Assembly (NCBI GenBank): GCA_032358255.1
Contig: JAULBX010030596.1
Coordinates: 62,001 to 126,000, forward strand
DNA from: Heterotrichella gracilis
Lineage: Eukaryota > Sar > Xanthophyceae > Tribonematales > Xanthonemataceae
Direction of reading: 5' to 3'
DNA length: 64,000 bases
Every line of letters starts with the position of its first letter. Position 1 is the stretch's first letter. The position numbers were made by a program, and so were the translations under genes. Below, in pieces: positions 1 to 64,000 of this stretch. The notes under the pieces are model-generated. The model did no database searches. It was given only the letters and a program-made list of their open reading frames with translations, and was not told where the DNA came from.

Positions 1-160
1 GGTTTCAGCCAAGCACTGGTTTGTGGTTGCAGCAAGCAGTGTGGTTGTTGTGGTCTATCCTTTCACCCAAAACCTTGTGGTGGTTTCAGCCAGGCAAAGT
101 AATAGTGTGTAGATTACATAGCTCGAGGTGACTGGCTGTGCAGTGTCTCTACAAACCCAC

Positions 161-321
161 CTCCTTTCCAGCTTCCTCCTGCCCCCATTGAGGAAGTAGC
201 TAAGCTCTGTGGAGTCAAAGGTTGCCCTCTTCCTCTCGTTAGCCAGGTCCACTTTGGGGTCGGTGGCATTGGCCAATATGGCTCTCGTGCTCTGTTCCAC
301 CAGCTCAGAAGCGGACGCCAT
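161..321 (-). CDS. Acyl-CoA oxidase, first coding exon (gene continues off the left edge)
   Basis: Peroxisomal acyl-CoA oxidase catalyses the first, H2O2-producing step of fatty-acid beta-oxidation. Only the N-terminal exon is visible. It starts at the ATG whose first base is 321 (M-A-S-A-S-E-L-V) and ends at a GT donor right after 161. The segment DLANERKRATFD followed by E-L-S-Y-F-L-N-G-G is the conserved N-terminal stretch of plant and algal acyl-CoA oxidases (Asn-Glu-Arg...Ala-Thr-Phe, then a short hydrophobic helix and Gly-Gly). An upstream in-frame TTG is not used as the start because an ATG lies 18 bases further in. The rest of the enzyme (FAD and acyl-CoA binding domains) lies outside the window. 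The gene is divergent from the NERD1-like gene, with starts about 700 bp apart. Family assignment rests on about 50 residues. Confidence 0.7.
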
Positions 322-1018
322 GTCTGCCCGCGATGCCAAAGACCCAATTGCTTTGTGCTATGTGGTGGAGAGTTGAAATCGTCGTAGCTGTAAGGCTAGA
401 ATGCGGTGGCAGGCTCAGGCTGAGTGGCTGGACGCCCTTACGATGCTGACATCAGATGGGCTACGGATACATGCATGCAGATGCCAGCCATTGCCCGCTC
501 TCAAAAACTGAAGCCCAGATGTACGGCTGTGATACTGTCGCCGTGGGACGGTGGCTGTCGCAACGATACAAGCAAGTGGAGCTGCATGAGGCTGCAGTGA
601 GTGGGTTTATGTAAGGCTTCTTGCGAAAGTGAAGCCACGGGGACCCCACCTTCGAAAGCAGACGTGGACAAGAGAAACATACAAGTCCGACTGCACCCTC
701 AACGTGGTGGCCAGTTCCCCCAGCTGTGTGTAGCTTACAACTGGCGTTACACGAGTGATATCTGCACCGACTCGCAGAGGTTGGCATATGCTCGGCACAG
801 TTCGTATACAGATACAACTCTGCCACATGCATGCATATAGATACTGTTGGGTGTCAATCGCTAATTCACCTTGCGCAGTAGCTCAGCTTGCGAAGCGTGC
901 CCCGCGTGGCACTCTCGCGCGTGGTGGTGTCTTGAACCCAAAATCACAGCCTTGATGGCATAAGGAACAGGGCACAAATGCTGCGACGGTGACATCGGCG
1001 TCAGCGCAACACAGCGCG
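322..1018. other. Divergent intergenic region between the acyl-CoA oxidase and NERD1-like genes
   Basis: About 700 bp between two divergent start codons, so it should carry both promoters. It contains several short open frames on both strands that overlap each other and lack conserved motifs. Two GCATGCAT-type palindromes lie near 470 and 830. I see no convincing TATA box, RNA gene or repeat. Confidence 0.5.
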
Positions 1019-4000
1019 ATGTACAAACGAGACTTCGCCGTGCTGCTGCTGGCAGCGTTTGCGGTCTACTACGCGTTGCAAAATGAGGGGACATTCACCT
1101 TCCGAAAAGCCTGGTAAGTCCACCTTGCACCGCCACAGATCACAAGCAATCGCCCATCATCCTCATGCCTAGTTCAGTGGAATTGCTGCATCCCACAATG
1201 TGCTTGGGCAATGCTGGGGGCCTAATCCATTTTTTTTGCAGGTATTACCATTTGGAGGACGAGTGGGAGCACATGCTTGAGGTTCCTGAAGTGTTGCCAC
1301 CGCCCATCGTGGTACGAGCCCCCACCCACCCACCCACCCACCGCATGCGCTTGAACGCACAACACATACCGCAATAAAGTTCGCAGCCACTACATAGGCA
1401 ACGCCAACCCACGCACTTCAACGGTCATCGAGAGCCATGCCTTCCAGCCAGCGCCAGGCAACCAGTATGCACACCTGCGCACACTGTGCATGCATAAGAA
1501 CTCCCATACGCAGTTGAGAAGGTGGTGTGTAAGCTCCATCAAGATAGTGCACTCCACTGTTGTAACACCCCGCGTGAGCACATCCACTGGGCACACCACC
1601 CACCACTCCTACCACCACCCCCACCCACTCAGGCCGACCTGAATGGCGATGGCAAGCCTGAGGTGATCATTGCCACTCAAGATGCCAAGGTGCAAATGCT
1701 CAGCCCCAAACGGGCCGGGCGCCCTGGAGAGGGTTTCGCCCACGCCACCCTAGCAGGTAGGGTTTAGGGTATGCGGCTTAGGGTTTAAGCCACCCCCAGC
1801 AGGTAACCAACACAAAACCTGCACCGTCATGCAAGGCCTTGTGCACGGTGACCATTCGCAATACCTTAAATCAAAACCCTCCCCCTGACAGGCGAAACCT
1901 ACCTCCACGAGAACCACACCCCAGTACCACTACAAGCCTGGGGCACACATGGTACCCATTGTGTAGTTACCAACCCTCCCCGACAAGGGAGAGGGATGGT
2001 TGGTAGCTAAACGATAAACCCTAACCCCAACCTTAACCCAAAACCCTCCCCCTGACAGGCGAAGCCTATCTCCACGAGGACCACACCCAATACCACTACA
2101 ACCCCGGCGCGCGGGCGGTGGCGCTTGCGGCTGGCTACCTTGACCCCCCACCTGTGGAGCTTGTTCGCCCCATGCGCAAGCAGGTGCTGGTGGCGGTGAC
2201 TGCAGATTTCACGGTGGTGTGCTTCGACCACAACCTGCGCAAGCTGTGGAGCAAGCCGATGAAGGTGGGGATGGGTGTGCGGGTTTGGGGGGCTGTGTGG
2301 GGGGCAAGCCAAGGAGAATAGGTGTTGGTGATGTGGTTTTCGATGATGGTGATGTCATTGCAGACTAAACGGTTTGTTGTATTTCATCCTGAGCAAGCCA
2401 TGTGGTGAGGGTGTGTCTGCGGGTGGAGTGGGGTGGGGGGTTGTGTTGGGGCGTACAATCTGCGCAACGTATGGAGCCAATGAAGGGAGGCCACCGCATG
2501 CGCCTTCCTTAAAGGCAATCTACATTGACAGAGTGCATTTAGTTGTCTGCGTACCCCTCCCCACCCTCCCTCTAATTCCCTGCCTCGCACTGCCGCCCAC
2601 CACCACAATCGCCCATCCACCCATCACCATCATCACCCACCACCACCCACCCACCGTTTTTACTCACAGGAGCACATGCCGCACCACGCCACCCTGCGCG
2701 AGGTCGCCATCCTGATCACCAACCACACCATGGAGATTGGGGACAGGGGGGCGATCATACTGGGAGGGAGCATACAGTATGGGGACGCAGCAAAGAAGGG
2801 TGCGGAGAGCACAGCTTTTCACAATCACCATTAACATTGCCATTCTCATGATCATTACCATCGCAACTACAATTGCACCCATTGCCCTTTTCACTGTTGC
2901 GTGATGGCGCCATCCATAAGCATGCATTCTACCACACACATGCACCACCTCCTCCATACACACCACCACTATGTAAACCACATCCCCCCACCACCCCCAG
3001 GTGTTGACGAGGAGGACGAGGTGGGCCATGCGGGTGGTGGTGCCGAGGATGGCGAGCTGCACGAGCTGGCTGATGTGGAGGGTTTGAAGGAGGACGTTGA
3101 CCTCACACGCCACTTCTCGTACTACGCGCTGGAGGGCGGGGCCGGGGACGTGCGCTGGAAGCACGAGGTGGGCCTAGGGTTTTGCTCCATGCCTAAACCC
3201 TTGGAATATACCTGTATACTGCATCAGGGGTGTTTGCGGTGTTGTAAACGTCACTGCAAACCTGTATTCCTTGCCCCCACCTCACTGCTTCCTACCTCGG
3301 ATGGCACTTCTACAATGATGCCATTGGCTCAGCGAGAAGCTCGTCCCTTGCACTCACACGTTGCCCTTCCCCCTCCCCCTCTAAATCCCCCCCGTTCCCC
3401 TATTAACCCTCGATTACCCTCCCTTAGGGGAAGGACTTCCACAAGGACGCAGCCCAGTTGAGCGAGGAGCTCATTCCGCAGCACAACTACCGCCTCACTG
3501 CCTCAGACCTGGTGCAGCGCCACTATGGGGAGGCCTCTTGCAGGGAGTACAGGGAGTCAATACTGGCTGCGCTGCCGCACAGGTGGGTGGGGGGACTGGG
3601 GTGGGGGGAGCAGAGGGGGTGGGGCGGATGAGGGAGCTAGGATGGAGTTGTGGTTGGGTGGGGCTGTGGTGACCGGGGGGACCCCAAAGTAGGGTTTGGA
3701 GGATGGCGGTGAGACGAATCTCTTGCCACCAAGATCAGCTTTTTCCCTCACAGCCTATTGACACCTACACCCTCATTCTCGGGGCGTGGATCACATGACC
3801 TACGCCCTACATAGGGATTCAAAATACGTGATACGCAATACGTAATACGTGGTATTAGGCATTTTTTCCTTTGCATGGAAAAAATACGTTGAAAATGCGT
3901 TGTCCAATAACACTGACGTGACCATGTGTGTGACGCCATTTCACATAAATAAAACTCCATCCATGGCCTAAATCCTGTCTCACAAAGTCACACGCAACCC

Positions 4001-7000
4001 TCAAAGACCAACCAGGACTCAACACAGCACAATTTTACTGTCTATAATGAAAATAGGCCAATACCTGCATATAATAGGAAATGCGCTGGAAATTGACATT
4101 TAATTCATGATTAATATGCGGTCAGTTTTGCAAGCAAAATGGTTGCCTGAAGTCTTGCGAGTCCAGCATGTATCATTGTCGTGGCTCCAGTGCTAAAACA
4201 TGTATTTGAAAGTATGAAAGTGGGTTAAATTGGATGAAATATATAAATCCACGTATTTTTCACGTATTTTTAAACGTATTATCGGAAATAATTAAAAATA
4301 CGTGGTATTACGTATTCTTTTTCGGCAATACGTGGTATTTTGAATCCCTAGCCCTACACCTGTAAGAATATACCCTCCTCCCTCTACCCTCCACCACACA
4401 CCCCTTGCAGCTGGTCCCGCCGCTCCCACACCACCCTCCAGCAGTCAAACTTCTCGGACACCACCATTAAACCCTAAGCAATTATCTTTAAACCCTACAC
4501 CTCTCCCCCTGTAGCTGGTCCCGGCGCTCCGACACCACCCTCCAGCTGTCCCATTTCTCCAAGCACAAGGCGGGCAGGGGAGCACAAAAGGAGCAGCTGG
4601 CGTCCAGGAGGGCGGGGATCCCGGGGGTGCCGGGGGCCCCACCGGTGCGCAAGAATCGCGGCGGGGGGCGCGACGCCTCCAACCCAGTGGCTAATGTTAT
4701 CACCAAGGTGGGTGGCACTTGAGTATGGTAGGAATGTGCTTGGGCGGCGCTGGCCATGTGGTTTGAAATGCTGTTGGACGCTGTTAGCAATGGCGTTTGA
4801 GGGTGGTGGGGGTGCCGGGAGTGCTAGTGGGTGCGCAAGAGCCGTGTGGGATGCCCGGCAGGTACATAACCCAGCAGCCAATGCGATTACCAAGGTGGAT
4901 ACCGTGGCAATATGCTGTTTGACCATGCACTGAAGCTGCTTAGCGGCGTCTGATTCATGCAATTTACAGGGCCTCTCGCGCCAATTGTCAAATGTGGGTT
5001 TTACATTGCATCGCCCCGTTGCCGATTACCCAGATACCCTATGTCGCCACCCCCCCTGACCCACCCGCCACCACCCTCCCCCCACAGGTGGCCAAGGCCG
5101 CGCGCCAGCACCAGCACCGGGGCCACAAGGGCGACCCCCACGCGCACGACTTCCTACCACACAACGTCATCCTCGCTCACCTGGAGCAGGGCATTGAGGC
5201 TGTGCATCTATACACCGGCAGGACTGTGTGCCAGCTGCACCTGCCTTCACCAGGGCTGCATGTGGATTTGAACAGTGATGGTGTGCTGGACCACATCAGG
5301 GCGCTAGGTGGGTTGCGGTTATGGTGGTGGGGTGGGTCGTGGTGGTGGTTGCAGTGGTGATGATAATGTCAGGGTTGGGGATGTGCATCTATGCAGTGGC
5401 ATGACTGTGTGCCAGCTGCACCTGCCCTCCCCAGGGCTGCATGTGGATTTGAACAGCGATGGCGTGCTGGACCACATCAGGGCGCTAGGTGGGTGGCGCT
5501 GGGTTTGAACATTGATTTCCCAGCAGCTCGTCACTTATTCACAAATAAATTAATCGTACATCTGTGTATCCTTATTTACGGATATCCATATGAAAATAAT
5601 CGAATGTCTGTCTATATACAAGGATGGCTGTTGTTCCTGCCGCATGCCTGCATGGCCACACCCTCCCCACCCACCCCTCATTGCCCCCTGATCCCCCTCA
5701 CCCCACCTCCCACCGCAGCCACCAAGCACGACCCCGACGCCCGCCACCACCATGCGCTCCACCGCTGCACCGCCGTGGCCACCTCTGGCATCCCGCCCAA
5801 GGATTCCCTCTTCAACGGCTCCCTGTGCACCCACGACTCAGCTTTTGCCTTCGCACACGATGCCGATGGGGAGCTGAGCACCGCCCCGGTGGAGTTTGCC
5901 CCCCCTATCATGCTCCCCCTGCCGGGCAAGAAGGGGCACTACAGGGGCGGGCAGGGGCAGCACGGCATGGCGGTGTTTCTGAACAGCCACGGGGACCTGA
6001 CGGCGTACAGCGCCACTGGGGAGATGCTGTGGCAGGTGAGGGGGCATGGTGGAATGTAGCCCTAAAAGTAACCCTAAACCCTATTTTTGCACAGTCGTGG
6101 GGTTCTGACGGCGTACAGTGCAATTAGGGGAATGGCCATGCTCATGAGATGCAAGCCTGGGATCCAAAACCTCCGAAACCCTGTACGTTAAGCCCTGTTT
6201 CTGAATAGCCATGGGGACCTCACGGCGAACAGCGCCACTGGCTGTGGCAGGTGAGGGTCGTGTCGGAAGTTAGCAGCCATAAACGTAACCCTAAACCTTA
6301 CTTTGGCATGGGAATCTGATGGTGCACAGTGCGATAAGGGGGATGCACGTGGGATGCAAGCTCATAGTCAAAATCTCTGAATCCCTGTATATACAATTCT
6401 GACTTTGAACAGCCATGAGGACCTGATGGCATACAGGGCTTCTGGGGAGATGAAAGTCAACAGCTCTACACGTAACCCTGAACCCTAATGTTGTACAGTT
6501 ACAAGGATTCAACAATTCATTGTGCAGTTGGGAGGATGGTCATGGGATGCAAGCCCAGAACCCAAACCCCTGAATCCTTGTACGCCTGAATCCCTGTATG
6601 CCCGACTATGATCAGCCACGAGGGACCTGATGGCGTACAGCGCGACGAGGGAGTTGCCGTGGCTCTTGGGAACCTTATCGCAAGGCCTAACCCCAAACCC
6701 TAAACAAGGCACTAGCCGCCAAGCCCCAAGCCCCCCTTTTCCTCCCCTTCTGCAGGAGCAGCTAGCCACCACCTGGACCAACCACCTTGGGTCGCGCGCC
6801 TTTGATCACGTGGCACCCACCCTGGTGGCCATGCCCCTGCGCACCCACGCCATGCCCTCGGTCATCCTGGTGGCGGGTACCCACTACGCTGAGGTGGTGT
6901 CGGAGCACGGCAGGCCACTGGACACCTTTGAGCTGGTGGTGCGTGTGGGGGCGGGTTTATCATTCACCAGCATGTACTTATTTTTCACAAATTGTCATTA

Positions 7001-7834
7001 ATTCATCATCTCCTCGTCAGTTTACTTACCGATGACATTTTTGACAGCAGCCCGTCGCATGCTTGTGAGTGTTGGGACGTTAGGAGTCATCGGGTGCGCA
7101 AGCTGTGCAAGGGTGACTGTTCATGAAATGTAATACTAGAGTGCACAAATCTGGGAACCAATTAGGTCTTGAATAAAGGAAAGGACACTAGCTTGTACTC
7201 TCCAACATGGTCGCCACAGCGTGGCATATCATGCCTGGTTTTTGTCTGGTGCTGTTTCACCTACCCACTCACGCATGGCACTGATCCACCGCAATCCCTT
7301 CCCTGCAGGAGGCTCCAGCGCTCCCCCTGATAGTGGCTGACTTCACTGGTGATAGGCTCAATGACATCATCCTGGTCAGCGTGGGGGGGGTGTATGGCTA
7401 CACACAGGTGGGCACGTGGGGCAGGGTGGGGGGCAAAGTACTTTCGTAGGGTTGTCATGTGGGTTGGCCACCGGGAGAGGCATTCCCCTTTTCAGCATGG
7501 TTGATGTAATCAACATCATGGGAGACTACAGGTTGAGGCCTTCTTGGTTACTAAAAGAATATGATTAAACCCATCTGTGAACAGTGTTCGTCTCCACCCT
7601 CTGACCGCCTTCATCACTCCCCACACACACATCGCCTTCATTCCAATTTACCCCACCCCTGCTCTGTCATCACCCCTCGCCCTTCCACCTCCGCCGCAGG
7701 TGCACCGGCCCGGCGGCATGCCCTTTGCCGCGCTGGTAGGCTGCCTGATCGTGACCATGGCGGTGGTGTATGTCACGCAGCAGAGTGGGAGGAAACCTGG
7801 GGCGAAGCTGCGCAGCACTGACAGGACAGACTGA
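1019..7834 (+). CDS. NERD1: NERD1-like FG-GAP repeat membrane protein (At3g51050 type), 13 exons
   Basis: Exons: 1019-1113, 1242-1311, 1633-1756, 2059-2264, 2670-2799, 3001-3167, 3428-3582, 4515-4707, 5088-5307, 5719-6035, 6756-6938, 7309-7407, 7700-7834. All phases agree and give 697 aa, the length of the Arabidopsis protein as I remember it. An N-terminal signal-anchor helix (about residues 7-20) is followed by the FG-GAP/integrin-like motif P-P-I-V-A-D-L-N-G-D-G-K. A second D-L-N-S-D-G-V-L-D repeat lies in exon 9 and a D-F-T-G-D-R-L-N-D repeat in exon 12. A C-terminal membrane helix (about residues 660-678) precedes a short basic tail. In plants the family is a Golgi/endomembrane protein linked to exocyst function and root growth; its biochemical activity is not known. 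Introns are swollen by exon-edge copies (introns 3, 7, 9, 10) and by a MITE in intron 7. Confidence 0.88.
1871..1938 (+). repeat. Decayed copy of the 5' edge of NERD1-like exon 4, in intron 3
   Basis: The acceptor tract and first about 45 coding bases of exon 4 (acceptor ends at 2058) are repeated with the copy's acceptor at 1891, 167 bp upstream. The copy matches the polypyrimidine tract, CAG and coding sequence with scattered substitutions. The downstream copy is taken as real because its frame continues into the rest of the exon. Confidence 0.85.
3804..4358. mobile_element. Non-autonomous hAT-type MITE in NERD1-like intron 7, with 8-bp target duplication
   Basis: A 539-bp AT-rich element (3812-4350) begins TAGGGATTCAAAATAC and ends with its exact reverse complement GTATTTTGAATCCCTA. 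It is flanked on both sides by GCCCTACA (3804-3811 and 4351-4358), an 8-bp target site duplication as expected for the hAT superfamily. Copies of the word ATACGT/ACGTAT crowd both ends, like the subterminal transposase-binding repeats of hAT elements. No coding capacity is visible, so it would depend on a transposase elsewhere. The intact 16-bp inverted repeats and perfect duplication suggest a fairly recent insertion. Its base composition is clearly lower in GC than the surrounding introns. Confidence 0.9.
4400..4461 (+). repeat. Decayed copy of the 5' edge of NERD1-like exon 8, in intron 7
   Basis: The start of exon 8 (4515, W-S-R-R-S-D-T-T-L-Q) is preceded 104 bp upstream by a copy that begins after a CAG at 4410 and encodes nearly the same residues before diverging. 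The TTTAAACCCTA-type words lie between the two copies. Either acceptor could be phase-compatible locally, but only the exon starting at 4515 stays open. Confidence 0.8.
5382..5500 (+). repeat. Near-identical copy of the 3' edge of NERD1-like exon 9, in intron 9
   Basis: About 100 bases ending exon 9 (through the donor at 5307/5308) recur 181 bp downstream, ending at 5488 followed by GTGGGT. The copy keeps the coding text for C-Q-L-H-L-P-S-P-G-L-H-V-D-L-N-S-D-G with only a few differences. A CAG at 5394-5396 would allow a cassette exon 5397-5488, but in the phase left by exon 9 it meets a TGA after two codons. Confidence 0.9.
6070..6665 (+). repeat. Array of about five decayed copies of the 3' edge of NERD1-like exon 10
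   Basis: Exon 10 ends at 6035 with the text for N-S-H-G-D-L-T-A-Y-S-A-T-G-E. Recognisable copies of this stretch lie near 6096-6127, 6203-6252, 6302-6335, 6407-6452 and 6610-6662, the 6203 copy even keeping a GGCAGGTGAGGG donor-like end. The spacers repeat too: each carries CCCTAAAC-type words followed by a GATGCAAGCC(C) stretch, so the unit is roughly 100-200 bp of exon edge plus intron start. Confidence 0.8.
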
Positions 7835-7939
7835 GGAGGGAGGGCGCAATATTGGTGGCAACAGGGCAGGCTTTGTGACCAATGGCTTGCGCCCGGACGG
7901 GCATGCTAGGCTGCATGGTTGCGCAGTCCTGGTGTCAAC

Positions 7940-8180
7940 ATCAACAGGGCAGGCATCATGACCAATGGCTGTGGTGTAAGATGCAGCGGTGTGGTAGGAG
8001 GCCGGGGGTAGAGCTGCGCAGCACTGACAGGACTGACTGAGGGGCTGTGGGCAAGGTGGGGGGCAAAACCACCGGACAGGTTGCGCGGGGGGATCGTGAC
8101 CACGGCTGTGGTGTACATCATGCAGCATATGGGGCAGGAGGCCGGGGGCAGAGTGGAGTAGCAGTCACAGGGCTGACGGG
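7940..8180 (+). repeat. Decayed copies of the NERD1-like terminal exon in its 3' flank
   Basis: The text around the last codons (GCTGCGCAGCACTGACAGGA) recurs at about 8013-8034. The membrane-helix coding text (GATCGTGACCA, then GGTGGTGTA and a CAGCA stretch) recurs at about 8093-8135, before a third AGGAGGCCGGGGGCAGAG stretch. These copies lie after the TGA at 7834, so they are not intronic. Confidence 0.75.
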
Positions 8181-8586
8181 GGGGGGGGGGAGGGCGCATG
8201 TTTGCACCGGATGGGCATTGACAGGCTGGGCGGGCACATGAGTTTGGTAGGACAGTACTGGGGATGCCAGGCAGGTTGTTCAGCGCTTCTGACATGCGTT
8301 AAAAGCGGGCCGGTCTGACTAGCGGACCACTGACAGGCAGCACTGTATGCCTGTGCTTGTGCACCTTGCCTAAGAATCACCCCTCCTAAACTTTAGGCTA
8401 AAGCGATTGGGGTTGGAATAACACATTTTGTGTGTGGTTGTCAACGCTTTGGTAACTGTTCAACCGGGACCAGGCTTGGCAACTGTGGGCAGCAACTGCT
8501 TATGGAAATAGCAACGGTATTTTGACAAAAGGTGTGGTCATGCTGGGTCATGGATTGCTAAAAGGGGGTTGGTCTCGATCTATGCA

Positions 8587-8594
8587 GGCGGGAA
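8587..8594 (+). promoter_or_regulatory. E2F-like site upstream of RPA2
   Basis: GGCGGGAA is the reverse complement of TTCCCGCC and fits the plant E2F consensus TTSSCGSS. It lies about 330 bp upstream of the RPA2 ATG, a typical S-phase gene target. One 8-bp match in a moderately GC-rich genome can occur by chance. Confidence 0.4.
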
Positions 8595-8926
8595 CGTTCT
8601 GTTTCATCCCCGCCTGATGAATGAGAATATTACAGCAAACCTGAACATTTAAACTCTTTTTTGAAAATTCCTGCTCTGCGTGCTCTGGTTCAAAAGAAGC
8701 CCTCAATAACAGCACGATGCTTCACCCAACACCAGTAATCTCGAACTGTCGACAGTGGTACGCCTTTTCCTTCCAGGCTTCTGCGTACGACGTCTTGTCT
8801 TGTAACCATATCGACCGAACCTGCGACAGCCCACTCTATCGCTGTCACTGTGCATCAGCTGCAAACGCTTTAAAAACCCTGGTTAGAGGTGCTGCTGTGC
8901 AGCTTTAGTTTTTGAGGCTTAAGACG

Positions 8927-11240
8927 ATGGCCATGTTTGGTGGCGGTGCATACGATGCCAGTGCCAGTCAGTTCGCAGGCGGAGGCTTTATGAGGTGCGG
9001 TTTGAATCCCACTCCACCCTCACTTATTCATCAAGATGGCTCGAATCGGGTGCCACTTGGACTGAACTTTGGTTACCGCTTCTCCTGTTGCTGATTGGGC
9101 GATGTGCGTTTTGCAGTCCTGCGCCCGGGGCAGACCACGGTGGGTCTCCAGCCGTGAAGGTGCGTGTTGTGTTGATGGAGGTGGGGCCTTTGCTGTTGTC
9201 CTTGTTCTAACTCCAAACTGCTTTTGTCACAGAAAACCAGCCAGACAACTTTGAGGGCACTGACGGTTCGTCAGCTGTACAACGTGAGTGGCTCTTTGTT
9301 TCACTGCTCTTTTCATAAGTGGGAAACTGCTGTGATGGATGGCAAGCAGTAGCTGCAGCCTGTGACGTTGTCTCCTGCTGCAGGGCTGCAGCAACACGAC
9401 TGATGACCAATATCGGGTGGACGGGGAGGAGTTGACAAACGTACGCCCTGCTTTACCCTGCGCCCACTTCCTTCCAAGTTCTCTGAGTGCGCACTGAACT
9501 GGGTGTAACCATGAGTCACACTTGACAGGGCGCTCTCACCTAAAAGACCCCTAGACCTCCCTGAGTGTCTGTAGCATCCAGCAGGGTTTGAATAGCTTTG
9601 TCTGTGGTATGGCAGGTCACACTGGTGGGGAAGATTGTGAGCGTGGTGGTCAAGCCCGCACAAATCTCCTTGACAGTGGACGATGGGACTGGCAAGGTCG
9701 ATGTCAACTTCTGGACTTCTGACACGCCTGACGGGGTAAGGGTACACCTCTGTTTCTTGTCACAGCTCAACTTCTGTCGCACCCTTCCCTTCATGGTTTC
9801 CAAGCTGCACCATCTCTGTATCTGACACCGCGGGGTGCATGTTTCCAGTCCAACAAGATGGCAGAGTGGAGGCAGGGGGTGTACGTCAGGGTGTTTGGCC
9901 ACGTGCGGTCCTTTGAGGGCAAGAAGTCGCTGCTCGCCTTCAACATCAAGCCAGTCACAGACTTCAACGAGGTGAACCACTGACCCTGTATTCGTCAAAC
10001 ACCTGCAGTTGAAATTACATGCATGCCGCTGGGAGGGGTGCATCCCCAACAGTGGCCACGAGCCACGTGTTATTGTCCTTCCCAACCCCGCAGCTGCTTG
10101 CATGCTCCTATCTTGCAGCTGCGTGCTGCCGTACTGAGGGAGGACACACCTGGTACCTGCTGCGAGCCCCGTGGATCTCACTTGCTGCTACCCCGCAGGT
10201 CACATACCACGGCCTGCAAACCATCTTCCAGCACTTGCACCTGACAAAGGCCAACGGGCTCGCAGCATCAGCCAGCAAGCCAGCGGTACGCTCAGCACCC
10301 CTCACGCCAACGGCCCAGTTGCCTGTCCCATGCACCCCCATATTTGCAACAGTACGCAACTCTAATGGGATCTATTGCACTGGGCAAATCTGCACAAGTT
10401 ATCAACTGTCAGGGCATTACAGTAAATTATCATATTGGAGGCAACAATTGTACACTAATGCAGGTTGGTGGGCCCGCGTACGGTGGCGGGGCAGCCCCGA
10501 TGGGTGCAGCTCCCATGGGTGGCGCCCCAGGCGGCGCCCCAGCCCCCATGGGCGGCGGCGTGCAGGGTGGGCCTGGCTGGACCCCTTGCCAGACTGACGT
10601 GAACAAGATCCTGATCTCGCCAGAGGGCATGGGGGACCAGGGCCTCAGCTTGGAGCAGGTAGGCTGGTTATGCACATGCTAGCCCTGCGCATGGCTGTGG
10701 ATGCAACAGCCACATGTGTGGGCAGGGATAGAGTGCTTACAGGGCAGGTTGTCTTTTAATTATCATCGCCCCCTAGTGTAATGGTGTGATGCGTTCAGAG
10801 GAGTTTGTGCCAGGCAAATGCGCCTTTGTGCAGTAGGCATATAGATTGCATCCTGGAAGCATCATTTTGCTGTCGCGAATCAGAACAGTGTAGTGTCCAT
10901 GTCTTGTGGCGAGGTATATTGTCAAGGTTTTGGCCATGTTTGTTTATTAAGCTGGCATAGACACTGCGCATGATCACCGGTGTTGCAACAGCATTGCCAT
11001 CCCCACGCATCCACCACCATGGAAACAATTAAGGCCCCCACATGCAGAGGTATATTCCCCCATGCCCATCCCCCCCTTGCCCCATACCGAGTGTACTCCT
11101 TCTCGCTGCAGGTCATCCAGCGTGTGGGCAACCGGTACACCTACAACCAGGTGCGGGACGCGCTGGAGTGGCTGACCAACGAGGGCCACACCTACAACAC
11201 AACGGACGAGGTCCACTTCAAGTCCACCAGCTGCATATGA
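8927..11240 (+). CDS. RPA2: Replication protein A 32 kDa subunit, 9 exons
   Basis: Exons: 8927-8994, 9117-9159, 9233-9283, 9384-9440, 9616-9735, 9849-9971, 10199-10285, 10464-10658, 11112-11240; all phases agree and give 290 aa. RPA2 is the middle subunit of the heterotrimer that coats single-stranded DNA in replication and repair. The Gly/Ser/Gln-rich N terminus (M-F-G-G-G-A-Y..., then G-G-G-F-M) matches the family. The OB fold spans exons 3-7 ([33 protein letters not shown]). A Gly/Ala/Pro/Met-rich linker in exon 8 leads to the C-terminal winged helix in exon 8-9 (D-Q-G-L-S...D-E-V-H-F-K). The in-frame TTG upstream of the ATG is not needed. Introns are short and free of exon-edge copies, unlike the neighbours. 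A TGTAA at 11512 may be the poly(A) signal. Confidence 0.93.
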
Positions 11241-12332
11241 GCGCCTGGCTGTGCTGCGATGCCAGGGCTGTGGCCGCAGAGGCAGGGGGCGGATTCTCGT
11301 GCCCTGCTGCTGCATGGCTGCCGATTGGGGGGGTTTGGAGTGGGTTTGGATGGGTGTGGAGTGTGAAGATGTCAGGTCCATTCAGCACCGTGTACAAGGC
11401 TCTGGTGCTCTGCATCCCACACCTGGTGTGGCAGGGCTGTGGCGACAAAGGCAGGAGGCGGTGGCGCTTGCCCTGGTGAAGCTTGGGTACAAGTTGGACG
11501 GGTTTTGGGTGTAACTGGGTGTACTGTCTGTGCAGCATTTCCACCAGACCGAATGCCACGTGGGAATGCGCTACACCTGTGTGTGGGAAGGCAGGACCCT
11601 GCTGGCTGCAATTGGTATAGCCTGGGGGTTGTGGATGTTAGCTGCAGTTCTACCCATTTTGAATTCTGCTACGCTCAGTGAAGCTCGTCTTGAGGGGGCA
11701 AAAACTCCGCATCGGCCCTTTTTGCAGCATTTACGCAAGGATGCCAACTGGTTTCCCTTTCCCCGTACTGCGCTGTCTCATTATTATTGCACTTTATTCG
11801 AACTGTTATAGTTTTGGTATTTCACATTGTTCGCGTGGTCCACTTTTGTGTGCAATAACCCACAAAAAGCCCTTTGTAAGCACTCAACGCGTACCCATGG
11901 GCGCTCACCAACAATTGGTCTGCTGCCCTCGCAGCATAAATACGCCCAGCCACAAATCCACTGTGCCTTGGTGCACCCACCATGCATGACGAGGAGCAGT
12001 CTTTGTGTGTCACCCCCATTGGTGTCACCCAACCAGTCATACCCTGAGGGTTTTGGTTAGGGTTTTGTGAAGGGTTTTGGGTGACCCCTCTCCACTGGAC
12101 ACCTGTGTCACCTGTGCTGACGAGGTCCACTTGGCTGCTGTATCAGCTCAGATACCGACACCAAAAAACGTTTTATTCCAAATTAGATCCTTTCGGTGTT
12201 GAAGGTTGCGAGGTGCTTCCCTTCAGAGTTGCAAGCACTGGGTTGTGCTCTTCCTTTTGCTGTCTGCTCGGCCATGCATAAAAGGAGCTTCCAAAGGCTG
12301 GCTCGAGCAGCCGTGTCTCGGGCACCCAAAAG
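11241..12332. other. Intergenic region between RPA2 and the FAMeT/BACK/discoidin gene
   Basis: It holds the RPA2 3' region and the promoter of the next gene. The stretches near 11250-11320 and 11420-11490 resemble each other (GGCTGTGGC...GCAGGNGGCG), a weak tandem duplication. Near 12047-12080 there is a run of GGGTTTTGG words. No supported gene. Confidence 0.5.
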
Positions 12333-15300
12333 ATGCTGAGGGTGAACAGCAACAATGACCTGATCGTACCACCCTTTGAGTGTGCCTGGCTAACAGGAGA
12401 GGAACTCACGCTGCGGGAGGGAGCTGGGTGCGTGAGCTTTGAAGTAAAAGGTGCGACTTTTACTGGGCTGAAGAGTCTCGTGGTCCCGTTTCGAAACTTG
12501 TTACAGCGAGGTTGAAGAGGGCGATGCTGTGCAGGGGACAACGATGTGACCGTTATTTTGCGGCCAACGCCGGGCAGCAGGCGTTGGCAGCACCTGATCA
12601 GAAGGGACAGCAGCAGCAGCAGCAACCTGAGCAGTCACCGGCTGGGGGTGGAGAGCAACTACACTATCATACTGGGCAGCCACAGGAATAGCTGCCTGAA
12701 GATAGAGAAGGATGGCCAGCTGTGCGCCCAGGTACACCCTTTTCTCCACTCCTTGGTGTTGTAGCTTTTGCATATCTACTTGTGTTTCCAACCTGCCCTG
12801 TCTGCCACTGGGTTGCACAGCAGCACCTGAACTGCACAGCACAGCACGGCACACTACCTGAAACCACAACACCTTTTGAAAGCACAACACTGCAAAGCAG
12901 TCTGCTGTCTACCACTGAAAAGACAGCACAGCCCCAGGCATAGCACCAGATCCCATCCACCTCACGCCACAAAGCGCTCTGCCTACAGGTGGAGAACGTG
13001 CCTGGTGCCAAGCTGTCCCCCTCAGGCTTCAGCAAGTTCTGGATCAACTACCACAAGGGAGCAATCAGCGTGGGCTCCGGAGCCCCCGGCACAGACACCT
13101 TCTACGCCTGGACAGACCCCGACCCCATCCCAGACATAAAATACGTGGGGCTCAGCTCCTGGGACAAGCACGTGGGCTACCGGCGGATCGTCATGCTCCC
13201 CGCAGCCAACTTCCACCAAACCGGTACACAAAGAGCACCCGAGGAGCCCGACAGGATCCCTCAGTACCCTCCCCTTGCACAGCTGGCAGCCGAGGCGGTG
13301 ATAGGGGGGCTGTCGCCCCACACCGTGTTTGACGTGCTCCTGGTAGCGGAGCTGCTGGGTGGGGTGGTGCAGCCCATCTACGAGGCGGGGGTGGCCTACG
13401 CAGCGCAGCACTTTGAGGGCGCGGTGGCGGAGGATGGGCATGGGTTGTGCCAGCTCAGCGTGGGGACCCTGCTGGACCTGCTCAAGTGCCCTGCACTGGT
13501 GAGGGCTAGGTGGCAAGCATGGCACCTTGGCTGCTCAGATTTAGAACCATCTGCGTCGCCCGCCGCGTCAGCCTTGTTGTGCGGATGGATAAAAGGAGGC
13601 TATTGGCTTACAAAGCTGCATGACATGGGGTGGCGTTGCATGGCATGCGCAGTACACCTGGCAGCGCCACCTCTTCGGTTTTTGAAAGTGGGTTTGCACT
13701 TGATGCGCCCACCTGCCTAACCACCGTCCCACCAAACCTAACTTCTAAACCCTAAACCCTATCGTCTGCCCCACAGGACGCGGAGGAGAAGGCTGTGTTT
13801 GACGCGGTGCTGATGTGGTCCGAAGCTGCCCCTGGTGCCCGCCCCCTGTGTGACGTGGAGGTGCTGCTGCCATTCATACGCTTCCCGCTCATGTCACACC
13901 CGGAGCTGCAGGAGGTGGGTTGCATTCATAGGGTTTTAGGGTTACGTTAGGGTTTGGGCTGACGTGGAGGTGCTGCTGCCGTTCATACGCTTCCCGCTCA
14001 TGTTGCACCCGGAGCTGCAAGAGGTGGGTGTCGTATATAGGGTTTTAGGGTTAGGGTTAGGGTTTGGGTTTGGGCTGACGTGGAGGTGCTGCTGCCCTTC
14101 ATACGCTCATGTCGCACCCTGGGCTGCAGGATGCGGGGGCATCTTTGGTGGAGGTATAGGGTCTGGGGTGGCGGTATAGGTTTTTGGCTGAAAATTGAGA
14201 GGCTATTGGGTTTTCGTATGTTGTGCGCTCATGTTGCACTTATAGCTGCAGGGGAGGTGGTGGAGATTATGCTTGTATGGTACACATGTTCACGGCAGAT
14301 TACGTCTGTGCATTTACACCCGCTCCGCTTCGCCCTTCGCAGGTTGGTTGCCACCCCCTTGCCTCCACCAGCCATCTGCTCCAGGACCTAATTCAGGAGG
14401 CAATGGACTGCAATGCTACGGATGGGCAACTGGCAAAGGTGGGGCGCACTACAAGCGTTAAGTGTTTAGGGTTTAGGGGGGATGGGGGTCCGATGGTAGG
14501 GTAACGGGGTAGGTACAGCATTGACCACCATGACCCAGGGCCAAACAACTGGACCCAAAACCAGGCTCTTAGCACACAGATTCTGGGGCCCCATTTTGTA
14601 TCTACCTGTGGAAGGGGGATGGCTGTGCGCAAGGAAGCAACCCATCCCATGGTAGGTTTGCATGGTATGAGTTCTTCTCGAGGGGATGAGGAGGTGCAAT
14701 CCTGTAGGAATCCGGCTGATCCTGTTCCCTACCCTCCCGCAGCGTGCGTGCGTGCCCCTCCCGCTGGAGGGCAAGCGCTCCCTGCGCGCCCTCACCCCCC
14801 TTGAGGCCGCTGCCACCTGGCGATTCCAGCGGCGCCACTCCGCTGCCTGCCAGGAGCTGCTGTACATCTCGGATGGGGATTCTAATGGGGTGTGCCATCA
14901 CCTGGGGACCGAGTACGGTACGCGGCCGTGGGTCAACCCCATGGCTGCGGGGAGGCTGCACGTGTATGCGTCATCGCCGCACTGCCGCTCCACGGATGGC
15001 AAGGTGGGTGGTTCTTCAATCTTGCAGCTGAAATAGTCCGTGTGATCGGTATGGGGCGCACTGCCAGCGGCCAAAGCACCAGTGCCTGTACCTGGTGCAG
15101 GGGTACTTGCGCACACGGGATCCCACACATGCATCCACAGCCACGCCCCAGGACATCTAATCTATGTCTCCATTGTATATACATGGTCGCTCATCTGTAA
15201 CCAGGCGCTTGTTCGTCAGCTTCATCTTTGCTTTCCCCCCCCATCTTATCTCAATCACTCCCCCTCTCCTGCCAGGCCCTCGTCTCCCGCAACTTCGTGC

Positions 15301-15976
15301 ACACCAGCTTTGCCGGCCCGCTGCTGGAGGGGGGGCGCCTGGTGAGCTGGTGGGTGCTTGACCTTGGCCCTGAGCACCGGCTGGTGGCCAACTACTACAC
15401 GCTGAGGCAGGACGGGAGCCAGGACTACTTGAGGAGCTGGGTGCTACAGGTGGGTGGGGGTGTTGAGGCACAAACGCAGTTGATTTGTTGCATTACAGTA
15501 CGACTTTTACAGCAAGGAAAAAATAAAGTAAAATAATTGTAAATACAATCTGGAACACTGGAAGCGGCCTGTATGGTGGAGTGAATACAAGAATATACAC
15601 AGGGCCATCACCTGGACCTCACAGGCACCTTTAACAAGGACCAGAACCCGCACCCCTTGCATGCCTCCACCGACCACCACCACCTCACCTCACCCACACA
15701 CCGCAGGGCTCCAACAGCGGCCACACATGGGTGGACCTGCGGCACCACACAGCCGACGCCACCCTCCAGATGCCCAAGCAGTACGCCTCGTGGCCCGTCA
15801 CCGGCCGAGCTGCCGCGCTGCCCTACAGGATGTTCCGTGTGGCCCTCCTGGAGCCCAACCCCGGGGCGCCCAACCCGCGCCACGTGGCGCTCTCTTACCT
15901 GGAGCTGTACGGCTACTTTCTCAAGGGGGAGGGGGTGGGCGGGGGGCGGCAGCAGGCGGCGGGGGCGGCGGGGTGA
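12333..15976 (+). CDS. FAMeT-like / BACK / discoidin-like protein related to At2g30600, without recognisable BTB cores
   Basis: Exons: 12333-12450, 12535-12731, 12989-13498, 13777-13914, 14343-14438, 14743-15003, 15276-15449, 15707-15976; phases agree, 587 aa. The N-terminal FAMeT-like domain (V-P-P-F-E-C-A-W; Y-T-I-I-L-G-S-H-R-N; Y-V-G-L-S-S-W-D-K-H-V-G-Y-R) is clear. A BACK-like helical segment follows (E-K-A-V-F-D-A-V-L-M-W). The C-terminal discoidin-like part carries Y-I-S-D-G-D-S-N-G-V, W-V-N-P, S-F-A-G-P, and N-Y-Y-T-L-R-Q-D-G-S, ending Y-L-E-L-Y-G-Y-F. The Arabidopsis relative has two BTB domains in between and is about 800 aa; here that stretch is about 220 residues shorter and only helices like the end of a BTB domain remain. 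Exon 3 is open throughout but could contain a 66-bp intron at 13224-13289. The role is unknown; BTB-BACK relatives are Cullin-3 adaptors, which would need a BTB core. Confidence 0.85.
13845..14150 (+). repeat. Three tandem copies of the 3' edge of exon 4 (about 116-bp unit)
   Basis: The exon 4 end encoding D-V-E-V-L-L-P-F-I-R-F-P-L (real copy 13854-13914) is repeated at about 13961-14025 and 14077-14135. Each exon-edge copy is followed by a GGTGGGT-type donor (decayed in the third) and then by GGGTTTTAGGGTTA-like telomere words before the next copy. The second copy is about 95 percent identical; the third has a deletion within the exon part. Confidence 0.92.
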
Positions 15977-17731
15977 AGTAAGTTGCTTTTTTTGTCGGTG
16001 TGAATTTAATGTCAGCTATTTTACCACCGCGGCCGAGGGCAGCAGGCAGCGGAGGAGGAGGCGCCGCTGCAAGGGGGGTTATCATTTGTTGGGGCAGCGG
16101 TGGTCACTTGGGAGGGTGCAGGGCGGCGTGAAATTCTATTTTATTGAATATTGTGTACTTCTACTTCCCAACTGTGCAGCACGTGCTGCTGGGGTACTGT
16201 GGCACCTGGGTGGGTGGGTGGCTTGGTAAGGGGCGAGGGTTGACAGGATGTTGCGGGGGCTCTGGGTGCAACAAAAGAAAGGGGTTTGAGGGCACACAAG
16301 GGTGGGGGTTGGGGCGCTTAGCGCTGCCAAGGGTTGAGGACCTTTGCATCGCAGCAGTACTGGGTAGTGGGTTGTATTGGTGCAGTTTGGCATTGTGACA
16401 TTTTGCTGACAGTGGGATTGCTGGTGTCACAGATTTTTGGCGGTTGGTTGGCGCTTTTCTGGTTATGATTTACAAGGTATTGCATGGCCACTCCTGGTGT
16501 ACGTCACCACCACAACATATGTATAATGCCAACGCAAGCATGTACTTCTTTAGGGCGACAACATTGAGGTTGAGCAAGGGTGTAGTGATAGGATGTACAG
16601 CGCACAGATTGGTCAGGCGTGCTGGTGCACACATTGGGAGCCGCTGGGGCTGTGGGGTGCTATATTGTTTGTGGCTGAGTGACAATGGTACAGCATACTG
16701 CATGCAGGCCCAGTGGGTTACCTCATGTGCGGCAACACGTGCGGTACCCACCGGTGCCAATAAATTTTCTTTTCAGGAGTGAGAGTATTCATTTACCAAC
16801 GACGTGGTGCAGTGCATGCCGCGTGCTTGGTTTTCTTGCTTGAGAGCACACCAGCACACTGTCAATTTTAACGGTTTAAACTTTTTTTTTTAAAATTTAA
16901 ATAAAAATAAATATTCCAACAATTTGGCCGCATTCAGCATTGCTTGCCACTTGGCGCCGCGCCACAGTTTGTATCAATGACTTGATCCTGTCTGCCTGAC
17001 AGTGTAATTTATTTACGAACTGAAGCAGACTAGGGACATGAGGCGGACTAGGGCCATGATGCCAGGCACCCCAACGGGTGGTCCGGATGCCACCTAGGTT
17101 GTGATGTCTTTGGAACCATTGAATGCACGGCACAGCAGTCGAAGGCGGCCTCAAATCAAGGCGGAGTTCAAGCCCGATGTCTGAATCACTGAGGGATGTT
17201 GCATTTGTTGTTCTAGCCATGGCATGGGCTACCAGGAGCATGCTTAGCCTATGCACTGGCTTCTCTATGCATGCTATTCACGCCCTGAGCCACAGCACGA
17301 TATATTTATTTTTACCAGAATGGCGCTCCAGTAACCCTTGAAAGTTAATTTGCAATTGCTGTTGTGGGGCCATGTATGCAATGTGGCTGGCAGCCACAGT
17401 TGCAACAAAGTTCTGTCAAAGCCATGATGGCAGCGCTTGTGCTACACTGAGTGGCAAATTAAATGATTCCCGGGTTATCATATTGTTACAACAGCGCTTT
17501 CCAAAATTCTCAGTACGTACAACATTTTCTTCTCAGTAGCAAATGGGACAAGCCCACCAAAAAATGGGGATAAGCCCCCAGCACCGCGCCCCCGTTCACC
17601 ACGTTAGATCAACGGGATGGCGCCAACACAGCATTTGTAGATGAATCACATCCCACGTGGCCCCCCCTGGGGTCTCCAAATGAGGAGCGCCCCAAAATGT
17701 CTGCAACAAGGCACCAAGGCCCAGAAGTAGT
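15977..17731. other. Convergent intergenic region between the FAMeT/BACK gene and LHCII
   Basis: Both flanking genes end into this 1.75-kb stretch, so it should contain two 3' UTRs. A copy of the end of the FAMeT/BACK terminal exon (GGGCAGCAGGC...GCGG) appears near 16030-16060. A minus-strand TGTAA at about 17483 could serve LHCII. The open frames are unrelated to known motifs. An A/T run lies near 16880-16915. Confidence 0.5.
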
Positions 17732-20228
17732 CTATGGGGTGAACTTGGTGGCGGCGGCGAAGCCGTTGACAGTCTGCACAAAGAAACACACACAGGGTCA
17801 GCACTGGGTGGCGCAGTTGCAGGGAAAAGACCTCGCCAGCTGAAACTTGATGCCGGGCTAGCAACGCAGGTTTGCATCCCATCCCATCCCATTCCACAAC
17901 ACAGGCAAGTGTGCGTGCAGAAGATAAAAGAAGATTGCGTGTGTGCAGCTGCTTGCAAGCACTTATCCATGGGTCAGCCAGGTGGCCTGTTTACTATCTA
18001 GGGTTTGCAACTCAGCAAAGTCGTCGGTGAGGTTCTCCATGGATTATTTCCAAGCACTCAGGCAGGTTCTGACCCACTCTGTTCTCGACCCTTGCCAGTC
18101 GCACATCCATGTGGACGAGCAGCTTGCAAGGGTCGTAACCAGAGGCTGGGCAAGACCCGTCCCGAGTCCATGGAATTACCCACAGGGTTTTTACAAGTGG
18201 CCAAGTGTCGGTTCAGGGTTTTGCAATTCATCCTTGGGTCGGTCCAGGTTAGGTTCTCCACAGGGTTTTAGGATTGGCCAGGTGGTCTGTCTAGGGTTTA
18301 GGGTTTTACGACTCACCCATGGGTCAGCCAGGTGGTCGGTGAGATTCTCCACGGGGCTCTTGCCGGTCACGATGGCCTGCACGAAGAAGCCGAACATGGA
18401 GAACATGGCCAGGCGCCCGTTCTTGATCTCCTTCACCTTGAGCTCGGCAAGGGTCTCGGGGTCGTCGGCCAGGCCCAGGGGGTCGAAGTTGCCGCCGGGG
18501 TAGACCTTGTCCAGGCCCTCGCCGGCGGGCCCGCCGTTGACGCGGTAGCCCTCGATGGCTCCCATGAGGATCACCTGGAGATGGGGAGTGGCGGGTGAGC
18601 GGGTGGCGTGGGGGATGCTCTTGAGTATGATGTGGGTAGCGAGTAGGGGTGCCATGGACTAGTGCCTGGTGGGATGCGGGGCCAAGAGTTGGTGGTGGCA
18701 GGCTTCTGAAGGTGCAGCATGTGGTGGGTGGTGATGAGGTGCGCAGTGCTCTGGCATGTGGTGCATGTGGCATCCCATGCCATCCCCAAAGGGCTTCATC
18801 GATGATGCTCTGCAGAAGCGTACCTGGGTGATGACGATAGCCACGATGGACTGGGCGTGCACCAGGGAGGAGTTGCCCAGGTAGTCCAGGCCGCCGTCGG
18901 CGAAGATCTGTGCTCCGGCCTTGAACCACACGGGCTCGCCGAATGTGATGCCGCCGTAGGTGGACAGCAGCTCGGGGGTGAGGCACCCCAGAGCGCCGAG
19001 CATGGCCCAGCGAGCGTGGATCACCTCGATCTCGCGGTAGCGGGCGAAGGTCTCGGGGTCGGCGGACAGGCCGGCGGTGTCCCAGCCGTAGTCACCTGCG
19101 GCAGGAAGGTCATTCAATATGTCGGTTGTGTGCAGTGTCGATGAGGTGGGTTCCGGACTGGCAATAAGGAGGTGCTGAATCGCAGGGCTATCCAGGATGC
19201 TCGGTAACTAGGTGCAAGAAGCTAACCGTTCGCTGCATTAGTGTGTCCCTGAACTGGTGAAGAAGCTGGCCCATGGATAGCGCATTGATACTTTTCAGGA
19301 TGGTGCATCCCCTCTTTCGGGAATGCGGGCTGATGGGTCTTTCCTGTGTGTCGAGTTCGCACCTGGGTACTCCCCGGTGAGGTAGGATGGCACTCCGGTG
19401 AAGGGGCCAAGGAACTGCAAGGCAACAGAGTTGTAAATTGGTCGTTGTCCATGTGACCGACTCTCGAAGCAACAGCACAAGGGTGCGACTCGCAGTGCAT
19501 CACCAAGCAGCAGGTGGTTACGGCAGGGGTACAGAGGATGCAAGTATCAGGGCAGAACAGGCGTGAATTTGGCACTGGCGGCGTGATTGAGTAGTGCATT
19601 GGTGCAATGCTGCAGATAGACAGCTGTGATAGGGCCACGCTATACAGGGGGCAGCGTTGCAGGATACGCAAGATGGGTTGGGCCATCAACCCTTTGTTGC
19701 TCGCGGTTGTGCTTACCGTGGGGCGGTCGGCGCCATACCTGCAAGGAGAATAGAGTGGCGTTAACCGCTGTGCGGAAAACAAGAGCGCATGATGGTGCAG
19801 GGCGAATACTCTTCTTTGGCGCGGAAAACACGATAAGGTCGCGATAGGCATCGAGATGCCGTGCAACAGGGCAAACTTTCAAGGGGGCAAGCACGCACCA
19901 GAAGCTCTCGGGCTCCACCTTCTTGCTCTTGACGGTCCTGCGCATCTCCGTCACCCTCTGCATAGATAGGCACAAAACCGTCTTAGTCACACCCCATGAA
20001 ACACCTCACGGCCATCAGCCACACCCACATCGCCCCCCACAAGCCCCACACCACGTTGACAACCCGCGCACACCCACAGAGCCCAGATGCCTCCAAGCAC
20101 GCGTGCTTTACAATACATGTTGTCGCTTCTGTCCGCAAGTGACGTACCTTGGAGGAGGAGGAGGAGCCGCTGGCCTTAGCGGCCAGGGCGGTGGTGCTGC
20201 CCAGGAAGGTCTTGGTTGCCATGGCCAT
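17732..20228 (-). CDS. LHCBM: Major light-harvesting chlorophyll a/b-binding protein of LHCII, 7 exons
   Basis: Exons (5' to 3' on the minus strand): 20148-20228, 19899-19957, 19717-19738, 19363-19414, 18824-19095, 18317-18574, 17732-17773; 261 aa. It binds chlorophyll a/b and carotenoids in thylakoids as part of the trimeric PSII antenna. The Ser/Ala/Lys-rich start (M-A-M-A-T-K...S-S-S-S-S-K) is a transit peptide. The trimerisation-type motif is present as W-Y-G-A-D-R (residues about 47-52), followed by G-D-Y-G-W-D. Helix B carries [13 protein letters not shown] and helix A carries [15 protein letters not shown], the two chlorophyll-binding ExxHxR/ExxNxR motifs. The end is A-A-A-T-K-F-T-P. 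The unusually short exon 3 (22 bp) is supported by phase. Intron 6 holds copies of the exon 6 edge. Confidence 0.95.
17963..18300 (-). repeat. Decayed copies of the 3' edge of LHCII exon 6, in intron 6
   Basis: The exon 6 end (plus-strand text CCCATGGGTCAGCCAGGTGG, then TCGGTGAG and TTCTCCA) recurs near 17968-18043 and, more decayed, near 18237-18290. TCTAGGGTTT- and TTTAGGGTTTT-type words lie between the copies. The real edge (donor just below 18317) is the one joined to the open exon. Confidence 0.8.
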
Positions 20229-21549
20229 GGTTGCTAGAGGTCTGGGAATGAGTGATCCTCACCGTGTTACTGGTAAGGGTGCCGGTTGTGGGGCTCGAGC
20301 TGCGTTTATGTGGCGAAGCAGTTGGCGCGAGCACTGGGCACAATCTTGGTGCGCAACGGGGCAGGCTCACGATTGGGCCAGAGGTCGATTCGTGCTGCGG
20401 AGCCGCATCCGAGGTGGCAGGATATGGTCCCCGGGAAAGAGGTTTTGGGGATGAAAATTACATATTCGGGGATGCTCGGAGACCGCTGCACAACATTTTA
20501 AATCTCTGCAACCACAGCTCATGCAGGCTGCCACTGATTTACTCGGATGGACTTGACGATCCAGTGATTCAGCAGTGCTGCCGTGTTACAGTAACTCGCC
20601 GCTGTCAAACAATCTACCCGGTCCGCCGAGCAAGCAACTTTTACACGAGTTGGTGGCAAGTGCCTTGATTGGCGCCAGGCCCTGCTGGTGGCTCCAGCTA
20701 GACAGGGGACCAACTGCTTGCAATAAATGACAGAAACAGCCCTTCTAGAGATAGCGTAATAATGGATAGAGCAAGTTAAGCACTTTGATGCAAAACAGTA
20801 CTGGAGAGAGCTGTATTGTACGCTTCTGAATGAGTGCACAGGTGACCTAAGGCAGGGGCGCCCACAACAACGACAAGTCGCGCGCAGCAAATGCCAAGGC
20901 AGTGTCATTTTCAGATAGACAATAAAAAAAGCGCATATGGTTTAGGGTAGTTTCAAAAGACCCTGAAACCCTACACCAATGCTGTTGGCATACTAGCACC
21001 ACAACGAACTGCGTTACCTGACGTCCCCAAGAGAACTCCCCTTGCCCTTCCCCCTAAAATTTACTCAACTACCCCTTATACCCCGTCCCTACCCCATTCC
21101 GCTTCCCAACCCCAGCCCTCGACTTCATCGCGGCCGCTTCCCCCCCAACCACCGCCCCCTGGCGCCCAGCGCTACCCCCCCTTCCCTCCCTCCCCACCCA
21201 CCACCCCTGGCAAACGAGCCCAACCGATGGTGCAGCCTTTGGTCTGCAAGGGGCCCTACGGGTGCAGGCGCATCCCCTCCTCAACACTCGCCCTCAAACC
21301 GCGCCACCTTGCAGTGGGCCTCTGCCAGGTCTAGAACACCTTCCGAGTGCACCCACAAGGGAATGGTGCAGCGCTGCAACCACCCGTCCTCAAGCCGCCA
21401 GGGCTGTCAGGAGCACACCGCGCGGGATGGATGCGCCCCTCTGCTACATAAACTTACTCCCCCCTTGCGAGGTGTCCCCTGGGACAGCATGTCTGGAGAA
21501 GCCCCCAGCCAGCCGGCGTTGGAGACACCTACCCATGCCTCCCCCGCCC
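20229..21549. other. Intergenic region: LHCII promoter side and POLD1 3' flank
   Basis: LHCII starts on its left edge and POLD1 ends on its right edge, both on the minus strand. The right part (21040-21300) is C-rich. Near 21470-21550 the text CCAGCC...GTTGGAGACACC resembles decayed terminal-exon-like sequence but I cannot align it well. No further gene is supported. Confidence 0.45.
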
Positions 21550-24500
21550 TCACCAGTCCTCGAAGCGAGCCACCTGGCCATGGGCCTCAGCCAGATCTTT
21601 CTGCACCTTGCGGCGGCGGTAGAAGATGGGGCAGTCGCGGCTGGTGCACAGCACCTGGGGCATAAGATATACCATTAAATTTATGTGCTTACCGTGGACA
21701 TCCGTGTATTTGATACATAGCAACGTTGGGTGCAGTGGATGATCATCAGAATTGGCCCCTAAGGACAAAAATGCACGATGTGGGCCCACTCTGAATTGCC
21801 AATATGGATGAACTTGCGTCCCACGTGTTGATACCATACTACACAAAGCAGTAAGCTGGTGGCGGCTGGAAATTTTCTGTAATGAGGACCTATGCAGCCC
21901 ACGATAGTGTGTCCGCTTGCAATTAAGACCGACGCATGCTTCAAAGCCTGTTGAGCATGGTTTTAGAGATTCCTCACCTCCTGGTGCAGCGAGCCCTGGC
22001 ATCGCTGGCACTGCACCCACAGGCTGCTGAACTGCGCCTCAAGGTCGTTCACACTTGTCAGCATGCGGCGGTAGATGTCGGCCTCGCCGGGCTGGCAGTG
22101 CTTGCACAGCGAGGTGGCGCCAGGTGGCAGCGGGGCCTTGCAGCCCAGGCAGGATGGGCGCACCTTGGCAAAGCGCATGATGCCTCCGGCCGCCAGGGAG
22201 GGGGTGGTGACGGTGATGCAGCGGGTGTGGTCGCCTGGAGGAAGAAGGATTGAGTGCAGTCAGATTTGATGGTGGAATATGACTGCTGTTTTAAGCACGG
22301 CGAGCAATAAATAATTGTAATTACTGCTGTTATGGAATGAAATCGTTTTCCTGAGCCAAGGTATGCTATGGCAGAATTAGAAGAAAGTGATAATCCCGCA
22401 CAATTTAATAATTACTCAGAACTAAAAAGGGCTTTTACTATGGAATACAGCTGCTCGGTAAAGCATGGGAGCACAAAGCCACCACTTGACCACCCCACAC
22501 CAACCCCCACCACCAACCCCACCACGCACCCGTCAGCAGCTGCTTGGGGTCCTTCATGATGGGCTCAAAGATGCGCATCAGCGGCTGCGCAAGGTGGTGC
22601 TCCAAATAGTGCTGGCAGTCGATGGGCAGGTTGTTCTCCAGCGCAAAGATGGGGTCCTCCGCTTTCTCGTATGCTTTCGCCCCCTTGGCGGCCTTGACGA
22701 TGACGTAAGGCACACGGTCCCCCACCACGGGTGCGGTGGCTGGGTCCCGCTTGCGCATCTTCTTGGTCAGCTCCACGTGCGCCACCTTGTTCTCGTAGCC
22801 GTCGGTGTCCTGGGTCAGGCCCTGGGAGGTGGGGTGGAGAGCATGTGAGCAAAACATCAGTCATTATTTTCGCATCAATTTTTAACGACTATATTCTGTG
22901 CGCCTTCTTGGCCAGCTCCACACCCTGGAGGATTTTTGGGGTGTGCGCAAAGGTTACGAGTAATACCCATGTTGGTCTGTGTAAAATCATAAATCGATTT
23001 TTAATTCGTAATCGAAATATTGGCACCCATCACCACCGCCGCCGTTGCCACCACACCACCACCCCCACCCCCACCGCCACCGCCACCGTCCCCCCCACCA
23101 CCCCCACACCACCCCCATGACCACCACCACACCTGGGATGATCAGCAGCAACACTATCACATTCTATAATGACTTATTAATAACAACTACATAATTCCCA
23201 CCTTTGTGATGACCAGCAGCGAGAGGTCCAGCCTGTTCATGAGTAGGTCGCTGATGGTGGACTTGACGTACTCCACCGCCCCCGCCACGTCGCGCTCCAC
23301 CAGCATCTTCTCCAGGCATGTGGTCACCACGTTGCGCACAAGCAGGCAGTTGTCGCGCCGAACGGTCTCAATGCCCTAGGGAAGAACAACATTGGTACAA
23401 ATTTCATTTATTTGACATCGATTCATTTTTCCACTAAGAAAGTAATCAAAACTAAAATCTACAATGACCCACAAAATGGAGATTTAATCCACAAATGCAT
23501 TGACTGTACAGTGACAATATTGACGACAAGGCAGTGCTTCTTCACTCCACATTAGAGGCCTCTCCTGGTGTGCCTAATCAGGTGATTAACTATAGAGCTC
23601 AACCAGCTGGAATTTATGAACCAACGCAAGCAAGAGGATCCCTAAAACCCTACACCCGCGCAACATAAACCCTAAAACCCTAACCCTAAACCTCACCTTT
23701 GTGTCCATCTTGTCGTGCTTGTGCGGGTTTGTCCACAGCAGCCCCGCGTATCTCTTCTTGCTGATGAGCAGGTAGGGGAAGTACACCTTCTCAAACTCAA
23801 GCTTGATGGGGTGCGGGAAGGTCTGGGACACGAGCGCGGCAGCCTCGGTACCCAGCTTCATGGCTTCCTCGATGCTGTCAACCTGGGTGATGGGGGGGGT
23901 GGCGGAGTAGTTGGTTACGTGCATGTCAACAGTACACCCAGATGCAGCAATTCAACCACATTGGGGTTTTGGGGTTCAGCTTTCTCGGTGGGGGTTGGGG
24001 ATCCAAAGGGAGGGCAGCAGGGGGGCAGGGCCGCTGGTGAGGTGAAGATATACCAAGTCAATTTCTTGCCCATTAAATCATAGTCAAATCAATTCGAATG
24101 GTCCACGATCGATAAATTAAACTTGTGACCCATATTCTAACCCTGACGCACGTTGAACTTGACCATGACCGAGTCGGTGTCTCCGTAGATGACGTCGCTG
24201 TCCCCCGCATAGCCCTTGGCCTTGTTGTAGTGCTCCATGACCATGCTCCTGGGAGGGGGGCATGTTCTGTCAGATTGGGAGAGTTTGGCAAAGGGAGAAG
24301 GCTGGAATAGGCTCAGAATATTTTGCCAGCATCACTCAAATGCGCAAAGCCCTGCCAAATATGTAACCTTCATGGCAAAACTATCGGGTATGCAGGGACC
24401 TTTGATGTGATGCGAAAATTCAGATTCGTGTTGCGGAGCTCTCACAGACACCACCACCACCACCACTTCACTTCTTTGAGGTCCATCTCTTTCCCGCACC

Positions 24501-27500
24501 TTGTGTGGTTGATCATGTCTCGCCCATAGGATGTGACTGAGCTCGATATCTCCAGGCACGGCATCTTGCCCACTGTGGCCCCCGTGAAGCCATACACACT
24601 GTTGGCGCTCACCTGGCAAGGGGAAGGGGCAAGGGGTGGGGGCGAAGAAATGGAGGAGGGGACGGTGCAGAGGAAGGGTAATAAGATGTATTAAGATAAA
24701 TAGGTCCAATAATACACACTGCTGGCGCTCACCTGGTGTGGGTGGGGCAGGAAGGGGTGAGAAGTGGGGGTAAGGCAGGGGAGGGAAGGGAGAAGATGAG
24801 AGCGTGTGTGGGTGAAGAGTACTGTGTGTGCAAACATATCCCATACCCAAACACAGGATATGATATGTGTAGTCACTGTGAGGGAGGATGTGTAGTCACT
24901 TGTGACAATTATTTTGCTCAAGTTGCCCACTGTGGCGGCAGCAAAGCCCTGCACCCCAAACTCAGTGTATGGCTTCACCCTGAACCCTAGACTCTGCTGG
25001 TGTGTGCCCTGTTCCCTGCCCGTTTCCTGCCGATGCACCCCCACCTTGAGTGCCAGCTGGCGCCCATCCAGCACTGCCTTCTGGAATGGGTCAGTGGCGG
25101 CCTTGAGGTCGTTCTTGGCACTGGGGGAGCGGGGGAGAGGGTGAAAGGGGTAAGTAGGGAAGAGGGACAGCCACCACCACCACCACCACATGAGCACCCA
25201 CCACCATGCCCTCAACCACCACTATCTGCACTCACCACCACCGCTTGCACCCATAGCCACAAGCCACGACTACCACGGCCATCACAAAACACATCCCAGC
25301 CACAGCCACAACCACAGCCACAGCTACAGCCACAGCCACCACCACCACCACCACCACCACAGCCACCCACCGTTTCCTTGCCGACAACAGCTCTTCCAGG
25401 ATCTCAGGCAGTATCCCCTTCTGCACATTGGCCTTCACGAATGTGTCACCACTGGGGGAGCGGGTGAGGTGCTCGGGGGGGAACTGGTTGACCCTGGAAG
25501 TGAGGGAAGGGAAGATGAGTGGGGGTTGAGCAGAGGACAGCAGTGCAGATTTGTGGAGGGTCCAGCCGCAGGGGTTTAGGGTTTAGGGTTTAGGAGTTAG
25601 GAGCAGGGCGGGGTTTCTCCGCACCGGCATTGTGTAGCAGTAATAGATTTTAGGATTTTAGGGTTCAGGGTACAAGTTGCAGGGTTTTGAGGTCTAGAAT
25701 TCAGGACCAAAGCTGTAGGGTTTTGCACGCCTATCCCTGGGCACCAGCGTGGTGCAGCACAGGTCCTATGCCATCATGATCGGGGGGTACAGGGCCAGGT
25801 TTTAGGGTTTATGGTTCTAGGTCGAGCCACAGGCCTTCAGGTTCTAGGGTGTTGGACTCTAGGGTTTAGGGTTCCCGCGCACCTGTCCCTGGGCACCAGC
25901 GTTGTGTAGCACAGGTTGTATGCCATCATGATTGACGGGTACAGCGATGCAAAGTCCAGCGTGGCCACCGGCTTGTCGTAGTAGCCAGCCTTGGGCTCAA
26001 GCACAGTGGCACCCTCGTAGGTGGTGTCGCCGCCGCCCTTGCCGGTGCTCTGTGGGTTGGGGTTTAGCGTTTAGGGTTTTGGGTAGGACTTGAGGTTGGG
26101 GCATGCATTTGGTGACCCTTCATAGGTGGTGTAAATGCCACCCTCAATCGATGCCCTGTGGGTGTAAAGGATGATTGTAGGGTGTAAATTAGGGCTTTGA
26201 GGATTCAGTGCACCTTTCAATCAACCAATGCACCCACCACCGCCACCACCACCCACCTTTAGGTTTGGCACCACCATCCCCTTCTCCCTCCCCTTGCGCA
26301 GAATCTGGCTGAACACCTTGATGGACTGGCCCCGTGTGAGCAGGTAGCTCATAGGCACACCCGTCACACGCGCCATCTCCACGTAGTTGTACATGTACAT
26401 CAGCTTGTCGACCAGGCGCTGGGGCAGGTAGGCGTCCTGGGGAGAAGAATGGGATTGAAGTGCAATTAGTGGTGAGCTTCTAGGGTCTCTGATGGGGAGT
26501 TTAGGGGTTTTTCCTGCACCCAGGCCCAGCACCCTAGCCCAAACCCTGCACCCTAACCCTGATTCTACATTCTGGCCCACCTTGAGGCAGTACACCGCCA
26601 GCCGCCTCCTGCTGTCCGGGGTTCCATTCCACACGCCAGTGATGCCCTGTGATTGCATCCTAGCCCATACCCCACACCCTAGCCCAAAACCCTGGCCCCT
26701 TCCGGCAAGCGCCTGCAGCTCATTGTACAATCGCCATGTGGGCACGTCCTGCGCATTCCCTTTCCCGCTTGTTTCCTCCTACCACCGCCCACCTTGAGGC
26801 AGTACACCGCCAGCCCATCTCCTGCCGCCCCCACCCGCAACCCTAGGAACCCTAGCCCAAACCCTACACCCTAGGTCCCAACGCACCTTGAGGCAGTACA
26901 CCGCCAGCCGCCTCCTGCTGTCCGGGGTTCCATTCCACAAGTCTGTGATTGCGCTGTGGTGCACATCCTCCTTCTGCTCACCAAGGAAGTGCGCAGACAC
27001 ACTGCAAGGGAAAGGGGAAAGGAGGGGTGAGCAAGGATAGGCCAGTGGGATCAGGGAGGGGAGGGGGGATGCTGTGCATGCTCTTCCTGCTCAATAAGAT
27101 GTGGATGTGGATGTGGATGTGGTGCCACTATATTGCCATCCGCTGGTCAAATTGCACCACCACCATTCAACACAACCACCACCACCTTGCACCAATCGCA
27201 ACCATCACAACCCCAATCGCCCGCCACCCAACCCACCTGTTGAGCGAGTAGCTTGACAGCTTGTGGTCCCTCTGTATGGCCATGAGCAGGTCAAACTGCA
27301 CCCGCCCATCGATGGTCACCTCCTTGTACTCGTGGGTGCCGTACGCCTTGGAGCTGAACTGCGCGTCGCGCATGCGCAGCGGCCTGCGATCCAGGGGTTT
27401 CATGTGGGGTCAGGGGGTGGTGCATGATGTATAAAAAAAATTCCACTAGGTTTCCATCCCATTTTTTACTTCCCTTCAACCACCTCTGTCACCGCCACCC

Positions 27501-30500
27501 CCATCATTGCCCACCACCACCATGCACTTGTGCCGCATGGCCCCTTAACACTTGAGATTGTGCAGCTTGACCGCCTGGCCCTGCCACACCATGGGTCCTC
27601 CACCACCACCACTGCCACTGCCACCACCGCCATCACCACCAGCAGTGAAGGGTTTAGGGTTTCAGGGTCCACCACCACCACCGCCACGCACTTGTGCCGC
27701 ATGCGCCCCCAGCAGTGGAACTTGCGCAGCTTGAGCGCCTGGCCCCTCCCCAACAAGGGGGTGCATCACCACACCGCCATTTCCACAATACCACCAACAG
27801 CAGTAAAGGGTTTAGTGTTTTAGGGTCCACCGCCACGCACTTGTGCCGCATGCGCCCCCAGCAGTTGAACTTGTGCAGCTTGAGGGCCTGGCCCCGCCCC
27901 ACCAGGTAGGGCAGGTCGAAGTTGCAGATGTTGTAGCCAATGATGATGTCGGGATCAGTCTCAACCACCAGGTCCCGCCACGTGTCCAGCAGCTCAGTTT
28001 CGGTCTCAAACGACATCACCTATGACCAGAACAAACCAAAATTATGTACAAATTTCAAAAGAAACACAAAGTCAAATGCCAAGTAGAACACATTGGACAT
28101 CTGTGTGTCCAGCAGCTCGGTTTCGGTCTCAAATGACATCACTAAACCGTACATTATCAAAGCCAGCTGGGATGCCAGGCCGAAGAAAGTCAAATTGATT
28201 ATCAGGCGCCACAGGGAATGTCTGTAGAATGGGGGTAAGAAGGACCATACAAGACAGGACCCGACAAAAACAAGTGTCGAATCAGCACACATTACACATC
28301 CGTGTGTCCATGTGAACACACAATCACTGTAGTTGTGACGACTACAATAATTTCAACACAAAGGTGAGACTACAAGCCAGTACGTACCTCCGCCCCCACG
28401 ATTGGCGCCGTGTCCTTGAGGCACATCACGTTGCGCACCACGGGGGTGGCGGAGCCCTGCTCGGTGACCATGGACGCGATCTGGATGACCGGGTCCTGGC
28501 TGGCGTCGGGGAAGTGGCCCTGCGGGGAATGGGGGGGTACTGAGGGTGGTGGTGGGTAGTGGTGATGATGGTGACAATGGTGGTGGTGGGTGGTGGTGGG
28601 GGTGCGTTGGTGGATCATGGGACCATGGAAGATGTGAACCTTCTGTAGGTCCTTTTGCAGCATTTGGCAACATGCAGCACCGTACCCGGCCTTAGGGTTT
28701 TGTAGGGTTTTCATGGCGTTGCCCTCACCTTCCTGCCTGCGCACTCTATATCCACGCTGAGGATGCGGAAGGGGGCAAGCTTACTCCACTCGCCTGCAGG
28801 GAGGGGACAGGGGGTGGTCAGGCACTCGGTGGTGACGGGGGGGGAGATTGACTGGGCCCAGATCACAAAGCACATGGTGATTGCAGTGTGCTCACTTCCC
28901 TGGAAAGAATCCGACCCTGAAACCTTGAACCCCAAACCCTGAAGCCCAACCCTTATTCTTCGGTTGGTGGCAGATCAGCGCCTGGTAGTTGGAGTGCCCT
29001 CACTTTTTTTGGAAAAGCAGACCCTGAACCCTAAACCCTAAAGCCAAACCCTTACCCTCCGGCAAGTGGCTGATCAGCACCTGGCAGTTGCAGTGCGCTC
29101 ATTTCTTTGAAAAGAACCAAATTCCTAAAACCAAACCCCAAACCCTAAACCCTAACCATAAACCCTTACCCTCTGGCGGGTGGCTGATCAGTGCCTGGTA
29201 GTTGCAGTGCGCCTCCAGCTGGCAGTGGCTGGCCTGCCCCTCCCCCTCCCCCACCAGCTTGTACCCCCCTGCCGCCACCTCCACCCAGCAGGCCCCGGTA
29301 ATTGCGCAGTCGATCATGAAGCGCAGGGTGTAGAGCACGTTGGACTCGTAGGTGGGGTAGAAGGAGTGGGCCCGGGAGAGGCAGTCGAGGAAGATGCCGT
29401 TCTCCATGAGGCCTGCATGGAGGTGTTATATCTTCTTAATATCGTAATATACTAGTTTTTATACCCTGGTGGGGGTGGGCACAAGAGCTTTACCAATTTT
29501 GAAGGAGCCCTTTTGATGCTTTACCATTTTTGCCACCTAATCCACTACCCCACCGCATGTGATCAGGAGCCACCACACGGTGTCCAGGAATGCCCCACAC
29601 ATCACACTGTAGCCTACACCACCACCACCACCACCACCACCATGCCCGGCATGTCCGGCACGATATGCATGAACACCCCACCATCACCATCACCACCACC
29701 GGCACCACCACCCACCTCTCGCCTGCGCGGCCATGGCCGGCAGGGCCAGCACCATGCACAAGAACACCCCCCCCGCCCCCCCCACACCACCATCACCACC
29801 ACCTTCACCACTACCATGTTTGGCATAGCCAGCACGATATGCATATTCACCCCAAATCCTCTCCACACCACCATCACCACCACCACCACCACCCACCTCT
29901 CGCCTGCGCCACCATGGCCGGCAGGGCCAGCACTATCCTTAGGAAGGGACGCTTGCCCCCCGGCTGGTACTGCCAGATGGTTTGCAGCGAAGCCATGTGC
30001 ACACCCAGGCAGCATTGGGTGCAGCCCTTGTTCTTGTCAGCCAGGCGGTTCTAGGGGGGGCAAGGGGGGAGGGGATGAGGGGAGAGCGGGGCGAGAGGGA
30101 AAATGGGGTTGGGTGGGTGAGGTTGAGATGTATCGGCACTAAAGCATCGTCCTAGCAGTGCAGAAACCCTAGTCACACCCTGGCAAGTACAGCGGTGGGT
30201 AACTGTACGCCAGCGCCGAACCCTTGCAACGCCCTAGCAGGTCCAGCGGGTGCGTGCTGGGTCACCAACGCCAAACCCTAACTACCCTAGCAACTTTACC
30301 CTACCCTTATTCCCCTACATCAAAACATTGGAGAGCACTTTGTTTAGGCCCTTATGAATATGGCCCTGCACCCAAAACCCTAGGCTATCTGTGCCCTTAC
30401 GTTGAGGGTGCTCTTGAGCGATTCACAGTCGTCTGGGCCCCAGTCGGGTGAAGGCGCCTCCACATAAAAGTAGGGCTCAAAGCCGTGCACAAACACACAC

Positions 30501-31760
30501 ACGCTGTTGCCTGCAAGGGGTGGAGGTGGGGGAAAGGGGGTCACGGGGAGGAAATCGGGAGGGTGGGTGCTGGGAGACGGATGCGGTGGCAATGGCAGGG
30601 TGATGCACATGGTCGCCTGGTGTGGTGCATGGATTTCATGTCGCCCCCATTTATTTGGGCGACAGTGTTCTCATACTGTTAATGTAGTCCATAAGGGTAC
30701 TTATCACATTCCCGGCGCTAAGCTTCTCCTATTCTCAGATAACACCAAATCCTTTTTCAATTCTGGTCCAAAGCCCTGAGACACTGACATGCGCCACTTT
30801 CACATCATATTGCTGGCGGTGGGTTGCGCACCATCTGCGTTGACGCCATACATGCGCACGATAGGCGCCTGGGCCGTGGGGCCCTGGTAGAATTGCCCGT
30901 TGGGTTTGTCTATGAAGTAGTCACACTCCAGCTGCTGGAAGACTGCGAGGGGAGAGGGTTGCAAGGGGGTTACAAGAAGGAAGGTGGCAGGAGGGGAGGG
31001 GTTTTGGGGTTGACGGTTGATTAAGTAGGGGGTTGTGGGTTGGGTGGGGATGTGGTGCAACTCCATCCCCTTGCAAGGGGTTTGAGGGAAGGGGAGGGCG
31101 GTGAGCCCATGGGTTGGGCTGGTAGGAGTACGCGTTCCAGCGGGGCAGCCAGGTTGGAAGTCACCTTAGCACAGGCTGCGCCACCCAACTCTGCCTTGCG
31201 ATACAGACACCACACTCCACCCTCGCAGAATGTATTACTTCAAGATCGTTCTAAATAAAGTACCCAGGGCAGCTATGTTGCCGTGTGGGCCGGTGGGGTG
31301 GGTTTATTAGCCATGTATATCTCAAGATGGTGTAGTGGAAAAACCAAAGCTGTATGCATGCATATGTAAAATACTCCTTAAGCGACTCCTGATGCCAACT
31401 AAAGCCCTTTATGATTATTCCGAGATGACAGGTTGGCCCAACAGCTGCTGAAAGACTGCCCCTGCCTCCCCAGCGCCCCTCACCTAAGCTCTCAGTCTGT
31501 GGGTTGATGGCCTTGGCAGGCCTCCTCTTCCAGTTGGCCCGATCCAACGTCGGCTCATCGCCCACTATCTCGTCGTCTATCATCTCCCCAAAGTCTTCGT
31601 CCCCCATCACGTCGTCATCAAACTGGTCGTCTATCATATCAGCCATCTCGTCCTCACCCACGGAGCGTTTGGATGGGGGTCCTGCCGGGGGGATCCCCTC
31701 CCTGGGCCGCTTGCCGTCCATGGTGGTGGAGGGGCCCGAACCAGGGCCCGACCAGGGCAT
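21550..31760 (-). CDS. POLD1: DNA polymerase delta catalytic subunit, 21 exons, complete
   Basis: Exons 5' to 3': 31484-31760, 30832-30942, 30401-30510, 29897-30050, 29170-29412, 28729-28793, 28388-28519, 27841-28019, 27237-27383, 26887-27001, 26257-26436, 25883-26049, 25371-25493, 25045-25120, 24500-24612, 24152-24248, 23697-23882, 23202-23375, 22530-22821, 21978-22234, 21550-21654. All phases close, giving 1100 aa (human 1107). This is the lagging-strand replicase with proofreading. Exo I V-D-I-E-C-A-G (about 312-318), Exo [10 protein letters not shown] and Exo III Y-C-L-K-D are all present. Polymerase motif A is D-F-A-S-L-Y-P-S-I (Asp about 603), motif [13 protein letters not shown], and motif C Y-G-D-T-D-S (Asp about 754 and 756). 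CysA (C-x2-C-x11-C-x2-C) and the Fe-S CysB motif (C-x2-C...C-x4-C) end the protein. The first Met is used, but Met-14 (M-D-G-K-R-P-R) is an equally good start. Many introns carry exon-edge copies. Confidence 0.96.
24715..24980 (-). repeat. Direct and inverted copies of the 5' edge of POLD1 exon 15, in intron 14
   Basis: The exon 15 acceptor and first codons (edge at 24612) recur at about 24715-24736. A further direct fragment (A-T-V-G-N-like text) lies at 24921-24952. Immediately beside it, 24959-24978 reads on the opposite strand as N-S-V-Y-G-F-T, an inverted copy of the exon start. Confidence 0.7.
25610..25800 (-). repeat. Two decayed copies of the 3' edge of POLD1 exon 12, in intron 12
   Basis: The exon 12 end (plus-strand CACCTGTCCCTGGGCACCAG...) recurs at about 25729-25790, keeping CCTATGCCATCATGATC and GGGTACAG, and more weakly at 25618-25640. 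Strings of TTTAGGGTTTAGGG separate the copies; the run at 25572-25592 is nearly perfect telomere repeat. Confidence 0.85.
26579..26823 (-). repeat. Two copies of the 3' edge of POLD1 exon 10, in intron 10
   Basis: The exon 10 end (edge at 26887; [10 protein letters not shown]) recurs at 26579-26655 and, shorter, at 26789-26823. The 26579 copy is almost identical over about 60 bases, including the donor. Between the copies lie CCCTAGCCCAAAACCCT-like words. Confidence 0.9.
27515..27755 (-). repeat. Two copies of the 3' edge of POLD1 exon 8, in intron 8
   Basis: The exon 8 end (plus-strand CACGCACTTGTGCCGCATGC...) recurs at about 27684-27755 and 27523-27600, spaced about 155 bp. Each unit also repeats a CCACCACC tract and AGGGTTTAGGGTTTCAGGGTCC-like text. 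The nearest copy differs from the real edge at a few bases only. Confidence 0.92.
28078..28142 (-). repeat. Copy of the 5' edge of POLD1 exon 8, in intron 7
   Basis: The first codons of exon 8 ([13 protein letters not shown]; edge at 28019) recur at about 28098-28142, preceded on the minus strand by TTTAGT rather than a good CAG. So exon 8 has decayed copies of both its edges, one in each flanking intron. Confidence 0.85.
28870..29110 (-). repeat. Three decayed copies of the 3' edge of POLD1 exon 5, in intron 5
   Basis: The exon 5 end (plus-strand CTTACCCTCTGGCGGGTGGC, then TGATCAGTGCCTGGTAGTTG) recurs at about 29050-29115 and 28951-29010. A remnant (TTGCAGTGTGCTCAC) lies near 28879-28895. 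Each copy is followed by a GAAAAG tract and CCCTAAACCCTAAA-like words, giving a unit of about 100-120 bp. Confidence 0.88.
29625..29896 (-). repeat. Decayed copies of the 3' edge of POLD1 exon 4 within a CAC/ATC-rich intron 4
   Basis: The exon 4 end (ACCTCTCGCCTGCGCCACCA, then TGGCCGGCAGGGCCAGCAC) recurs almost unchanged at 29711-29755. Shorter relatives lie near 29641-29680 and 29818-29855 (GCCAGCACGATATGCAT). The copies are separated by CACCACCATCACC simple repeat, which here replaces the TTTAGGG words as spacer. Confidence 0.85.
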
Positions 31761-33235
31761 GGCCTAGCAGGGAAGCCAGCTGCTGTGCGTGGTTTCTCGT
31801 GGTTTGCAATCTGCTGGGTGGGTGCAAGCTGCTGAGTGCCAGTTCACACGCCCCAAGCAGGGTACGGGTGACAACCAGCAAAGGTGGGAAAGTGGTTTAC
31901 TGCATTCAATAGGAAGTAGGCCGAGAACAGAAGTTGTGAGGGGAGGCAAGAGCAAGCTATGATAGGGCTGGTCTGATAGGGCTGTCTGTTGTTCACCACG
32001 AATACGGTAACAATGGCCCTACAGCATCCGTTTGGTATTATTGAGCGCAGTGGCACCTGTATCAGTAAACAAAACGTGCAGTTTGTACGTCGCTGGTGTG
32101 GCGTTCATCTCTATGTTCCAACGAGACTTTTTACATAGTTTTCGTACAGCGTTCGAATTTCAAGTTGAAAAGCCGCCGTCGGCGCTGGGGCCCCCCCGCC
32201 AACGGTGGGGCTTCCGCAAGTTGGCGTTGGCCAAACGTGTGTTTACAAGTACTCTGTGGATAGGCTAGGTAAATCCCAGACGCATCAATACCGGTATTTC
32301 ACTGCTGTGACCCAGCGCCGAGAGCCGCACAGCCCACGTCTCCTTGTGCATGCATGCATTGCACATACTTCCTCGTTCTTGCACATGCCATGCCACTTTG
32401 TTTGTGCCTCATATGCACCAGCAGCACCTTTCGTTGAACTTTAAAAGCTTCCACGTCGGTACCTGACTAGATTCGCGAGACACAGCACTCGCAGGTGCAT
32501 GGTGTGCATGGTGGAGTAGTACGTTCCCGCCATAAATTGTGAGCCCCACCCATTCTCTTGCCAGCGCTCGCGCCTACATAGAGAGGAGGCGAGCAGCAGG
32601 CTGGTGGAACCCCACCACTTATATTAGCCCCGTCTGCCGCTACCAAAGGGGCAGTGCGGGCAGCCAACCGCCGGTCACCCACAGATACACAGCCCTGTGT
32701 GTGCCCCCCCACATGTATCTGCGCACACAACCCCCCACCGCTGGGCACGTGGCAGCGGTGCACACACCCGCCCCCACAGCTTGTTCCCTTCCTCCTTTGA
32801 CGCATCATTCCCCCTGGAGGGTGGCGCGCCCCTCCACCACTTACCATTCACCAGCACACCCACCCCACCCCTCCGGTGCCGGCCACCTCTGCAGCGGTAC
32901 CAGGGGGGTGAAGACTTGTGGTAGCATCAGGGGGGAAAGGTGTCGACCAGCTGCAGCTAGAGGGGAGCAGGAGGAGGGGGAGCAGGGCACACCACCCCAG
33001 CGCACCGCCTTGGCACAGGTACAACCCCGAGCTAGGGTATATGGTGCACCCTTGCGCATCCAACATTTACCCCGAGCTAGGGTGCGGAGTCTACCCCTGT
33101 GCACAAGCACGTGGGCATTGATGATGGCGCTTACATCTCCCATGTGCACATCCCCCCTTACTTGCCCATCACACCACCACCACCACACCACCACGCTTTG
33201 GCCCCCTGACAGGTGCCACTGTGTGACGTTGCCAG
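31761..33235. other. POLD1 upstream region and unresolved 5' part of the PDZ-like gene
   Basis: The left part is the POLD1 promoter side (minus strand). The right part must contain the first exon(s) of the PDZ-like gene, but I cannot fix them. Long open frames near 32540-33260 are Pro/His/Thr-rich simple-sequence artefacts. An E2F-like site lies at 32524-32531. Confidence 0.45.
32524..32531 (+). promoter_or_regulatory. E2F-like site upstream of POLD1
   Basis: TTCCCGCC fits TTSSCGSS. It lies about 760 bp upstream of the POLD1 ATG, which is far. It might instead belong to the PDZ-like gene on the other strand. Confidence 0.3.
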
Positions 33236-35128
33236 GTGGATGTGGGCGACGCCATTGAGCGCATAGAGGTGGTGCTGTCCCTGCCTAGGAGCGAGCTGGT
33301 ACAGGTGCAGCTGGGACTGCCGCTGGGGATCACTTTTGAAGGTACTGGGGATGATGCATGTGTGTGCTAGGCAGGTGTTGAATCACTTGACAACGTGCAT
33401 CACTTGTGCATACTTCACAATCCAGCACTGCGTCGAATGAGCATTCATCCTGGCAGTGGTTGTGCAATCTGTTGGGATGGCGGGATTTGAGTTGGGCTCA
33501 TTTCACGCATGAAAGAAATGGAAATCTGGATACGCATGTAACCATGTGAAGGAAGCAAGTAAAGAAATTGGAAAGAAAGAGTGAAACCGCACTTGCGCGT
33601 GGCTTTGTTGCACCACTTTCTTCAATGGCTGAGAAAAACGTGCGTATGCATCCCGTACCTTGCATGGCACAGTCCGCACGGTGTGGATTTATATTGCAGA
33701 TGGCGTTGGGGAGGAACCCTTAGGATTTTGTCTGGGGTTTTGCAGAGCGCGCTGAGGGTATATGTGTGGATGAGGTGCTGCCAGGGGGCCATGCGGAGGC
33801 GGCTGGGGTAGGTCTGAACCCAGAAAACCCTGACCCCATGCAACACCCTGTAGGGTTCCCGGCCAGCCGCTGCAAACACCCTACTAGAGCCTGTGCAGCC
33901 AATTGTGCAGTACAGTGGTATGACTGAACATGAAAAGCAGCGCCCGCGCCCTTTTATCTGTGAACGCTCGTTCACAGATTTAATGTAGCACACATATGAA
34001 ACTCTGAACCAAGCCACGACAGGATTGTGCATGAACAGTGCAGCACATGGCGAGACGCCACACCTCCGGAATCATGGTTTCTGAACCATTGGTAGCCGGC
34101 CTGCATTTATCCTCTTGCATTTATACCGCGAAACCAACTCACCCGTCCCTCCTCTTATACTGCGAAACCAACTCACCCGTCCCTCCTCCAGGCGTGCAAG
34201 GGGGATATTCTGAAGGGCACCACGGCAGTAGCCATGACCATGACATATCCAACAATGAACCTCATGCTGGGAGGTGAGCGCAAGAACCTAAACCCTAAAT
34301 CATGAACCCTAATCCAAGAACCACATGCTCAATGGTGTCCACGCATCCTGAGACCCTAAACCAGAAATCTCATGCTAGGAGGTGAGCATAGATGTAACCT
34401 GATTCATAACCTCTAGGCGGCACATGAGGTCACCAACCCCGGCACAAAACATAGACAGCACACGGGATCACAACCCCCACTTTGCACTTTAACCCCCTGG
34501 AAGCACCCCATCCTCACCGCAGGCATTGCCCCCCCATATCGCCGCGTATATTCCCCTGTGGTGGCAAGCCCTCCTTTTTCTTGGCGCCATATATTCTGTG
34601 CTTGGAGATCAGCGCATCTTCTTTAACCTAAAACCCACCCCCCACACTACACACTACACCCCAAGTGCACTACAAGTACCACCGCCGTCCACCCCCCCGC
34701 CCCTGCAGGCATTGGGCGCCCCGCCTACCGCCGCATCCTGTTCCCCTGCCGCGGCCACCCTTTCCCTGCCGTCATGGACGCAGTGCGCAGCAATGCCCAG
34801 CTGGGGGGGCGGGTGGTGCTGGTCATGGAGCGACAAGTGGCGGAGCCGCAGGTGGGCATTGATAAACCCTGAACCCGAGGCTCAGGAGTGCTGCTTGTGC
34901 AAATTTTGTAAGGGCTGTGGTGGGTGCTGATGTAATTTTGCTCTTTCACTGAGGTATGCGTTGCTGAACCCGAGACCCTAACCCAGAGGCACAGTAGTGT
35001 TGCCTGTGTATTGTAAGGGTAATGAGGTTGCTGATCGCTGTTCGTGCTCTTTTACTCAGGTGGACGAGGGGCAGGAGCGCGCACAGAGGGCAAGGGACTA
35101 CGGCTTTGACCCATCAATCTTTGAGTAG
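33236..35128 (+). CDS. PDZ-like domain protein, probably plastid; 5' exon(s) not resolved
   Basis: Exons seen: 33236-33341, 33746-33807, 34192-34273, 34709-34851, 35060-35128; phases agree and give 153 codons to a TAG. The first visible exon opens with an acceptor, so the N terminus is missing. The text reads L-G-L-P-L-G-I-T-F-E, then I-C-V-D-E-V-L-P-G-G-H-A-E-A-A-G and C-K-G-D-I-L-K-G-T-T. This is the PDZ pattern of a carboxylate-binding loop, an 'x-V-x-P-G-G-x-A-x-x-A-G' strand and a 'G-D-x-L' strand. A conserved-looking segment G-R-P-A-Y-R-R-I-L-F-P...V-M-D-A-V-R-S-N follows. Plant plastid proteins with one such domain (MET1-like) share this layout; the partner is unknown. A TGTAA at 35455 may be its poly(A) signal. 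Confidence 0.65.
34316..34575 (+). repeat. Exon-edge copies in the PDZ-like gene, intron between 34273 and 34709
   Basis: A copy of the end of the exon finishing at 34273 (CTCATGCT-x-GGAGGTGAGC) lies at 34369-34387, with a remnant near 34321. A decayed copy of the start of the next exon (GCAGGCATTG...TATCGCCGC) lies at 34520-34560, about 186 bp before the real start. Thus the intron is invaded from both sides. Confidence 0.75.
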
Positions 35129-36169
35129 AGTGCGGTCAAAGGCGCTAGTGCTAATACCTTCCACACCCCTGCGGTGTCCCGGGGGCGCTTGTGTGTACTC
35201 AGCTTCGATAGTGTGTGAGGGGGTGGGAGGGAGTGTTGGTGATAAGGTGCCATTCTGCGGTGGCGCCGTTGGGTGAGGGGGAGCGACATGCTTAGAGGGC
35301 GAGGGACTGTGGCTTTGAACCATTGTATCTTTTATAGATTACAGTAGAACGTGGACAGCGACCCTAGGGAAATGGAGTGCCACGCCCTTGAAAGCTTGTG
35401 CATCTTATGAGAAAGATCTGTGGCAGACCAGTTGCAAAATACCTGCAGTGCACTTGTAAAACCCGAGAAGCGGTTGTTGACATCACCTCTAAACCCTGAC
35501 CCTAAACCCTACTGGGGCGTATGCGGCTAGCAATAGCTCGCTGGAGCAAACTCTTTCCAACGCTGGTTTCTTAACTCTGGTTTGGCTCAAGGTGAAGTGA
35601 GTTGCCTGTTGGCACCCCTCCGTCCCCCCTGGTTTCTTCACGTTGCATTTAGTGCAGCATTGCACCTTTTCACACTCCAGCGATGCAGAGAAGTGCACAC
35701 ATACGTACTACAAATTTTGACTGGTCCGCATATGCATACACTCCTAGGCGTTAGAAATTGGTGACTTGGATCGTCGCAGGCAGCTTGTTGTTTTGTTGAC
35801 CTACCGCCGCTTGTATGCATGCATTGCTGGTGCACATTGTTCAAGCAGCATGTACATCATACCTGAAATGTTGAACTCCATGTGAGGGCCTCCTCAGATG
35901 AAATTCTTTCCGGCAGTGAAGCGTGCACGCTGATTCCCTTGCAGGCACAGCAATCAGCTCATCTGGGGATTTCAGGTGATTGGCATTGTCACTTTCCATT
36001 TGCATGCGTACCTGTGTGGCTGCCAACTGGCCTGGTGTGCGGGGTTTATCATTCTTAAAGTACAACTTTTTTTATCTTCATTTTATTTTAAAGATGAAAT
36101 TTATCTTTAATTTTACTGTTTAATGAACTGATTCAGCAGGGGGGCTGAGCCAAGCACTGTTTCCTCCAG
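35129..36169. other. Intergenic region between the PDZ-like and MYND genes
   Basis: Copies of the PDZ-like terminal exon text (AGGGCGAGGGACTGTGGCTTTGA, here 35296-35318, against the real 35088-35110) lie just after the stop. The remainder has no supported exon, although the first exons of the MYND gene should be here. An A/T-rich stretch lies at 36060-36125. Confidence 0.5.
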
Positions 36170-39100
36170 GTGGCTGGAGCATGTGGGTGGCATGGATGCC
36201 TTTATACAGCTGGTGATGGCCTGTGCACAGCTGGTGACCTGGAGCAACCACCGAGAGGTGTTCTCCGATAACAGTCACCTGGTAGTGCTGAAAGTTGCAA
36301 TGCGCACGCTGGGCGAGTACTTGAGCGAGTTCCCCGCTGAAGCTCGGCTGGTGAGCTACCTAGCTAGCTAACTACATTAATTTTGAATGAAACGTATCAA
36401 ATTTTAAAATCTAATAATATAATAATTTTTTATATGCATTCAATGGAGTCCAGCAGTACATCCAGTGGTTATGTCGGACAAGACCCTTATGTTAAATCCT
36501 CGTTTTTGCAAACAAGAGGTATCCAATTGACCCCTCTGATATAAATAAAGTACAGATGTAGCGTACATGCGCCACCCCTGCTGATCTGTGTTTTTGCTGG
36601 AATTGCAAGTGATAGTAATAAATATACTGGTGTTTAGTAATAACTCGCCCTGCTGCAGGTGTTCATGCGCCATCCTGACTTCATGTCCCACTTGATAACT
36701 TTGCACAGCACAACCAACATCAGCAAGGAGCTGTCCCATTTGGCCTTGGACGTTTTCACGATGATGGTGCATCATAGGTGGAGGTGGCGTCTGATTGGAT
36801 GCAGGCTGCACGCCAATCGCAGCTCGTGGCGTTTCTGGTGGCCACAGGCTCGGGCAGTGCTGTGCACCTACAGGAAGCTCCATTCATGAGCACAACACAG
36901 GTTGATCAATTTAGATAGTAATACATACATTCTAGTAACACAGCCAGACACAGCAGCCAATTTGGCACATGCGGTGCACCAAGCAGTTTTATCTTGACCA
37001 AACGTCGTATGCCATCTGTTGATCTTGCTCGGTATTTGGTTATGCTGGGTCAGAGTGCATTGCACCCCGTGCCGCAATGCAACAGGCTATTTGGGTTCGC
37101 TTCTATTGTACTTCCTAGTGCTTCTATACCACTGGCTCTCCTGTTAGTCACGAGGTTAACAGCTCCTATAATATAAATAATATTAAACTCAACCTCACCT
37201 TCACATCCCGCCAGAAATGTCACAGTATTGTTATTTACGCCAATTAACTGTTGTCTTTTAACGGAAATGACAGATAGCGACCATCCGCCAGCTACTCCAC
37301 ACTGAGGCAAAATTGAGAGAGGAAGGCTTTGATCCCCTTGTGGCGTATGGCCCTGCACTGGATAGCCTGACGCAGGCCCTCACCCAAACAGCTTTCAGGA
37401 AGCCCTCTGGTGACATCCCACACGAAGACCTGGAGCTGCACCTCGAAGTTGCTTCATTGGCTATGCAGACCCTGTTGAATATGTACTTCATGGGACAAAT
37501 GGATGAGCGCGCTCTGAAGGTGGGTCAGTTGATAGGAGTCCCATGCCGGCTGCACAGTCAACAAATGCATAAAATAACTGGACTTTTCTATTATTACTTA
37601 AAAATAAATAGTTTCTGACAAAACAATACAATAAACAAGCAAAAATTGTAGATATTTGCAATTCCCAACAAGTTATTTGCCTTGCAAGCTGCATGTCACA
37701 TGGAGATGTGCATAACAGCCATGTGACAACTTTCCCTATCCTTAACGCTTTGCACATGCTCTGTCGCAGCGAGCTCTTGTGCTCCCCTTGTGCAACCACT
37801 TTGCACGTGAGAAAAAAAGAAAAGTTATATATATCTTGCGCGTTAGATATATATAGTTAGATATACATAGTTAGATATGCGCGTTAGATATACATAGTTA
37901 TATATATTTAAATTTTGTTGCAGCATGCTCTTGTGCTCCCCTTGTGCAACCACTTCAGTTGCGCGCCCATGGATGAGCCATTGGGTTTCGACCCTTGCAC
38001 CGAGTTGATGACCCGGTTCATCGACAAGAATCTCAACGTGCTGCCAAGCAAGGAGCTTGGCAAGGTAAGGGCATGGTAGAGGGGGCAGGCCGCTAGGAGA
38101 AAGCCTTCAAACATGCATGCACACTTTGTATTTATTTCGATACGAGGCCAAACATCCCTCCAGCATTGTACCAGAAACTGTTCGGTCTTCCGTAATGCCG
38201 CCCCTGGGTCCTGTCTCATGAGGAGGTACAAATATAAGTGCATGTTGGTTACCGTATACGAGTGCGTCGTGCACTGCAATATGCAATGATTAGTACTATG
38301 TGCGGTGCGGTGCCCTGGTGCGATCCACTGGCCCCCTCACTACGCCTCTGTGCGTTCCCTTTCTTTCTTGGATCAAATCCTCTTCCTTTGAGTCAGGCTT
38401 GCAAGTCTGGGGTATGCCTCACCCCAGTCGAAAGCCAAATCTTGCCTGACTCTGTCAGACAACTTGTCCCCTCCTGGTCCCCTGGTGCAGGCTCCTTTAG
38501 GTACAAGCCTGGCTGGGATGTTGTGTGACAATGGGTTTTTAGCGGTACTGGGCAGTGCAGCACAGCGGGCAACACACACAACGACTCGCATCTCTGTGGA
38601 GGAGTTTGGGTTGCTACTGCAAAACTCGCGACTGCATGTCGCTGGCTCGATGCATGGTGCTTCTGACCAAGTGGTGGCGTCATTGTTCAAGTACGGTGCA
38701 ACACGGCGTTGATATAGATGCCCCAAACCCTAAACCCTAAACCCTAAAATTAGCAACCTACAGGTGACACTGAAGACCTCATTTGCTAAGCGCCGGGGAA
38801 ATGGGTTTTTTAGTTTGCTGGGCAACGCGATCCATCCTGTTTGAGTGTCTGGGTGAGAAGTGTGGCAAAGTGGCCTATTGCTGAGGGTTCGTGGGGGCCT
38901 CCGGTGATTGCTGTCAATGTCTTATAAGTGCAGGTCTGCACACAGGCACCTGCCTGGTTTCCTTGCATACCACATACTTTGTGGGAGGAAGTCTGCTCAG
39001 TGCTCAAGTTGTGGAACTCCAAAGGTTTAGACAGCTGCATGGTTTGCTACGACCAGTGCCAATGACACACAATGCGCTTGCTGCCAACCTACCGGTCGCA

Positions 39101-41619
39101 GCATGTCCCTGCTGGTTGAGACCTGCAGATAGCATATGGAGCGTGCATACATGGCTCAAGTGATCCTCTGTAAATAATCATTTGATCCTGCAGGACGTTG
39201 CTGGCGTTCTCTAAATTGGCATGGGTGATGCGCCTTGGAAGGCAGAGGATCAACAGCATCACAAACCTCATTGCTAAGCATTCAAATTGTCAAGGTGCGG
39301 TGACAAGTCAAATATATGAATCGCCCACTGTTGGTATTGAAAACACGTTTATATGATATGACATCTGACGTGAATAATGTTGACCATAGATACCAATTTT
39401 GCAGTTCTCCGGAACTTCTTTCAGGTATTCAAGACGATGTGTACTTTGGTGATTGGGTGGCATGTCTGGTTGTGCATGTACTGTTGGCCTTGGCCTTGCT
39501 CTGTGAGTGCCTGAGTGTTGCCATGCCTGTGGAGATGTTGTGCACTGAGGTGAGGCCTGGAATGGGAACTGGGAATTCCCTGCATTCGAAAAGCCTGTTG
39601 TCAAATACCTTTGGCAAGTCTGCTGCGTGAATGCAACCTAGTTTTAAACGCAGCTAGGTTCACACTGCTGCTCGCAGGAGCCTGGGACGTTGAACCAGTT
39701 GTGGAGCCGACCTTGCCTCAAAACACAGTTCAGTACAGTGCCTCCCTTGGAGCATTTGTCGTGTCGACTAATTTGGGGGAAAAGGTAGGGAATGCCATAT
39801 CCTCGTGTAATTCCCCCCCTCCCCCTTTACATACATGCATAATCCTGCTGAGCAATCACATGGTGTATGACCAGGGTCGGAGTCACACTTTTGTGACTCC
39901 ATTGCGCCCCCATATTAATAGGCATACATTGTTATTAGGAAGGCTGGCAGCCTTCCCATTTGTTGGTGGACCAAATGTAAAGGCAGCAGTTTGTTTTGCC
40001 ACAACCAGATGATTGATAAGCATATAGTGATCACCAGTACTGGTTTATATTTCTGCTGTAGGCAAGGACGCTGCACCGCACAGCCAAGTGCATTGTTGCT
40101 CTTCAACAGAAGCGCGCGCCGACTGGAGGCCCAACGGAGTGTATGAGGGTGTTGGAGGGGTCCAAGGGGCGCGTGTTGGTGCACTTTGTAACCGACGCAG
40201 CTGCACCACCAACGCTCCGGGACGCTGGCTTGCTGGTGGAGGTTATGGAAGCAGAGGGCGCCATTGAGGCCGTGAAAGTAAGTGGATTAAATGCGTTTTT
40301 GGTGGGTCGCAGCCTAAAGGACATCGTGAGCACATGATCTCGTGAACTCCATTCGTGATTGTCTTCAGTAGCATGCACATGTCTCGCAATGGGCCAACCC
40401 ATTGTTGCTTTGTTGATCCATCCTGAGACTTAGTTCAGTGTGGGATCGGAAATTGGAAACATTGTCAGCTAAAAATTCTGGAAGTTTGCTTGCAGTCTGG
40501 GCGGGCATGGATATGTAGGGAGGCAGCCAATTGCGGCTGTCTGCAAGGCATAGAACTTCAATGGCTGGTTCGTCTCTACCATAGTTGCGCAATCTAGACG
40601 CATGCTCATGACTCAACATTGTAGTTTGTTTTTGTAGCAATTAAAATCAAGCTGATTTCTATGTTGTACTGGTACTCAAACAGAAATGGAATCAGATTTT
40701 GCGTGTATTCCCATGCAGGTCAGCACACACATGAAGCAGCTGCTAGCAGCGCCCCCCGACAATGTGGCTGATGACCCCAGCATCCACCGCGCACTCCTGC
40801 GCATCAAGTGGGGCCCACCGCCTGCGCAAGATGCCAAGTACATCGTTGTAGCCAGAACCTGGAGCCCTGCCGACAAGGAATTCATGGACACCCAACTGAT
40901 TGTAGAGCCCCCCAGCCAATGGCGTCTGCCCTCCTCTCGGCCTACGAGGGCTTAAAGCACTGCTGCAGGGGCAGCTGGGAGCCTCAGAGTGCTGCGGCAT
41001 GCGCATCGCCCCGTGGCGCTGGCTTGCACTTGGCCCATGGGACACAGCAACAGCCCGTGTCTCCTGTTGAGCTGCTGTATGTGGAGTATAATACCTCTGG
41101 GGATGGGGCCCTAGGCAGGGCTGTGGATGTGTATGCACTGGTGGGCGATGCACAGCCCTGGGAGGGGGTGGCGCTTGGGGATGCGCGTGGGGATACGCTG
41201 CTGCGGGGCAAGCCAGCGCAATGGGACACTGCAATTGGGGTTGGAATGGACACAGATTCCGGTGCAACGGTGAGCAAGCTGCGGCAGATCCTGGGACCAG
41301 GGGGGTGGCTGCCGTCACAGCAACGCTCAGGGGCATGGACTTGGCTGGAGCTGCATTGGAGGGCACAGTGGGTGGCGTCTCCCAGAGTACTGGTGCTGTG
41401 GATGATTCGCCTGATGCAGGCTTGGCCCAAGCGGGGCTAAAGAAGAGGAAGGAGAGGCTGTGTGCTGGGTGCGGGCTGGTGGTGGTGGTTGACAGCACTG
41501 CCATGCGCAGGTGCAAGTGTGGGGGAGCGAGGTACTGCGGGTGCACCTGCCAGGAGGCGCACTGGCCAGCACACAGAAAGTCATGCAGTGCGCGCAAAGG
41601 CGGCAGCCTGGCAACGTGA
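36170..41619 (+). CDS. Helical-repeat protein with C-terminal MYND zinc finger (tentative gene model)
   Basis: Well-supported exons: 36170-36350, 36659-36766, 37274-37519, 37924-38064, 38491-38695, 39678-39784, 40062-40277, 40719 onward, an exon ending at 41261, and 41321-41619. Exons near 38933, 39194-39296 and 39405-39549 are likely but their joints do not all agree in phase. The 5' end is not found. The first exons encode amphipathic alpha-helical text (W-L-E-H-V-G-G-M-D-A-F; H-L-A-L-D-V-F-like; L-A-M-Q-T-L-L-N-M-Y) as in ARM/HEAT-like proteins. The last exon encodes the MYND finger: C-A-G-C, C-K-C, Y-C-G-C-T-C-Q, H-W-P-A-H, C, all zinc ligands in order. Green algae have many MYND proteins with divergent N-terminal parts. 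Two adjacent genes, one ending at 40955 and one carrying MYND, cannot be excluded. Confidence 0.5.
37755..37807 (+). repeat. Copy of the 5' edge of the MYND-gene exon at 37924
   Basis: The exon start (A-L-V-L-P-L-C-N-H-F) is present 155 bp upstream after a CGCAG, nearly identical over about 35 bases. Between the two lies the TA-rich minisatellite. Phase favours the downstream copy. Confidence 0.88.
37815..37912. repeat. TA-rich minisatellite
   Basis: Repeated GTTAGATATACATA-like units of about 14 bp with TATATA runs and two GCGCGTTAGATATA variants. It sits in an intron between the exon-edge copy and the real exon. Confidence 0.8.
38757..38835 (+). repeat. Decayed copy of part of the MYND-gene exon at 38491
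   Basis: AATGGGTTTTTTAGTTTGCTGGGCAA-type text here corresponds to the exon text around 38528-38558 (AATGGGTTTTTAGCGGTACT...). It follows a CCCTAAACCCTAAACCCTAAAA run at 38725-38748. Confidence 0.65.
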
Positions 41620-42881
41620 CATGTGCACCTTACTTAGGGTTTAGGGCTTAGGGTATAGAGATGCTTGGCCAATTAATGTAATTTTTTAATAATAATTGTC
41701 TAGTGACGTTTTTCATGTGGGCCATGGCCGCTACCTTCCTTCTCTGTGATTTCCACATGGTTTTGATACGCGGCAATGCTGAATGCTATGGCATCATGCC
41801 ATATTTCTTGGTTGCTTCCCTGCTTGCAGTTGTCATCATGGTTGGTTTGTGCCTTCGCGCATTTTGTGTTGGGGTTCAAATATGCCCCCACTGTTGACAT
41901 CCCACCCCGCATTTCTTCACTGGCTCTCCACACGATATCCCTCCTAGGCCAGTGGCACAGGCCTGATGTATCATTACGTGTTTTTTACGTCCGCTTCATT
42001 TTCCCCGCATGACTGACTTTTCAACTTGACGGGGGGATGGGGAAATGCATTTTGTTTCTCTCTTTCTCTTTTTGTGCAAACTTTGAGACTGCACACGATT
42101 TTGTTGCCTGTGTCGTTTAACCATTGCATGCATATGTCGGACAAGGCGCAAGGTTCTTATTTGCTTGCGTTTCGCATCCAAACTAATTGAGCCGAATATG
42201 ATGGATGTGCCAACTTGGATGCTCGAAGCAACCCATGTATTACAGAGCCGGTTACGTTAGCTGTGACAGTAATATCCTAGTGGCACAACTGGCCCCTGCG
42301 GCGCCAGTCCATCCATTTGCAAACCATCTGAGGGCACATTTCCATGTGAACTGAACTGGGTGCAGCGCACTGTACCGTATCCGCCAGTGCGCCCTTTCAC
42401 AGGCCCTATCTTGGAGATAGCTGGCTGAACGTACACTCAAAACAACAAGAATAACAAGCAGCCTGGCAAGGTAGTTCAGCCCGGCAAGTATGCTTCGCAT
42501 GAACACACGCACTGTTCCCAACCTGGTGCCAAGCAGAAAGCAAAATACATATAAAATGGATAAAATGCAGGACAGGTGACAGAGAAGACAGCAGGGCGCA
42601 TGTATTGTTGGGGTCAAAGTTATGGGTTGGCCACAGTGTAAGCTTCATGGCTCAAGCCAGGGACACGCCCAAGCCCCAGATAAACCAGTATTGTCTTTGG
42701 AGCAAAAAGTTTCCGAGTCACTTGGGGTCCTGAGACTACTGGCGGGTCCTTGAGTGAATGCGTGGGTTGAGTCTGGCCTCACAATGGCATGTGAGCGCAC
42801 TGGGTGACGACACATGGAATACGCAGCCCCCCGTAGGGTATTGCAGCTGACCGCGTGCGCCATCCTCCAAACCCTAGCCAC
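41620..42881. other. Convergent region between the MYND gene and RPB10
   Basis: TGTAA at 41675 is a likely poly(A) signal for the MYND gene. Minus-strand TGTAA at about 42240 could serve RPB10. A hydrophobic 64-codon frame at 41703-41897 is not supported by anything else. No RNA gene seen. Confidence 0.45.
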
Positions 42882-43756
42882 TCATCCTTCCTGCTGGTCC
42901 GCCGCCCTCTCTAGGGTGTTGTAGTTGAGCAGCTTCTCGATGAGGTCCACATGCGTCATCAGCATGCGCCGGCAGCAGTAGCGGTTGAGGCCAAGGGCGT
43001 CGAGCGCGTCACTGGAGGGAAGGGATGGGGGTGGGGGGGCTAAGCAGCAGGCGGTGCAGGTGGGTGAGGGGACTAGGGAAGATAAGGGGGTCAGTGTGGG
43101 TGATGGGAGGGAATGCTAGCTGGTCATTGTGGATGCGGGGAGGGGAGTTGTTTTACATGCACTGGCAGCACCCGGGGCCTGTAAAACAACTCCGCTGTGC
43201 ATGCAAGGCTGTGCTCCTAGTAGCGTGTGCGCAAGTTGGCACAGTAAGACCAGCTTGGAGCTCTGTCTTGTACCCTTTGTGAAGAAATACTACTGCAAGG
43301 AACACTGCCCTTGCCTGAACCTACATAAATACCGGGGCCTACACTGATAGCTGTGGCGTGGCTGTCTGCTGCGAATGCTTTGCATGCGGTTGGAAAATGT
43401 AGCCACCAGGGCTGAGTTGGACCCACCACCCGGTGGTGTGGGGTATGCAAAAGGATGAGATGGAAAACTTCCAGTAATCAACCACCAAACTAACACAAGC
43501 TGCCACATAAGTCGGCTATGAGAAGGGAGCAGTTTGTGGTGGGCTCATATGCATGTGCGATGTACTGCATGCGCACCCTTCCGAGTACTCCGCTTGCAGC
43601 AGGTCGAGGTACGTGTCCCACTTGTTGCCAATGACCTGTGGAAGCAAACAACCGTTGGTTTCCACAGCCAAGCAGAGCCTTGGAAACAATCCCCTGCACA
43701 GTCGTATATCATGCGCATACCTTTCCACAGGTGAAGCATCGCACAGGGATGATCAT
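42882..43756 (-). CDS. RPB10: RNA polymerase I/II/III shared subunit RPABC5 (RPB10), 3 exons
   Basis: Exons 5' to 3': 43721-43756, 43577-43635, 42882-43011; 74 aa (plant homologues about 71). It is a small zinc-binding subunit common to all three nuclear RNA polymerases. The start [12 protein letters not shown] carries the first C-x2-C pair, and N-R-Y-C-C-R-R-M-L carries the C-C pair, completing the zinc site. The segment [13 protein letters not shown] fills exon 2, and the core ends K-L-L-N-Y-N-T-L-E with a short extra tail to the TGA. The 565-bp intron 2 is long for so small a gene and holds no clear copy. U6 lies about 400 bp upstream on the other strand. Confidence 0.96.
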
Positions 43757-44118
43757 CGTGCCAAAGGCCGGTTCCCACCACCTCCCAGCGTTTGCTTATT
43801 ATGGAGACCACAGCAGCAGGTTTGTCACACTCGCAGGCACCAAGCTTCAGTCGCCAACTTAGACTCCAGCTTCAGCAACACCAAGGCCTCCTTTACAACC
43901 TTTTCACACGATGTTCACCACGGCAGGGACGCAGACGAGAGACACACGCCAGGAACTACACAGTTATGCGACAGTTGTCCCGTTGTTTTGCGATGCGGGT
44001 ACTGTTTTACAGAGTTTGTATGCCACAGGCGCCGGCAGGCTGGGTGCAGGCTGGTCTGGGTCTACTAGTCGATTGACAGCGCTGCACCCATAACTAAGGC
44101 CCTCTCATAAATTTGCAA
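43757..44118. other. Divergent spacer between RPB10 and U6
   Basis: It should carry the RPB10 Pol II promoter (left) and the U6 Pol III upstream elements (right). Overlapping small frames have no motifs. I do not find a plant-type USE (RTCCCACATCG). Confidence 0.5.
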
Positions 44119-44127
44119 GAATATAAA
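44119..44127 (+). promoter_or_regulatory. TATA box of the U6 gene
   Basis: GAATATAAAGG is centred about 28 bases before the U6 5' end, the spacing expected for plant and algal Pol III type 3 promoters. Confidence 0.75.
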
Positions 44128-44150
44128 GGTGCCATCCACACACAGATATT

Positions 44151-44168
44151 GTCCTTCGGGACATCTGT

Positions 44169-44200
<32 letters not shown>

Positions 44201-44252
44201 GGCCCCTGCGCAAGGATGACACGCACAAATCGAGAAATGGTTCCAAACTTTT
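44151..44252 (+). ncRNA. U6: U6 spliceosomal snRNA
   Basis: The sequence opens with GTCCTTCGGGACATCTG, the 5' stem-loop and following bases. It contains ACAGAGAAGATTAGCATGGC (the catalytic ACAGAGA box and the U4-pairing region) and the conserved GATGACACGCA segment. It ends ...CGAGAAATGGTTCC before the T-run. All key catalytic bases, including ACAGAGA and AGC, are intact, so it looks functional. Transcription by Pol III is inferred from the TATA box and oligo-T end. Confidence 0.97.
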
Positions 44253-44255
44253 TTT
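44249..44255 (+). terminator. Pol III oligo-T terminator of U6
   Basis: Seven T residues directly follow the conserved U6 3' end (CCAAAC). Confidence 0.85.
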
Positions 44256-45551
44256 GCTGTTTTGACCTCTGCCCACTCGTTGCTTGGGTCATCATTGCAT
44301 CCCCATGGTGCTTGGATCCCTATATATTCACTTGGCCACTGGTATGACAGCTTGCCGAGGGAGACCTCTGTGTCTAGAGAGCCATCATACAGATCAGCAG
44401 ACTATGTGCTGAGTGCTGTCCTGTTTGTGCAAAAAAGGTAGTTTGGAGTTAGGGACCAGAGTAATATCAGCAGGTTGCAGTCACCGGGGTGGAGCATGTG
44501 TATCCCATCTCAGCAACGGGTCCCCGTCCACTTCTTTACTTACAGACCCGTGGACGAACCACAGTCTTTGTTGACAACTTAATGATATGGGGTACAGTTG
44601 TATTGCTGGATATTGCTTGCCTACGAGCCTGTACTGCGGCTGATGGTATTAAGACCTATTGCCGCAGTAAAACCCTTCAATTTGGGTCAGTTATGCACCA
44701 GCCTGTATTTCCGCCAATTACTTCATCATATATCTCAAAGCTTGTATTTCCTCGAATACCCCTCAAAGCGTAGAGTACAATAGCTGCCAAGCTTTAGCAT
44801 CCTCATGCAGGCAATGAAACGCGTAGATTACATTCCATCTACAAGGTCATGCAGGTAGCATGGGACAGCCCAGTCACTTCAAGATAAACATGCCTCTCAA
44901 ATCACTCGATATATTATACGTACAGGTGCTCCAAGGCACAATTGCTGGGAGGCACAGATATTCGCTAACATACAATATGTACAGGCCACCATACCCCATT
45001 GGCTGTAAAGCTGAGCCCGCCTGGGCAACTAATTTTCTTATTCAAGCCGGCGTCGTTGTGTTCGTGCCAAGGGTGACCACCGACCATCAACATCAAATGC
45101 TATTGAACACATCATATCTGAGCCTGAAACAGGTTGTTCCAGCCAGCAATACAGTAAAGCAGCAAAGCCATGAGCGCACCCAGCCTGAGCCCGTCCTTGA
45201 CCTGGGGGACTCGACAGGGCTGTGCTGGCTCAAAAACTCGACTTCTGGGCGGCATTCCCTTCTCGCACTTCCCTCACCCCTACCACTGCCTGGTCCGTGA
45301 GGAAAAACACCTTCGGTCACCAGCAGCAATGTGGGGATAGGTCTGAAAACTTGGGCCAGGGTGCCGGTGCTTCGCCTATCGAGCATGTTCAGTGGCCTGA
45401 GCACGCTGTCAGCGCCACCGTGAATGTTTGCCAAGAACGCACAAGGGTCACTATTTACAAGGAACGTATTTGTGACCAAGAGCACTTTTCAAAGGCGAGA
45501 CACCACTTAGGGACATTGCGGCACAAGAGAACACAACCGCCTAGCACAAAA
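44256..45551. other. Region between U6 and the unknown plastid-type gene
   Basis: About 1.3 kb without a supported gene. It may hold a further 3' exon or 3' UTR of the minus-strand gene that starts at 46482. Open frames on both strands near 45090-45500 overlap and show no conserved motifs. Confidence 0.45.
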
Positions 45552-46482
45552 CTAGTGGGCACAAGCAAGTGGCTTCAGTGCGGTGCACTGGTGCACTATC
45601 ACCACTTTATTTTCAACAGCTTGGCTCACCTGCTTCCTGGACATAGCAACCGTGGAAGGGATGCCCACATACGTCTGCTCATCCTCCAAATTCATGAAGC
45701 AGACGGGTTTGGTGGGATTGATTCGTGCAGCTATCCCATCCAAGTTAATCTTAACTTGCATGCAGAACTCCTGCAACCGCTTTCTTGTGAGATACGTGAA
45801 GAACCATTCAGTTTCACCCTTGCTGCTGGGAACCTGCACTGTCACCGACTTGAAGACCCCGCCCACCGTGTACTCTCCTCCGTCCCGCAATCCTCCCACA
45901 CCCCCTATCTCCACCCCATCAGTGTCCAAGATTGCCCCATCCACTCCATAGGCCTCTAGCAGCGAGTCTAGACTGCTGTTGTCCGCCACCCGCCACCTCT
46001 TCTCCTTGGAGTCTGGCAGGGTGATTTTGAAAGATTTGGTTGTGGTGGACAGGACAGCAACAAAAGTTGGTGAACCGAACAGCACATGTGATTGAACAAG
46101 TGCTTGAACATCTGTTTGGACTAGTTATGACAACAACAGCGCGCTGGCCATATGACAGACACGTTGGGCTGCTTCTTAACAGGACTGAGGTTGCAACAAC
46201 TGTCAGCAATTACAGTGTTGCAAAGCAGCAGCAGACACATGCATGCATGCATAACGGGAGCCACCAACAAACAAGAGCCAACTTGGTGGATTGACAACCA
46301 CCTTGGTACAAAAAGAAAGGTATACTAGGCAAAGGTTCACCTGGTCCGTTGTAAAAGTCTTCAGGGTAGTATTCAGCTCTTGCGGTGAAGACTTGCCTCC
46401 TTCTTGTTCCAACCTTGGGGGTGCGCGTGCCAGTATGACTTCGTGAAAAACTGCAAGAGGTAGTGGTGAGTTGGCGCAACAT
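45552..46482 (-). CDS. Putative plastid-targeted protein of unknown family
   Basis: Exon 1 is 46341-46482, encoding a Ser/Thr/Arg-rich start (M-L-R-Q-L-T-T-T-S-C-S-F-S-R, then R-R-R-Q-V-F-T-A-R-A) that looks like a chloroplast transit peptide. It is followed by E-Y-Y-P-E-D-F-Y. Exon 2 starts at 46102 in matching phase and is open to a TAG at 45552; a good GTGAGC donor at 45629 offers an alternative end with a further exon I cannot place. The exon 2 protein has K-I-T-L-P-D-S, then W-R-V-A-D-N-S-S-L-D-S-L-L-E-A-Y-G-V-D-G-A and G-G-E-Y-T-V-G-G. The following part (W-F-F-T-Y-L-T-R-K-R-L-Q-E-F) is more basic. The compact beta-rich look suggests a ubiquitin-like or similar fold, but this is a guess. 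I do not recognise the family. Confidence 0.55.
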
Positions 46483-47039
46483 CTTTTCCCGACAACATTG
46501 GTACCTTTGACGTTATTACAGGTCAGGACAGCTGAATACGGTGGCCTGTATGTGTAGCCCAGGCCATAGTTGTAAACCCTAAGGCGTAACCCTGCCCTTG
46601 GGATTGATCGTCTTGAGCCTCATGGGATGAAACTCGAAGTGCCACTCTAATTCAAATTTTGAGTTGAAAGCAGAGCACCAGCAACTTCGCCGATACCCAG
46701 AAGATAGAGTTAAGTGGTTGAAGCCCGACCTGCTGCAGCCCAAGAAAGTGGTTGTGGTACTCGACTGGTTGGGCTCGCGTGCTCTAGTGCCCACCTCCAC
46801 TCCACCGAGCTTATTCCTCTTGCAGTGGTGGTTAGCTCAGGAGTTCATATGAGCAGAAAAACGGACTCCGGTCAGCCTGGTATTTATTTAAACCCACTTT
46901 CCACTATGGTGGTTGCTGTCTCAACGACACTGACGTCTGAATAACCCGCTCGCCTACACCACCTCCTGTACTTGGGTCCCTGTTTTTGAAAGTGCATACC
47001 ACACCTCAACCACCCATCACCCTCCAAACTCCCGGGGCG
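46483..47039. other. Divergent promoter region between the unknown plastid-type gene and POLA2
   Basis: About 560 bp between two divergent starts. It contains small frames without motifs and GTAAACCCTAAGGCG-type words near 46572. No clear E2F site is seen (TTCCCGAC near 46487 misses the consensus). Confidence 0.5.
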
Positions 47040-50000
47040 ATGGCGAGCGCCATCACCAGGGCGTTCACCGAACGGGCCTTCAAGTTCGAGGACGACATCG
47101 TTGAGAAGGAGTGTGCCGTGCTTTCATCCACCTTCAGCCTCACACCAGCCAAGCTCAGCGAGCAATATGAACGCTTCCTCCTCAGCAGGTCAGATGGAAG
47201 ACATCAGACCGGGGCATGTACGATTAAAATGTTGTGGACGCTCTTTGAGTACCGCGCAACGGCGCCTGGGCTGTGTGTGCACCCACCCATGGGGTTATAT
47301 ACCCCATGCTTTGCCATGCTCACCTCCCCAAGTTTCACCTTGACAAACCCACCACACACTAACATCAACACAAACCCTACATCTGGTCCTATCAGTGTTG
47401 TTACGCCTGAACGGTCACCTGAATGGACAGCGAACCTCCACATCCACGATCAACCCTCTGCCATTCTCACCCCCTTCCCCTCGCCCTCACCTTTCCCTCC
47501 CCCCTTGTCCCCAGCAGCGGCGGCTCCTCCTCTCGCGTCACCGGCAAGCTGGTGGAGGGCTTCGGCACCTACCTGCGCCAGAACCAGGCAGCGCTGAAGA
47601 AGGAGGCAGCGGTGCCGCAGAGGAAGTGAGTGGGGTGGCAAGGGGGGGCCAAAGGGGGAGTTGGGCAGGAGGGCAAGGGGGGGAGGTGAAGGGGGCATGT
47701 AGCCGTGTGGAAACTGTGGAGTGTGCACAGACGGTTTTTGCTTGCCAAGGCCCATCACGTGCAGTGGGAGTGGGCGGTTGGTTTGGAAGAGACCCAACCC
47801 CCACTTCCACACATCGCCACACCCACGCTCATCTTTACATCCCCTCGCCCTCCGCTAACAACCCCCCCTTTCCGTCCCCACTCCCATCTCAGACCCCTTG
47901 TGGATGTACGCGGGGCCGCCTTCAACCGCCCATCCCCCACCGCCGCCGCCAAGCCCCCCCTCACCCCCGTCCCCACAGCCACACCCACAGCCGCAGCAGC
48001 AGCCGCAGCCCCCACCACCCACCTGACCAGCACTTTCAAGCAGCGCCAGAATGCGGGGGCACTGGTCACCGCACTCAACCCCCACCTGGAGCTGGACAAG
48101 GCGCGGCAGGTAAGGGTTTGTGGCTAGGGTTTTAGGCTAGGGTTGAAGTTTCAGGTTTTAGGCTAGGGTTTTGATGCAGCCCGGCGAGGGCACAGGTCGC
48201 AGGCCCTGACAAGGCGCGGCAGTAAGGGTCTTGCCTAGGGTGTTGCTCAGGGTTCTCCTGAGACTTTGTTGCAGCAACAAACCACGTGAGGAAACAAGTG
48301 CCACCGCCCTCCACTAACCACTAACCACCGCCGACACCCACACCCCGCACCCCCCCCCCCCAGGATTCCATGGATGTGGACCGTGACCAGCCCCCTCAGC
48401 TTGAGCTGCTGGGCCACCCACTGGCCTCAGACTGCAAGCTGGTGTCGGAGAAGCTGGAGCACAAGGTGGGGCAAACGGGGGGGCCAAAACCCTACTGTGT
48501 AGACGGTAAACCCTAGGGCTAGCATTTGGTACAAACCAGGATGGGACTGCTCCGTGCCAAAATTATCATGTACTAAAAAAAAGCATTATTGTTGTGCAAG
48601 GTCCTCTACCACTCCAGTTAAAAGTAACAGGATGCTTTGCCACACACGTGACTATACATCCCCCCCCCCCCCCCAACCACCCACCACCCACCACAGGTCG
48701 CCTACCTGGAGGCCCGCATCACCTCCGCTGAAGCCGCCTGCGAGGGCGCGGGGTTGGGCCCCTGCGCACCGGTGGGGGCAGCGGCACAGGAGCCGCAGCT
48801 GTTTGCTGGCAGGGTGGCGTGTGACAGCGAGGGGCATTTGAATGCACAGTCGGTGGTGCTTGAAGGGAGTGTGCGCACCAGCCAGGGGGGGAGGGTGCGG
48901 CTGGATGTGGGGAAGCTGGAGGGGTACCGGCTGTTCCCTGGGCAGGTGGGTGGCGGGAGGGGGGTGGTTGTGCCGGGTTGTGGCGGGCTAGTATGGTTGG
49001 TCAGTCATTCTGCAACGTTGATATGCAGGGTGCGTGATCAGTAGCACTGTCACATGTAGGGTGTATGGAGGTGTATGGAGGGTGTGTGATCAGGCATTCT
49101 GCAACACATGCCTGTATGCTCGTGCAGCACCCTTCCCCCCCAACCCCCCCCACATGCGCCACATGCACCACCACCTCTGCGCACATCTTTAGCATCCAAT
49201 ACATTGTAAACGCCCCCGCAACCCTACACCCTAGATCCTAAACAAACCCTGATCTTGCAGGTGATCGTCGCTGGCGGCTCCAATCCCAGCGGCCACTGCC
49301 TTGTCCCCCAGCAGGTCCTGGGATCCTTCCCAGCCCCCATGCTGGCCACGCAGCCCAGCGACTTGAAGCACTTTGCGCACGTGACAGGTGGGGCAGGGAA
49401 ACCCTTCCCAAATCCTTCATCTTTTGTACTGCGCACTGGGAGTAAACAGTGACATCCTCAGTTTGGGTTTGATAATGCCTTATTTTACTTCTATTCTGGA
49501 ATATGCAGGTAAACAGTGGCATCCATCAATTTGGGTATAACATTCCGGTGTTTTACTTGTATTTTGGAAATGCGCACAAATTGTGCAAATATAGAAGATC
49601 ATGACCTGCCGCAATCTGTACCTTAACACCCTCCCACCCACCCCAACCCCAACCCCGTACCACAGGCGAAGCAGGCCTCTCCATCGTGGTGGCAGCGGGT
49701 CCCCTCACAGTGTCCGCAGACCTTGACTACGCCCCCCTTGAGGCCCTGGTGGCGCACTGCGTTGCCACCCGCCCTGACATGCTGGTCATTATGGGCCCCT
49801 TTGTGGACTGTGACCACCCCTCGCTGGCCACCGGCTTGCTGGAGGTCACCTACCAGCAGCTGTTTGAACAGGTGACGAAGACCCTGGTGTAGGGTGTAGG
49901 GTGTAGGTTAGGGTTGTTTTGTGGTGAACCCTAAAATCCTATAACTGATTGAGGTCCAGAACCCCCGTCCAGACATGCTGGTGATCATCGGCCGCTTTGT

Positions 50001-51591
50001 GGCCTATGACCACCCCGCGCTTGCCACTGGGTTAGGGTTTAGGGCGTAGGGCTTGCCGTATAGGGTTTGGGGTTGTTAGGGTATACCATGTACACCAGGA
50101 TGCTTATGCTCATGTAGAGTTTGGAGAGCATTGTCTAGGGTTCAGAACTTTCCAGTGTAGTCCAACGTCCATGTTCATGAAGCAGCTTTCTTGCGTGTAA
50201 ACATCTCGCTCTCGCCACTGGGCTGCTAGGTTATTCCCCTCATTCCCCCTTATCTCCCCATTCAGGTGCTGTCCCGCCTGTCCCCCCTCCCCCCCTCCTG
50301 TCAGCTGCTGCTCATGCCCTCCTCAAGGGACATGCACCACGACCCAGTGTACCCACAGCCACCCATGGAGCTGGGCAGCAGGTGGGTGGGTGGTGACAGG
50401 TTGGGGGCGCATATGATCAGGGGCGCTGATTGATGAAAATGTCTAGTACTGATAGCCACTGTTGAGGAGAGACATCGCTATATTTAGCCATACCATAGAT
50501 ATCCCTGTATGTCCCCGCTGCATAGCTACCCACTCATTCCCTTCCCACGCACCCCCTTGCCCACGCAGTTCAGGCATATATATGCTATATTATTATAAGT
50601 AATTACACTGACGCACCCCCCTGTTCCTCCCCGCAGGCTGCCCCTGGACACCACCACCCCCCTGCCCAACCCCGCAACCCTTAGGGTAAACGAGGTGGTC
50701 ATCGGTGGCACCTCCACAGACTGCCTGAAGCACCTGGTAGGGGGGGAAGTCAGCGGGGGGGCGTGCAACGGGGAGGACAGGCTGGGTGCAATGGCAGGGC
50801 ATGTGATTGGGCAGGGAAGGTGAGAAGAGAAAGGGTATGCATGCAGTATATCAGCAGCAACAGCATGGGTGAAAGTAGAGGGATGAGTGAGGGAGGGGGA
50901 GGGTGCGCGTCGTATGCATCTCACTGATTGGCGTGTTGATGAATATTTGAAGGGTTACAAGGGGTGTTGGGTGGGGGGGTGGCATGGCTCGTTGTAGCTG
51001 TCATGTCATTCCCTCAAATAGTGCTGTTACGCAGGGCACCTGGGCAGCAATGTAGCAATCAATCAGGGGATTTTGGCTTGTGCTGACCTTGTTCCAGTGC
51101 TCATTGCAAGTGCCTGTGGCCCTTGTTTACTCTGCCTGATGCAACGATGCAAAACAACAGTGGCCAAAGCCATGCACCTTACCCCACCTCCTTCACCCCT
51201 CACCCCCTCCCCTTTGCCCCCCTCTTGCAGCTACTACCCCCTGTACCCCCCTGCACCGGGCACCCTCCTGGACACCTCCCTGGCACCCGCCCTGGCCATC
51301 CCCACCACCCCAGACATACTCCTCCTCCCCTCTGACCTGGCACCCTTCGCTAAGGTTGTGCCAGTGACAAACAGCCTCGCAAACGGTGGTGGTGGTGGAA
51401 CCCTCGGTAGGGTTGTGGCGGTCAACCCGGGCAGGCTGGCAAAGGGGACCTCGGGCGGCACATTTGCGCACATTTTTGTGGGGGTGCACCCCGAGGGGGC
51501 TGCGCTGGCGGCCGGTGGGGAAGCCTCCACCAACGGCGCCGTCCCAGCAAATGTGGCGGACCGCTGCCAGGTGCACATCACGCGCGTGTAG
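47040..51591 (+). CDS. POLA2: DNA polymerase alpha subunit B, 10 exons
   Basis: Exons: 47040-47188, 47515-47625, 47893-48109, 48364-48465, 48697-48945, 49261-49387, 49666-49871, 50266-50381, 50637-50819, 51231-51591; phases agree, 606 aa (human 598). It is the regulatory B subunit of the polymerase alpha-primase complex that starts every Okazaki fragment. The N-terminal helical part precedes an Ala/Pro/Thr-rich linker. The OB fold is in exons 5-6 (L-F-A-G-R-V, then Y-R-L-F-P-G-Q-V-I-V-A-G). The inactivated calcineurin-like domain follows with V-A-A-G-P-L-T, D-M-L-V-I-M-G-P-F-V-D, L-L-M-P-S-S-R-D and V-I-G-G-T-S-T-D. The family C terminus is Y-Y-P-L-Y-P-P then P-D-I-L-L-L-P-S-D-L. A donor-like GTAGGG after 50736 was rejected because read-through gives conserved text. 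Exon-edge copies occur in introns 3 and 7. Confidence 0.93.
48168..48236 (+). repeat. Copy of the 3' edge of POLA2 exon 3, in intron 3
   Basis: The exon end and donor (GACAAGGCGCGGCAGGTAAGGG at 48095-48115) recur as GACAAGGCGCGGCAGTAAGGG around 48209-48229, one base shorter. TTTTAGGCTAGGGTT words lie between. Confidence 0.85.
49436..49580 (+). repeat. Tandem duplication inside POLA2 intron 6
   Basis: The stretch GTAAACAGTG-x-CATCC...TTTGGGT...TTTTACTT-x-TATT-x-TGGAA occurs twice, at about 49441-49507 and 49509-49575 (67-68-bp unit). It is purely intronic. Confidence 0.85.
49965..50045 (+). repeat. Copy of part of POLA2 exon 7, in intron 7
   Basis: The text for P-D-M-L-V-I-x-G (real copy 49772-49800) and the D-H-P-x-L-A-T-G text recurs at 49970-50030 and then runs into GGGTTAGGGTTTAGGGC. 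Unlike other cases the copied part ends before the exon edge. Confidence 0.88.
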
Positions 51592-51973
51592 AGGGAAAGC
51601 CTACCAGGAGGATTCAGAACCCTGGCAATACGTTTTCAAACCCTAGCAGGAGGGTTTTGTAAACCTGGGTGGCATGGCGACAACCCCCCTCACCCCTGAT
51701 TTCCCTGGGAGGGACGATTTAGGGTCATTTTGGTTTCTGGGGCGCACAAGTATGAGGACCATGAACCTGTGTGGCAAGCATCATGCAAAGCTGCTGGTTA
51801 TATTTTAGCAAGTATTGTCGCCTATCTGCGGATATTACTGATTTATATCAGAAGGGCCATGGACCTGGGTGCGGATTGTCATTGTGGTGATGGATTTGTT
51901 GACCATTGATGGGGTGGTGAATCTACTCCACAATTTGTTTTTGCTGGTGGTTGAGACACAAGCACACTCAGTA

Positions 51974-52163
51974 CCTGACGGACGGTACATCTGCTGAGCA
52001 GCACTGCGAAATCCTTTCATAGAGTATTCAGGCACCTGGTCCAGCCTCAAATTCCACCCGATGATATTATCCAGTATCTGTAGTGTAAGACGATGAGCAA
52101 GGACCATGTCATTTTTTGTGATCCCTGGAATGTATAGCTTCAAAGTGTCGCGTACAGCATCCT
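51974..52163 (-). other. Possible orphan exon
   Basis: On the minus strand, a GAACAG acceptor precedes an open stretch of 63 codons (D-A-V-R-D-T-L-K-L-Y-I-P-G-I-T, N-I-I-G-W-N, M-Y-R-P-S) that ends at a GTACTG donor. The residue mix looks like a real protein, but I find no partner exons and do not recognise the family. Confidence 0.3.
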
Positions 52164-52219
52164 GTTCACAATGGAACACGCAAGTCAATTTAATTCAACT
52201 TCCAGTTTGAGAGGCATAT

Positions 52220-52280
52220 CCTGCGTTTCAAATAGAAAAAGAAACGAAGGATTTCCGAAATTACTCGTTTGAAACGCAGG
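52220..52280. repeat. Perfect 13-bp inverted repeat (hairpin)
   Basis: CCTGCGTTTCAAA at 52220-52232 faces TTTGAAACGCAGG at 52268-52280 with a 35-base loop. It lies in the shared 3' region of POLA2 and RPC2. Confidence 0.8.
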
Positions 52281-52904
52281 TTGCATGACAAAAACAACAT
52301 TAGGCAGCCAAATCCCTTTGCGGGCGAATCGGATCGGATAGCAGCCAAATTTCTATATATTCGTTCACACTCGAGCATTCTGACATTTGTCAGAGAACAG
52401 AGGGGGTGCCAGCTGGATGAAAAGTAAATAGAGCCGCATGCAAAGGCCCATGATACAATAACTGGACGCACCCTGCCCTCCCATCAATATTGCAAATGGC
52501 ACTCCTGCCTCACCATGCGCCATTGTCCAGACTACAGTACAGCAAACTAAATGGCAGCATGCACTGCTGGTTACGCCAAAGGGTAAAGCGCTCCGTACAA
52601 TAATAATCACACATGCATTGTAAAACCTCGATTGACAACGCTTGTCTGGTAGTACCCGGGTTGCTGCAGTGGTGTGGTTGCCTGTGTTGCTCAAAGGAAA
52701 ATAAATTTGAAAACATATAAGAGGAGGTATATACCTCTTCATGCCGCTCGCCTAAAAAGCAAATTCGCATACAATTACAAAGCGTGACTCCCTGCACTCC
52801 CCTTTCTCGCATTCCCTCCCCTCGCCCACCATACCCTGCCCCTGTTTGATGAGCGCTTGTCCCCTACCCCCCTCCAGCCCCCCCTCCGCTTCCCCCATCA
52901 CCCC

Positions 52905-53000
52905 CTCCCCAGCTTCAGCCTTGACACTCTGTTCACTGCCTCTAGCTCCTGAAACAGGCCCGTTTGTGGCCAACATATTCGGCCTGGAGCACCCCCTGGT
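52905..53000 (-). repeat. Decayed copy of the RPC2 terminal exon in its 3' flank
   Basis: TGTTCACTGCCTCTAGCTCC followed by TGAAACAG resembles the last-exon text TGTTCATTGCCTGCAGCTCC followed by TGGAACAG at 53146-53173, about 220 bp away. It lies beyond the stop codon, as in the NERD1-like gene. Confidence 0.75.
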
Positions 53001-53112
53001 GCGCAAATGCTGCAGCCGCTTTGTATCCACCAATTGGTGCGCCCGCGTGTAGCATGCGGCCATAGATGCTGGCGACTCCCCATTCCCTCCCCTCCCACTT
53101 CCTTTCCCCTCC

Positions 53113-63701
<10,589 letters not shown>

Positions 63702-64000
63702 TGGGGAGTGCTAGCGCAGGGGTGGCATGGGGGTGGTGGCGGTGGGTGGGTGGGTGCCAGGGCTGGGCACCCGCATGGTGACAAGCTGTGGTGTGTACAC
63801 CAACCGTTCAATGCAGGTATCGCAGTATGGTGCCCGGACCGTGTTGTACACACACTGAAGCGCATGCACGCTTTAAGCAAACTTTACAAGGCCAACGGAA
63901 ATTAAAGGCCTTTTTTCTTAAAAAAGCCGACTATGAGAATACAAAAGGTTTTTTTCTGGCCAACCTGCAGGATTCCTCTCTCCTGGTTGGCCCCCTGGAT
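63702..64000. other. RPC2 upstream flank
   Basis: About 300 bp of presumed RPC2 promoter with a GGTGGGTGGGTGGGT tract near 63742-63757. Nothing else is recognised before the window ends. Confidence 0.5.

What the first reader, a model, noticed from the sequence alone, without database searches (positions are those of the whole stretch)
1871..62580. Pervasive tandem copies of exon edges inside adjacent introns
In at least eight genes (NERD1-like, FAMeT/BACK, LHCII, POLD1, PDZ-like, MYND, POLA2, RPC2) the last or first 20-100 coding bases of an exon plus its splice site recur one to about six times in the next-door intron, at 40-200 bp spacing and at all grades of decay. A copied 3' edge always sits in the downstream intron and a copied 5' edge in the upstream one, as expected from repeated local tandem duplication across exon-intron borders. 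I count more than 25 events in 64 kb. I do not know of a described genome where this is so general. It would lengthen introns stepwise and offer decoy splice sites, so splicing must reliably choose the true edge. The mechanism (replication slippage, break repair or template switching) is inference.
Basis: partly seen in the sequence, partly recalled or inferred. Interest (0 to 1): 0.85.

Follow-up and report, generated by a model that had tools for sequence, protein, structure and literature searches.

The report
Exon-edge copies and telomeric repeats in introns
In this stretch of what looks like a green-alga genome, many introns carry decaying copies of the end of the neighbouring exon and short telomere-type repeats packed against the splice site, as if DNA breaks at exon-intron borders were repeatedly patched there.

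Summary
At 15-800 bp spacing the window has 68 direct repeat pairs, 2 inverted, 0.2 in shuffles. Of 82 modelled introns, 25 hold a copy of a flanking exon (18 upstream-exon, 9 downstream-exon copies); controls give 0 of 510. MYND was not confirmed.

The copies are non-coding and decay neutrally: differences fall 42:39:78 on codon positions 1:2:3. Uniform neutral duplication gave 54-58% anchored on average, at most 79%, in 232 simulations, with equal detection power.

29 of 82 introns have one at 6-40 nt, against 0-5 for control motifs, in both orientations. They co-occur side by side with copied edges, but that association is modest.

Best explanation: recurrent break repair at exon-intron borders (fill-in, templated copying, telomeric filler). 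The common cause is inferred, and a hotspot simulation reproduced the bias only partly.

The parts
1863..2110 (+). FG-GAP gene: 5' edge of exon 2059-2264 (2030-2110) copied upstream at 1863-1944
   Evidence: 82 bp, 88% identity, spaced by 85 nt
4386..4559 (+). FG-GAP gene: 5' edge of exon 4515-4707 copied at 4386-4455
   Evidence: 70 bp, 81%
5187..5498 (+). FG-GAP gene: last 121 nt of exon 5088-5307 plus donor copied at 5370-5498
   Evidence: 131 bp, 90%
5974..6663 (+). FG-GAP gene: 3' edge of exon 5719-6035 copied several times (about 6084, 6196, 6406, 6609)
   Evidence: 5 pairs in one family, abutting
7747..8190 (+). FG-GAP gene: 3' edge of the last exon of my model, 7700-7784, copies at 7955-8066 and 8092-8190
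13851..14137 (+). FAMeT/BACK gene: 3' edge of exon 13777-13914 with a telomeric tract, three abutting copies, period 109
17961..18354 (-). LHCII: weak copies of the 3' edge of exon 18317-18574
24592..24736 (-). POLD1: 5' edge of exon 24500-24612 copied at 24712-24736
   Evidence: 25 bp, 96%
25716..25944 (-). POLD1: 3' edge of exon 25883-26049 copied at 25716-25792
   Evidence: 78 bp, 83%
26531..26958 (-). POLD1: 3' edge of exon 26887-27001 copied at 26531-26651 and about 26787-26825
   Evidence: 82-92%
27118..27302 (-). POLD1: inner segment of exon 27237-27383 copied at 27118-27158, splice site not included
27511..27904 (-). POLD1: 3' edge of exon 27841-28019, abutting copies at 27675-27755 and 27514-27591
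27982..28142 (-). POLD1: first 38 nt of exon 27841-28019 copied at 28105-28142
   Evidence: 95% identity
28869..29215 (-). POLD1: 3' edge of exon 29170-29412, abutting copies, period about 99
29617..29936 (-). POLD1: 3' edge of exon 29897-30050 copied at 29617-29755
   Evidence: 147 bp, 80%
   Evidence: none reaches the threshold
48095..48254 (+). POLA2: 3' edge of exon 48031-48109 copied at 48208-48254
49442..49573 (+). POLA2: intron-internal, practically abutting tandem duplication, period 67 (no exon)
49768..50033 (+). POLA2: inner segment of exon 49666-49886 copied at 49964-50033, followed by telomere-type repeats
   Evidence: 70 bp, 83%
52904..53172 (-). RPC2: end of the last coding exon copied downstream at 52904-52957
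53272..53465 (-). RPC2: 5' edge of exon 53114-53298 copied at 53376-53465
54333..54603 (-). RPC2: 5' edge of exon 54131-54389 copied at 54519-54603
   Evidence: 87 bp, 89%
54929..55068 (-). RPC2: intron-internal abutting tandem duplication, period 65
55431..55726 (-). RPC2: 3' edge of exon 55696-55891 copied at 55431-55463 (weak)
55806..56132 (-). RPC2: inner segment of exon 55696-55891 copied upstream at 56061-56132
56198..56425 (-). RPC2: 3' edge of exon 56384-56602, abutting copies, period 96
58555..58760 (-). RPC2: 5' edge of exon 58352-58580 copied at 58689-58760
59794..59947 (-). RPC2: 3' edge of exon 59920-60075 copied at 59794-59853
60159..60356 (-). RPC2: 3' edge of exon 60298-60468 copied at 60159-60220
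60624..60738 (-). RPC2: 3' edge of exon 60698-60844 copied at 60624-60671; the short gap between the copies is telomere-type repeat
62408..62643 (-). RPC2: 3' edge of exon 62624-62842, abutting copies, period 99
58318..58352 (-). Example of a telomeric tract flush with a 5' splice site (RPC2 intron 11)
1756..1789 (+). Example of a telomeric tract flush with a 5' splice site (FG-GAP intron 3)
29131..29168 (-). Telomeric tract directly after the donor of POLD1 intron 5, inside a duplicated unit
56333..56374 (-). Telomeric tract (C-rich on the coding strand) after the donor of RPC2 intron 14, inside a duplicated unit

Best explanation
The introns carry scars of local DNA repair or replication errors that fall preferentially at exon-intron borders. 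Three kinds of scar are seen: abutting tandem duplications spanning the border (as from filling in staggered breaks); spaced copies of the exon edge separated by unrelated sequence (as from templated insertion during break repair, or from tandem duplication followed by deletion); and short telomere-type tracts in either orientation, crowded into the first 40 nt of the intron (as from telomerase adding repeats to a broken end). Only scars that leave one intact exon survive, so they end up in introns, where they decay neutrally. Existing telomeric tracts may be fragile and seed further duplications. Shown: the duplications, their neutral decay, an excess at borders over a uniform model, the telomeric tracts, and a modest side-by-side co-occurrence. 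Inferred: that breaks are the common cause and that telomerase made the tracts. Why borders should break is unknown.
For: 68 direct v 2 inverted local pairs. Exon copies in adjacent introns, 27 of 164 comparisons, against 0 of 510 control introns (Fisher test). Codon-position differences 42:39:78 of 462:464:463 sites, the 1:1:2 expected if the copy is free and the exon changes only at synonymous sites. 28 exon-anchored v 5 internal families, against 54-58% anchored on average in 232 simulations of uniform neutral duplication, maximum 79%. Planted-duplication power in real introns is equal: 146 of 150 internal v 147 of 150 anchored, and 119 v 118 of 150 at observed lengths. Telomere-type tracts: 4.0% of intron bases, 0.5% of other bases, 0.02% of exon bases. 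29 of 82 introns have a telomeric heptamer at 6-40 nt from the donor v 7 of 82 mid-intron (p = 5e-5) and 0-5 of 82 for 14 control motifs. Orientation is balanced, 15 G-rich v 14 C-rich introns. Side-specific co-occurrence: upstream-exon copies with donor-side tracts 11 of 18 v 18 of 64 (p = 0.013), not with acceptor-side tracts; downstream-exon copies with acceptor-side tracts 3 of 9 v 8 of 73 (p = 0.10), not with donor-side tracts. Precedent in mammals: telomeric repeats inserted during break repair, sometimes with direct duplication of the target or random filler (PMC7215372, passages). Small tandem duplications from break ends (PMC8355091, passages).
Against: Association p values are modest, and ten Fisher tests were made (five at each of two thresholds), besides one and a rotation test. 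A hotspot simulation (breaks within 40 nt of intron ends) gave only 66-75% anchored, and 3 of 72 replicates reached the observed share, so even that model does not fully reproduce the bias. Only 7 of 28 anchored families abut, against 32-55% in the uniform-model runs. Two more intronic tandems with spacing under 50 bp and low-complexity pairs are outside the 28 v 5 count. If decay is assumed to favour anchored copies by the full geometric factor (68% anchored), p is only 0.024. No empty allele or relative was available, so insertion events are not shown directly. Telomeric tracts might instead be functional DNA motifs. The 39-47 kb stretch, RPA2 and RPB10 show little or none.
Confidence: 0.55

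Rival explanations
1. Uniform neutral tandem duplication with purifying selection on exons. Duplications arise everywhere at equal rate; those that keep an intact exon survive; exon conservation keeps the copies recognisable.
For: Explains direct orientation, neutral decay and the side rule without any targeting. Abutting families alone (7 anchored, 2 internal) fit it.
Against: 232 forward simulations in nine settings gave 54-58% anchored on average, maximum 79%, against 85% observed; mean internal families were 16.5-22 (minimum 8) against 5. Equal power to see both kinds. It does not explain telomeric tracts at donors.
Confidence: 0.2
2. Functional elements: the exon-edge copies and telomeric tracts are kept by selection, for instance as decoy sites, splicing enhancers, or telo-box-like binding sites for double-stranded DNA-binding proteins.
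For: Tracts concentrate at one place, the first 40 nt of introns. On the acceptor side they are mostly C-rich (9 of 11 introns), which suits a pyrimidine tract. Orientation-independent protein binding would allow both orientations at donors.
Against: Copies change at the neutral 1:1:2 codon pattern. 5 of 17 copied donors have lost GT. Equal G-rich and C-rich use at donors argues against a signal read in RNA. 53 of 82 introns lack a donor-side heptamer.
Confidence: 0.12
3. Intron birth by tandem genomic duplication (the AGGT model): the introns themselves arose by duplicating exon segments.
For: Duplications are abundant in these genes; the potato RdRp case shows a duplication spanning an intron's 3' side and the next exon's 5' side making a new intron (PMC4974935, passages).
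Against: The diagnostic pair (exon end + intron start resembling intron end + next exon start) was found in 0 of 82 introns (100-nt windows, score >= 32). Most aligned copies carry a splice site and some intron sequence, so the intron existed before them.
Confidence: 0.04
4. Assembly or sequencing artefact.
For: Single window of unknown source; no reads seen.
Against: Identity of the copies ranges from about 67 to 96%, and the differences carry a codon-position pattern that artefacts would not make. Copies occur in many separate introns, nearly always in direct orientation (68 of 70 local pairs).
Confidence: 0.02

Closest known systems
Internal gene duplication (Gao & Lynch 2009, PNAS; not held; known here from recall and as cited in passages of PMC3443670, and PMC4974935)
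   Same: Direct duplications of segments inside genes, including intronic and exonic parts.
   Different: By recall that survey found 8-17% of genes affected; here 6 of 9 modelled genes, several times in some, with more families at exon-intron borders than a uniform model gives.
[quoted passage not shown] potato RdRp, PMC4974935, passages)
   Same: A duplicated segment may span a splice junction and carry splice signals with it.
   Different: The hallmark pair of a new intron was found in 0 of 82 introns. The copy lengthens an existing intron.
Small tandem duplications from double-strand break repair (CST-Pol alpha fill-in, PMC8355091, passages; patch-mediated repair in rice, Vaughn & Bennetzen 2014, not held)
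   Same: Direct duplications at break ends; fits the abutting families.
   Different: Most families here are spaced, usually by sequence unlike the flanks, and cluster at exon borders.
Short interstitial telomeric sequences inserted during break repair (PMC7215372, passages)
   Same: Short telomeric tracts, either orientation, practically absent from exons, sometimes with direct duplication or random filler at the site.
   Different: In human their share in introns fits random insertion (passage); here they are about 8 times denser in introns than in other non-exon DNA by tract bases, about 5 times by heptamers, and crowd the 5' splice site.
Introners (e.g. PMC9860276, search listing and start of abstract only)
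   Same: A process that shapes many introns of one genome.
   Different: Introners are dispersed families; here exon copies were found next to their source, 0 of 510 elsewhere in the window.

Membership tests
Internal gene duplication | Direct duplication of intragenic segments containing exon and/or intron sequence | tested here: met
   28 exon-anchored and 5 internal families in gene spans
Internal gene duplication | DNA-level origin, copies contiguous across the splice junction | tested here: met
   Many copies run through donor or acceptor into intron sequence; 17 donors and 6 acceptors aligned; at least three copies are exon-internal
[quoted passage not shown]
   0 of 82 introns
Introners | Homologous sequence dispersed over introns of different genes | tested here: not met
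   Exon copies 0 of 364 in other genes' introns of the window; no whole-genome test possible
Small tandem duplication by break-end fill-in | Copies directly abut | tested here: inconclusive
   7 of 28 exon-anchored families abut; the rest are spaced
Small tandem duplication by break-end fill-in | Dependence on end-joining factors | not testable with these tools
   Needs mutants
Short interstitial telomeric sequences | Short, mostly degenerate arrays of the telomeric unit inside chromosomes | tested here: met
   57 runs with at least 12 of 14 matches, up to 42 nt; 418 heptamer starts in introns
Short interstitial telomeric sequences | The genome's own telomere unit is the same | not testable with these tools
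   No chromosome end recognised in the window; TTTAGGG is ancestral in green algae (PMC8226300, passage)
Short interstitial telomeric sequences | One-step insertion at a break, shown by an empty allele | not testable with these tools
   No relative or second allele found

The most novel reading that the evidence does not exclude
In this lineage exon-intron borders are recurrent DNA break sites, and telomerase heals many of the breaks. A telomeric repeat in either orientation placed after AG|G yields a usable donor (GTAGGG or GTAAACCC, both seen), so telomeric insertion may found or re-found intron 5' ends, while templated repair deposits exon-edge copies. Introns would then grow, and perhaps be born, from telomerase-patched breaks.
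Probability: 0.25. Interest if true: 0.92.

Novelty: new variant of a known kind. Interest (0 to 1): 0.74.

Why it matters
It would give a countable, datable record of how introns lengthen, and it points at exon-intron borders as preferred sites of break repair, which bears on the open question of where introns and their length come from. Each copied edge is a natural experiment in splice-site choice: 7 of 17 aligned decoy donors have the same 9-mer as the true one, and the copy's age can be read from its divergence. Telomeric repeats next to donors in about a third of these introns did not turn up in ten paper searches; those searches cover only open-licence papers, and I read passages of six papers, not the hits at large.

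Tried and rejected
RNA-mediated copying (reverse transcription of spliced mRNA): rejected because many copies run through splice sites into introns and local pairs are almost all direct.

Copies as alternative or mutually exclusive exons: my gene finder took three copies as exons (5435-5488, 26581-26646, 27692-27745). I removed them; for the two in POLD1 the homologue aligns without them, for the FG-GAP one I had no homologue and judged by its identity to the exon. I also dropped FG-GAP predictions 8031-8055 and 8080-8160 (which overlap copies), tiny first exons of RPA2, FAMeT, geneX and RPB10, and a minus-strand model at 13.1-14.9 kb.

Later filling of tandem gaps: 20 of 27 gaps show no flank homology above the best of 60 shuffles; 7 do (26884 POLD1 pair, POLA2 exons 3 and 8, RPC2 exons 18, 6 and last, and the 937-bp RPC2 pair, recounted); these were not followed up and would fit tandem duplication plus decay. 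Higher turnover, more indels and random insertions in simulation did not raise the anchored share.

Relatives: viral contigs gave none with an RPC2 part or LHCII part. Genome contigs gave two contaminant-like LHC matches: L001 is intron-free over the match and has no exact TTTAGGG or CCCTAAA (one other rotation of the heptamer); L002 looks bacterial apart from the match. Scans for donor + telomere patterns in viral contigs gave six loci, L003-L008, with 0-2 local pairs each; L003 and L004 look like the same stretch; L004, scanned in two of six frames, carries an ArdC-type domain. I judged all six to be chance matches. No tRNA.
Full report
What was checked. The window is a eukaryotic stretch; the host is inferred to be a green alga from an LHCII gene (Pfam PF00504; PDB matches are chlorophyll a-b binding proteins) and TTTAGGG-type repeats. 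No genome is held for it, so everything rests on 64 kb. A gene finder trained on POLD1 exons found by phmmer and curated by hand gave nine gene models with 91 exons and 82 introns: 13,679 exon, 28,815 intron and 21,506 other bases. The 'other' bases include genes that I did not model, such as MYND. POLD1 and RPC2 align almost end to end with solved homologues (the printed alignments are cut near their ends), apart from about 11 residues missing in RPC2. The RPB10 model lacks its first exon.

The observation. Local direct repeats are strongly over-represented: 68 pairs at 15-800 bp against 2 inverted and 0.2 in shuffles. An independent test aligned each exon with introns: 18 of 82 downstream introns and 9 of 82 upstream introns hold a copy, 0 of 146 second-next introns, 0 of 364 introns of other genes, and 1 of 310 reverse-complement comparisons. 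The donor-side excess (18 v 9) is not significant (p = 0.12). RPA2, RPB10 and geneX have none at this threshold; geneX has weaker pairs.

What the copies are. Between copy and exon the differences fall 42, 39 and 78 on codon positions 1, 2 and 3 (of 462, 464, 463 sites; 27 hand-chosen alignments, some from one family). This is the 1:1:2 expected when the copy drifts freely and the exon changes only at synonymous sites (78 of 159 v one half, p = 0.87). Intronic parts differ at 62 of 442 sites. The copies are therefore non-coding, and their ages vary. Of the copied splice sites, 12 of 17 donors keep GT and 5 of 6 acceptors keep AG (the printed 13 of 18 lists one donor twice); drift at 8.5% per site would leave about 84% (inference). 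Seven of the 17 copied donors are identical 9-mers to the true one.

Two forms. Among 28 exon-anchored families (29 listed, the LHCII exon-exon pair dropped), 7 abut as true tandem repeats. The rest are spaced. Of 27 gapped families examined, 20 have gaps without flank homology above the best of 60 shuffles and 7 exceed it slightly. At least three copies come from inside an exon, 15-49 nt from its edge. In 0 of 82 introns did I find the pair expected if the intron had been born by tandem duplication.

Is the border special? In gene spans there are 5 internal families against 28 anchored. The count leaves out low-complexity pairs and spacings under about 50 bp; Tandem Repeats Finder shows two more short intronic tandems. 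I simulated uniform tandem duplication, accepting nearly every duplication that leaves an intact exon, with substitutions, indels, deletions and, in some settings, extra random insertions. Over nine settings and 232 replicates the anchored share averaged 54-58%, never above 79%, with 16.5-22 internal families on average (one earlier trial gave 19 and 19). Detection does not explain it: duplications planted in the real introns at the observed divergence were found equally well whether internal (146 of 150) or anchored (147 of 150), and 119 v 118 of 150 at observed match lengths. A hotspot model, with breaks within 40 nt of intron ends, raised the share to 66-75% and reached the observed value in 3 of 72 replicates: better, not complete. 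A crude upper bound for decay bias (68% anchored, my estimate) still gives p = 0.024.

The telomeric tracts. Exact heptamers of the TTTAGGG cycle start at 78 per kb in positions 6-20 of introns, 49 per kb at 20-40, 17 per kb at 40-60, then 4-13 per kb in the rest of the donor half and 4-17 per kb in the acceptor half. 29 of 82 introns have one at 6-40 nt from the donor, 11 in the last 40 nt and 7 mid-intron; 14 other cyclic orders of the same letters give 0-5 introns. Only 1 of 91 exons has one in its last 40 nt. In the two homology-checked genes the count is 15 of 39 introns. By intron, the donor side is 15 G-rich and 14 C-rich; the acceptor side 2 G-rich and 9 C-rich, the latter as expected if G-rich tracts spoil a pyrimidine tract (inference). 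Balanced orientation at donors speaks for a DNA-level event rather than an RNA signal.

Linking the two. Introns with any local duplication contain telomere-like tracts more often (18 of 32 v 11 of 50; p = 0.002). Tract bases lie near copy boundaries more than rotation predicts (178 v 110, p = 0.028). The link is side-specific: copies of the upstream exon go with donor-side tracts (11 of 18 v 18 of 64, p = 0.013) and not with acceptor-side ones (2 of 18 v 9 of 64); copies of the downstream exon tend to go with acceptor-side tracts (3 of 9 v 8 of 73, p = 0.10; 4 of 10 v 7 of 72 at a lower threshold, p = 0.025) and not with donor-side ones (2 of 9 v 27 of 73). These are small numbers from ten tests in that call alone.

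Mechanism. The simplest common cause is break repair at exon-intron borders. Filling in staggered ends makes abutting duplications (small tandem duplications at break ends, PMC8355091, passages). Templated insertion with filler makes spaced copies. Telomerase adds tracts to broken ends. In horse, telomeric insertions were accompanied by direct duplication of the target in 3 of 66 loci and random filler in 12 of 66, and 31 of 40 informative sites exposed nucleotides in register with the repeat (PMC7215372, passages). Telomeric tracts also destabilise neighbouring DNA, including an 800-bp tract placed in an intron of APRT (PMC6410037, passages), so tract first and duplication second is possible. 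In FAMeT exon 13777-13914 and POLD1 exon 26887-27001 the tract lies inside both copies, so there it came first. Why borders should break is not known; transcription-coupled stress is a guess.

Known or new. Internal gene duplication, small tandem duplication by break repair and interstitial telomeric sequences are each known. Not found in ten paper searches over open-licence papers are this density, the border preference and the crowding of telomeric tracts at donors. I file it as a new variant of a known kind.

Limits. One window, unknown species, no relatives, no RNA, no eukaryotic control genome. The gene finder's exon borders are predictions. The self-BLAST appears blind below about 50 bp spacing. 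The comparison with simulations depends on a neutral model, though several settings agree.

Noticed in passing
introns across the window, e.g. 1756-1789, 29131-29168, 56333-56374, 58318-58352: Short TTTAGGG/CCCTAAA telomere-type tracts crowd the first 40 nt of introns in both orientations (29 of 82 introns), are nearly absent from exons and sparse elsewhere.
   Followed up: yes
44151-44252 (+): A U6 spliceosomal RNA gene (Rfam RF00026, 101.5 bits) in the stretch where no local duplication pair was found.
   Followed up: no
56732-56834 and 57669-57772: A 104-bp, 88% identical intronic pair 937 bp apart on either side of an RPC2 exon; might be a dispersed repeat rather than a local duplication.
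   Followed up: no
42883-43756 (-): An RNA_pol_N (RPB10-type) gene in at least three exon pieces; my model holds only two.
   Followed up: partly
34121-34188: A 34-bp tandem duplication, 97% matches, just before the acceptor of geneX exon 34192-34273; not listed by self-BLAST, probably because of its short spacing.
   Followed up: no
introns across the window: CCACCACC is the commonest 8-mer of introns (82 counts), followed by AAACCCTA (70).
   Followed up: no
57400-57905 (-): The RPC2 model lacks about 11 residues compared with the human chain, so a small exon is probably missed here.
   Followed up: no
39000-47000: Eight kb with at least three genes (MYND, RPB10, U6) and no local duplication pair of 24 bits or more within 600 bp, in contrast to neighbouring genes.
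   Followed up: partly
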